A stretch of DNA of 64,000 nt from Kineosporia babensis. GTDB lineage: Bacteria > Actinomycetota > Actinomycetes > Actinomycetales > Kineosporiaceae. The position numbers were made by a program, and so were the translations under genes. Shown here piece after piece: positions 1-64,000 of this stretch (the stretch's first letter is position 1; every line of letters begins with the position of its first letter). The stretch is from positions 434,001 to 498,000 of the forward strand of contig NZ_JAJOMB010000002.1 in the NCBI RefSeq assembly GCF_021129305.1. Reading direction: 5' to 3'. The notes below the pieces were generated by a model. It did not search any database and was not told the origin of the DNA. It saw nothing but the letters and a program-made list of their open reading frames with translations.

Positions 1-928
1 GCACCGGCCCGGCCGCGTCCACCGAACTGGTGTGCTGGGCGTGCGGCAGCCACTTCACCCAGGTCCAGTGCTCGGCGTTGTCCGCCGAGGAACACACCGC
101 CACCAGCACCTCGTCCGGGGCGTGGAAGGTGACCAGCTGGGCCAGCAGGGCCCGGATCAGCCGCCGGGCGTCCTCCTTGGTGCCGTTGTCGCTGCCCACC
201 CGGATGTGCGCGAAACCCCGCACGTACAGCGCCACCGGCTGGTCCGGGATCATCGTGTAGGCCTTGGTGAACCGGCGCAGGGCCTTGGCCGCCACCGGTT
301 CCAGGTCCTCCACCGGCTTGGTCTGCAGCGGGGTGATCCGCACCGCCAGCCGCTGCGCGCCGTAACCCACTCGCAACTCACCGAAGTCGGGGTGCGCGGG
401 CCGTCGCTCCCACAGCCGGCTGGTCATCGCCAGCGACCACAGCGACTCCGGGTCCGGGTGCCGCCAGGCCAGGGCCGAGCGCTGCTTCTCGGCGAAGGTG
501 CGCACCTGCTTGCGGGTCTGCGACAGGTAACGCAGGTAGTCGCGCCGGTCGCCGCCGATCTGGTGCTTGCGGTCGCCGCCGGACATGATCAGCTGGCCGG
601 CCGCCATCCCCATCATGCCGCCACCCATCATGGCCATCATCAGATAGCTCATCCCGCCGGCGCTGCCGTTGGTGGTGTACATCAGCATCATGCCGCCGGA
701 GATCAGCAGCATCGGCAGCACGGTGACCAGCATCCGCATCCCGGCCGGTTTGTTCTCCGGCAGCTCGGGCGGTTCCTGCAGAGTGATCTCGCCGTGCGGC
801 ATCTCCGGGCCGTTGCGGCGGGCCGGCCGGCGGAAGGGAACGGTTGTCACACCTTCCACCACGGATGAACCCGGCCCGGCGCTCACCGAAAAATCCACCT
901 CGGTGAGATTGCCGCCGATCCTGCCCAC
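1..928 (-). CDS. eccC: EccC-type ESX secretion ATPase, N-terminal part (runs off left edge)
   Basis: Membrane-anchored FtsK/SpoIIIE-type motor of type VII secretion; in this family the C-terminal ATPase domains bind ESX substrates and drive export. Only the first 309 codons are present, so the ATPase domains lie outside the window. Visible: a cytosolic N-terminus with the EccC-typical VPFRRPARR and GEITLQEPPELPE stretch (residues about 30-60), then two hydrophobic segments (about 66-84 and 91-115, rich in Met and Gly) and the start of the following cytosolic region. I chose the GTG at 926-928 because AAAGGA lies just upstream on the minus strand and the family's N-terminus begins here. It is transcribed divergently from eccD. 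Identity is firm from N-terminal sequence and neighbours; ATPase integrity cannot be judged. Confidence 0.9.
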   Translation of the reverse strand, partial: MGRIGGNLTEVDFSVSAGPGSSVVEGVTTVPFRRPARRNGPEMPHGEITLQEPPELPENKPAGMRMLVTVLPMLLISGGMMLMYTTNGSAGGMSYLMMAMMGGGMMGMAAGQLIMSGGDRKHQIGGDRRDYLRYLSQTRKQVRTFAEKQRSALAWRHPDPESLWSLAMTSRLWERRPAHPDFGELRVGYGAQRLAVRITPLQTKPVEDLEPVAAKALRRFTKAYTMIPDQPVALYVRGFAHIRVGSDNGTKEDARRLIRALLAQLVTFHAPDEVLVAVCSSADNAEHWTWVKWLPHAQHTSSVDAAGPV

Positions 929-1191
929 CGACGTCCTTTGATCGAGGACGTTCCCGCGCACCTGCCGCACCCGCCCGCAGCCGGGTAGGTGAGCACGAAC
1001 GTCCATTGCTTATGGACGTTTGTGGCTGGGAGGAGTCACTGCCCACGGACGTCGGTGGTCACGCCGGGGTCGGCGGGCCGCCGGCGGCGGGGCGCCGAAG
1101 TTTCGGATTCGTCGAATCACCGCTTACCTGATGTTCACCGAATCCGGAAGCTTGCGGTGAACCGAGGGGCGGTCCGGCCCGTGCAACGGAT
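929..1191. promoter_or_regulatory. Divergent eccC/eccD intergenic region with two ACGTCC-type inverted repeats
   Basis: This 263-bp spacer separates the divergent eccC and eccD starts and should hold both promoters. A perfect 9-bp inverted repeat with arms AACGTCCAT (998-1006) and ATGGACGTT (1012-1020) surrounds a 5-nt spacer. A second pair, ACGTCCT (931-937) and AGGACGT (945-951), overlaps the eccC ribosome-binding site, and a lone GGACGT lies at 1047-1052. Repeated half-sites suggest operators for one dimeric regulator (inference). I could not assign convincing -10/-35 boxes. Confidence 0.5.
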
Positions 1192-2586
1192 ATGCCCGAC
1201 CTCAGCACCGGCGAGTTGTGCCGACTCGTGATCACCGGACCGACCAGTCAGGTCGACCTGTCGGTGCCCGTGCACGTGCCGCTGTCCGACCTGATGCCCG
1301 CCCTGCTCCAGGCCCTCGGCCCGGACCTGGCCGACCGCGGCCTGGAGCACAGCGGCTGGGTCCTGCAGCGGCTCGGCGAGACCCCGCTCGACGAGGACCG
1401 CACGGTCGAGGAACTGCGCCTGGCCGACGGCCAGCACCTGCACCTGCGGCCGCGCTCGGAGCAGATCCCGCCGCTCGACTTCGACGACCTGATCGACGGC
1501 ATCGCCACCGGCCTGAGCGGCCGTTCCGGACTGTGGCGGGCCGCCTGGACCCGGACCGCGGCGCTGAGCGTGGCGGTGGCCGCGCTGGCCGCCGCGATCC
1601 TGGTGCTGCGGGCCGAACCGGGCTACGCCCACCCGATCTTCGGCCTGGTCGTCACGATCGCCTTCCTCAGCGCCGCGTGGACCGCCGAGCACCGGGTCAA
1701 GGACCGGGCCTTCGCGGTCACCCTGGCCGTGTGCGGGGTGACCTTCGCGGTGGACGGCTCGCTCGGGCTGATCGACGCGATCGCCCTGGACCCCGAGCTG
1801 TACGTGATGACCTCGCTGTTCGCGGCCACCGCGGGTCTGGTGGTGGCCGGGACCGCGGCCGTGCTGATCGTCGGCCCGCACCGGCCCGGCCCCTGGTTCG
1901 TCGCGATGCTGCTGGTGGCCGGGCTCACCCTGGCCACCGGTCTGCTGATGCTGGCCACCGAGTTCAGCAATGCCCAGATCGCCACCGTGGGCCTGGTCGC
2001 GGCCGCGGCGGTGCGCCCGTACGTGCCCACGCTCGGTTTCCGGCTCAGCCGGCTGCGCCTGCCGGAACTGCCGGTGGACACCGCCGACCTGCAGAAGGAC
2101 ATCGACCCCGAGCCGGGCGGGGAGGTGGTCGACGGCGCCGCCGAGGCCGACCAGATGATGACCGCGCTGTACGTGGCGATCGGCCTGGCCACCACCGCGG
2201 CCCTGGTGGTGCTGGCCCTGGAGCCCGGCTGGATCGCCCCGACCACCGCCGCGGTGGCCACGATCGCACCGTTCCTGGCGCTGCGGGCGATGACCAGCGC
2301 CTGGCACCGGCTGGCGCTCGCCCTGCCCTCGCTGATCGGTCTGGCGGTGCTGGCGGTGGACACCGCGGGCGACGTGAACACACTCTGGCGAATGGTTCTG
2401 GCCGGTGTGCTGGCCGGGACCGCCGCGGTGCTGGCCGTCCTGGCGCACACCCTGCCGCTGCGCCGGCTGACTCCGATCTGGGGCCGGATCGGTGACTTCC
2501 TGCACGTGATCAGCCTGACCGCGCTGCTGCCGCTGGCTTTCGGGGTCCTGGGCTACTACGCGGTGATCCGCGCGATGGTGGGCTGA
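1192..2586 (+). CDS. eccD: EccD, ESX integral membrane channel component
   Basis: EccD forms the membrane vestibule of the type VII secretion pore. The 464-residue length is usual for the family. Residues about 8-95 form the ubiquitin-like YukD domain (pattern LVITGP..QVDLSVPVHVPLSDLMPALL, ending near LRLADGQHLHLRP). About 11 hydrophobic segments follow, starting near residue 124, with a polar cytosolic loop around residues 288-320 that divides six helices from five, as expected for EccD. The start is ATG 1192, at the point where the YukD domain begins. eccB follows after 4 bp, which implies translational coupling. Nothing appears broken. Confidence 0.92.
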   Translation: MPDLSTGELCRLVITGPTSQVDLSVPVHVPLSDLMPALLQALGPDLADRGLEHSGWVLQRLGETPLDEDRTVEELRLADGQHLHLRPRSEQIPPLDFDDLIDGIATGLSGRSGLWRAAWTRTAALSVAVAALAAAILVLRAEPGYAHPIFGLVVTIAFLSAAWTAEHRVKDRAFAVTLAVCGVTFAVDGSLGLIDAIALDPELYVMTSLFAATAGLVVAGTAAVLIVGPHRPGPWFVAMLLVAGLTLATGLLMLATEFSNAQIATVGLVAAAAVRPYVPTLGFRLSRLRLPELPVDTADLQKDIDPEPGGEVVDGAAEADQMMTALYVAIGLATTAALVVLALEPGWIAPTTAAVATIAPFLALRAMTSAWHRLALALPSLIGLAVLAVDTAGDVNTLWRMVLAGVLAGTAAVLAVLAHTLPLRRLTPIWGRIGDFLHVISLTALLPLAFGVLGYYAVIRAMVG

Positions 2587-2590
2587 GCCG

Positions 2591-3949
2591 ATGCAGTCAC
2601 GTCGTGACCAGGTCGAGGCCCAGTCGTACATGCACCAGCGGCTGGTCGGTGCGCTGGTCGCCGCCGAGCCGGACGGCCTGGAGAACCCCACCCGCCGGGA
2701 CCTGCGCGGGATCATGGCCAGCATCATGGTGGCCCTGCTGGCGCTGGGTATCGTGGCGCTGTACGCGGTGTTCTCGGCCCGGGGCTCGACCGCCTGGCAG
2801 CAGGCCGGCACGCTGATCGTCAACAAGGAGGACGGCAGCCGCTACCTGCTGAGGGACGGAATGCTGCGGCCGGTGGAGAATCTCGCCTCGGCCCGGCTGG
2901 TGGTCGGCGGCAGTGTGACCACGGCGTCGGTGAAGGCCAAGACGCTGGAAGGGGTTCCGCGCGGTGAGCCGATCGGGGTGCCGGGCGCCCCGGACAGCCT
3001 GCCCACCCTGGCCGGGCTGAGCACCGGTGTCTGGCGGGTCTGCGTGACCACGCCGGTCACCAACTACCCCACTTCGCCCACGGTTTCGATGGTCACCGAC
3101 ATCGGTGAGGAACCGGCGGTGGACCGGTTCCAGGCCGAGGAGGGCCTGCTGGTCACCGCGCCCGACCGGAGCGTGTACCTGCTCTGGCAGGGGCAGTCGC
3201 TGGAACTGGCCGAGCCCTGGGTGGCCGACGTGCTCGGCTGGGGGGCGATCAGCCCGCTGACCGTGCCCGCCGACTGGCTCGACCTGATCCCGGCCGGGCC
3301 CGCGCTGGCCCCCGCCGAGGTCGCCAAGGGCAAGGTCAAGGGCCCGACGATCGACGGGCAGCCGACCCGGATCGGTGACTTCTTCTCCACCGGCAGCACC
3401 TACTACGTGCTCACGAAGATGGGCCTTTCGGCGCTGACCCAGACCCAATACCTTCTGGACAGCGCAGCTTCCGGCCGGCCGACCAGCACGATCAGTGCTG
3501 CGGCGCTGGCCGCCGCGCAGAAGGGTCCCAGTTCCACCGACGACGGCATCCCGGCGGTGCCGCCCACGGTGGCCGCCCCGTCCGTGGGTTCGGCTCCCTG
3601 CATCGAGTACCCGGGCGAGTTCAACGCCGACCGGGCCGATCTGGTGCGGGCACCGCTGCCCTCGGGGGCCCATGTCGGCAACGGCAGCGGCCAGGAGACG
3701 ATCACCGATCCGACCCAGGCGGTCCGGGTCGCCCCGGGAACCGGCCGGCTGGTCGGGATCTCGCTGGCGGAGGACGGTTCCAACCCGTCCTACCTGCTGG
3801 TGAACGACTCCGGGACGGCCTACCCGCTGGCCGGGGAGGACGCGATCAAGGCCCTGGGCTACAGCGCCGAGCAGGCCGTGCCGGTCCCGCCGGCGTATCT
3901 GCGGCTGCTGCGTGAGGGAACCCTGCTGAGCACCTCGGGGCTGCGCTGA
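2591..3949 (+). CDS. eccB: EccB, ESX core complex protein with large extracytoplasmic domain
   Basis: EccB is a single-pass core component of the type VII secretion membrane complex. This copy has 452 residues: a cytosolic N-terminus with the typical SRRDQVEAQSYMHQRLVGALV pattern split across residues 3-23, one membrane segment at about 41-61, and a long extracytoplasmic domain. Two cysteines occur, at residues 151 (nt 3041) and 337 (nt 3599). Their placement matches the disulfide pair known in mycobacterial EccB1, which supports an intact fold. The gene starts 4 bp after the eccD stop without a strong Shine-Dalgarno, so it is probably translationally coupled to eccD. Confidence 0.92.
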   Translation: MQSRRDQVEAQSYMHQRLVGALVAAEPDGLENPTRRDLRGIMASIMVALLALGIVALYAVFSARGSTAWQQAGTLIVNKEDGSRYLLRDGMLRPVENLASARLVVGGSVTTASVKAKTLEGVPRGEPIGVPGAPDSLPTLAGLSTGVWRVCVTTPVTNYPTSPTVSMVTDIGEEPAVDRFQAEEGLLVTAPDRSVYLLWQGQSLELAEPWVADVLGWGAISPLTVPADWLDLIPAGPALAPAEVAKGKVKGPTIDGQPTRIGDFFSTGSTYYVLTKMGLSALTQTQYLLDSAASGRPTSTISAAALAAAQKGPSSTDDGIPAVPPTVAAPSVGSAPCIEYPGEFNADRADLVRAPLPSGAHVGNGSGQETITDPTQAVRVAPGTGRLVGISLAEDGSNPSYLLVNDSGTAYPLAGEDAIKALGYSAEQAVPVPPAYLRLLREGTLLSTSGLR

Positions 3950-3986
3950 TGAATCAGGCAACCGGCGAGCGGACAGGGGAGAGGTC

Positions 3987-4808
3987 TTGACGCAGAGAAG
4001 TTACGACCCGGCCACCACGCAGAACATGGTGCAGGCCTTCGACACCACCATGACGATGTGCCAGAGCATCGCGGCCAACACCGACGAGATCACCGGCAAT
4101 CTGACCGTGCACTACACGGGCGAGGCCGCGGTCCGGTACCAGAACAGCATGGCCGAGTGGCTGACCGGGTTCCACCGGGTGCGCAACGGGCTGAACCTGC
4201 TCAGCGAGTCGATGCAGGGCTACCGCCGGATCGCCACCGCCACCGAGGAGAACAACCAGGCCACCGCGACCGGCTGGGGGCAGTACGGCCAGGGCGGGCC
4301 CCCGCCGGTGAGCGCGGCCCACGTCCGGGACGAGAACGCTGTCCCCGCAACCCCGACCCAGATCTTCAAGAAGTCGGTCCGGCCGGAGGAACCGCTGGCC
4401 CCCACCCGCCGGAGTCTGCCCAAACTGCCTGACGCGGAGACGGTTACGCCCACTCGCCAGAACCTGGGCAGACTGCCCGACGAGGAGACGCTCACGCCGA
4501 CCCGCCGGAGCCTGCCGCAGGGCTACGAGGAGGGCTCGCCGCTGCTGCTGCAGCGCGGATACACCGTGCAGCAACCGCTTCTGGAGCCGGTGCAGGCCGC
4601 CACCCCACGCCATCTGGTTGAGGGCATGGAGCTGGAGCCGACGATCCCGGCCACCCCGGCGAACGTCGTGGAGGGCCAGCCACTGGAACCGGCGCAGAGC
4701 ATCTTCTTCCGGCCGCAGGAGGCGGGCGAACTGCCCGACCAGAGCGAGTTCACCCCGTTGCAGCCGACCCAGATCTGGCTGCCGGACGAGGAGAGCACCG
4801 CGCAGTGA
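3987..4808 (+). CDS. WXG100-like ESX protein with extended repeat tail
   Basis: A 273-residue protein starting at TTG 3987, preceded by a GGGGAGAGG ribosome-binding site. Residues 1-100 form a WXG100-type helical hairpin closely related to the next gene: both share YDPATT, a loop with Y-x-G in place of W-x-G, then RYQNS, EW.TGF.RV.N.LNLL.ESM and T.E.NNQ. Unlike ordinary 100-residue ESX proteins it has a Pro/Glu-rich tail with internal repeats: three PTR-x-x-L blocks near nt 4399, 4450 and 4498, and two ATP...VEG..LEP blocks near nt 4600-4690. It may be a partner or long-form version of the 4939 protein, forming a heterodimer (inference). The role of the tail is unknown. Confidence 0.75.
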   Translation: MTQRSYDPATTQNMVQAFDTTMTMCQSIAANTDEITGNLTVHYTGEAAVRYQNSMAEWLTGFHRVRNGLNLLSESMQGYRRIATATEENNQATATGWGQYGQGGPPPVSAAHVRDENAVPATPTQIFKKSVRPEEPLAPTRRSLPKLPDAETVTPTRQNLGRLPDEETLTPTRRSLPQGYEEGSPLLLQRGYTVQQPLLEPVQAATPRHLVEGMELEPTIPATPANVVEGQPLEPAQSIFFRPQEAGELPDQSEFTPLQPTQIWLPDEESTAQ

Positions 4809-4812
4809 GACC

Positions 4813-4833
4813 GCCGTTCGGGCCCCGAACGGC
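4813..4833 (+). terminator. Hairpin after the long-tailed WXG gene
   Basis: Arms GCCGTTCG (4813-4820) and CGAACGGC (4826-4833) form a perfect 8-bp stem with a 5-nt loop, 4 bp after the stop codon. There is no T-tract, so it may be a weak terminator, attenuator or mRNA-end stabiliser that sets expression ratios between the ESX genes. Confidence 0.4.
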
Positions 4834-4938
4834 CACAGACCACCGGAGGCTGCCCGGGCAGTGCCTTCCGGGAAGGAGCCGGTGCCGCCGAGAGTCGGTG
4901 CACCGGTGCGCAGTACCCGACCAGGAGAGGAATTCCTG

Positions 4939-5250
4939 ATGGCTAACGGCCAGAGGACATACGACCCGGCTACCACGTCGACGATGCTCAGCACGTTCGA
5001 CAACGCGCAGTCGGGGTGCAAGCAGGTCCAGAGCCAGGTCGACGGCGCCTCCGGGCACCTGGCCGGCTCCTACCGCGGTGACGCGGCCACCCGGTACCAG
5101 AACAGCATCCAGGAGTGGCAGACCGGCTTCAACCGGGTGCAGAACGCCCTGAACCTGCTCAACGAGTCGATGGGCAAGTACCGCCAGATCACCACCACGA
5201 CCGAGAGTAACAACCAGGGCTACGCCGGCGGCTGGGCGAACGCCGGCTGA
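4939..5250 (+). CDS. WXG100-family ESX protein
   Basis: A 103-residue protein of the size and helix-turn-helix layout of EsxA/EsxB-type secreted dimers. The start is ATG 4939, preceded by AGGAGAGG; an upstream in-frame ATG at 4618 is rejected because it lies inside the previous gene. It is paralogous to the N-terminal 100 residues of the 3987 gene, with the same YDPATT start and RYQNS..EW.TGFNRVQNALNLLNESM core. The turn motif is Y-R-G, a W-to-Y change. It holds one cysteine (SGCKQV). Small size and position beside eccB support a role as secreted ESX substrate or partner subunit. Confidence 0.82.
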   Translation: MANGQRTYDPATTSTMLSTFDNAQSGCKQVQSQVDGASGHLAGSYRGDAATRYQNSIQEWQTGFNRVQNALNLLNESMGKYRQITTTTESNNQGYAGGWANAG

Positions 5251-5299
5251 CCTGGGTCCCGCACCCGACGGCCAGACTTCGAGCAATCAGGGAGAGAAC

Positions 5300-5587
5300 A
5301 TGAGCGGTTACAGCTACAGCCCCACCGGCGGCCAGGACACGATGGCCGAACTCCAGCAGGTCACCGCCCGGATGCGGGATCTGCTGGACCAGTTGCAGGC
5401 GTCCGCCCAGGCGTTCATGAACGCCAACGAGGGTGAGGCCCCGGGCAACTACTCGCTCGCGCAGAGCGAGTGGAACGCCGGGCACCAGGCGATGGAGCAG
5501 GCCATGAACAAGGGCATCGTGGCGCTGCAGAACATCCACAACGAGATCCTGAACGGCGACCGTCAGGGCGCGGCCCAGTTCATGTGA
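5300..5587 (+). CDS. WXG100-family ESX protein
   Basis: A 95-residue predicted helical hairpin with AGGGAGAG upstream of ATG 5300. The turn carries E-W-N-A-G, a WXG-like element, flanked by amphipathic helices (LQQVTARMRDLLDQLQASAQAF before it, QAMEQAMNKGIVALQNIHNEIL after it, the two given here only as segment markers). It is less similar to the two preceding paralogues than they are to each other, so it could be the heterodimer partner of one of them. Secretion by the adjacent Ecc machine is inferred from family and location. Confidence 0.8.
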   Translation: MSGYSYSPTGGQDTMAELQQVTARMRDLLDQLQASAQAFMNANEGEAPGNYSLAQSEWNAGHQAMEQAMNKGIVALQNIHNEILNGDRQGAAQFM

Positions 5588-5600
5588 TCGGTGCGGTGCG

Positions 5601-5643
5601 TGGGCGCCGGTGAGCGGACCCCTGTACCGGGCACCGGCGTCCA
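5601..5643 (+). terminator. Intergenic hairpin
   Basis: Arms TGGGCGCCGGTG (5601-5612) and CACCGGCGTCCA (5632-5643) pair over 12 positions, one of them G-U, around a 19-nt loop. It sits between the WXG gene ending at 5587 and the next start at 5668. No T-tract follows. Attenuation or RNA processing is possible. Confidence 0.4.
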
Positions 5644-5667
5644 CCCCCGAGGCGAAAGGAAGGTCCG

Positions 5668-6066
5668 ATGGTCGACAAGATCACGATCAACGAGGCTTAC
5701 CTCAACGACCGGATCACCCAGTTCACGAACTACGACGCCGAGGCGTACGCCCGGCTGCACTCGTTCGGCTGGGGCGGGGTCACGGGTAATCTCTCGGCAC
5801 CACTGCGGATGGGCGTTGGCCGCACCGAGTTCACCCCGGGTGCGGACCTGCTCGCCGCGGCCGAGTCGGTCCGGGAGAACTTCAAGACCCGGATGACGCA
5901 GTTCAAGGAGCAGTCCCAGCACCTCTACAGCGGTCTGCAGGGCTTCCTGGACAACCAGGAGGAAGTGCAGTCGCTGAACGAGACGTCGGCGGCGGAGTTC
6001 GGCGGTTACGTCGAGCAGGCCTCCAGCGGGCTCGGCTCCGGCGGGAGCTCCACGCCGGCGGCGTGA
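5668..6066 (+). CDS. Small helical type VII secretion-associated protein
   Basis: A 132-residue protein with GAAAGGAAGG upstream of ATG 5668. I do not recognise a named family with confidence. The N-terminal third is short and irregular with a G-W-G-G segment; the middle (about residues 60-115) is a helical hairpin rich in Ala, Glu and Gln; the end is Gly/Ser-rich. This resembles EspC-type or WXG-like ESX accessory substrates, and its place in a run of ESX genes supports that. It has no cysteine. It could alternatively be a chaperone-like partner for the large proteins that follow. Confidence 0.6.
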   Translation: MVDKITINEAYLNDRITQFTNYDAEAYARLHSFGWGGVTGNLSAPLRMGVGRTEFTPGADLLAAAESVRENFKTRMTQFKEQSQHLYSGLQGFLDNQEEVQSLNETSAAEFGGYVEQASSGLGSGGSSTPAA

Positions 6067-6097
6067 TCCGCAGCGCAGCAACGAAAAACCGATAGAA

Positions 6098-6131
6098 CGG
6101 CCGGCCGGTGCGGATGCGCGCCGGCCGGCCG
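6098..6131 (+). terminator. GC-rich intergenic hairpin
   Basis: Perfect 11-bp arms CGGCCGGCCGG (6098-6108) and CCGGCCGGCCG (6121-6131) flank a 12-nt loop between the stop at 6066 and the start at 6157. No T-tract follows. It is likely to reduce or uncouple expression of the large downstream gene. Confidence 0.45.
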
Positions 6132-6156
6132 CACGGCTCAGGAGTGATGGGAAGCC

Positions 6157-9100
6157 ATGGCAGGCTACGAAGTCGGCGGCACGATTCAGGACGTCGTGCT
6201 CCAGGTGCTCGGCTGGGCACTCGGCGGCGGGCTCGACGGCTCCATCAACAACGACGTCACTCCTGAGGTGGTCGGCCAGCCGGGGCGCGGGCGCTGGCTC
6301 ACCGCCAAGAAGCAGGACAAGCTCACCGCGGGCTGGAAGCCGGGGGCGACCGACGACGCGCTGCGGTTCTGGCGTAAGCACCCGGGCACGCACGTGGAGT
6401 GGATCGACATCAAGATCGCCGGCACCGGCGAGGGCGACACCACCATCCGCCACGAGGACACCGGTGCCTTCCAGGGCAGCCTGGCCTCGATCCGCGACGC
6501 CTGGGGCGGTTTCTACACGGGTGTGCCCCGGTACCTGGGCAGCGGCGCCGACTCCCGGCTGAACCCGAACAGCATCGCCGACACCCGGTTGCTGCTGAGC
6601 AAGGTGGCCGACTACTACGAGCTCAAGCACTCCGAGATGAAGGCCGAGGTGGACAAGTTCAACCGGGACGAGGACTCGTTCCGGGGCTCGGCCAGCGAGA
6701 CCTTCCTGCAGCGGATGCAGACCGCGATGGTCAAGGTCGAGGACGTGCAGTCCAAGATGCGGCTGTGGGACACCGCCTTCACCAACGCCTACCACGGCGC
6801 CCGGCTGTTCCAGGACGCGCTGATCAACGACCTGAACAACCTGCGCGCCAAGTACGACGGCACGATCTTCAACCCGCACAACTTCGTGATCAAGGCGCTG
6901 AACAACGCGGGCGTGGAGAGCACCTTCAACCAGACCCGGGACACCACCTACACCGACAGCTACGGCAACACCCACACCGTCGATCTCAAGCCGAACGAGC
7001 AGCTCAACGCCAGCGGCGGGCTGACCCAGGGCGGGATCAACGGTGACTCCGGCGGTGGGCTGATCACCGACCAGGTCGGCAACTGGTACACGATCATGAT
7101 CACCATCCCGAACCTGCCGAACCCGGGGCCGTACAACGTCTTCGACATCCCGTCCTGGGGCGTCATCGACGACCAGATCCGCGGCCTGTGGGCCAAGACC
7201 GTGCTGGACGCCTTCGGCGACACGATCACCGCGGGCAAGCAGCTGGTGGTGGACTTCAACAACGCCTCGGCGGTGATCATCCCGCCGGACATGAAGCCGA
7301 ACCCGAAGATCGGCAACCCGAACGTGGGGCCGAACTCGAACCTCAACATCCCCGGGCTCGGCGGCGGCCCGAACCTGAACATCCCCCCGTTCGACTGGGG
7401 CAACGGCCCGAACCTGAACATCCCGCCGTTCGACTGGGGCGGCGGCCCGAACCTCAACATGGACCCGAACGGCCTCGGCGGGAACAGCAATCTCAACCTG
7501 GACCCGAACGGCCTCGGCGGGAACAGCAACCTCAACCTGGACCCGAACGGGGCCGGGGGCGGCAACCTGGATCTGGACGGCAACGGGATCCCGGACAACG
7601 AGGAGATCCCCACCGGCGGCATCGGGGGCGGCGGGCTGGACCTGGACGGCGACGGTCTGCCGGACATCCCGGAGACCGCCGATTCCTCCTGGGCCACCGA
7701 AGATCCCACCGGTGGGGTCGGCGGGAACGGGCTGGGGCCGGACGGCACCCAGAGCCTGGCCGAGGTCCCGACCGGTGGGGTCGGCGGAGGCGGGCTGGGG
7801 CTGGACGACTCCGGTCTCACCGAGAACCTGGCCGAGCTCCCGACCGGTGGCTCGGCCGGCGGCCTCGGGCTCGGCGGTGAGGACGGCCTCGGTCTCGGCG
7901 GTGAGGACGGACTCGGCCTGGGCGGTGAGAACGGGCTCGGTGGGGTACCGGTGCCCACCTCGCTCGGCCAGCTGGGCCCCTCGCAGCTGGCCAAGCTGCG
8001 CGACTCCGGGGCGCTGGACGACCAGCCGCTGACCGACGAGATGCGCCAGGCGCTGACCGAGGCCGGGGTCCCGGCCGGCGGCAACATCTCCAACCTGGGC
8101 GAGCTGACCGATGAGCAGCTGGACGCGCTCTCGGACGCCGGCCTGCTCGACGACATCCCGCTGAGCGCCGACGACCAGCAGATCCTCTCCGACGCCGGGA
8201 TGCTGACTCCGCAGGACCTGGGCGACCTTTCGTCCGGTCAGCTGGGCGCCCTGCAGGAAGCCGGGGCGCTCGACGACGTCCCGCTCACCGGGGCGATGAC
8301 CGATGCCCTGGCCGAGGCCGGGATGCCGGCCACCGGCGGCAGCCTGGGCGATCTGAGCCCGCAGCAGCTGGACGCCCTGCAGGAGGCCGGGCTGCTCGAC
8401 GACCTGGCCCTCACCCCGCAGGACGAGCAGATCCTGCAGGACGCCGGGCAGCTGGGCAGTTCGGCGGCCAACGACCTCGGCGACCTCTCGGCCGGGCAGC
8501 TGGGTGCGCTCTCCTCGGCCGGGGCGCTGAACGACGTGCCGTTGACCGGGGACATGCGCGACGCCCTGGCCGAGGCCGGGATGCCCGCCTCCGGCACGCT
8601 CGGCGACCTGAACGCCGAACAGCTGGGTGCCCTGCAGGACGCCGGTCTGCTGGACGATCTGGAGCTGACCCCGGAGGGCCAGCAGATCCTGGCCGATGCG
8701 GGGATGCCCGCCGGTGGCGCGAACAACCTCGGTGAGCTCACCGCCGATCAGCTGGGTGCCCTGCAGGAAGCCGGCGCGCTCAACGGATACCCGCTCACCG
8801 GGGAGATGACCGACGCTCTGGAGGCGGCCGGTGTCCCGTTCGACAGCGGCTCGCTGGGCGACCTGAGCCCCGAGCAGCTGGGTGCCCTGCAGGACGCCGG
8901 TCTGCTCGACGACCTGGACCTGTCCGCCGAGGACCAGGCGATCCTGGACGAGGCCGGGCTGGGTACCAGCGGCGGCCTGGACCTCGGTTCCTCGCCCACC
9001 ACCCAGCCCACCGACCTCGGCGACCTGACCGGCGGCCAGCTCGGCCAGCTGGCCGAGTCCGGTCTGCTGGACGACATCCCGGTCACCCCCGAGCAGCTCG

Positions 9101-9933
9101 CCGAGCTGCAGGCCGACGGTCTGCTCGGCGCCGACACCTCGGGCATCGAGTCGCTGGGCGACCTGACCCCGGTCCAGCTGCAGGACCTGCAAAGGGCCGG
9201 CCTGCTGGACGATCTCGACCTGACCCCCGGCCAGATGGCCGAACTGGGCCTGGACGACAGCGGTCTCGGCAGTGGGCTGGGTACCGGTTCCGGCCTGGGC
9301 TCGAGCACCCCGGGGTCCACCGGCGGCAGTCTGGGTGGCCTGGGCAGTGGTCTGGGCGGCGGGATCGGCGACAGCCTGCTGCCGGAGTCGCTCGGCTCGA
9401 ACACTCCCTCCAGCGCGTTCCCGACCGCGATCGACACGACGGACATCGGGGGCGGCGGAAGCCTGGGCGGCGGTGGTGGTGGCGAGCTGGGCAGCGCGAC
9501 CCCGCTGAAGAACGTCAGCCAGCCGATGTCGAACACCATGGGTGGCGGCGTGGGCCTGGAGTCTGCCGGGCTGAAGCCGGTCGGGGAGATGGCCGGGCAG
9601 AGCAACATCGGCTCGCTCGGCACCTCGATGGCCGATGCCCAGGCGGCCGACGCCCGTTCGGCGATGTCCGGCATGGGTGGCATGCCGATGATGCCGCCGA
9701 TGGGTGGCATGCCCAACGCCGGCAACCAGGGCGGCAAGGACCGGGAACGCAAGACCTGGCTCACCGAGGACGAGGACGTCTGGGGTACCGACCCGGACTC
9801 CCCGGCCGCGGTGATCGGGCGCTCCGACGACGACGGCCAGGAGGCGGCCGAGGAGCCGTCGGTTCCCGGCTTCCCCACCCCGGCCCGGCCCGGCCCGCGT
9901 CCCGACTACGAACGTCGTCCCGGCCGGGGCTGA
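6157..9933 (+). CDS. Large WXG-like, repeat-bearing ESX-associated protein (paralogue 1)
   Basis: 1258 residues, not a family I can name. Residues 1-260 hold a mixed domain, then long helices around an S-F-R-G-S-A-S-E-T-F turn that resembles a WXG motif; this part is clearly homologous to the next gene. Residues about 385-490 are Asn/Pro/Gly-rich, with two tandem NLNIPPFDWG units and three LDPNG units. Two D-x-D-G-[ND]-G-x-P-D loops follow (nt 7570-7670), resembling calcium-binding loops. Ten helical repeats of about 42 residues run from nt 7960 to 9264. A Gly/Ser-rich stretch leads to a C-terminal VWG.DPD..AAVIGR motif shared with paralogue 2. The start at ATG 6157 fits the shared leader. 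It is probably exported or a substrate adaptor (inference). Confidence 0.75.
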   Translation: MAGYEVGGTIQDVVLQVLGWALGGGLDGSINNDVTPEVVGQPGRGRWLTAKKQDKLTAGWKPGATDDALRFWRKHPGTHVEWIDIKIAGTGEGDTTIRHEDTGAFQGSLASIRDAWGGFYTGVPRYLGSGADSRLNPNSIADTRLLLSKVADYYELKHSEMKAEVDKFNRDEDSFRGSASETFLQRMQTAMVKVEDVQSKMRLWDTAFTNAYHGARLFQDALINDLNNLRAKYDGTIFNPHNFVIKALNNAGVESTFNQTRDTTYTDSYGNTHTVDLKPNEQLNASGGLTQGGINGDSGGGLITDQVGNWYTIMITIPNLPNPGPYNVFDIPSWGVIDDQIRGLWAKTVLDAFGDTITAGKQLVVDFNNASAVIIPPDMKPNPKIGNPNVGPNSNLNIPGLGGGPNLNIPPFDWGNGPNLNIPPFDWGGGPNLNMDPNGLGGNSNLNLDPNGLGGNSNLNLDPNGAGGGNLDLDGNGIPDNEEIPTGGIGGGGLDLDGDGLPDIPETADSSWATEDPTGGVGGNGLGPDGTQSLAEVPTGGVGGGGLGLDDSGLTENLAELPTGGSAGGLGLGGEDGLGLGGEDGLGLGGENGLGGVPVPTSLGQLGPSQLAKLRDSGALDDQPLTDEMRQALTEAGVPAGGNISNLGELTDEQLDALSDAGLLDDIPLSADDQQILSDAGMLTPQDLGDLSSGQLGALQEAGALDDVPLTGAMTDALAEAGMPATGGSLGDLSPQQLDALQEAGLLDDLALTPQDEQILQDAGQLGSSAANDLGDLSAGQLGALSSAGALNDVPLTGDMRDALAEAGMPASGTLGDLNAEQLGALQDAGLLDDLELTPEGQQILADAGMPAGGANNLGELTADQLGALQEAGALNGYPLTGEMTDALEAAGVPFDSGSLGDLSPEQLGALQDAGLLDDLDLSAEDQAILDEAGLGTSGGLDLGSSPTTQPTDLGDLTGGQLGQLAESGLLDDIPVTPEQLAELQADGLLGADTSGIESLGDLTPVQLQDLQRAGLLDDLDLTPGQMAELGLDDSGLGSGLGTGSGLGSSTPGSTGGSLGGLGSGLGGGIGDSLLPESLGSNTPSSAFPTAIDTTDIGGGGSLGGGGGGELGSATPLKNVSQPMSNTMGGGVGLESAGLKPVGEMAGQSNIGSLGTSMADAQAADARSAMSGMGGMPMMPPMGGMPNAGNQGGKDRERKTWLTEDEDVWGTDPDSPAAVIGRSDDDGQEAAEEPSVPGFPTPARPGPRPDYERRPGRG
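7960..9264 (+). repeat. Ten tandem helical repeats (about 42 residues each) inside paralogue 1
   Basis: Each unit follows L-G-[DE]-L-x3-Q-L-x2-L-x2-[AS]-G-x-L-D-D. Units alternate between two types: one ends PLT..M..AL.EAG.P, the other LT...Q.L.DAG. The larger duplicating unit is therefore a pair of about 84 residues. The pattern predicts a superhelical solenoid. Confidence 0.8.
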
Positions 9934-10005
9934 GTTCGATTGTGTACCGGTAGTTCTCGACAGAGTGGCTGGAAAGACCAGCCGGACCAGGAGCGATGAG
10001 AAGCC

Positions 10006-13000
10006 ATGCCTTACGATCCGGGCAGCACGATCGAGGACATCATCAACAATGTGCTCGGCTTCGCCCTCGGGGCGCCCGGGGGTGCCGGGTCGATCGACCG
10101 AACGGTCACCCCGGCCGTGGTCGGGCAGCCGGGCTCGGCCGCCTGGCTGGTGGTGACCGGTCAGGGTGAGCAGCCCACGGTCGGCTACAGCACCGGCCAG
10201 ACGGCGGGGAAGCTCACCTTCTGGCGCCGGGTCGACGAGGAGCGCAACCAGTACATCGAGATCCAGCTGGCCGGCTCGCCGAGCATCGACAACCTGGACA
10301 CCGGCACCCCGGGCTCGGGCAACCTGGTGCTCACCCGGGACGCCTGGCAGGCCTTCCACGCCCAGGTGCCCAACCTGATGGGCAACGGCAAGGTGCTCGA
10401 CCCGGTGAGCATCGACGAGACTCGTAAGTGGTTCGCCCAGGCGGCCGAGTACATGGGCCTGAAGATCGACGAGATGGCCCGCACCCTGGAGAACCTGGAC
10501 CAGGACGCGGAGTCGTTCCGGGGCTCGGCCAGCGAGACCTTCGTGCAGCGGGTGACCAACGCGATGGCCAAGGTCGAGGGGGCCCGGGAGAAGGCCCGGG
10601 CCTGGGACCGGCGGTTCGAGAACTCCTACCACGGGGCCCGGATCTTCCGGGACCAGGTCACCCGGGAACTGACCGAGCTCGGCACCCGCTACGAGGGCGC
10701 CCTGCTCAACCCGATCAACTTCGTGATCAAGCTGATGAACAGCGCCCGGGTGGAGTCGGTGGCCGCGCCCGAGGGCACCACCCCGGCGCAGAACGTGATG
10801 ATCACCATCCCGGAACTGGGCGCCGCCGGCGGCCCGTTCGACGTTTTCAACGGGGCCAGCTGGAGCGCGCTGGACGCGGCGATCCGGGCGAAGTGGGCCA
10901 CCGAGGTCTCGCAGGCTTTCCCGGACACCATGGTTGCCTCGCCGCAACTGGTGACCGACTTCGGCGACGGCGCGGCGGCCCTGCGCGGCCAGCCCACCCC
11001 CGGCGAGGTCGACATCAACGCGAACGACCCGGGCGCGAACTCCAACCTCACGATCGGAGGCCCTGGCCCCGGCACCGACGTCCCGGGCGACAACGCCGGC
11101 CCGGGTGCGAACAGCGGTGGCGGTCCGGGGGCCGGAACCCAGAACCTCTTCCTGACCGAGGGTGACACCGGTGGTGGCCCGGGCAACGAGACCAACAACT
11201 TCACGAACGATCCCGGTGGTCCCGGTGGAGCCGGCGGCAACGAGAACAACCTGCGTACCGCCGATCCGAACGCCGGCCAGACCGCCAATGTGAGCACCGG
11301 CGGTTCGGAGAACACCTTCCAGGCCGGTGGCGGCGGTGGCGGGGGCCTGCTCGGAACCGACGGCGGTCCCGGCACCGGCGGTGACGGCGGCCAAGGCGGC
11401 GAGGGTGCGGGAGCGCAGGCGCGCGGCGTTGTTCCGCCGGTCGGTGCGTTCGGCGTGGCGAACACGGCGAACGCTGCGAACTCCGACGACGGTGTGGGCG
11501 GGGGCAGCGTCGGCGGCCTTGGCGGCAGCGTGGGCGGGATGAGCCTGGCCCAGCTGCAGGCGGCCCAGAACGCCGGTGATCTCGACCAGTTCCTGATCAC
11601 CGACGCGATGCGGGACGTCCTGCGCGACGCCGGCCTGTCGGCCGACGGGGCGGTGACCCTGGGCGAACTGAGCCTGGACCAGCTGGCCGCCCTGCAGGAC
11701 GCGGGGCTGCTCGACAACCTGTCGATCGGGGCCGGCGGCTCCGCGGATCCGGGCGGCAGCTTCGCCGCAGAGTCGGCTTCGCGGGACGACGACGGTGGTG
11801 CGGGCGTCGGCGGCGGGTTCTCCGATCTCCAGGACGACTTCTCCGACGGCACCGGCACGTTCGGCACGGTGCAGGTGGGCGGGGGCGGTGGTGGCTTCAC
11901 CGGCTCGAGCAGCCTGCTGGGCGGTACGAACCCGCTGGGCGGCGACGGCTTCCTGGTCGCCGACAGCGATCTCGGCACGATGAGCCCGGCCCAGCTGGAC
12001 CAGCTGCTGGACAGCGGGGCGCTGGACGACGTCGCGATCACCGACCAGATGCGCACGCTGCTGGGTGCTTCCGGGGCCGGCGCGGACTGGAGCTCCTCGC
12101 TCGGCGACCTGACCCTCGATCAGATGCTGACGCTGCAGGACGGCGGTCTGCTGGACGGCGTGACCGTGGCCGGTGACGGCGGCTCGGACGGCAGCTCGCT
12201 GTTCTCGGCCAGCACCCTGGACCTGACCACGACGAACGACCTCGGTGCGGACATCCCGCAGGACCTCGGCGATCTCAGCATGGGGCAGCTGGGCGACCTG
12301 TCCGACTCCGGCCTGCTGGACGGGATCGCGCTGAGCGATGCGCAGCTGGACGAGCTCGGGGTGGGCGGTTCCGGCCTGGAGGTGCTGGGCGACCTGAATC
12401 CCGCTCAGCTGCAGGATCTGCAGATGAGCGGTCTGCTCGACGACATCGGGCTGACCCCCAGCCAGCTCAACGAACTCGGGGTCGACGGCCTCGGCTCCGG
12501 CACCGGCGGGCTCGGCGCCGACCTGCCCGCCAGCCAGTTCCCCACCGAGGTGGACTCGCTGCAGGTCGGAGCGGGCAGCGGGCTCGGAGCCGGCGGCGGG
12601 GGCGGTACCTCGATCGGCAACATCTCCCAGTCCGGGGCCACCAACCTGGGCAGCGGATCCGGATTCTCGGTCAAGGCCTTCGAGCCCGGCGGAGCGATGG
12701 CCGGAGCCCAGCACGCCGGCACCCTGAGCGTTCCCTCGGCGCTGGCCAGCACCGGCGGTGGAGTGGGAACCGGTGCGATCGGATCCGAGAGCACGGGTAC
12801 CAGCCGCGCGGGCGGGATGCCCCCGATGATGCCGATGATGCCCGGCGGTGGGGCCAACGGCCAGGAACGTAAGCGCAACCGCAACCTTCAGGTCATCGAT
12901 GTGGACGACGTCTGGGGCGCCGATCCGGACTGCGCTCCGGCGGTGATCGGCCGGACCGGCCAGCTCCCGGGTAGTGTGCCAGAGGTTCCGGTGCGTCCCG

Positions 13001-13068
13001 AGCACGATGTGGACACCAGCGTCGGTCAGGTCCCGGGCCGCGCCCGGCGTCCCGAAACCGGCCGCTGA
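10006..13068 (+). CDS. Large WXG-like, repeat-bearing ESX-associated protein (paralogue 2)
   Basis: 1020 residues, homologous to the preceding gene over the first 260 residues, including the identical F-R-G-S-A-S-E-T-F turn, YHGAR and NFVIK. The middle (residues about 340-500) is Gly/Asn/Pro-rich and probably flexible. Six diverged copies of the helical LG[DE]L..QL..L..[AS]G.LD repeat run from about nt 11539 to 12498. The C-terminus carries VWG.DPD.APAVIGR, with the protein's only cysteine inside it. The start at ATG 10006 is supported by a leader nearly identical to that of paralogue 1 (GGAG.GATG.GAAGCC before the ATG). Unequal repeat number suggests separate repeat turnover after duplication. 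Confidence 0.75.
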   Translation: MPYDPGSTIEDIINNVLGFALGAPGGAGSIDRTVTPAVVGQPGSAAWLVVTGQGEQPTVGYSTGQTAGKLTFWRRVDEERNQYIEIQLAGSPSIDNLDTGTPGSGNLVLTRDAWQAFHAQVPNLMGNGKVLDPVSIDETRKWFAQAAEYMGLKIDEMARTLENLDQDAESFRGSASETFVQRVTNAMAKVEGAREKARAWDRRFENSYHGARIFRDQVTRELTELGTRYEGALLNPINFVIKLMNSARVESVAAPEGTTPAQNVMITIPELGAAGGPFDVFNGASWSALDAAIRAKWATEVSQAFPDTMVASPQLVTDFGDGAAALRGQPTPGEVDINANDPGANSNLTIGGPGPGTDVPGDNAGPGANSGGGPGAGTQNLFLTEGDTGGGPGNETNNFTNDPGGPGGAGGNENNLRTADPNAGQTANVSTGGSENTFQAGGGGGGGLLGTDGGPGTGGDGGQGGEGAGAQARGVVPPVGAFGVANTANAANSDDGVGGGSVGGLGGSVGGMSLAQLQAAQNAGDLDQFLITDAMRDVLRDAGLSADGAVTLGELSLDQLAALQDAGLLDNLSIGAGGSADPGGSFAAESASRDDDGGAGVGGGFSDLQDDFSDGTGTFGTVQVGGGGGGFTGSSSLLGGTNPLGGDGFLVADSDLGTMSPAQLDQLLDSGALDDVAITDQMRTLLGASGAGADWSSSLGDLTLDQMLTLQDGGLLDGVTVAGDGGSDGSSLFSASTLDLTTTNDLGADIPQDLGDLSMGQLGDLSDSGLLDGIALSDAQLDELGVGGSGLEVLGDLNPAQLQDLQMSGLLDDIGLTPSQLNELGVDGLGSGTGGLGADLPASQFPTEVDSLQVGAGSGLGAGGGGGTSIGNISQSGATNLGSGSGFSVKAFEPGGAMAGAQHAGTLSVPSALASTGGGVGTGAIGSESTGTSRAGGMPPMMPMMPGGGANGQERKRNRNLQVIDVDDVWGADPDCAPAVIGRTGQLPGSVPEVPVRPEHDVDTSVGQVPGRARRPETGR

Positions 13069-13102
13069 GCAGGCCCGATCCGTGGTGACAGGAGGATTTC
13101 CG

Positions 13103-13546
13103 ATGAAGCCCGACGAGAACGCCTCGAGCGATTTCCGCGAGGCGCAGGACGAACTGGACCGGGTGCGGCAGCTGGCCGACGACATCCGGGCCCGGGGCGA
13201 GGCGGCCACCTACAAGGCGATGCCGAAGAACAAGATGTTCACGGTGACGGTCGGTGGCCGGGGTGAGGTCCGTGACATCAGCTTCCGATCGGACGCCTAC
13301 CGCTCGCTTGCACCGGCCGAGCTGGGTAAGCTTCTGGTTTCAACCATCGAAGAGGCCAGGGAAAAAGCGATTTCGACGGCGATGGCCAGCATCGGTGAGA
13401 TCTCACCGACCAGTGCCATGCCGCTTGACCTGCTGAAACCTGCTGCTTCGATGGACGACCTGATGGACAGCCTGCTGAATGCGGCCGGGCAGTACATGCC
13501 CGCCACCGCGCTCGACGACATCCCACGCCGAAAGGGTTTCTCGTGA
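13103..13546 (+). CDS. YbaB/EbfC-like small protein
   Basis: 147 residues. AGGAGG at 13090-13095 fixes the start at ATG 13103; a longer frame from 12974 would overlap the previous gene. An N-terminal helix with DELDRVRQLADDI is followed by a short beta segment (KMFTVTVGGRGEVRDISF) and a basic/acidic helix (ELGKLLVSTIEEAREKA), the layout of YbaB/EbfC nucleoid-associated proteins. YbaB-like proteins are common in actinobacterial ESX loci, where their role is unsettled. It could bind DNA or act as a small partner. Its last bases overlap the next start codon (GTGA), so the two genes are translationally coupled. Confidence 0.72.
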   Translation: MKPDENASSDFREAQDELDRVRQLADDIRARGEAATYKAMPKNKMFTVTVGGRGEVRDISFRSDAYRSLAPAELGKLLVSTIEEAREKAISTAMASIGEISPTSAMPLDLLKPAASMDDLMDSLLNAAGQYMPATALDDIPRRKGFS

Positions 13547-13899
13547 CCGAGCGGATCGAGCACGACCCGGACTCGCTGGCGCGCAAGATCCCGATGCTCG
13601 TCCAGGCCCGGAACCTGCAGGCCCAGACCGCGCAGAACCTGAAGAGCGACATGGGCCGGTACGGCGACCTGCTGGACGGCGGGACGGCCACCGACGAGCT
13701 GTCGCAGAACGTCATGAAGGTGGTGGAGAACGCGGTCACCGTGGGTACGAGCGTGCTCGAGGCCCTGAGTGAGGCGATCGGCTCGCACGCCGAGGGTGTG
13801 AACAACGCCAAGACGGTGCGCGACAACGCGGGTGAGAACGCCACCACAGCGGGTGACTTCATGGCCCCGGGCAGTGGCGGAACGGTCGGAAGGCACTAA
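13543..13899 (+). CDS. Small EspC-like ESX-associated protein
   Basis: 118 residues from GTG 13543, overlapping the upstream stop by 4 bp. It is a helical protein without cysteine: an N-terminal segment with NLQAQTAQNLKSDM, a central Gly turn (LLDGGTATDEL) and a second helical part (ALSEAIGSHAEGVNNAKTV). Size and layout resemble EspC/DUF2580-type secreted factors of ESX loci, but I see no diagnostic signature. As the last gene before the terminator and directly ahead of the giant gene, it may act as its partner (inference). Confidence 0.6.
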   Translation: MTERIEHDPDSLARKIPMLVQARNLQAQTAQNLKSDMGRYGDLLDGGTATDELSQNVMKVVENAVTVGTSVLEALSEAIGSHAEGVNNAKTVRDNAGENATTAGDFMAPGSGGTVGRH

Positions 13900-13924
13900 C
13901 CGCAGGACGTAGGGCAAGCACGGG

Positions 13925-13952
13925 GAGAGCGGGCCTGACCAGGCCCGCTCTC
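13925..13952 (+). terminator. Strong hairpin separating the ESX block from the giant gene
   Basis: Perfect 13-bp inverted repeat: arms GAGAGCGGGCCTG (13925-13937) and CAGGCCCGCTCTC (13940-13952). The 2-nt spacer means the real loop opens a few pairs. It lies 25 bp after the preceding stop. No long T-run follows, which is common for high-GC terminators. It implies a separate promoter or read-through for the giant gene. Confidence 0.7.
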
Positions 13953-13986
13953 TTCGCATGTAGAGGGTTGACGACGTAACGGCTCC

Positions 13987-13995
13987 GGAAGGGGG
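13987..13995 (+). promoter_or_regulatory. Ribosome-binding site that fixes the giant gene's start
   Basis: GGAAGGGGG lies 6 nt before the GTG at 14002. An in-frame TGA at 13969-13971 closes the frame upstream, and no other start codon occurs between it and 14002, so the N-terminus is well fixed. Confidence 0.75.
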
Positions 13996-14001
13996 TGCAG
14001 G

Positions 14002-14960
14002 GTGAATATTTCGAGCGAGGGCGTCAAGAAGCTCCTCGAGGGCCTCACCGGCATTCCCTTCCCCTCGGTCAACGAGCTCAAGGTCTGGGCGGTCGCCGAC
14101 ACCCTGGACCGCACCGGTGACGCGCTGTTCCAGCTCGAGCCGCAGCTCGGCCAGGTGGTGCGCTCCCTCGAGGGAGACATGCACGGCCAGACCGGCCGGG
14201 CGCTGCGCGCGCGGGTCGCCCCGTTCAGCACGGCTGACCCGCACATCCTGAAGTCCTCCGGGCAGAGCCTGAAACAGAGTGCCGCCTACCTGAAGGACAT
14301 GGCCTCCGAGGTCGACTACCTCAAGCGCCTGATCCGCTGGATGATCATCTTCTTGATGATCCAGATCGCGATCGCCTTCGTCGAGATGCTCTACAACCCG
14401 CCGGCCGCGGCCGCCCGGATGGCGGCCGCCCAGGGCATCGCCCGGACCGCGGTGGTCAAGGGCGCGATGGGCGTGCTGCTGAAGATCGCCGGGGCCAGCT
14501 TCGCCTACGAGGTGGGCACCAACCTGCTGGCCCAGATCGAGCGGCTGGCCCTGGGAATCGCCCCGATCAACGAGAAGAAGCTGGCCGACTCGGCGATCGG
14601 CGCGGTCGGCAGCCTGGTGGCGATGGCCGGGATGATCCCGATCGCCAAGCGGCTGGGCGGGGTGATCAGCACCTACCTCAAGGGCACCGGGCTGAACTCG
14701 AGCCCGAACCTGATGGGCCTGACCGCCGGGGCGCTGACCGAGCTGCCGATCGGGATCACCACCGAGGTGGTCGCCGAAGTGGCGATGACCGGTATCACCA
14801 CCGGGGTCTGGGCGGCCCCGACCTGGGGTTCGGTGACCTCGGCGCTGGCCGAGACGGCGGGTGAGGCCGGGGGTGGCCTGGCCGCGATCGGCGCGCTCAC
14901 CGTGATGAACAAGAGCGAAGGGCTGAACAAGCCGGCCTGGATCAGCGCCATCACCGGTGG
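14002..14960 (+). other. N-terminal WXG100-like / T7SS-substrate domain of the giant protein
   Basis: Residues 1-320. Helical, with a W-A-V-A-D-T-L-D..GDALFQLEPQL helix, a M-H-G-Q-T-G-R-A-L turn in the WXG position and a following helix. A strongly hydrophobic segment (residues 110-131, IRWMIIFLMIQIAIAFVEML) is next, then amphipathic Ala/Gly helices. This order is typical of the N-terminal domain of actinobacterial polymorphic toxins delivered by type VII systems. Confidence 0.6.
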
Positions 14961-17900
14961 AAACAGTTCTGCCGGAAAGGGTTCCACGGCCAACTCGAGC
15001 TCGGGGGCGGCCGGCTCGTCCGGCACCGGCGAGTACTCCGACACCACGCCGCTGATCCCGAACGCGGCGGTTCCGGGCGAAGGCCCGAACAGCCAGCCGG
15101 ACAACGGGTTTGACATCAACATCACCGGTGGCGGATCGACGGGTGGCGGCCCGACGATCAGTGGGTCGACGAGTGGCGGGCAGGTGACCGGTCCGCAGAT
15201 CACGCCGATTTCCCGCACCAACACCGGGTCGAGCACCGGCACCGAATCCTCGTTCGGCGACGACGAAAGCATCTTCTCGGAAACGAGTTCCGGTGCCTCG
15301 ACGCCGATCAGCCAGACCAATCCCACCGACCCGGCCACACTGGCCGCCTACGCGCAGAACCGTCTGGACCCGGCTTCGGGCAAGCCCACTTCGCCGGATG
15401 CTCCGAGGAGCGATTCGCTGCCGGCGGCCGACCGGAATCCGGATCAGCAGAACCCGAACAACGTTCCCGGCCGGCAGAATCCGGCCGACCGAACGGTGCC
15501 CGCCAACGACCTCGGTTCCTGGGCGGCGGAGCCCGACCCGGCTCGGCTGCCGGGTGCGAACACGCCGGCCGGTCTGGTGCCGGTGGGAGTGGAGACCGTT
15601 CCGGCCGGGGTGGTCACGTTCGACGGTCTGACCACGTCGAACGAAATGCGCAGCGGTCTGGAGGCTTACGTCCGCGAGGTGGCGCAGGAGAACAACCTCG
15701 CCGGGGCTGAGCTGGCGCAGCGAGTGGCGCCGATCAGCTCGTCGATCAACGACTACTCGGCCTGGTACGACCGGCAGGTGGCCGGTGAGGGGCTGAGCAG
15801 CTACGCCGCCACGCCGCTGGCCGACGCAGCCGCTGCTCGCGCCGAGCTCGCCCAGTTCGTCGTGGACCAGCAGGTCCAGATGGCAACCGGTGCCGGGCAG
15901 CGGATCTCGCTGAACGATCCGGTGGGCAACATCCAGCAGTTCCAGACGCTGCTGCACCCGACCGCGAGTTCGTTCGTGCCTGCACCGCCGGTCGGCGCGG
16001 CAGCGACGGTGGACACCGGCTGGGCCTCGCTCGGTGACTCGTGGGCGCCGGTGGCGCAGGCGGTTTCGCAGGGTGGGCACGGAACAACGGTTTTCGTCAA
16101 CGTGCAGCCCGCTGGTCAGGCGCCGGTCAACCTGGCCGTGGTGAACTGGCGGGGTCAGCCCGTGGCGATGGATCTGCAGAGTCAGCAGGCCGTGCCGGTC
16201 AGTCAGCTCAGCGAGGTTCCGCCGCCCGGGTCGCAGGCCATTCTGCTGAGCAGTACTGGCGTGGTCACTGCGCTTCCGGGAACTGCTGCTGCGCCGAACG
16301 TTCCGGTGGTGCCGGGTGTGGCGCAGAGCGGGGTGCAGACCGGTCCGGCTGTACCGGCGGTGGCGCAGGGCGGTGCCCAGACAGGCGCCGACCGGACCGG
16401 GCCGGCGGTGCCGGGTGTGGCGCAGAGCGGTACCCGGACGGGAGCCGACCAGACCGGCCCGGTGGTGCCGGAAGTGGCGCAGGGCGGGACGCCGACCGAG
16501 GCCGGGCAGACCACTCCGACCGTGCCGCAGACTGGCGGGTTGACTCCGGAAGGCACGCCGGACACCGAACCGAGCAGCGCTGCCTCGGCCGAGACGGTCT
16601 CGCCGGCAACGGTTGCTGGGCAGACGGGTTCGCCCGTCCCGAATGCCGGCCAACCCGACTCGACGGCCGTGCAGCAGAACGCCACCCAGTCGAACACCGT
16701 CCAGCCGAACACGGCGCAGTCCGAAACCGTGCAGCCGAACGTTGCGCAGTCGGACCCGGCGCCGTCGGCAGCCCGCAGCACGCCGGTGGTGCTGCCGACC
16801 ACTCCGGTCTGGATCGGTTCGCAGGGGCAGGGCAACTGGGTCCAGCTCGCGCCGGACCGCAGCAACGTGATCGGCTCGGACTCGGTGTCGCTGACCGAGG
16901 TCCTGCGCAGCGTCTCGCGCAGCGACAACCCGCTGAACTGGCCGACCTTCACCACTCAGGCCCTTCCGGCGGACAACCTCGCGGCCAGCCCGGCCCTGCA
17001 GCAGGCGGTCAGCACGGCGTTCGCCCCGGCCGCGGCTCAGTACGGGCTGAACCCGGCCACCGACCTCCCGGCCCACGGCGGCAGCTCGATCTATCCGCAG
17101 ATCGCCACCTCGGTCTCCAGCTGGGCCCCGCTGGTCAACGAGGTCGGGTTCAACCAGCTGATCTCCGGCCCTCAGGCCCGGCCCGCCACACAGTCGCTGA
17201 GCCTGTCGTGGGCGCACGCGAACGACCTGAGCAACAACCAGGGTACCGCCGGTGCGGCCGGTTCGCCGTTGGCCCAGGCCGAGTCCCGGGTGGGGCAGCT
17301 CGCGCGGCAGAACACGGCGCTGGCTCAGTTCGTGGCCGGGCTGGACCCGAACACCTCACTGGGCGAGCAGCTGATCGCGCACCGGGACCAGCTGGGCTCG
17401 AGCTTCTACAGCGACTTCCTGCCCCAGCTCAGTGACTTCACCGGCAGCTATCTGGACATGATGGCGCAGCGGGCGGTCGTCGACCCCACGCTGCCCGCCG
17501 AGGCCCACGCCGACCTGGCCGGGCAGACCGACACCGACCAGCTCTTCCGGCGCTGGAACGACATGTCCACCGTGGCTTTCACCGGCGACGCGATGGACCG
17601 CGGGGTGCAGGTCATCGGGCTGGACGGCGACCAGGCCCGGGCCATCGACCAGGCGGTCCAGGCCGATCCGGACGACCTGCCGGCCACGGTGCACCATATC
17701 GACGGCAGCGGCGATCCCGATCAGATGCCCAGCCCGGTGGACCGTTCCGGCGAGTCCGACGGTGCGGATCGTCCGGAGCAGCCGGTGCAGACCACCGAGA
17801 CCGGGCAGCCCGAAGTCCAGGAACCGGCCGGCCAGCCGGAGACGGATGCCGACGCGCGGTCCACCACACCCGAGACCCCGCCTCCGGTGACCGGTTCGAC

Positions 17901-20900
17901 CGACGGGACCACCCCGTCCTCAAACACTTTCGCCCTGAGTTCGTTCTCCCAGGGTTTGACCGGTGCGCTGGCCGCCGCCGGGCTGAACCGGCCGGGGCGG
18001 AGGCGGGCCGACATTCAGCCGGTCGAGGGCCAGAACTTCGACCGCTGGTGGGACCAGCAGGTTTCCCAGGCCCAGCAGTTCCTGGAGAGCCAGCCGCTGG
18101 GGGAGAGTGGATCGTTCCGGGCGGATGCCGAGAGCATCGTCCGAGCGCTGCCCACCGACGGTGGCAGCAACCGGCTGGCTCAGGAAGTCGTGCCGGTGGT
18201 CACTTCGCTGCTGATGGCGAATGCTCCGGACCCGCTGAAGAACCCGGTCGGGTACAAGGAACTCGTGGTCGGCGTCCGGGCCGGCGGGCGGGACATCGTG
18301 CGCGGGCTGGGACTGCTCCAGGCCGGTCTGCCCGGTGGTAACCCGAACTACGCCGGCACGAGTTCCGCCCCCTCGCGCGGCGGCGTCTGGGTCGGGCCCC
18401 AGCAGATCACCCCGGACCAGCTCACCCCGCAGCAGGCCGCTGCCCTGAACGGTCTGCTGAACGACGGCCAGGTGCGGATTTTCGAGGACCGCGACGAGCT
18501 GGACGAGTTCCTCGCCGGGAACACCAGGCACCTGGGCAACCTGGCGGGCGAGCACAGCCCGGGTACCTGGGTCCGGTTCATGGCCGGCGAGACCAACGTG
18601 ATCGGTGAGCGGCACGACCAGGTGACCCTGCCGGACATCCTGCGGGCGGTCTCGCGCAGCGACAACCCTGCGGACTGGCCGCCTTTCACCTACGAGTCGA
18701 TCCCGGTGGACGATCTGTCCGGCAGCCCGGCGCTGCGGCAGATGGTCGGCGCGATGTACGCGCCGTTGGCCGCCGAGTTCGGGCTGAACTCGATCACCGA
18801 TTTCCCCGACCACGGCGGCGAGTCGCTGTACCCACGTCTGGCCGAGTCGCTGTCCGGCTGGGGTCCGCTGTTCGCAGCGGGCGACCTGACCGGCCTGACC
18901 GTCGGGCCCTGGGCCGGCCGGGCCTCGGAATCGATCCGGCTGGCCCTGGCCCACGGCATCGACCTGCGCAGTGGGCAGGGCATCGCCGGCGGTGTGCCGA
19001 CCCCGGCCGAACAGCGGGTTGGCCAGGTCGTGGCCGCCAGCGGTCTGTTGACGCAGTTCGCTTTCGGTCTGCCGCGGGGCGGCACGCTGGGGGCCGGGCT
19101 GACCGCGTTCCGCAACCAGCTGGGTGCCCGGTTCGACACCGAGTTCCGGCCTCAGATGAACGCTTTCGTCAGCTCCTACCTGGATCTGATGCACGAGCGG
19201 GCACTGAACGACCCGAGGCTCCCGGAGGACATGCGGGAGGATCTGGCCGGTCACACCGACCAGCAGATCCTGTTCCAGCACTGGCGTGACCTCTCGATGG
19301 CCGAGATCACCGGTGACGCGATCGGGCGGGGTGTGCCGTTCGTTGGGATGGGTCAGGACCACGCCCGATTCATCGACGAGGACTACGGTCACCTCGGCGC
19401 CTACGTGTACCAGATGGCCGGCGACGACCTGGCCCAGTTCGAGGCGGTCACCCAGGACCACCGCAACCAGCTGGGCCCGGCCGAGAACGCCGGCCCGTTC
19501 CCGGACTCCGGTTTCTGGACCGGGCACTTCGGCCCGGAACTGACCGGCGCGCTGCGGACCGCCGGGCTGGGCGACGGGCGCCTGCGCGATCCCTCCGGCC
19601 GCACCGACCAGGGCTTCCAATTCGACCACTGGTACCGGGACACCGAGCAGCGGGCGGCCGAGTTCCTGGCCTCCAGGCCGGATGCCGAGGTCACCCCGTT
19701 CCGGGTGCTGGCTACGCAGGTTGCCCGAACGATCCCGACCACCGCGCCGAACCAGGTTGCCGACCGGGTGCTTCCGGTCTTGACCGCGGTGATGATGGCG
19801 ACGCCGCCGTCGGCGGAGCTGGCCGGGCGGCTGAGCTGGCTGGGCAGCGAGATCGCGCGTGGGCTGGGGATCCGCTCGGGCGGGCTGCCCGGTGGCAACC
19901 TGAGTTATGCCACCGGTCCGCTGCCGACGGCCGACTCCTTGATGGTTCCGGAACCCTCGGTGGCCAGCAATCTTTCGGACAGTCCGGTGGTTGCCGGGCT
20001 CAGCGACGTGGCCACCCTGCTCGACGACAGCCCGGAGACGTTCGAGGCGGCTCGCCGGGACTGGTTGCGGGACCGATCGGAGCAGGCCAACCAGATCCTC
20101 GGCGACCTGCCGCCGGCCCAGCGCGGCGAACTGCTCGACACAGCGAACGCGGTGGTCGGCCGGGCCAGCGGGTACCACTCCGGTCTGCGCACCAGCAACG
20201 ACCCGGACGCCGGGCTGCTGCGCCAGCAGGTGGTGCCGATCGCGGCGGCGCTGCTGAGCGACGCCGGGCAGGTGGCCGACCGAGGGCTGGCCGGGCTGAC
20301 CGCAGACACGGTCCAGACCGCCGAGGCGACCATCAGCGACCTGGTGAACAGCCTGGATCTGCAGCGCACACGTCAGCGCGGCGGTCTCACCGGTGGTGAG
20401 GTCGAGAGCGGCGTGATGCTGGGCAAGCGGGTCGAGAAGGGCGACACCCGGCCCTGGACCGCGGAGAAGGTCGGCGAGCTGCCCGGCACCGGGGTCACGT
20501 TCAAGCTGGACAAACGGCCGTTCGCGGTCGGCATCGACGGGGTGGTGTACCCGTCGCGGGCCACCGCGGCCGCTTACACCAATGCCGAGCCGACCGAGAC
20601 CTACACCGGTTACATCATCGAGGCGGTCTACGGCCCGGCCGCCGGGGTCCGGCAGGAAGCCGGCCTGGCCCCGGACGTCTGGACCCAGCACGACAACACC
20701 AAGGCATCGCTGTCCTGGCTGAAGGAGGCCGGCCGGCAGGGGCTGACCCTGGAGCAGGCGCTGAAGCCAGCCGATCCGGAGCAGGTCTGGCGCTGGGCGG
20801 CGAACGAGCCGCCGTACCGGGCGGAGGCGACCGACGCGGTTGCCCAGGCCCTGGTCGACGGCACCGCCAAGGTCACCGACGGTTTCGGGACCGAGGCCCT

Positions 20901-23900
20901 GGAATACCCCGAGAACGCCTACCAGAACGACTTCTTCCCGCAGTTCAGCCAGGGCGTGCCGGGTGCCGGTATCAGCACCCTGCTGAACGACTTCGCGAAC
21001 AACGCCGAGGGCAACGAGACCGCGGCCCGGGCCCGGGACCTGGTCACACTGGGCAACCGGTTCGCCGACGAGATCGTCGACCACTTCGTCGACGCTGTGG
21101 CCGGGCGGCAGGTCAGCCCGCAGGAGCGAGCCTGGCTGGGCAGCTTCGCCGAGAGCCGGCACCTGCACGGCGTGATGGTCACCGCCTACACCCACGCCGT
21201 GGCCACGGTCGAGACCATGCGCCCGGACAACGGGGACCGGATCGGCAAGAACGCCGTGCTGGCGCTGAACCGGCACGACCTGATCGACACCGTCGAGGGC
21301 CTGCCGCCGCTGGTCCGGCAGTGGGTCGGGGCGAACGCGGGCCGGCTGACCGATGCGGTGGGCCGGTTCGCCTTCCAGCAGGACCCGGCCTTCGTCAAGG
21401 ACCTGCGCAATCACGGTGACGACTGGCTCAAGATCACCCAGCAGGACAAGGGCCGCAACTACAGCCCGCGCCGGCTGCTGGTCTCGGCGTTCACCGGCAA
21501 CCGCGACCGTTCGGTCGCCAACACGACCGCGTTCGGCCTGATGACCAGCGTGAAGATCGAGTCCACGGCCCCCGGGCAACCGCTGCTGTACGTGTACGAG
21601 TCGCGCTTCAACGACGCGATGATCTTCTCCAAGATCGGCGAGCGGCCGACCCCGATGCAGGGCATCGACGAGATCGACCATCCGCTGACCCGGGTGCAGC
21701 AGGCCGGGCAGCACGCCTTCGACGTCGCCGAGCAGGCGCAGGCCCTGAGCGACCGGCACGGCGGGATCCGGGCCGCGGCCCGAGGACTGCCCGAGAGCCC
21801 GTCCCGGGCCCTGCCCGAGGACCTGCTGCAGGCGATCACCGACGAACTGTCCCGGGTGAACCCGCGCGGCGAGCCGGTCTCCCGGGAGCGGGCGCTGGCC
21901 GCCTACGAGCAGTGGCGGACCCAGGGCCGGGAGCTCCCGGGCACCTCGGACGCGCTGGCCCACGAGGTCGCCCAGGCCACCCGGTTCGGGCTGGGTGACC
22001 CCGAGAGCCTGCGCACCTGGCTGCAGGACATCGGCCCGGACCTGACTCAGGCGCTGGAGGCAGCTGGGCTGGGCAACGGCCAGCTGCGTGACGCCCAGGG
22101 CAAGACCGCCAAGGGCTTCCGGTTCGACAACTGGTTCGCCGATGCCGAGCGCCGGGCGAGCGAGTACCGGGCGCAGCGGCGCGGCGACGTGGCCCAGTAC
22201 GAGCGGGCGGCCCAGCAGCTGGCCCACCGGATTCCGACCACCGCGCCCAACACGGTTGCCCGGCGGGTGGTCCCGGTGCTCACCGCGGTGATGATGGCCA
22301 CCCCGCCCTCGGCCGACCTGGCCCGGGACATGACCTGGCTGGGCACCGAGATCGTGCGCGGTCTGGGCATCCGCTCGGGTGGTCTGGCCGGTGGGAACCC
22401 GAACTTCGCATCGTCCTCCCAGGCGCCTGCTCAGGACAACCAGTCGAGCCAGGACAACGGCTCGGGTCTGGAACGCCCGGCCCCCGCGCAGCACCGGCGG
22501 CCAGACGCAATTCCCCCGCGAGCCGTGCAGCGCGAGCTCAGCGAGACCTTCGGGATCCGCAACGAACCGCTCAATCGCTGGCAGCAGGCCTACGCCGCGC
22601 CGTTCCAGCGGCTGCGCGAGCTCGGCGCCACCGACCGGGCCGGGGCCGAGCAGCTGGCCCTGCGGGTCGGTGCCCGGCGCGAGAACCTGCTCAACGACGC
22701 CATTCTGGCCGCCCACTTCTACCCCGACGGCTTCGGCCTGGCCCAGCTCGGCGGGATGGAGCGGCTGCGCAACCTGGTGCCCGACCTGCGTTCGTCGCAG
22801 CCACCGGCCCCTGGCTACCGCGGTCAGGTGGACCCGCGCCGGCTCACCGATCTGGCCGAGTACCTCAGCCCCGGCGGGGACCGGACGCCCGAGCAGAAGG
22901 TGCGCGAGCTGGCCCTGGTGGCCGGCACCCAGGCCCGGACCACCGTGGAGTCCCTGCTGCAGGGACTGGTGGCGCAGCCGGAACGTCTTTCGCTGCAGCG
23001 CTCCTTCGAGTTCTCCCAGCTGCCGCTGCGGGTGGCCGAGGCCGAGCGGGCCCTGGCCCTGCTGCCGGACGGGCCGACCGCCGACGGGACGAACCGCCAG
23101 GTCCGGCGCCAGCAGTTGCAGGATGCCCTGGACCACGCCCGGGAGCTGACCGAGGCTCCGGCCAGCCCGCGCGGGCTGCAGCGTTCCCGCGAGGCGATCA
23201 GCGCGGTCGAGATCGAGCTGTCCGCGCTGTACCGGGACGCCTACACCGCGGTTCAGCGGCGCGTCCAGCAGAACGCCGACCAGCTGTCCCGGCAGGTGCA
23301 GGAGGTCTACGGCCCGCCCGGCACGCAGCACCGCACCGCGCCCGGCCCGTTCACCCAGACCCAGCTGAGCAGCCACCGGGAGCAGCTGCACCAGGTCCAG
23401 CAGGACCTGAACGACCTCACCACCCGGCTGGCCCACCAGGACGGCCCGGACTCTGCGCTGCTGGACCGGCTGAGCGTGCTCGACGAGCGCCTCGACAAGC
23501 TGGCCGACGACTACGCCACCACGCACTATCCGCAAGCGGACTCCGCTTCCCAGGACACCGCGTCCACCATTGGCGGGCTACCCGAGCACCCCCGTGGGCC
23601 GGCCGAGAACGCCAACGACACCGTGCCCAGGCCGGACCGGCGGCTGCCGGGCCGGGTGATCATCGACTCGCGGGCCGGAAAACGCCTTCCCTGGGGCGAG
23701 TTCGGCCACGTGGTCGAGGTCGGCGACGCCACGATGCGCTCGTTCGACGCGATCGCCGACCGGGCCGTGAACCGGCTCGGGGCGGGGGTGCCGGCTGCGG
23801 TGGTGGCCGCGATCCGGTCTGAGGTCCCGAAGCTGGCGCTGATCAACCAGACTCCGGAACCGGCCCAGGTGCGGGCCAACCAGCCGCTGGAAGACGGCTA

Positions 23901-26900
23901 CCAGGACCAGGTCTCGTACTTCGCGCCGTCCCGGCGGCTGGCCGACCCGCGGGGCATCGACCTCGGCAACGGCTACCGGCTGCACCTCGACCTGGGAGCG
24001 CTGCACGAGCCAGGCAGTACCACGTACCACACCCCGCAGGAACGACAGCGGCTGCGGCTGGGGCAGCGCTCCACCCAGTCGATCGACATCAGCCAGTACC
24101 AGAACCCGGGCCTGTTCAAGGACGCCTACCAGGCCAAGTCCGGCAGCGTGAACATCGGGTTCGACTTCACCCTGCCGCAGACCGCCGGCTTCGGTTTCGG
24201 CGGGAAGGCCGGGGTGCGTGGCCAGAACCTGCTGGGCGAGTACGTCGGCGGGGTGCTGACCGCCGACCCGAACGCGGTGCACAACCAGTTCGCCTACTTC
24301 AGCACCACCGCCGACGGCGAGAACGGCAGCGGCTGGCGGCTGACCCGCACCGCGGCGGACGGCACCGTCCAGACCGTGGCCCGGGCGCCGGAGGAGGTGC
24401 TGCTGGCCTTCCCCGACCACGAGTCACCCGAGGTCGAGGCCGGCGCCGCGGACGGGGCAGACCCGAAGCCGGGTCCCGACCGGCTCGGCGAGCCGATCCG
24501 GCTCCCGGAGAACGCCAGTACCGCCCAGCGCGACGCCTTCCACGACGTCACCTGGCGGGTCTTCACCACGGACGAGTCGATCTCGGCGGACGACGCGGGC
24601 ACCGGCCGGGCCGGCGACCCGGTGCAGCAGCTGAACGACCGTTTCACCGCGGCCGGTGAGGACTTCCGGCGCGAGGTTGACAACCTCTTCGACGACAGCT
24701 CGCTGTTCCGGCACCGGATGGACATCTTCGGCTCCGGGTACCTGACCCCGACGATCCCGACCGATGCCGAGGGCGGCTGGGCTGGTCTGCGGCTGACCGG
24801 CCGGGTGACCTCGGTGCAGCCGGTCGACTCCAGCACCGTTCCGCTGCAGCAGGACACCCGGCACCTGTTCTGGGGTGGCGAGACCCGGAGCGTCAGCAGC
24901 GCGCTGACCGGAAGCGCCCGGATGGGTGGGCACTTCCCGAAGATCCTGCCGGAGCGGCAGCCGGTCTCGATCGGGCTGGCGCCCTCGGGCGGCGGCCAGG
25001 TGATGCGCACCCGGGAGGAGAACGCCTCGATCGGGGCCGGGGACTGGCGTTTCCGCAACTTCGAGGCCGCCACCCGGACCTACCGGATGGACGTCGACCT
25101 GGTCACCGACGTGCGCACCGACGCCGCGGGGGCCCGGGAACCGATAACCACCAAGGTCACTCGTTACATCCGGCTCAGCGAGCAGGAGGCCGCGCGGTTC
25201 GAGGCGGAGCTGAAGGCCGTGCGGGACAGCACCGACGACGCCGGGGTGCGTCCCGGATCGCGACTGCCGCACGACGCGGGCGAGACCCGCGACCGCCAGC
25301 CACCGGCGTCCATCCTTTCCGGCAAGAGCCGGGGCCCGGCCGTGGTCGACGTACTGGGCAGCTACCACCAGGTGGCCAAGGACGTCACCGGGATGATCAC
25401 CGACTCGGTGCGGGACCCGAAACTGCTCGGTTCCCAGGGGCTCTCCCGGCGGGACGCGCACAACCTCGAACGCTGGGCGATGCAGTACTTCTCGGCGAAG
25501 ACGGCGCTGCCCTTCACCACCCAGCTGATCAGCCACCGGCAGGCCGGGGAGTACTACCTGGACGCTCCGGGCGGACGGCTGCGGGTCGAGGTCACGGTGG
25601 CCTCCCGTCAGGGGAAGACCTGGGTCGGCAACAAGACCGGCGCCGGCTCGATGGACCACTACCCGATCGCCTACGCCGACCTGTCGAACACCGACCGGCT
25701 GACCGGGGACCTGAACGGGACCTGGTCGGGCAGCGTGGGCACGACGCCGACGCCGGTCAGCGACACCGCGAACCCGAACAGCGGGATGAGCGAGGCCCCG
25801 GGCAGCACCGGCGTGACCGCCCGCGACCGGCTGCAGAACGAGAGCACGGCGCGGTCCGGTTCCTGGATCGCGGAGGGCTACCTGCAGGCGGGCGAGTTCC
25901 GCTCGTTCACCTTCCCGACCGGTTTCGAGCTGAACACCAAGGTCACCTTCGAACCGCGGCTGGCCTCGCTGGGGGAGGCCTCGGCCCTGACCGCCAAGCC
26001 GGTCCGGGCCGCGGTCCAGGCGCTGACCGGGGAGTCCGGGACGAGCCCGGCGGACACCGCGCAGCGGGCCTGGTACTCGGTCTCCGAGCACAAGGAGATC
26101 CCGGGCATCATCCGGTACCACGTGCCGGAGAACATGGCCCCGCCGACCACGGCGGACGGGCAGGACACCCCGAACCCGGACCTCGGCCGGGTGATCGAGG
26201 TGATCACGCCGACCATGGTGGACCGGGACGCCCCGGCCGTGCTGCCGCCCTTCGACCCGGCCGCGCTGACCGACGGCCCGGTGCCCGGCCGGCTCCGGCT
26301 GAAGCCGGACGACCTGGTGGTGGACCTGCTCGGGGTGCCCGAGATCGTGGCCGCCACCGAGCAGCTGCTGCGGGCCGGCGGCATCCCGGACGCGGACTTC
26401 GGCGCGATGCTGTCGACCTGGCTGAACCAGGACCAGCTGGCCTCCCGGCTGATCTTCAACCGCGACGTGGTCTCGGTGACCCGCTACCTGGCGCCGGGGG
26501 CGGTGAGCAACCGGCACGGCCGGGTGGTGATCACCGGCCGCCCGTACTCCGAGCAGAAGGAGGCCGGGCACGGGACGTTCCGCAAGAGCACGATGGTCGA
26601 CTCCGAGCCGGCCCTGCTCAGCCGCGACCGGGACCGGCACACCGAGACGGTCGCGGCCGGCGCGGACCAGCTGGGCACCGCGGACGGCGGGGTGGCCCTG
26701 GGTGGGTCGCGGACCGCGAAGGACAACGAGCTCAGCCGGATCGAGGCGAACGAGGCGGTCGGCGGCAACTGGCGGGACGGGGCCCGCAAGGAGCACACCC
26801 CGGTGCGCTCGGCCATGGTCTGGGACATCCAGGTCGAGACCTGGGACGCCGACCCGCTCACCGAACGCGGGGCGCAGCACGGCGGGGCCCGGCTGGCGGT

Positions 26901-29900
26901 GCTCGGTGGGCTCTCGGTGCACCGGCCGGAGACCGGGCTGCCGCAGGAGCGGCCGGCCGAGATCCCGGCCGCGATCCAGCCTTCCGAGATGCCGCTGCTG
27001 TCCAGCACCCTGATGCAGGACCCGTCCTCGGCGCTGCCGGGCACTCACAACACCGTGCTGGAAAGTGCCCGCCGCGCACTGCTGAAGGTCGATCCGGGTC
27101 TGCTCGACGTCGAGTGGCACACCGGGAACCAGCCGGGCACCGGGACGATCCGGCGCACCGGGGTACCCGCCTCGCTGAGCACCATGCTGGACGACGCCGC
27201 GCTGCTCGGGCACCGCGACACGATCGCCGGGCCGGGCCTGTTCCTGCACCAGAGCCGGGGTGTGGCCGGTGGGGTCTCGGACGTCACGCTGCAGATCCGG
27301 GCCGAGGCCCTGCGCCCGGAGGAGATCGACCCGGCCTGGGTCGAGGCCGGGCTGATCGGCGAGGACGGCAGCTACCTCTACGACCGGACCGAGGACGCCG
27401 ACCACTACCTGTACAAGCTCAACACCCAGCGGGACGCGGTCCGCGACACCCGGTTCGTCACCAGTTCCGCCTCGGTCACCGGCACCTACAGCGGCTTCGA
27501 CCCGCTGAAAGGCACTACCGGCGGTAGCCTTTCCGGTGGCCTGAGTACCAACCCGTACCACGCCGACGTGCGCCACCGTGGCCGGATCCTGCGGATCCGG
27601 GACGTGGTGCACTTCGGCGGGCCGGTGCACAGCTACACCGGCATGTACAAGATCTCGGTCACCGCGCTGCGCAACTTCGACCCCTCGCGCCCGGCGCAGG
27701 TGCTGCCGGGCCTGGGCTCGCGGTCCTCGACCTCGCCCACCGAGTCCTCGTACGTGCCCGAGACGGTCTCGATCTCCGACCAGGTGCTGCGCGCCCCGGG
27801 CCACCTGCCGGGCCGTTCCGCGGTGGCGGTGGCCAGCACCGACGCCGGCGGCGCGCGGCTCGACGTCGACCAGATCCTGCAGCGTGAGGGTCTGACCGAG
27901 CTGCCGGTCTCGCGCTCGGAGGCGCGCGACCGGGCGGTGATCGCGGCCGGGGTGAGCAAGCCCGCCCTGCGCGAGCTGCACGACAGCACAGTGCGCAACC
28001 TGGACTCCGGCTCCGGCACGGTACGCGACCTGATGACCCGCACCGGCGTGCCCCGGGAGGCGTACGCGGGGCTGACCGGTTCGGCCCAGACCCTGGCGGC
28101 CTTCCACCTGACTCTGGACGACGGGCACGTGTTCCCGCCGCTGAACCGGGGGAACGGGGTGGTCACCGACGCGCGCGGCACGTTGGAGACCACGCACCGT
28201 TTCTACAACCCGGTGCCGCAGGAGTGGATGACCGCGGCGTCGCTGGCCGAGACCGTCGGGATGCGCGAGCAGGCCGACATCAAGCTGTTCGGCGACAACG
28301 GTGCGGGCAACCTGAGCGGCACGGTGAGCACCATTGCGGGCGGAAACCCGCTGGCTTCGTTCACCTTCGGCGCCGGGGCCGGGGGCGACTACGGCAAAGA
28401 CGCGATCATGACCGTCAACGAGCGCATCCCGGTGGCGAACTCGCACCGCCGCACCGCGCCGTTCATGCGGGTCAACGCCGGTCTGCTGGCCCAGCAGCGG
28501 TTCGGGGCGATGCAGCAGAACCGGTTCGTCGCCTACTCCGGGGACGGCTCGGTCCAGACCTTCCGCCTCGACGGGGCGATGGAACTGCTGGTCGACAGCG
28601 AGGCGGTGATCGCCAAGCGGCTGCTGCACCGGGAGCTCGGCAACCCCACGGCGCACGGCCGCTACCTGCCGCTGCTGACCGACCAGGGGCCCGACCCGGC
28701 CTCGGCGGACGAGGCCGAGCGGCAGCAGTACCAGGCCGAGCAGGACCGGCTGCGGGCCGCCTACGGCCTGCCCAGCTACGGCGACTGGTACCCGCTGGAC
28801 GGCTCGTTCCAGCCCTCCTCGAACGGGGGCCCGGGGCAGGTCCGGATGACCTCGTTCCGCAACGGCGCCGTGGTGCAGGAGAGCCTGAGCGCGGACCAGC
28901 TGGCCGACCGGGTGAACCGGATGGCCGACCGTTCCAGCGCCGGCCCGGACGGCCGGCCGCGGCCGATCATCCTGATGATGGGCGGGGTCACCCCGGAGTT
29001 CGCCCAGCGCCTGGCCGAGGCCACCGGCAGCGACGTGCTGGCCACCTCCGACTCCTGGCGGCAGAGCCGGGACGAGATCCGGGCGGTCCGGCGCGGGGCC
29101 ACGGACACCGACGGCCAGCTGGTGCTGTATGCCAAGGAGCCCGGCCGCCGCCCGCAGTTCCTGGACGCGCCGGACCTGGAGACCGCGCTGACCCGGGAGG
29201 TTCCGTACTTCCTGCAGGGGGCCCGCCGGGAGGACCCGGTCGGCCTGATGGCGGTGCGCGAGCCGCTGTACCGCAACCCGCTGCCGGCCCAGGCCCAGCC
29301 GGACAACTCCGATGCGTTCACCATCGGTTCGGCCTCTGATTCCGAGAGCGGCTCGATCCGGGCCGGGCGGGCGAACCCGTCGCAGAGCGGCCCGCTGCAG
29401 ACCATCAACGAGAACGACGCCACCCCGCAGGCCTTCGCCTACGACCCGCCGGCCGATCCGCGGGCCACCCCGGCCAACCAGCGCGACCAGCACAGCGTGG
29501 ACGACACCACGGTCACCGCGTCCGAGAGCGCCCCGGTGCCGGCGGACGTCCTGCGGGGCTGGAAATCCCTGGCCCGCAGCCAGCGCGACCAGGCCGAGAA
29601 CCAGCTGTGGCTGGCCCGGATCGAGGGTGGCGACAGCCAGATCACCGCGGCCGAGAACCGGCTGAAACTGCGTAACGCCAACTACCTCTCGGCGCTGAGC
29701 GAGGGCATTGCCAACGCCCGCCGGGGCCAGGGGTCGGAGTCGGTCGGCCCGGCCCTGGCCTACAGCCAGCTGCTCAGCGACTTCCTGGACCTGCGGGCGG
29801 CGGCCCTGCAGTCGATCATCGCGAACACCGCGCCCGGGCAGCGGGCCGACGTCTACCTCGGCAGCGGCTACACCCCGGCCGAGTTCACCAGCCTGCAGGA

Positions 29901-32900
29901 GCAGTTCGCCCAGCTGCCCACCGGCCGGCACGCCGACCTGTGGCTCTTCCACCCGGTCGAGGGCGGCGCTTCGCTGCGGGACTGGCTGGACCAGAACCTG
30001 GACCCGGACTTCTCCGAACTCGGGCTCGGCCCGGACCTGACCGGGCCGGACACCCGGCTGAGCGATCTGGCCGACGCGGCCGAGGACACCGGCCTGGGCG
30101 CCTGGGCCCGCGGGCAGGTGGCGCAGGACCTGGTGGCGCCGATGCGCGAGCGCCTCGACCGGGTCACCGAGGGCCGCGACATCCTGCAGCGCAGCTTCGA
30201 CGAGCGTGACCGGATCGCCCCGCAGTTCCCCAGCACCACGCAGGTCGCGGCGGGCTGGCGCCGGGACTTCCACGGCGCAACCGCCGACTCCGCAGTGGCT
30301 TTCAGCCAGGAGCGGCTGGACCAGGCCGAGAAGCTGGTGCGGGACGGCAACGCGGCGAACCCGGACGTTCCCGCAGCCTCGCTGCAGCCCGGCCCGGACG
30401 GCACCCCGGTCCGGCTGGACGACCGCTGGCAGCTGCGCTCCGACCCGGAGGGTGGTCTGTTCCTGCAGACCTCCGGGGACGTTCAGCGGGTGCTGCCGGA
30501 AAGCCGGCCGCTGGCCGAGCAGATCGCCCGGATCACCGGGCAGCCGGTCACCGTGCTGACCGACCTGCGCGAGGGCCGGGGCGAGGGCTGGCTGCGGTTC
30601 GTCGAGGGTGAGCCGAGCCCGGAACTGGTCGATGCGCCGATCACCGCTCACCCGGTCCTGGACCGGACTAACCCGCTGCGGGTCGAGGGCTGGCAGCCGG
30701 ATCCGGCCGCGCGCGGTTTCGTGAAGAACCCGGCGGGCCCCGAGATCGCCTACGTGAACCGGCGCGGGACGATGGAGATCCCGGACGGGTCGAAGGTCTC
30801 GGTGCGTCGTGACCTGGACGCCTTCGTGGCCGCGAATCGCGAGACGCTCGGGGAGAACACCCGGTTCCTGGTCAGCGGGCTGCCCACCTACTTCGCCCAG
30901 CAGCTGGCCCAGAAGCACGATCTGGCCTTCAGTTACAGCGCGGACCGGCTGACCCAGGCGCCCGGCGACCGGCCCCTGCTGAGCGTGGCCCCGGTGGCCG
31001 GTACCGACCTGCTGAACGGCTGGCTGCAGGTCACCCCGGTGCCCGGCGCCGCCCCGCAGGTCGGGGTGAGCGGCCGGTCGGCCTACCCGGACCTGTCCTG
31101 GGAGATCACGCTCAACCAGCCCACGCTGCCGGAACGCATCGTGGTGCGCGACAGCGAGGGCGCCGAGCACCTGCTGCACGTGCGCCGGATCCCGGCCGGT
31201 CTCGAGGTCTCCGAGTACGCCGGTGGCAACCTCTCGGCCAACCACGTGGCGCCGGAGGCGGCCGCGCCGAAGATCGTGTACAGCCTGCCCGACCCGGTGC
31301 TGAACCAGGCCGCCCGGGACGCGATCAGCGATCACCCGCTGCTGTCCGGGATGGACAAGCGGCACGTGGGCAACGCCGACGTCCTGCCCGGCTACTCGAG
31401 CGCGGGCCGTCAGTCGTTCGCCGGTGGGCCCGCGATGCGCCGCTCGTCGGCCGAGGACCGGCACGGCGCGCCGAAGATCACCCGCCGGATGCGTCGCCGG
31501 GCCGAGGTGGTCGAGGTCAGCGCGTTCGGCCAGCGGCGCTGGGAACGGGAGCAGGACCGGCCCGGGCAGTGGCGCAGCGCGGTCGACGAGATGCTCCAGC
31601 TCACCCCGGGCACGGCCGACCGGGACCTGACCGACCGGCAGCGGGTGATCGCCACCCAGCTGCTGCAGAAGATCCCGGACCTGGCCCCCGGGCTGCCCGC
31701 GACCACCCGGACCACCAGCCTGCGGGACGATCTGGAGTCGCTGATCACGGCTCTGGGGCAGCGGCCGGACCCGGAGCCCAGCACCGACCACCTGCTCGAG
31801 CAGGTCGAGCTGCGCTCGGCCCTGGGCAGCCGGCTCGGCGGCTACCCGAGCAGCGCCTTCGACGCCCGGATCTTCCGGCCGGAGGGCCGGCCCACCGTGG
31901 TCGAGCTGACCTCCCGGGTGCAGTACGTGGCCGAGCAGGGAGTGAGCCAGGCCCAGGTCGACGCGCTCTGGAAGCGCGACCAGGAGACCCTGAACAAGCA
32001 CTGGAACCAGACCGGCCCGGTGCTGTTCAACGGGGAGCCGACCTACGTGCGGGTCCGGATCCTGCGCGGTGACGAGGGCCGGCCGGCGCACCGGGTGGTG
32101 AACGTCTTCCCGGAGATCGGGCTGGACGGAAGGCCGCTCGGCGAGGACGAGTTCAACGTCCGGGTGGACACCGAGGGCTGGGTGCTGCAGCACGAACGCG
32201 GCCACCATCTCGGCCAGCCGGACCGCTACGAGAACCAGCCCGTGCGCGAAGACCCCTTCGACCCGGCGGATCCGGGCGAGGAGCCGGAGCGGTCCCGGGC
32301 CGAGGTGTTCCGGGAGCGCACCCTGCGGGTGCGGGAGAGCGACACCGGCGAGCAGACCGCGCCGATCAGCCGCCCGGGCACCTTCCTGGACGCCAACGGC
32401 GCCCTGATGCGCAGCGATCCCGGCCTGCCGACCCCGCGCGACCTGATCGAGATCCTGCAGCGGGTGGCCGAGGGCGACACCGGGTCGATGGACCACGTCC
32501 GGCAGGTCGGCCGGAACTACACCGAGGTGGTGGCCCCGGCCCGGGCGCGCTACCGCCAGGCGGCCCGGGACGTGGCGGCCGGCTCGGCCACCCCGGCCCA
32601 GCGCCAGGACGCCGGGTACGCGCTGCTGGACGCCTGGAAGAACCACGGGCGGTACATCCAGCAGACCCTGGAGGAGATCAACGTCGCCTACCGGGCCGCG
32701 GCCCAGGCTGCGGACCTGAACCAGACCGGGGCTCTGGCCCGGGAGGCCGACCGGCTCGAGGCCGACCTGCTGCGGGTCGACGCGCAGATCCTGCGGACCA
32801 CGGCGCTGGGCGAGCCGGCCCAGATCACGTACAAGAAGCTCACACTGGAACGCGAGCCGTCCGGCAGCTACTCGATCAGCTACTCCGGTCCGCTGGAGCG

Positions 32901-35900
32901 CCCCGACCCGGCGATCGTGAGCTGGCTGGCCAACGCCCTGGACACGCCGGTCACCCTGGACTTCTTCCCGGCCGACCAGCCGGCCAACCCGGCGGCCCAG
33001 GCGGTGGCCTCCGGCACCGGGATCGAGGCCCGGCCGGGTGGGCAGCGGGTGCCGACGGTGCTCAACCCCCGGCAGAACTGGTTCGTCGAGGGCACGCTCG
33101 AGCCGGACCTGCTCAACCCGGCGGCCTTCGAGCTGGACGGCAACTGGATCGACGCGGCCGCCTCCGGCCTGGTGGTGAGCTTCCCGGGCGCGCCGCAGTC
33201 GCTGGCGATGGGCTACGACGCCCACCGGCGCCCGCTCAAGCCGGGCCTGGTCCAGGTGCACGTGCCCCGGGTCGACCGGCTCACCTCGCAGCAGCGTGAG
33301 TGGCTGCGCAAGCTGACCCGTAGCCTGACCGCGGAAACGGCCGATCGCACCGCGATCTTCAGCCAGACCCGTAAAGGCAAGCCCTACACCAGCCGGGCCT
33401 CGGACTGGCAGCGGCAGCGCAGCACCGACCCGATCCCGGCGCACGACCCGTCCGCCGACACGCTGTTCTTCCACCCGGACCCCACCGGCTTCGGCGCGCA
33501 GATGAAGGTCGGCCGGCCCCGGACGCCTTCGCCGGCGTTGAGCAGCCCGGGCTCCACGGACAGCTCGGCCACCGTGCGGGCGCCCGGAACCCCCGGTGGT
33601 CAGAACGACATCGGGCTGGGTATCTCCTTCGACACCGGATTCGGCTCGGGTTTCGGCGAGGGATTGGGTATTTCGTTCGCCCGTACCGGGCGGGCCATGC
33701 CCTCGGGCGGTACTCCTCCGGTGGCGCCGTCCCCGGCTCCCAGCGAACCCAGCAGCCCGGAAGCCGGCTGGGCGCAGCGGCAGGACGGCGACGTGTACAC
33801 GCTGGCCTGGAACGGGATGACCGCGCTGGACCTGCCGCCGGTGGTGCCGGAGTCCGGCCGGGCCGCGCTGGTCGTGCTCGACCCGCCGGACAGCGGCGAG
33901 ACACCGATCGGCAGCGGGGCGTACCGCAGCGTCACCAGCCGGATCGAGGCCGTGCTCGCGCAGAGCGCCGAGAACGGCGTGACCGCCTGGCGGATCTACA
34001 GTTCCGAGATCTCCGAGGTGCACGCCCGGGAATGGGCCGACCGGTACGGCCTGGACATCATCCACTCGCCGGGAGTGCTCGACCCTGGCACCTGGAACAG
34101 CCGGCCGCTGGAACGTGACTTCGGCAGCGCGGCCACCCCGGGCTGGGTGCGCACTCGCCCGCATGCGGTGGAAGGCGGCGGAAAAGCCTGGCTGGTAGAC
34201 GATCTGGGTAGCCAGATCAGTCCGCTCCCGGCTGCTCCCGACCCGACCCCGGGCCGGCCGCTCGCCGAGGTGACTGCTCACCGCCGGCAGCTTCCGGGCT
34301 GGGAAGGAGCCTTGGACCTACGTTCCGGGCGGGGCTGGATTCATGTCACCCGGGCCGGGGCCGATGTCACCGGGATGACGGTGCCGACCGTGGAACCGGG
34401 CTCGACCGCGCTGATTGTGGACGGCGACGGCGCCTCGGCGGCATCCCGCGCCTTGGTCACACGCCTGGTTGAGAGCCTGAGCGGCTCGGCTCGCGAGAAG
34501 ATCCGCCTGCTGCTGGGGAATGTCCGGCCGGAGTTCGCCGCGCAGCTGTCCCGACAGTTCGGCAGCACGGTGCTGTTCTCCGCTGATGCGTTGAGAATCG
34601 ACTCCGGCAACGGTTTCCGGTCCTCCGTCGAGACCGTCGCCGACACCGACGTGTTCCGGGGCTGGTTGCGCTCGCAGCCGTTGGGGGAGGGGCCGCACCC
34701 TGAGGGCTCGCAGGTCGTCGACGCTGCGCTGATCGAGGCCACCGGGCAGAACCTGTACCCGTCGCCGGCCTGGGAAGGCGTGGTCAACGGCCCGGACCGG
34801 CCGGACCGCCTGAGCACGATGCTCAGCGCCGACGGCGAGCGCCTGAAGAAGCGGGCCGACAAGACTCAGGTGGCACTGCGCGGCGTGGTTGCGCCGGTGC
34901 ACGTGATGCCGACCGCGGCCGGTCTGGTGCTGTCCGACCGTCCGGCCCTGGATCTGGCCGGGCAGCGGCTGCCGGTGCACCCGGACCGGCCCACCGTCTC
35001 GGCCGGCCAGGTCAACGACACCGCTACGGCCGAGGCCAAACTGACCAAGTGGCGGGACCTGGCCCCGGGACTGACCCAAGTCGTGCTGCACGACGACCGG
35101 GCGCCGCTGCACGAGGCCACCTCGTTCCCCGACACCGATCTGTCGGCCTTGGGTCCGCAGGCCGAAATACCCTCCGGGGCATGGACAGCCGAAATGGCGG
35201 CGGCCCTCAACGATCCGGCGCAGGGCCGTACGATCCAGGTGAGTTCCATGCTCGCCACAGTCCGGGACGGTGGGGCCGCCGCGCTGATGCCGTTCGCGGC
35301 GATCGACCAGGTGATCTCCGGCCAGGTGGCGCCGGACAGCCTGGCCAAGCCGACGCTCCAGCGGCTGTTCGAGCGGGCGCTGCACCGGCGGGGGATGCTT
35401 CCGCCGCCCCGGAGCGGACTGTACGCGCCCGAGACGCTGCGCCAGTGGGTGATCGCCGAGACCAACCTGATGGCTGCCGCCGGCGACCCGCAGCCGTTGC
35501 GCACCCTGCTCGACGAGATCATCGCGCGCCCGCGGGTCCGTAGCTTCGACACCGCGCCGAAGTGGATCGGCCCGGAGCTGTCGATCCTGCGCGAGTACCT
35601 CGACGGCACCCGGGAGATCGACTATGCCGCCCGGGTGACGCTGCAGCAGGTCGCCACGGCGCTGGCCGCCCGGACCGATCTGCCGGCGCCCGCGCAGAAC
35701 ACCTCGTCCGGCGATCTGGCTCGTTACGTGCAGAGCGAGATCCGGCGGCAGGAGGAGGACGCGCTGGCCCGTGAGGGGGCCCGGCCGGACGCGCTGCAGG
35801 ACGTGGTGCGCAGCATCATGCTCCCGGACTCGCACCAGGTGACCCGGATGACCACCCAGTACCCGGCGCAGATCGTCGACCTGGCCGGTGACGTCCGGTT

Positions 35901-38900
35901 GGTGGTGCTGCGGCCGAAGGTGCACCTGCGTCCGGTGGACGGGGTCACCGAGGCCCAGGCGGCGGGGACGCTCGAGCGGATGCGCGAGGGGATCGCCGAT
36001 TCGTACGGTGAGACCGACGGTTTCGCGGCCGATCACCGCAAGGTGTTCATCCGGGTGGTGCCAGACCTGACCTACGGTGCCGATGCTCCCATGGGTGCGC
36101 ACGTCATGGACCTGGGCCCGGGCTGGGGCCGGGAACAGAGCGACCGGGTGTTCCTCGACAACCCCCGGACGGCGCTGAGTCACGAGGTCGGGCATGTGCT
36201 CGGCCTGGGCGACCGGTACCGCGCGGACCGGGATCGCCCGGAGCCGCTGCGCTACAAGTTCCTGCGGTTGCGGCCGGACGTGAGCCGGGCCGACGAGCGC
36301 ACGCCGCACGCCGCCCCGACCACGCTCGACCAGGGCCGCACCCTGATGAACTCGAAGGGCTCGGTCCCGACCCTGCGCGACCTGCGGGACCTGTACCGGT
36401 TCGTGGTCGAGGGGGAGCGCGAACTCGAGCTCGCTGGGCAGGTGGGGCCGCCGACCTGGCTCGACCGCTACGACCTGCCGGCGGCGCACGACGCTCTGGT
36501 CCGGACCGTGCGGACCGAACTGGAGCGCCTGGGCTACGGCGACCTGGTCCCGACACCGGACGAGTCGGCCCCGGACCGGGTCGGTGGTCTGCCGGCCGAC
36601 CACCCGATCGTCACCGGGACCGATCCGGCCCCGGCCCGGAACTGGGACCAGACCCGGGGCGGCCGGGACGGGCGCTACGAACAGCAGACTCAGATCTTCG
36701 CCCCGTCCGGCCGGGACGAGGACGCGGTCTACCTTCAGGTCGAGTTCGATCCCCGGCAGGCCGCGGCCGGTAATGCTCCGGCCCGGGTGCTGATCGGCCC
36801 CCGCGGCGACTCCGATCTGGCCGAGCTGGCCTGGAATGCGGTCGCCAACCGTGGGGTCGACCTGCCGCCGGCCGCACGACCGTTCCTGGGCGAGGACCGT
36901 CAGGCCGGTGCGCAGGACCTGGCCGACCTGTTGCCGGACGGCTGGACCGCCCCGAACGACGGCGGGCGCCTGCACGCGCACGTCACGCCGAACCGGATTC
37001 CGCTGGTGTTCGGGGTGAACGACGCACGTCTGCCCCAGGTGCTGGACGGCTCCGAGCCGCAGGTCCAGCGCGATCTGGCGCGGTTCTTCGCCGACCACGG
37101 GCCCTCGCTGACCAACGCGCGGTTGCTGGTCTCCAACCTGCCCACCACCGTGGCCGCGGACCTGGCCCGGATCAGCGGCCGCCGGCTGTTCTTCAGCGCC
37201 GATCCGCTGCGCCCCGGAGGCGAACTTCCGTTGCAGGTCGGCCCGGTTCAGGGGACCGACACGCTGCGGGGCTGGCTGCGGGCGGCGCCGGACGCCGCGA
37301 ACCCCGAGGGTGTGACGATCACCGGGACCGGCTCGACCCTGTTCCCGCCGCCGGTGTGGGACCAGCGGATGAACGGCCTGGACGGCCAGCGGTTCACGCT
37401 GACCGACCCGACCGGGCTGGACCACCAGTTCTACGTGCACCGGGTGGCCGCCGGTTTCGCGGTCTCCGACCGGGCCGCGGTGGATCCGGCTCTGGTCCGC
37501 CCCGACCGGGACCCGCAGCGCCCGAACCCGGAGTACGCCGCCGAGGCCGACCGGGCCAAGGTGATTCTGGACATCCGGGACGAGCGCCTGCGGGCCCTGG
37601 TGGAGAGTCAGCTGCGCCAGCGCTTCGCGGTGCTGGACATCACCCCGCACAAGATCGTCCAGGGACCGAACGCCGCTTGGATCCCGACCGCGGCAAATGC
37701 CGGGGCGCAGGTCCCCGGTGACGGGCTGACCTGGCGGACGCCCACGCGCGGAAGCGATTTCCAGCCGCCGTCGATCACCGATGCGATGCGCGAGGGCGCC
37801 GACCCGGTCCGGATCACCCTGCCGCGGGTGTTCCGGCGGGACTTCGCCGCGGCCGAGTTCGGGGCGGCGCCGCTGCGCACGCTGCTGGACGGCAACGGCG
37901 CGCTGGGGCTGGCCCAGACCGCCCAGCTGCGGGCCGCCCTCAGCCGGGTCGACGCCCTGCTGAGCCGGCTGGGTGACGGTGATCCGGTCCGCACCCCGCG
38001 CACGGCCGACGCCCGGGCCGATCTGCGCAGCGCGCTGGAGACCGGCTGGGGCCGGTACGGGATCACCCGCTCGCAGCTGCTGAACCAGGCCCAGCTCGGC
38101 CAGAACCTCGGTGAAGTGCTGAATGTGGGGCCGGCGGCGCGGTTCGAGGCCCGCGAGTTCACCGTCCCGGTGCCGGCCGGGACCACGGTGGTGCCGGGCC
38201 GCAGCGTCGAGACGGTCAAGGTGCTCGAGATCAGCTTGCGCGACCGGATGATCCGGCACGGCGACGTCTCCGAGGCCGGCCTGGACCGGCTGCGCCGGCA
38301 GGAACAGGACAGCCAGGCCCGGTTCTGGAACTCCTCCGGCCCGGTCGAGCTGGACGGCCAGATCTACTTCGTCCGGGCCCGGGTGGTGCCGGTCACCGAC
38401 GGCAGCCCGGTGGACCACACCAGCCACGTCTGGTCCCGGCAGGGCAACTCCGCCGACCAGGGCGCGGACGAGTTCAACCTGTTCGACGACACCAGCGCGG
38501 TGGTCCAGCAGCACGAGCGCGGGCACAACTTCGGCCTGGCCGACGTCACCCTGAACGACAACAACCCGGACCGCGTGGCCGCGGACGCGCTGCGCGGCGA
38601 GATCGGGCTGGACGCCTCGGGCCGGACCCGGCCCGCCACCGGCGTGCAGCACCCCAACGCCCTGATGAACCTGCAGGACAGCCGGGACACCGCTCGGCCC
38701 ACTCCGCAGAACGTCCTGCAGATCGTGCAGTCGTACAAGGCCCGGGTGCCCGATCACCGGGCCGGGGCCCAGCCGGATCCGGAGGCCCTGCTCCGGCTGG
38801 AACAGTACGAGCGGCTGCACCAGGAGATCGTCGCCCCGGTACCGAGGACCGCCCAGTCGCGCCGGGACCGGGCCGCGGCCTGGGACGAGCTGGCCACCCG

Positions 38901-41900
38901 GATCGAGGACGACCTGCTCACCGCCGCCCGGGCCGACCGCCGGGCCGCGGCCCCGGGCACCCCGGAGCGCGAGCGCGGCACCTACGAGATCGCGCACCTG
39001 CAGCAGGAACTCGGCGAGGCCCGGTTGCAGGCGGTCGCGATCCGGGCCGACCTCGGCGATCAGCAGATCCCGGTGCCGGGCCAGGGCCTGCTGGTGCTCG
39101 ACCCGGCCGGGGGCGGCTACCGCTTCCGGCCCGACCCGACGCCGCCGGCCAGCCCGACCCGGGGCCCGCTGCCGGCCGTTTCGGCGCTCACCCTGGACCG
39201 GTTGGCCGGCGCGGTGAAACAGCCGGTCTCAGTCGCGGTTCCGCACCTCACACCCAGGCCGAACGGGGTGCTGCCCGGCGTTCCGATGGCCTCGGTGGTG
39301 AGGTTCCAGCCCGACGGCGCCCCACCGGTGCTGTCCGGCGTCCGTCCGGACATCTTCGCCGAGCGCGGCCGCCCGGTCCCGACGCCTACCAGCGAGCCCG
39401 GTGTGTTCCGGATGCGCGACGCCCGGATCGAGGTGGTCGCCTCCGGGCTGACGATCACCTTCCCGGGGTCGGAGACCGGTGCTGCCTTCGACGCGCGACG
39501 GGTGGCTCCGGACGCGGTGTCCCGCACCGTGTATCTGCCTGCGGTGAACGAGCTCACCGGCCCGCAGCGGGAGACCGTGCGTGCGGTGCTGGACGCGCTG
39601 AACCCGGCCATCACCCGGGTCACGAACGTGCTCGGGCCGGACTACCGCAGCAACGCCGGAGCCTGGCTGGCCCCGGGCCGTCGGCAGGCCGAGATCCCGG
39701 CGTCGATGGGCGAAGGGCTGCCGGAACGCGCTGACGCGGGCCGATGGTCGCCGTACGAGAACCTCACCGCCTCGGCCGCCCCCCACGGGACGAACACCGT
39801 CTACTACAACCTGAACGGTTCTCCGGCCAGGGGTTTCCGTAGCCGCCTGCCGATCGGCCCGGGCAACCCGGCCGGCCCGATCCTGGTGGACAGCGTCGGT
39901 CGTTACCGCCTGGTGCCGAGCGATGTGCCGGTGCGCCGGGCTGACCGGCCGAACGACTGGGCCCATCCCTCGGCCACCGAGCGGATGATCGTCATGGGCA
40001 TGCGCACCCCGGGCCACCAGGACCACCGGCCGGGCTGGGAGACCCTCACCGAGCCCCAGGCCTGGGCCCTGTACTCGGCCCAGCTGCGCGGCGAGGCCCG
40101 GCACGACGAACTGCGGCAGGACGCCGCCGACCGGCTGATCAGGTTCAACGAGACCTACGGCACCGACTACCCGGTGCACGACGCGCAGCAGGTCAACGCC
40201 ATCCTGGACCGGGCCCACAAGCTGCTCGCCGGTCGTCCGCTGGTCCGTAACATCCCGTCCGGCCGGGTGATCTCCGGCGCTGACGGCCGGCCCACCACCT
40301 TCGTCCAGGAGCTGCTGAACAACCAGAGTTTCCCGACCTTCTGGTCGCAGCTGCAGATGAGCACCGGTGGTACCGACACCGTACGGCGGGCCGAGATCGA
40401 GACCGGGATGGGTTACGGCGGGCTGTTCAGCCGTTGGCCCGGCCCGGACGGCCAGACCCAGATGAGCTCGTTCCGTCCGCAGGAGCATCCGATGTCGGGT
40501 GCCGCGGTCTCACCGCGCCAGCGCGGGGGCACCTACAGCTACGGTGGCACCGAGCTGTACCTGAAGGACTCGGTGCGCTGGCGGACCACCTACACACCGC
40601 GCGACTCGTTCCAGACGCTGAACCAGTACACCGACTCCGAGCACCTTTTCGGGATGATCTCCGACGGTGACGAGAGCACGGTGCGCTACCTGCTCGGTGA
40701 GGCCACCGGCTTCCGCTACGACTCGCGGATCCGGCGCGACGTCGAGGTCGGCGGCCGGGCCGAGATCGGCCGGTACTTCGAGGCCCAGTTCCACGGCCCG
40801 GTGGGCTGGACGGACGTCGCCGAGGTGGTGGTCAACTGGGGTTCCACGAACGGCACGGCCACCCGGGCGGTGACCCGGGCCGAGGCCGAGGGCATGGTCG
40901 ACTACCTGAACGACGTGGTGCGGGCCAGCCGGCGGGACCCGGACCCGGCCCGCCGCTACGACTTCTCGGTGCGCCTGGGCGAGCAGATCGGCCTGCTGAA
41001 CGACGCCGAGTTCGCCGAGCAGCGGGTGCGGAACCTCTTCACGTTCGCCGACGGGGCGGACGAGGTCGACCAGCACCAGGCCCAGCGGATCCTCGACCGG
41101 ATCGACCGGATGACCAGTCCGGCGCCGTTCCCGGTGCGGGCCGACCAGAGCGAGATGCTCGAGCTGGCCGACCAGCTGGGGTTGACCGACCCCACGGACC
41201 CGGGCCTGACCATGGACCGGCTCTGGGCCGTGGCCCAGCGGGCCGACGAACTGCGCGAGGCCCAGCAGAACCGGCGGCTGACCGAGATCGAGGGCGAAGC
41301 CTGGCTCAACGCCGAGGTTCTGGTGGGCCGGGCCTCGGGGGACTACCGGTCGCTGGACGAGGTCGGCGGGGTCCGGGGCCAGGCCCTGCGCAACGATGTG
41401 CTGCCGGTGGTCACCGCCCTGCTGCTGGCCGACCCGGCGGCCTTGCGGGAGCTCGACCTGGCCGATCTGGTCGCCTCGATGCGGGCGCGTAATCCCGAGC
41501 GAATCATCGGGGGCAGCTCCGAGACCGACCCGGCCACATCGTCCTCTGTTCCGGCCCCGCCCGGCAGTGAAACCGCCAGCAGCGAAACAACTGACAACGA
41601 GCAGGCCCCGGTGGCCCCGCCGACCACTGGCCTGCGGACCCGCGGGACCGGCGGCTACCGGACCCGCTCGATCTTCACCGAGATGCTCGACGACGTCCCC
41701 AGCACCTTCGGTGACGACGACGCGCCGGTGACCAGGACCGTCCGGCCCGAGCCCCCGGCCCCGGCACCGGCCCTGCCCAACCCGGCCGCAACGTCCTGGG
41801 ATTCGGCTCCCGGGGGCCCCCGGCAGACCCTCGACACCATTCCCGAGGAGCCGGAGAACTCGGACACCGAATCGTTCGACGAGGAGGTTCCCCGGCCGGA

Positions 41901-44900
41901 TCTGCTGCCGCAGAACAGCTTCTGGGACTTCTCGGCCGAGCCGATCGGCCCGCTGCCCCCGCACCGGACGGACGGCCTGAGCGCCCCGGACGACCTGCAG
42001 GCCTACCTGGACCAGCACCAGGAGTCCCGGGTGCTGGAGCGGCTGCACCAGCCCGGCCTGATTGACGCCCAGTTCACCGACCTGCACGCCAAGGCCGGCC
42101 TGGACGCCCCGGCCGACCCGAAGTCGCTGCGCGGCACCCTGGTCTACTCGCTGCGCGACATCACTCCGGAGCAGGGGGTTTGGCAGGACTTCGGCACCCA
42201 GGGCAAGCACCTGGTGAACATCCAGGCCCGGGTGGTGCGCACCCCGCTGGACGGCGCTGCGAGCACCCTGGGCAGCCGGGTGCAGACCGGTACCGAGAGC
42301 AGCATGCTGCTGCGCTATCAGGGTGGAAACATCACCGAGCGGCTGCCTTTCCAGGTCACCGTGCCCACTCCGGCGTTCGGCGTGACCCTGGTGCCGAGCG
42401 TGCAGGCCCAGCCCTGGCGGCGGACCGGCAGCGACAACGGCCTGACCATGATGTCGACCGCGCACACCGAGTCCTCGCGCGAGGGCAGCATCGCGCCGGA
42501 CATGCGGCAGGACCTGGAAGTCACCCTGACCGTGCACCACAAGAACGACGACGGCAGCCCCGGCGCCCGGATTACCAGCAACCAGGCCCGGCACCAGGTC
42601 ACGATCACCTCGGAGCCGGTGCGGCCGATCCGGGACGGCCGGCCGGTGGTGCTGAACGACGCCCAGCGGATGGCCCTGACCGCGACCCCGGACCTGCGGA
42701 TCGAGGGCATGGTCGACGTGAGCGGGCTGGGGGACTCGCGCAACGCCGCGGTCGGCCGGCTCGGCGACCGGGACCAGGCCGGCAACACGATCCGGACGAT
42801 GAGCACCCCGAGTTCGATGACCACGGCCGCGCGCTCGGCCACCGGTGTGGCCTCGGCCAAGGTGAGCGGCCCGAAGCGGCTCTTCGGCCTGCGGTCCGGG
42901 CGCACCACCCAGTTCCTGACCTCGGCCGCGATCCGCGAACTGCTGCCGATCGGCCTGGTCTCCGACGCCGAGGTGCGGCGCCGCAACGACCTGAACTCCT
43001 CGGCCCGCTACACCGACGCCCGGGCCCGGGGCCTGACCCTGGGCGGCGTGTTCACCGCGGTCGTCGGGGTGCCGGTGCTGAACTTCGCCTCCGGTGAGGT
43101 GATGGTCTCCGGCACCTGGGAGAACGGCCGCTCGAACACCCAGGACAACCAGTTCGGGCTGGAGACGACCACCAGCACCGAGGCCGACAGCGTGCTGTTC
43201 AACGCCCGGTTCGAGGTCCAGGACCGGGTCTGGGACACCCAGAACAAGCGCTGGGCCGACTCGCTGTTCGGCGCCGAGGCCGGCCCGCGGCCGAGCGTCT
43301 ACGGCATCGTCAGCGTCCCGCTGACCCAGGCCCGGGCCCTCGGCCTGCCGCTCGGTGACCTGCCCACCCAGCAGCTCACCCTGCCCACCGAACTGCCCGC
43401 GCCGATCGAGGCCCTGCAGATCATCGGTACCGACAGCTGGTCGGCGCTGGCCGGCACCAGCGTTCCGGTGCAGACCTCGGCGATGCTGGTCGACCAGATC
43501 ACCCAGATGATCGCCGACGCCGGGGCCCCGCACCTGCTCGAGGACCTGAGCACCCACACACTGATCCGCAGCGAGCTCGGCCCGGCGGCGCTCGAGCACA
43601 ACATCGCCTTCACCGTGCGCGGCCCGTCCCAGGCGTTCCACCGCACCCGTGAGGCGATCGTCGAGGTGCGGCCCCGGTTGAGCAGCCTCGAGGACTGGCT
43701 GAACACCCAGGAGGGAAGCCAGGTCTCGGGCGCCGTGAGCACGGTGCGCCAGCGCGGGGTGGCCCAGTTCAACGGCTTCATGCTGCTGCTGCAGGGCGCC
43801 GGCCGAGCGCTCGGCCCGGCCGCCGGAGCGGGATACACCCTGGCCTGGTACCGCACCCAGAGCACCACCACCACGCAGACCGTGGTCTCCGTGCCGGTCC
43901 CGGGCCGCGACGCCGAGTCGGCGAGTTCGGTGCGCAGCTACGAGATCTCGGTGCGGCTGGTGCGCCGCCCGGCGATCAACACCTTCGCCGACCTGGCCGA
44001 GCGTTTCGGTGGCAGCCCGGACCGTCGGGTGCCGCTCGCCCTGGAGCGCGCCCAGATCGACGTGCCGGCCCAGACCCGGGTGCACCCGCTGCTGCTGAAC
44101 CGCGCCGATTCCGAGCTGACCGGCCCGGGCACCCCCGCCTCGGCCGCGCACACCGTTCTGCAGGTGCGCGAGGCCAACGCCCTGCTCGACCTGGTCCGCC
44201 GGACGATGGCCCGGGTGGGCAAGCCGCACGTCCTGGACGCCTACGCCGACCAGGTCAACGCCACCTTCGGCGGGCACACCCTGCCCACCGTGACCGGTAC
44301 CGGCGGGCTGGCGATCAGCGTGGCCGGCCTGTCGGTCAAGACCACGGTGAACACCCTGGACAGCCGGATCGTCGACGTGGTGGGCGACCTCGGGCGGATC
44401 GTCAAGGTCAAGGACGGGACGATGGCGCTCGGCGAGCGCCGGTTCGACCACGGGCCGTTCGGTTTCGTCGGGTTGTTCGGCCAGATCCGTCCGGAGGCGA
44501 TCCAGTCCACCCTGCAGAGCACCGTGCAGGGCCGCAGTTCCTACCGCTGGCGGGCGACCAAGTACCACTCGGTGTTCGGGTACGTCAGCAACACGCTGGA
44601 ACTCAAGCCGGAGAACACGGTCTCGGTGCTGATGCGGCACCACCTGCAGCTGCAGGCCGACGTCCGCCGGCTGCCGGTGCCGTTCTCGCTGAAGCCGCGC
44701 GGCCGGGAGCTGTCCGCGGTGACCGAGGTGACCCAGCCGGACGCTCTGCTCACCTCGGTGCCGATCACCGACCCTTCGCTGGACTCGGTGGTGGCGCCGA
44801 CGATCGTGCGGAACGGGCCGGTGAAGCTGCAGAACCCGCTGGCGCTCGGCCCGGCCCGGCCCGGCCGTTCGGTCAACGAGGGCTTCGTGCTCGGCCAGGC

Positions 44901-47900
44901 GGTCACCACCGAGGTCTCCGGCTTCGACCCGGCCCGCGCCGAGAAGCTGCTGGGCGACTTCCTGGACGCCTTGCCGGCGAAGCTGCGCGAGCGGTTGTTC
45001 CCCAGCGACGGCCGTCCGGTCCGGGCCCACAACCTGGAGCGGGTGCAGGAGATCCTGAAGAACCCGGAGCGGCACGGCACCTCGCTGCTCGACGGGGTAC
45101 CGGCCGACCTGCTGCCGGAGAACAGCCGTTCCGACGTCCGGATCGGCCGGGCCACGCTGAGTTTCGTCCCGCGCACCGACGTCCGGGTGGACAGCCTGGA
45201 CACCGCTCCCGGCTCGATCACCACCGAGGTCGACAACGCCGCGATGGACGGCTCCAGTCACCTGGGCCGGTGGAACAACGAGATCGCCGCCGGCCCGCAG
45301 ATGACCGTGGCGCCCGGTTCCGAAGGCGGTAACAGCCAGTTCGCCGGTACCCAGACCGGTGAGGGCGCGGCCGCCGGGGTGAACGCCGGTGCGGCGCAGG
45401 GCACCCTGACCAACTCCTCGATCCGGGAGAAGTCGACCAGCGGGGCCTCCGGGTTCTCCCGCTCGGTGAAACACAAGACGTCCGGGGTGCGGGCGGTGGC
45501 CGAGGTCACCGGCGACTTCGTGCTGGAACTGGACATGCTGGTGGACGGGGTCCGGCACCAGTTCTCGGTGTCGGCCGACCAGGTGACGATGAAGCGTCAG
45601 TTCGACGCCCAGGGCCTGCGGCACACCCACCCCGAGGCCGGCCCGATCACCCTGGACAACCGGCTGCGGCGCAGCCCGGGCAAGCTGATCAAGGACCCGC
45701 CCGCCGCCGAGCCGGCCCAACCGCCGCGCCGGAGCCCGGGCAAGCTGATCAAGCCGATCCCGGCCGAGTTGGGTGGCCGAGCAACTCCGTTCGAGATTCA
45801 GGTCACGAGCGAGGTCGAGATCACCCATGACGGTGAGGTCACGCCGGACGACCCGCACGAGGCCCTGGCCGGCCTCCAGGGTGACCCCGGCAACCAGGTC
45901 GAGATCACGGCTGAGCCGGCCCGCCGCAGCCCGGGCAAGCTGATCAAGCCGATCCCGCCGGAGTTCGGTGGGCCCGAGCCGGAGCCCAAACCGGTCCCGG
46001 CGCGCGACCAGACACCGCGGCGCAGCCCGGGCAAGCTGATCAAGGACATCCCGGACGAGGTCAGGAACCGGCCCGCCCCGGAGCCCGACCCGGACACCGT
46101 CGGCGCGGCCCCCTGGCCGCACCGCTACGCCACGCCGGAGCCCACCGAGGGCCGCGACGCCCTGCGCTCGGCTCTGCGCAGCGCCGTGTACTCGGTCGTC
46201 GGCCCAGACACCACCGACCGGTTCGCCGCCGACCAGCGGGTCAAGGACATGAGCACGATCGCCAGCGTGCACAGCATGCTGCGCTCGGTGCACGAGAAGT
46301 CCACGGAGGTCCTGCGCGGGGTCACCGTGCAGGCGGTGATGCTGAACCCGCGCTTCGACGGAACCGTCGGCCAGGCCGAGACCTTCACCGACAACCCGGC
46401 TTCCGACGTGCTGGCCCCGCCGCCCGCGATGGAGTCCGACGAGCGCGACATCCGCACCCGCACGGTCGGGGTCGGCTCGGCCGGTGTGCCGGTGGTCAGC
46501 GCGGTCGCCACCACGGCCACGCCCGCGGTGCCGTTGCCGACCGTGCAGACCACCAAGTACGTGGGTGACCAGCTCGGTGGCAGCGCCTACACCGGCAACC
46601 GGGCGGGCGTGACCGAGGAGCACGCCGCCCTGGTCTACGACCTGCGGTACCTGGTGAAGACGGCGGCCGGGACGATCCGGGTGGACGTTCCGGCGGGAGC
46701 CCGCCTGCGGGTGCCGGTCTCGGCTCTGCCCGACCTCAGCCTGCCCGAGGGCCAGGCGCCGATCACGGTGCCGGAGGGCGCGGCCCAGCCTGCTCTTGAG
46801 CACGCCCTGCTGCAGGACGAGCTGACCAAGCTGCACGACCTGGTCCAGACCCGGCTGGCCGCGCAGTACCGGATCGACCGGCTTCTCGAGGCACAGGTCG
46901 GGGTGGACGGCCGGGTCGGGCCGGACGAGCTGGGTACCTCGGAGAAGGCTGACCTTGAGAGCGACGCCGAGAGCTTCGAGGAAAAGGGCATCGAGGTCTC
47001 GGCCGGCGGTGCGGTGGCCGAGACCTCGGACGCGGCGGGTACGCGGGAGTTCCGGGACAGTGACGTTCTGGAGACCAAGGACGAGTTCGGTCCCGTTGCC
47101 GACGAGAAGTCGATTGACGCTCTGCTCGCCGATGACGGCCCGGTCGACGAGGGGGTCCAGCGGGACGCCCGGGCCGACGAGATCGAGGAGCTGCGGCAGC
47201 AGGTCGAGGAACTCGGCGTGCAGATCGACGAGCAGCAGCGGGCGGCGGCCGTGGCCACCGCTCGTTGGGAGGCCGCCAAGTTCCTGGCCGACCAGCGCGG
47301 TACAGAGCTGCCCGAGCCGCTGACGCAGGAGATGTCCGGCGCTCTGCCGGAAGGCTCTCCGGACACGGTTTCGCTGCTCACCATGGACAGCAGCGCTGAC
47401 GCTGAACCGGCGGACGTCCTGGATTCTGATCCGGAAGCAGCCGAGAGCTGGTACGTCCAGTCCGCCGAATCGTCGCTGCCCCCGGGCGATGGGCGCTGGA
47501 ACGATGGCCTTCCCACCGAGGAAACGGCCGCCACCCGGCCCGGTGTCTGGCCGGCCCGTACCCCGCGCATTGCTTCCGCCTCGGCCTCTTTCAGCGCGGA
47601 CGGCACTCCGGTCGTAGGCGCAGCCGGGCTGGCCGGTGGCTCGGTGGTGCTGAGTAGCCAGATGCTGTCCACCGGGCGTTCCAGCGGCGAATCGACGCCG
47701 TCGGACCAGCAGTCGCTAGCCGAGAACGACGCACTGGACAACGAATTCGCCCGTCTGGCGCAGATCGACGCGGACCCGTTCGAAACCCGGGCGAACAACG
47801 AACTGGTCGCCACACTGCGTCCGGCGCTCGACCCGTCCCTCATCGACCCCAGCGACCTGCTCGACCCCTCCAGTCGCCCGGCCGAGAACTCGTTCGCCTC

Positions 47901-50900
47901 GCTGGCCACGCTTCTGCGCAGCGGCACGGTACGCCCGCCCAGCGAGACGGCCAGCGAGTCGTCCACCGACGCGGTGCTGGATGAATTCGCCCGTCTGGCC
48001 CAGATCGATCCCGAAGTGTTCGCCGCTCCCGCGGCCGGCAACACCCAGTTGGCGGCGGTGCTGCGGGCACTCCTGGGCACGCCCGCCGACTCCGATTCCG
48101 CCGACCCGGCCGGGATTCTGGACCCGAGCAACCCGAGCAACCCGAGCAACCCGACGGGCCAGATGGCTTCCCTGGCGGCCATGCTCGAGGGCGACGGCCG
48201 TCCGGCCGACAGCCTGACGGAGGAGTTCAACCGCCTGGCCCAGATCGACCCCGACGTGTTCCGGGCGTCCGGGCTGGAGCAGTTGCAGGCGCTGTTCGAC
48301 CCGACCAGCGGTGCGGCCGGCGACGGATTTGCCTCGCTGGCGGCGTTCTTCGGCGGCGCCCAGGACCGCTCGGGCGAGCGTTCCGGGGATTCGGCAACGG
48401 ACGATGTGGCCGGCCTGGTCACGGATCCGGACTCCGGCGACGGTGAGGTCCGAACCTCTGAGAACAGTGGTGAGGGCAGCGGGCTGCGCCCGGCCGACCC
48501 GGCAGCCGAGGATTCCGGTGGTCGCTCCGGCGAGGAGACCACCCGGCGGTCCGGCGAGGACGTCGTGGAGCCGGCCGTCGACCGTTTCGGCGAACTGCTT
48601 TCGGACGATCCTGATTTCGTTCCGGCGGACCTGGCTGACCCCGAAGTGCTGGGCACCGAGCGGATCTCGCCGGAGCAGCTGCACGACATGGTCCTGCGGG
48701 CGGTCACGGCCGAGCTGGAGGGCGACTTCCGGGGTGAGGACGATGGCCGCCTCGACACCATTCGTGAATCGCCGGAGCCGGGGGAGAACCTCGACACTCC
48801 GGAAGGAGAGCGGCCCGCGCGGAACCGCGAGGGTGACTCGGCCCGCGAAGGTGACCCGGCTCGGGAGAGCGACCCGGCGCGTGAAGGTGACTCTGCGCGT
48901 GAAGGCGATGTGGTGCGCGAGGGCGATCTTGCGCGGGAGGGTGACACCAGGCGGGAAGGTGACCTGGCTCGAGAGGGTGACTCGGCTCGGGAGGGTGGCC
49001 TGGCGCGTGAAGGCGATGCGGTGCGCGAGGGCGATCTTGCGCGGGAGGGTGACAGCAGGCGGGAAGGTGACCTGGTTCAGGAGGGTGAGCTTGCGCGCGA
49101 TGGTGATCCGCTCCGGGAGAGCGACACTGGGCGCGAAGGTGAGCTGACTCGGGAGGGTGACCCGGTCCGTGAAGGCGACTCGGCTCGGGATGGCGAGCTC
49201 GCGCGCGAGGACGACATCCGGCGTGAGGGTGACCGGAGCCGGGAGAGCGACTCGGCCCGGGACGGTGACCGGACTCGTGAAGGCAACCGCGAGGGGGAGC
49301 GGGATAGCACCCGGGAACGTGAGGGTGACTCGCGCCGTGAAGGTGAGCGTGAGGGTGACGCGCGGCGCGAAGGTGAGCGTGAGGGCGAGCGCGAAGGGGA
49401 CTCGCGCCGTGAGGGGGACCAGGAACGGGAAAGTGACCAGGATCCCGAGGGCGACCCGCGCCGGGACGGTGAGCAGGACGTCCTTACCCGGATGCCCCCC
49501 GTCGCCGCCGACTTCCGGATCGGCCTGCCGATCCGCGACAACCTGGTGCGCCGGATCCAGTCCTCCCTCGAGGAGATCGGCGCGCTCGACAGCTCCCTGG
49601 GCAACCGCTGGCACCGAGGCCTTCAGTCAGCCATCGAACAGCAGGTGACCACCAGCGCCCTCACCCAGCTGGTGACCCCCCGACCGGACGGCCGCGCCCA
49701 GGTGCGCACCATCGTCCTCAGGCAGGAGTCTCGTACCATCGCCCCCTCGAACCGGTGGGTCAGCGTCACGATCCGGGCCACCAGCGAGGCCGACCCGGGC
49801 AACCCCGGCGTGCCGGTGGTCAGCTTCTCCGCCTACACCCAGTACCGGGTCGGCCCGCGTAACTGGGTCAGCAACATCACCTGGTCCGGGCTGCGCCGCC
49901 GGATCGGTGGCGAAGACTTCGTCGGGGAGCAGACCCGCCAGCGCAACGCCGAACTGTCGCCGGCCGAGTTCGGTTTCAACGCTGACGGCACGCCGCGGGT
50001 CTACCGGTACGAGCGCGCTGGGGACCTGGCGTACGTTCCCACCGCTCCCCGCCGCCCGCTGAACCCGCCGATGACGGTGCCGCCCGCGGAGCGTTCGCCG
50101 CGAGGCGAGGAGGACGCGGCGCCGGCCGTCACTCCGTGGCAGGACCCGGCTCAGGGTCTGCTGCGACGGGCTTCGCTGGCTGGGCACGACATCCCGACCC
50201 GGGCCCGGCCGCTGAACGAGACCCGGCCCACCGGGCGGGAGACGACGGGGAGCACGCAGGACGGTTACCAGCTGCTGCGGACCGCGCGGGGGGCTCGGTT
50301 CGCCGACCGGAAGCTGAACAACGCTTACGAGCGCACCGGCGCTACGATCGAGCGGCTGCAGGTGGACAGCGTGCCGGCCGTGGTCCGGGTGCTGGCCGCC
50401 CAGCAGGTACGCGACCAGCGGCACTACCGGGCGCCGTCGGCGGAGCAGGTGGCTGCCATCGACCAGACCGCCGTAGACGCCGGCAACGAGCTCGCCCAGA
50501 TGGACGTGGTGCTGGTCAGCGCCGACAACGTGCTCGGTCAGCTGCGCCGGGACCAGGCCGCGCAGCTGGTGAACCAGGTCTGGGAGCACGTCGCCGGGAT
50601 CACCGATCTGGGCCCGGACGGGCGGTTCCGGCCGCTGGCCGAGGCGGCCGAGCACCCGGCCGCGGTCAACGAATGGCTGCTGAACCAGGCCGATCACCTG
50701 CACCTGCTGCCCCGGCCGGTCTCGGTGGCGACCACGCTGACCGACGACGCGGGCGCCGAGAGCAGCCGCCGGTCCCGGCCGCCGGTGAACCGGCACAGCA
50801 GTGTTCAGTCGTTGCGCCGCACGCTGTTCGGTCAGCGGCTGCCGCAGCTGCGCCAGAGCCAGACCCGGAGCCTGGACGACCTGCACCCGCGGGCCCAGGC

Positions 50901-53900
50901 GCTGGCCGACTCGCTGGCCGCGAACCCGATCGTGCCGTCCGGGAGCCGGGACGCCGGCCTGGACCGGATCACCCCGGTCCGCTCGGGCACCGGCTCGACC
51001 ACCGACAGCGGCGACGGTGGCACGTCCGGCCTGTCCCGCCGTCCCGCCCTGCGGATCGCGCCGTCCGACGGGCCGCCGGCGCCGACGCTTTCGGTGGTGC
51101 CGTACTTCCCCCGGGCTGCCGGTCAGCTGAACACCACCGATGTGCAGAACATCGCTGCCATGGTGGCTCGGATCCGTTCCCTGGCAACTGCTTTCGATCT
51201 GAACATGGAGGACTCGCAGATCGGCCGGATCACCGAGCCGATGGTGCACGAGTTCGACAGCTTCTTCGGTGACGGCCGGACGATCACCATCGAGGCCCGG
51301 GCCCACCGGCCCAACCTGTTCGGCCGCCGCTCCCGCAGCCAGGTCGACGTCGGGATCCAGCTGCGGCAGGTGCGGCAGGACAGCGCGCTCAGCCAGCCGA
51401 ACACCCAGCACCGGCAGGAGATGTACCCGCGGCGCTCGGCCACCGGCACCAAGTCACGGGTGCGGGGTAAGGGCGGCAGTGTGCCGCTGGCGATCACCCT
51501 GCTCTCGCCGGTGGGTGTGGGTGGCTCGCTGGAACTGTCGGCCGGCTGGCTCAGCCAGGTGGTGCACCGGCGCGACATCGTGGTGGCCGACCAGCGCTCG
51601 CTGCGCAGCAACGGCGGCTCGGAGTTCCCGATCCGCTTCGAGTACGTGATCACTCTGACGCCGACGAAGCTCAAGGCAGGGCAGACGCCGCAGTCCGGTA
51701 ACGTGCCCGGCGCGGCGAAGATGCTGGCCCCGAAGGACCTGCTGGACATCCAGTGGACGCCCGAGGCGGAACGGATCACCCGCGAGGTCACCCAGCAGCA
51801 GAACGACGCCATCGTCACCGCGCCGTCGCTGGCGATCGACGCGGTGGTGGACCTGACCGAGTTCGTCACCGACCCGGACGATGCGGACGGGGACAACCCG
51901 ATCGGCGTGGATCTGCTGACCAGCCGGCGCAACGCGCTGCCGTCGGCGATCACCGCGCCCAGCGCCCCGGGCCGGGAGAACAGCGAACGGATCTCGCACG
52001 GCACGGCGCTGCAGCGTGACCTGATCGGCATGCTGGAGGGCCGTTTCGACTCGACCACGCTGCGCGGGGCCAAGAAGAAGGACTGGACCGCGCTGAACAC
52101 CAGCGCCACGATCACCCACCTGATGCCGCTGGGCGTGGGCAGCTCGGCCAACCAGCGTTCGGCCCGGGTCACCGGCCAGAACGTGGTGCTCAGCCAGGGC
52201 CAGGCGGTCGACCTGAGCGGGGCCGTGGGCCCGGCCGTGGGTGTCCCGGTCACCGACCTGGTGTCCTGGCTGGCCTGGCGGCTGATGGCCAGCGGCGGCT
52301 ACAGCTGGCGCAACACCTCCGACGTGGTGCACTCCACCCAGGACAAGGAGGGCTACCAGATCAACCACCCGCGGGCCCTCTACCTGGCCAGCGTGAACCT
52401 TTCCGACCTGAGCTACCGGCCGGAGACCTCGACCTGGCAGGAGCTGAACCCGGGCGGCCACGAGATCCACGTGGTGCTGAGCCTTTCCAAGTTCGAGGCG
52501 GCCGGGTTCGGCCTGCCGGGGGTGGACGGCGTCAAGCCGATGCTGACCCGCTACGACCCGGCCTCCGGGCAACCGGCCCGCACGTTGCCGGCCTGGTTCG
52601 AGGACGGGCAGGCGCCGGTGGGTACCGGCGTGAACCTGATTCCGCCGCGCGACCTTCCGGGCGAACTTGAGGACGCGGTGCGCGGGTTGGTCAGGGAGGC
52701 GGGCTTCGGGGACTCACTGACTCAGGGACAGGGCGGCCCGCCGACCAACTCCAACCGCACGGCGGTGGAGCGGTACTACAAGGACCTGGAGATCCGCGAG
52801 AAGGTCACGCTGAGCTCGCTGGTGACCATGCGGCCGCGGACGATCGAGTTCGAGCGCGGTTCGCTGGGCTGGAACGACGTGCTGACCGTGACGATCACGC
52901 CGTTCCGGGGCGAGCCGACCTACCAGGGGCACTGGGACAGCGCGCTGGTCCGCTCGATCAACCTGCACACCACCAGCACCTCGTCGGACCAGGCGCGCAG
53001 CCGCCGGGCCGGCTGGCTGACCGATCTGCGGGCCCGTTTCGCCGGCGCGAACGTGGGCCCGGGCGCGGCTTTCCGGATGCAGTGGGAGAAGACCCGCGCG
53101 ACGTCGGCCGGCACGGTGCAGCGCGGGCACGCGCTGTGGATCGGTGACCCGACCACCGACGTGTTCAGCACCGACCTGCACTACGTGATCGAGGCGCAGG
53201 TGGAGCGGCGCTTCCGGCCGTTGGCGGCGCGGCGGCTGGCCGGTCCGGACGCGGCGGCCGACGCGGCCCGGGAGCAGCTGATCCAGGAGGCGGCCGGCGG
53301 CACGACCCGGCGGCAGCAGCGGCTGGCCAGCAGCAGCCCGGCCGACGTCACCACCACCGAACCAACGACGACCGAACCGATGACGACGGAACCGGCGACG
53401 ACGGAACCGGCGACGACGGAACCGGTTACGTCGAGCGAGGCGACGACGGAAGGAATCGCGCCGGCTGGGACCACCACGACGGGTGGGACCACGACGGGCG
53501 ACGGCACGATCAGCCAGGCCACGCAGGACCAGATCACACCGGTTCCGGAAACGACCACCGCGGCGACGACCACCGCGGCGACGACCACCGCGACCGACCG
53601 GACCGCGACCGACCCGGCCACTACCGCCCTGACCACGACCGAGACGCTCACCCCGGGAGACGAAGGCTCGGACGCCGGGGACTCGACCTCCGGGCAGGCG
53701 ATCGTTGCCGACTCCCCGCGTCGTCAGGTCCGGCTGATCCGGCCGACCGTGGTCAGCCGGATCGGCACGATCACCGTGCCCCGGGCCCTGACCCGCACCG
53801 CGGGCTCGCGCGACTGGCCGATGATCGGCCCGTTCCGCTACGACCGCACCGACGTCCCGGCCGGCCGCCAGATCCACCCCCGCCCGGCGATGCTCGACCA

Positions 53901-56900
53901 CCGCGGTACCCCCGGTACCGGGCACGCGGCCGACCGTCGCACGGTGATCTTCGTGAGCCGCGTGGACCAGGTCCTCGACGCGATGAACGACCTGGCCACC
54001 CGGGTCTCGGACGCCGAGTTCGTGCACACCTACCAGAACGAGATCGAGGGCACCTTCGGCCCGGAGGCGCTGGACAGCTCGTTCAGCACCCAGGTCGTCT
54101 ACCGCCGCTACCGCAACGTCGAGATGGCGGCCCGGTCCAGCCTGGACAACTCCCAGGTGCTGCAGGTGCTGCCGCTGGGCATGTTCAGCGAGATGGCCCA
54201 GCTCGGCGGCCAGAGCGCGGGTTCCGGCACCGTGCGCTCGCGGATGTGGGACTTCGTGCTCGGCCCGAGCGGCCGGAGCACGGCCTTCGGCCACTACTTC
54301 CAGGCCTCGCTGAACGGCCGGTTCGGGCAGAGCCGGAACAACGCCGAGAACCTGAACTTCAGCGCCGACCGCGATCTGAACACCGTGCAGGGCCCGACCC
54401 ACATCCTGTTCGTGGTCAGCAGCAACCTGGCCTGGCAGCTGGCCGCCGCGCACGAGATGTCGCGCTCGCCGCTGGCCAACCGGGTCCGCACCCGCCGCGA
54501 GGTGGGCGAGATCTCGGTGCCCAACGGCGCGATCGAGCTGCTCACCGAGCGCCAGGCCCGCCGGGTGACCACCGACCCGGCCACCGGCGAGAAGCTGCTG
54601 GACGGCCTGGACCGGCTGATGGCCCGCAACCGCGCCTGGGGCAACTCGCCCAAGGCCCGGACCTGGCTGCAGGAGCACGGTTACGACCCGGGCAGCGTTC
54701 CGGTGCTGCCGGACCTGCCGGCCGACGCGATCATGACCCTGGAGCCCCCGCCGTACCTGCAGGGTGGGCCGAAGGCCTCGCTGGGCGCCGGTTTCCCGGC
54801 CGAGGTGCCGAACCTGACCTATCTGCTGGACCGGCTGATCACCCGGATGGGCCCGTACGCGGACATGATCTTCCCGCCCGGCGGCCGGGACAAGAAGGAC
54901 AACCGGGGTCTGGCCACGCTGCTGCTCGGCGAGGACGGCGTGGCGGGCTTCCTGAACGGGATGATGGACGGCGGGGCGGTGATCCCGTTGAAGTCGTACG
55001 GCCACAGCGCGGTGAGCAACCGGCTGCAGCGGCCCACTCCGCAGGCGATGGCCACCGCCCACCGTCTGGCCCACGCCGCCGCCCAGGACGGCGACGGGAA
55101 CCCGGGCGGGGACGGAACCGGGGCCGAGACCAGCCGGTCGGCTCAGCGCCGGGCCCAGCGGATGCAGGCCCACACCGACGCGGCCCGCCGCGCCGGGAAG
55201 AACAAGACCGCGATCTTCAGGGTCGAGGTCGAGACCGCGCGGGCGCAGTTCGACGAGGTCATCGCCGACGGCGGCGACCTGGAACTGTACAGCGACGCCA
55301 CGGTCACCCGCAGCCAGCGGCTGGCCCGGATCAACCGGGTGCTGGCCTCGCTCACCGCCGGCTACGGCTACCTCGGCGAGCCCGGGCAGCCGGTGCGGGC
55401 CGCGGTCGGCGCGAACCCGGGGGTCAGCTACCAGGCGGCGTCCGAGAACAGCGCCTCCGGCAGTGAGACCAGCCGGGCTATGAAGATGAACTGGATCGTC
55501 GGGCACCGGGTGGCGTTCCGGGTCCCGATCACCCGGGTCCGGCTCTCGGTGGAACTGCCGAACGGCGCCACTTTCGAGGTCGACGACCGCCCGGCCACCG
55601 TGCCCGGCCCGGACGGCACCCCGCAGATCGCCGAGGACTCGCCGCTGCAGCCGATGCTGGTCGAGGTGGCGGCCAGCACGCTGCGCGCCACCAAGCCCGC
55701 CGACGCCCCGGCCGACGAGCCCGGCCCGGCGCCGATCACCGGTGCGGGCGGCCCGATCTTCCGGTTGGCCCCAGGCGCGTCCTCCCGCTCCGGGCAGGCC
55801 GCCGACCCGGCCGACCAGGGGGTGACCAGCCGGACCGGTAGCTGGAGCCCGGCCACGGTGGAGCAGTACGTCCAGAACTTCCTCGGCGCCCGGCAGCACC
55901 AGATGCCTTCCCAGGCCTACGTCGAGTGGTTCCTCGGCACCCCCGAACTGCGCGAGCTGATGAACGCGGCCAAGGGGCCGAACCGGAACTTCAGCATGGA
56001 CGACCGGACCCGGCTGCAGCTGATCAGCAGCCCGGAGTCGGTGCACGGCTGGCTCCCGCTGGCCGAGACGGAGAAGGGGTTCCAGGCTCCGCGCCGCGGG
56101 CTGACCGTCTACGCCCGGCTGCGCAACGCCGTCACGGTGGCCACCGGCAGCGACTTCCGGATGGGCTTCGAGGACCCGCAGGGTCTGTACCTGCCGTCGG
56201 TGCCGCGCTCGATCACCGCCCCCACCCGCTACCTGACCAACGAGGCCAGCGCCAACATCGGGATGGGCCCGGGTGTGGTGCAGTCGGACAGCCGGGGCGA
56301 GAGCGGCGGTGGCCCCCGGGTGGTGCGCGGCGTCGGTGACCGCGACGCGTTCAGCGACACCTCGGTCCTGAACCGGATGGTCCGCCGGGGTGGGCCCTCG
56401 GTCCTGGTCCGGTACGACGTCGACTTCCTGACCGTGTACCAGGGCCGGCACGCCACCCGGCTGACCGTGCGTACCATCGAGGGCGGCGTCGGCCTGCGGA
56501 TGAACGCCGACATCGCCCGGGACAAGCTCGACTTCACGATGGACGCCCGGACCCGCCAGCCGGACGACCAGCTGAAGGAGCTGGACAAGACCGGCACGCT
56601 GCGCCAGCAGGCCCGGCACACCATGCTGACCCGGGCCCTGGAGCTGCAGCAGCTGACCGACGACCACCGGGTGGAGGAACTCGACGAGGCCGGGCAGCCG
56701 ATCCCGGACCCGGACTTCGAGGCCGCCCGCAACCAGGCCCAGCTGGACCTGCTGCTCGCCCAGGACGCCTACGACCAGGCCGATCACGCGTTCCGCACGG
56801 CGATCATGAACTGGCTCGGGGCCAAGCGGGTGGCCGACCGGGCACTCGACTCCACCCTGGGCGACCAGCGCTTCTCGCATGCCGGCCCGCGCCCGCCGGC

Positions 56901-59900
56901 CCCGCCGCCCCCGCCCGCCGCACCGGTGGCCGAGACGTCCAGCCAGCGCCGGCCGTCTACCATTCGCAGCACTTCGCAGTCCAGCCTGGAGTCCCAGGCC
57001 CGCTCGGGCCGTCGGTCGCGGCCGGAGTTGCCGGTGATCCGCGAGGACCAGCTGTTCGGGAGGATGGAGACCCTGTTCGACGAGCCGGAGCTGCTCGACG
57101 ACCAGGCCGCGTCCGGGCCCTCGGGCGGCCCGAGCCGGGAGCCGTCCCCGGTTCCCGCCCTCGGCCTGAGCCGGGATCTCGACCCGCTGCCCCCGGTGGA
57201 ACCGGACTGGACGGTCCGCTCGAGCGCGGCGGGCCTGATCCTGGACCGGGCCGGGCAGGAGGGCATCCGGGTTCCGGCTGCCCCGCAGCCGGGCTGGACC
57301 ACGATCGAGGCCGGCTCCGACGCGATCACCGGCGCCGACCCGCAGGTGCTGGGCGAGGTCCGGCGGATGCTCGCGGACGAGGGCCGTGACATCGAGCGCT
57401 ACCTGCTGCGGATCCCGGGGGTCACGATCACCGACGCCCGGCAGCTGGCCGACGACCTGGGCATCGAGCTCGCGGTCGAGGACGCCGGGTCCGGGGTGAT
57501 CACCAGGCTGACCCCGGACGGCCCGGGAACTGTTCTGGTGCAGCCGTTCACGCCGTCCGACCGGCTTCCGGGCTGGCCCGAGCAGACTCCGCAGATCCTG
57601 GGCGAGGCGGTCCGGGACACGCTGAGCGAGATGGGCGAGCGGCCGGACCCGGAGCTGGTCCAGGCGATCCAGGAGCAGCTGGACCCGCACCACCTGAACC
57701 AGCAGCCGGTCCTGGCCCTGCACGTGCCGTCGCTGGAGCACCCCGGACAGGAGATCCGGATCGAGGTCGGCCCGACCGCGGCCCGCGACGGTTTCACCGT
57801 GACCGGCGGCCGCTACCTGCAGGGCGAGCAGATCGCCACCGGCTCGGCCCCGGCCCTGCTGCTGGAGACCAGCCGGACCGTCGAGATCGACTTCGCCCGG
57901 AGCAAGGGCAAGGCCCCGGCCCGCGAGGCCGGTACCGCCGAGGCCGCGCCGGTGGAGGTCGAGCAGGTGCGGGTGGAACTCGACCCGCAGGAGGGCCGGC
58001 AGCGCACCGGGATCCTGGACTCCGACGCGCAGCGGATCACCGCCGACGTACCAGGCTCCGGCCCGGTGTACCTGCTGCGCAGCCCCGACCTTCCGGGCCT
58101 GGTGCTCGCCTCGGACCGTCCGGAACTGCTGCCGGCCAGCAACGACATCCCGCACGAGGTGGACGGCCCGCCGACCTTCTCGGTGAGCCAGATCGCCGAC
58201 CCGGCCCTGGCCCGGGCCGCGCTCAGCCAGGTCGCCGACCTGATCGGCCCGGGTCCGGTCCGGCTGCACGACGACCGGGTGGCGGCGAGCAGCCTGCCGT
58301 TGCCCGAAGGCAGCCGCCAGCAGCGGATGCCGATGGCCGGCGACACGCACTGGCAGCCCGGCTGGAATGCCGAGATCGAGCGTCTGCAGGAGCTTTCGAA
58401 GCAGGGCGAGAGCACCGGCGGCGCGGTGCGCAGTTACGACGTCGGCTTCCGGGAGTACAGCGAACCGGCCTACCCGCGGACCGCCGTCACACCGGTCACC
58501 CGGGTGAACCTGCGGGCGCTGATCGAGGAGTCCGGGGCGCTGACTCCGCAGCAGACTCAGGCTCTGGTCGCGGCGGTCGACGCGGTGCGCCCGCTGCAGC
58601 AGCGCTTCGCCCCGGCCGTGGCCCGGCCCGGGTCGGCCGATCCGCGCGAGTATCTGCGTACTGTCCTGGACCTCTCCAGCGATCAGGGCGGTCCGGGGCG
58701 GGAGCAGATCCAGCAGCTCGTGGCCTCCGCACAGGTGCGCGGACAGCTCGACCGGGGTACCGACCGTCCGTCGATCCAGTTCCGGGCCACCGAGTTCGAC
58801 GTCTCCCCGGACACCACCGTGATGCAGGTGGAGCAGGTGGTCCGGCTGGTGCCGGAGCGGGGTGAGGACGGCCGGCCGACGGTTTCCCCGGAAGAGCTGG
58901 AGATCCTGGCCCAGCGGGTGTACGAGGAGACGAACCGGATCTTCAACCACACCGGCCGGTTCGAGCTGGACGGTCGCTGGCGCTACCTGCGCAACCGCAC
59001 CCAGGTGGTGATCGACACCGATACGCCGGCCGACCGGGTGGTCACGGTTCGGGCGGGCGACGGCACGGCCGACACCCCGGGCGACGGAACTCAGGTCTAC
59101 ACCGGCAGTTCCGCGGCGACGCTGGTCCGGGAGATCGGGGCGTACCCGTTCAACCTCTCCGACCGCTATCCGGCGGTGGGGGACGGCACGGCCACCTTCA
59201 GCCCGCTGCGGCAGCCCGCGCTGCGGACCATCGACCCGGGTGCGGGATCCGCGGCTTCGCGAGTGCGCTACCGCCTCCCGGTGACCCTGGACCAGTACGA
59301 GACCCGAAGCGTCACCACTTTGACCGGCCGGACCGGCGACGACGTGCGGCCCACCCAGCGTGACCTGACCCGGATCTACCGGACCGTCCAGACCCGGCGC
59401 CCGGCTTCCGCTCCGGCCTCCGGCGCTCAGCCGCGCAAACCCGTTCCGGTGGACCTGAACCCGGTGGCCGAACGGCTGCGCGAGCAGCTGGGCAGCGAAC
59501 TGCGCAAGTTCGGCCACCAGATCCCGGAGACCGGCCGGCCCGCTCAGCTGATGAATGCGGTGACCGGTCCGCGTGGGCTCAGCAACCTGCCGGCCAACGG
59601 CGAGGCGGTGTCGGTCTGGCTGGGCCCGGACACCGAGATCGACCGCAGCCGGGGTACCGGCGGCATGCTGCTCGACTTCCGGCTGATCACCTCGCCGAGC
59701 GGCACTCCGATGGCGGTCGGGGTGAACATCGAACGACTGGCCGAGCGCACCGCGAGCAGCTCCGGGGTGCGCGCGCACACCGGTTTCGTGGTGCAGATTC
59801 CCGCCTGGAACACGCTGTTCGCGCACCTCGGGCTGGACGCCACCGGCCGTCCGTTGGTGGTCGAGACGCCCGCCGTGACGCCGGAGGTGAAGCCCGAGCC

Positions 59901-62900
59901 GGAGAAGGCCACCGTCGTGGCGCCCGAGGTCAAGATGGAGCGGGTCCCGGACTTCGAACGGGCACTGGACCGGCTGCTGGACGGCCTGGGCACGGCCGCG
60001 GTGGTGCGGGGTTACGCCGGCAACCGGACCGCGGAAACCACGGCCCAGCGCCAGGATCCGCTCAACCTCGCCGCTGATCCGCGGGTGCGCGAGCTGTTCT
60101 CGGCCCGGACCGCGCAGGAGCTGGCGGCCGGTCCGCAGGCCTCGCGTTCGCTGACCCTCTGGTACAACCGGGCCAAGGGTGTTCTGGACAGCCCGCCGGA
60201 GGAGATGTCGGCCGACCAGGTTCGGCTGGAGCTCACCTGGCAGGCGCCTCAGGGCCCGGGCGGCGGGCAGCTGACCGGAAGCTGGGAGCGGATTCAGCGG
60301 GTCGGGCTGGCCGCTCCGGGGGGCGACCGGTCGTTGTGGTCGCTCACGGAGAGCGTGCACCAGATCATGCAGCCGGTTCAGGCTGAGACCAGCACGAACA
60401 CCGCCGCTACGAACACCGCCGCCACGGACGCGGACGGTGCGGTGACCACGGACACCGGCGACGCGGTGACGACGGACGCCGACGGCGCGGTGATCACGGG
60501 TACTGATGGCGCTGTCACCACCGGCACCGAAGGCGCCGTCACTACCGACGCCGACGGTGCAATTACCAGGGGTTCCGACGGCGTTGTTACCAGGGACGCT
60601 GGTGGTCCCGTTACTTCGGATGCCGAAGGTTCCGGGACCACTGAGACCGGGCGTGCCGCAACGGTGTACACCGGCCCGATCCCGGACAACCTGCGGGCGG
60701 TCGACGAAGCGCAGCCGGTTGACGAAGCGCAGCCGACGGACGACGCGCAACCGGTGGAGGGGGCCCTGGCCGACCCGCCGCGGGCCGATGTCTGGCGCTG
60801 GAGCGAGGCCGACGGCGCCGAGGCGGACAACCGTTCGCACGTGCTGCGCGGCCAGCTGGAACAGGCCGGGATCACGCTGCCGGACGGTGCCGTGCTGCGC
60901 TCGCTCCAGAACGAGGCGGACGGGTCCCAAACGGTTCTGGTCTCCGAGGTCCCGGCCCCGACCGCCCAGCGGATCGCCGCGGCACTGAACCTGACCGAGG
61001 TGCTGTACACCCCCGAGCGCGTGCTCGAGATCCCGTCGAACCCGAACGGCGTGGGCTACCAGCCGCGGACCGCCGACGGCAGCGGCGCCGCGCGCTGGCG
61101 GGTGCTCACCATCCAGGAAGACGGTGGCCCCAGCGACGTCTCGACCGGGCTGACCACGATCCCGACCCTGGCCTGGGAACAGGCCGTGTCCGGTCGTCAG
61201 CTGCCCGCGGTGGTCGAGCTCAGCTACCGGACGCAGCAGGTCGGCCGGATCCGCACGGCGCCGGTCTCCCAGATGCTCAGCGGTGACGGGATCGTCTTCT
61301 CCAGCCGTCCCCTCGGCCGGCCGGCCACGGTGCTGCCGATGGAGCAGATGGTGGTGCACACCGAACTTCTGGCCAACGCCGAGCTGGCCGAGGCCGCTGT
61401 CGCGCACGTCGTCGCCATGCTCCCGGACCTGGGCGGGGTGACGCTGCGGCTGACCGACGAGCGGGTGCTTGGGATGCTCACCGGGCGCCGCCTCACCGGA
61501 GCCAACACCCCGGCCGTGGACCAGGCCGTGCGGACCCTGCGCCGTCGGCCGACGATGATCTCGCACGGCTCGGACGTCACCCGCCCGGACGGCGTGCGCT
61601 CGTTCCGGAGCTGGGACGTCTACCAGAACAGCCGGCTGGACAGCACGTCCCAGTCTCGCGAGGACCGAGACTGGGCAACGGCTTTCGCCGCCACGCCGCT
61701 GCCCACGGTCGACGGCTTCCAGATCCGCGCCACGCCGAACGGTGCGGTGCTGACCGAGAACACCCCTGGGGAGAGCCGGACCACGCCCGACCTGCCGGCG
61801 ACCGACACCTTCACGGCCGGACCGACCGTGGTGGTGCACAGCCGGGACCTGATCCGGGCGCTGCCGGCCCTGCTGCGGGTTCTGGACAGCCGGCCCGAGG
61901 GCAGCCTGCCCCAGCTGCGGGTGGTGCAGGTGGTGAAGAACAGCCGGGGTCATGGGCGTGTGGTGGCGGATGCCCTGGCCCAGCGGCTGGGCACGGATGT
62001 CACGACGGTCTCGGCCAAGGTCCGCAACAACACCCTGACCCTGCGCGACGACGTGCGCATCGCCACCGGTGGGATCTCCACAGCCTTGCCGGCGGATTCG
62101 GCGACCCTGCTGCAGGACGCCTGGAACCCGGCGCCCGACGTGCCGGCCGGTCTCGATCCGGCCCGGCAGACCGAGCGGACAGTGCTCGCGCAGGGCGACC
62201 GGACCGGCCGGGACCCGATTCCCGACCTCCGCGACGCCGGCGATCTGCCGCAGTGGCTGGTCGATCTCGCTCACCTGGCGGTGCGCCCGGCGGCCCAGCG
62301 GCCCGACCCGGCCCCGCAGGTCGAGCGTCTGCTGCGGGCCGAAGTGATCGATCAGCAGACGGCCGATCTGGTCACCGCGATGTTCGGGCCGGTACCGGGC
62401 TCGGGCGCAGCGGTGAACCGGGCGGTCGAACTGGGCGACCCGGTCGACGTGATGCGCCAGCTGGCCGGGCACCGGCGTGAGCCGGAGTCGCTGAGCAACC
62501 TGGCCGCCGAGTTCAGCACCGGCGACCTCGGCGGCTGGACTCTGCAGCAGCGGGTACGCAGCACCTTCGAGGGACACCCGGCCGCCTCGGCGGTGGAGTT
62601 CCTGCTCGGTGGGATGGACGATCTGGCCACCTCGATCTCGGTCGGCCAGTCCCGCTTCCTGTACGAGCGGATGGCCCGGACCGCCGTCTCCTTCGACCTG
62701 AACCCCACACCGGGGCAGCAGGAGTACCGGCTGATGCGGCACCAGACCGAGCTGGCGCGCTACGGCGTGGCCGCCCGGGTGGCCGAGCTGACCGGCGAGA
62801 TGACCCTGGACAACCCCTGGGGCCCGGCCGGCCTGACCCGCCAGGAGACCACCCGGCACGCCGCGACCCTGGTCCGGGTGCACTTCGACGGCGGCGACCA

Positions 62901-64000: not shown

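Follow-up and report, generated by a model that had tools for sequence, protein, structure and literature searches.

The window (the whole stretch of DNA analysed, 64,000 nucleotides of Kineosporia babensis; C12:434001-498000 of a 9.40-Mb genome in 89 contigs) is occupied from position 14002 onwards by one intact, conserved, modular and cysteine-free gene, which is embedded in a type VII secretion (ESX) locus and carries three complete metzincin-like motifs. We consider it probable that the product of this one gene, a single protein of 23,988 residues, is a modular, protease-bearing effector exported by the ESX machine.

The giant gene and its coding signal

An earlier note on this DNA had read a single open frame from GTG 14002, and the frame is indeed stop-free for 16,666 codons to 63,999 at the window edge. 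By extension rightward in the same contig, a TGA was found at window-equivalent 85,966-85,968, giving a total of 23,988 codons without any N; the next ATG lies at window-equivalent 85,970, one base past the TGA. The upstream context was also as described: the stop-to-stop frame opens at 13,972, and a Shine-Dalgarno-like run, GGAAGGGGG, precedes the GTG. In an N-terminal alignment, this GTG was aligned with the starts of most homologues. The predicted protein has a mass of 2,579 kDa (2.58 MDa) and a pI of 5.1. As the note had stated, the length is extreme and a few bacterial proteins are longer; a frame of 39,678 aa is recorded for Omnitrophota in the passages of PMC10066038 considered here.

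At 72% GC, spurious long frames are common, and the five remaining frames of the window stay open for as many as 3,761 codons at a stretch, which speaks for a long frame that arises from GC bias, annotation or assembly and encodes no functional protein. We regard such an artefact as highly improbable, and it is effectively ruled out by the codon-position, homology, repeat and cysteine-codon evidence. The GC contents of the three codon positions are 0.72, 0.52 and 0.92 in the window part of the frame, and GC3 is 0.82-0.96 in 24/24 blocks of 3 kb over the entire gene. The repeats and modules are in frame, in-frame homology extends over 87% of the length, the neighbouring genes are conserved, and a related frame of 13,402 codons stands in a single-contig genome. 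Cysteine codons are missing from this forward frame alone (TGC plus TGT: 0, versus 1,337 and 217 in two other forward frames). Exact repeats within the gene reach 44 nt at most, and every 51-mer is unique, so collapse of repeats during short-read assembly is unlikely and the assembly of the repeats is credible. Collectively, the codon-position GC, the in-frame homology and the repeats and modules bear out the note's judgement that the frame is real coding sequence. Its statement that the protein is neither a polyketide synthase nor an NRPS also held: a Pfam scan at E up to 0.1, run on pieces that jointly cover the 23,988 aa (two of which share only 33 aa, near aa 16,650), returned no KS, AT, A, C or PCP domain. 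A tRNA-Arg predicted by ARAGORN antisense in the giant gene (41961-42057) had no Rfam match and is probably false.

The ESX locus and its conserved neighbours

The features of the window up to the giant gene are as follows.

2..1006, minus strand: 5' part of an EccC-type FtsK/SpoIIIE ATPase gene (frame of 1,383 codons; FtsK matches just left of the window)
1192..2586, plus strand: EccD (PF19053, E 7e-66)
2591..3949, plus strand: EccB (PF05108, E 9e-74)
3987-4808, plus strand: small WXG100-like ORF (WXG100 24.0 bits, below the cut-off of 27.3)
about 4927-5250, plus strand: small WXG100 ORF (WXG100 33.8 bits, cut-off 27.3)
5300-5587, plus strand: 95-aa ORF, by frame alone
6157..13068, plus strand: pair of paralogous repeat proteins (LGDLSxxQLGALQ type), one of 1,258 aa without Cys and one of 1,020 aa with 1 Cys
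12974..13546, plus strand: ORF of a YbaB-like gene, whose true start is probably later
ending at 13899, plus strand: 118-aa ORF, overlapping the end of the YbaB-like gene (GTGA)
13918..13961, plus strand: strong hairpin (-33.2 kcal/mol, z -5.2, no T run)
14002..64000, plus strand: giant gene, running on to the TGA at window-equivalent 85,968 (23,988 codons)

The giant is thus encoded together with EccB, EccC, EccD and WXG100 partners. The two small WXG100-type ORFs share 53% identity over 99 aa, and an ORF of 132 aa also lies left of the giant on the same strand. No Pfam match was obtained for the 1,258-aa and 1,020-aa paralogues; relatives of these repeat proteins adjoin the giants in G004 and G002a. 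The hairpin, between the 118-aa ORF and the giant start, is terminator- or attenuator-like. A second EccD is present in the source genome at C12:52583.

To the right of the giant, two paralogues of 367 aa and 471 aa are encoded about 3.5 kb apart (L010:2170-3273, 6761-8176), with no Pfam match at E 0.01. Relatives of this pair are found beside the G004 and G005 giants, and both are candidates for immunity or chaperone functions; no immunity gene was recognised beside the giant. The same side encodes a 1,495-aa protein, coiled-coil-like by eye, and a protein with a right-handed beta-helix followed by two AAA domains (L010:12588-16046), which we take to be EccA-like. This AAA gene is kept after the giants in G004, G005 and G002a.

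In the genus, EccD was located 6-11.4 kb upstream on the same strand for 5/6 contig-internal frames of >5,000 aa, a count that leaves out two G005 frames beginning at contig edges; the sixth frame, of 5,032 aa in G002, has no EccD so near. Compared with the neighbours of the G004 giant, the YbaB-like gene is 71%, the 471-aa gene 69% and the AAA gene 76% identical, and of the coiled-coil-like 1,495-aa gene, with which the search covered the two ends, the end is matched at 76% over 282 aa and the start at 54% over 100 aa. The neighbours are conserved while the body of the G004 giant is mostly different, that is, fixed flanking genes surround a swappable cargo.

N-terminal domain, modular body and metzincin-like modules

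The following features were assigned within the giant gene.

14056..14445 (aa 19-148), plus strand: WXG100_2 domain (PF25547; E 1.4e-9, 38.5 bits, cut-off 27)
17926..22497, plus strand: four matches of module D1 (aa 1309, 1836, 1988, 2672)
23002..29001, plus strand: block aa 3001-5000, common to G005a (43-65%), G000y (38-51%) and, weakly, G002b (24-32%)
31699..32541, plus strand: metzincin-like module 1, HERGHHLGQPD at aa 6064 (32191-32223)
35719..36426, plus strand: metzincin-like module 2, HEVGHVLGLGD at aa 7394 (36181-36213)
37999..38751, plus strand: metzincin-like module 3, HERGHNFGLAD at aa 8171 (38512-38544)
41167-41508, plus strand: fifth match of module D1 (aa 9056)
49102..56901, plus strand: block aa 11701-14300, colinear with G003a 6697-9065 (36-61% identity)
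57181..64000, plus strand: opening unit of a tandem series of three, each of about 2,300 aa (aa 14394-21400)
58645-59367, plus strand: degenerate metzincin-like copy of the first tandem unit (REIGAY)
62239..63021, plus strand: glutaminase-like segment (PF18626, below cut-off) without any cysteine

The giant begins with a WXG100-type N-terminal helical domain, as do ESX substrates. The conserved N-terminus is about 336 residues long and includes a hydrophobic segment (aa 107-133), and a profile of nine N-termini matched WXG-type structures in the PDB weakly (best 4lws, E 5e-4; EsxA 2vs0, E 0.005). From this domain and the location of the gene, export of the giant by ESX seems likely: the adjacent machine would most likely be built for this cargo, and the WXG100-like N-terminus would pass it to the EccB/C/D apparatus. 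WXG100_2 was the only Pfam match above cut-off in the giant; no toxin domain was recognised anywhere, the C-terminus included, and Pfam likewise showed none of the types ART, caspase, MCF1-SHE or OTU. The block aa 3400-4600, searched against the PDB, gave nothing at E 0.1. Active glutaminase modules were considered and rejected, given that the three PF18626-like segments score below cut-off and have no Cys, and their PDB matches are at chance level (E 0.09 and above).

When the first 366 aa were used as query, 5/58 genomes matched, all of one genus (the source genome and 4/5 others), and these four other genomes hold giants of 11,287-17,664 aa. The frames are of 13,394 aa in G004 (a one-contig genome of 8.07 Mb), of 17,449, 16,920 and 5,032 aa in G002, of 17,664 and 6,131 aa in G005 (both starting at contig edges) and of 11,287 aa in G003; the source genome itself has three paralogues of 2,824-2,955 aa. 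G001 has an EccD, and in it neither a match to the giant's N-terminus nor such a frame was found. Two further scans of genome contigs, one with the N-terminus and one with block A1, gave no relative, nor did a tblastn search of plasmids, and the source assembly yielded no 16S gene. In the class, WXG100_2 matches 98/296 genomes, 78 of them above cut-off, and among the matches listed, open frames with this domain reach 19,630 codons outside the genus. In the 19,630-codon frame, in G174, of which about 9,000 residues were scanned, Scabin-like and EndoU nuclease domains score above their Pfam cut-offs; this frame has only 2 Cys.

The giant's body is built as a mosaic of modules. By chunked BLASTP at E 1e-4, 47.5% of its residues match other species of the genus, 52.8% match elsewhere in the giant and 86.9% match at least one sequence, other fetched frames included. 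Module D1 was matched 39 times in 8/11 genus frames, a few of the matches covering only the second half of the D1 model; 14 of the matches are regularly spaced in G004a, whose body consists of 14 repeats, each of about 710 aa (identity of 86-93% for the three pairs compared; no cysteine). Blocks matching aa 5100-8500 of the giant occur in G005a and G002a, and the large blocks are colinear within giants and shuffled in order between them. Beyond the window, the 2,300-aa tandem units are followed by about three further units of 850 aa, and the repeats make up the last 9,600 aa. Recent duplicates are under purifying selection: dN/dS is 0.34 in the rep2/rep3 core, where the giant's repeats are youngest, and 0.14-0.17 for three pairs of G004a units. 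The values of 0.53-0.99 in eleven older comparisons say little, because GC3 is near saturation and leaves little room for synonymous change. We infer that both tandem duplication and the swapping of large blocks with relatives enlarged the body, which may best be pictured as a string of swappable modules.

The metzincin-like module comprises about 230 aa. In 9/9 aligned modules the residues H, E, G, H, G and D do not vary, nor does a Leu-Met pair further on, which may be the Met-turn of metzincins. The complete zinc motif HExxHxxGxx(H/D) is present in 3/6 longer copies (8 matches in all, including two short ones), and the three motifs compare with 0.005 expected in the giant. The second tandem unit reads HEIGAH at this site, the copies in the tandem units having lost ligands. 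As in snapalysin (peptidase family M7) and the M6 peptidases, an HExGHxxGLxD motif and a downstream Met are found; the giant's module differs in lying within a giant chain and below all family cut-offs. Its best PDB sequence match was snapalysin, E 0.0025 over 20 motif residues, and among curated families, Pfam M6/M7 and NCBIfam M6/snapalysin matched weakly, all below cut-off, as did Reprolysin_5 at module 3 (E 0.06). The three modules with the complete zinc signature are thus putative proteases, which would probably cut proteins outside the producing cell, the other copies being degenerate.

The distribution of the motif was determined in 37 WXG100_2-type frames (11 of the genus, 6 giants and 20 others chosen for length and spread). 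It occurs 22 times in 11/37 frames, all of at least 3,000 aa, compared with a mean of 0.12 and a maximum of 1 in 100 rounds of shuffling. A metzincin profile, A5 (13 rows, several from the same genomes searched), matches 21/394 genomes; of the 26 distinct open frames matched, 21 reach 2,000 codons or more and 8 reach 8,000 or more. These giants include G158 (20,955 codons; weak match, E 1.6e-6), whose start is WXG-like by eye, and G230 (16,885 codons). In G256, another metzincin-like match falls in a frame of its own (2,169 codons), and the 12,978-codon frame of this genome ends in an out-of-frame-looking stretch after a run of N.

Two other fates of an exported chain were weighed against a protease-bearing effector. 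Complete protease motifs lie inside a chain whose module order is repeated, and built-in releasing peptidases are described for polymorphic toxins in the passages of PMC3482391 considered here; the giant could accordingly be a secreted polyprotein that its own metzincin-like modules cut into several smaller effectors. We think this rather unlikely, as G004a and G002b have no complete motif and yet reach 13,394 and 16,920 aa. Alternatively, the exported chain might remain attached to the cell surface as a filament or adhesin, a long fibre in which the enzyme-like modules are mostly structural relics. The tandem repeats that form the last 9,600 aa, the degenerate metzincin copies in them, the lack of a recognised C-terminal toxin domain and the interpretation of the Omnitrophota giants as coats or adhesins in the part of PMC10066038 that concerns them are in line with such a fibre. 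Pfam recognised no anchor domain, only one hydrophobic stretch (aa 9677-9696) lies outside the N-terminus, and three metzincin motifs are complete, which makes us judge the fibre unlikely. For the exported effector, antagonism of neighbouring cells is the most likely role, and surface display is possible.

Cysteine exclusion and comparison with known giants

The giant contains 0 Cys, compared with about 150 expected. The baseline was a Cys content of 0.625% in 45,946 residues, measured on 118 genes (crudely called) in 12 stretches of 20 kb, all of the source genome; genes without Cys numbered 24/118 overall, but only 2/20 of those of at least 500 aa. The ten other genus frames have 6 Cys in 96,530 aa. 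Among the 37 frames, Cys density is lower the longer the frame (Spearman -0.65, p 1e-5): before trimming, 65 Cys were counted in 236,622 aa of the 25 frames of at least 3,000 aa, versus 59 in 25,145 aa of the 12 shorter ones. Six further frames, chosen by the metzincin profile, have 43 Cys in 60,617 aa (trimmed, 36 in 60,227); some of them share a genus with earlier frames, and G249 was partly read. G230 has 0 Cys in its 16,885 codons. The main exception is G158, which holds 24 Cys, some in NCxxC papain-fold-like sites, and the exclusion is therefore not absolute. Pooled and trimmed, the giants have 82 Cys in 296,313 aa, and 14/31 have none. Trimming removed 12 Cys beyond aa 12,650 of G256, where the sequence looks out of frame; from G241, 3 that precede its likely start and 4 in an unusual tail; and 6 in G427 and 1 in G382, from the upstream open part.

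Some of the remaining cysteines in the family look catalytic. Their contexts include DACWTG, GDGNCLF in G345 and NCVDC in G158, presumably caspase-like, OTU-like and papain-fold catalytic sites, respectively, and 4/5 Cys in the part of G249 that was read lie within D-A/L-C-W/F-T-G. Catalytic-like patterns cover 12/46 Cys of the first 25 long frames, versus 2.5% of their Ser/Ala, the three patterns having been written after the contexts were seen. Taken individually, the strand-Cys pattern fails (1/46, p 0.11) and the two others pass (4/46, 7/46). A rule that residual cysteines are catalytic was rejected on these grounds, the patterns being post hoc and one of the three not significant alone.

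The loss of cysteine may reflect the length of the chain. During slow synthesis, unfolded passage or exposure to an oxidising exterior, a thiol on so long a chain would be a liability, and Cys would be excluded. More broadly, and as a tentative possibility, a class of actinomycete ESX machines may export single chains of up to 2.6 MDa by a route that imposes a thiol filter; Cys would be gone nearly everywhere except at catalytic centres, and in the longest member even there, such that any modules of Cys-type enzymes in it would be dead and only metal-dependent ones would stay active, in a swappable body behind a fixed export head and operon. In a literature search over titles and the starts of abstracts, no description of cysteine-free giant type VII proteins was found among the matches listed.

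Giant actinobacterial proteins with several toxin domains are already known, the longest in the set covered by the passages of Zhang et al. 2012 (PMC3482391) considered here being SACTE_5178, of 13,652 aa. Like those giants, the present protein exceeds 10,000 aa and repeats peptidase-like domains in one chain. It is 1.76 times as long as the longest of them, has none of the ART, caspase, MCF1-SHE or OTU domains by Pfam, and carries metzincin-like modules in place of anthrax-lethal-factor-like ones; measured against the presence of several toxin or peptidase domains, it offers three complete metzincin-like motifs, with every profile score sub-threshold. The absence of cysteine and the ESX locus set it apart further, the same passages being silent on both. 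It shares a WXG100-like N-terminus and a variable body beside secretion genes with the WXG/LXG polymorphic toxins of type VII secretion, and differs from them in having no recognised C-terminal toxin or immunity gene; it is also far longer than the polymorphic-toxin length peaks of 400-3,400 aa given in the cited part of PMC3482391. The giant ORFs of Omnitrophota and Chlorobium resemble it as single very long frames; in the passages of PMC10066038 on these proteins, the 39,678-aa one has 42 predicted transmembrane helices. Relative to the known actinobacterial giants, the size, the locus and the cysteine exclusion are new here; longer frames are on record in Omnitrophota.

If exported, a chain of 24,000 residues would test both what a type VII machine can move and the state in which such a cargo travels. 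The metzincin-like module, most of whose matches here lie in long frames, may represent a new peptidase family. The near-total loss of cysteine is a quantitative signature that makes hypotheses on export, oxidation and folding directly testable, and it might offer an inexpensive way to spot such giants in genomes that lack annotation.
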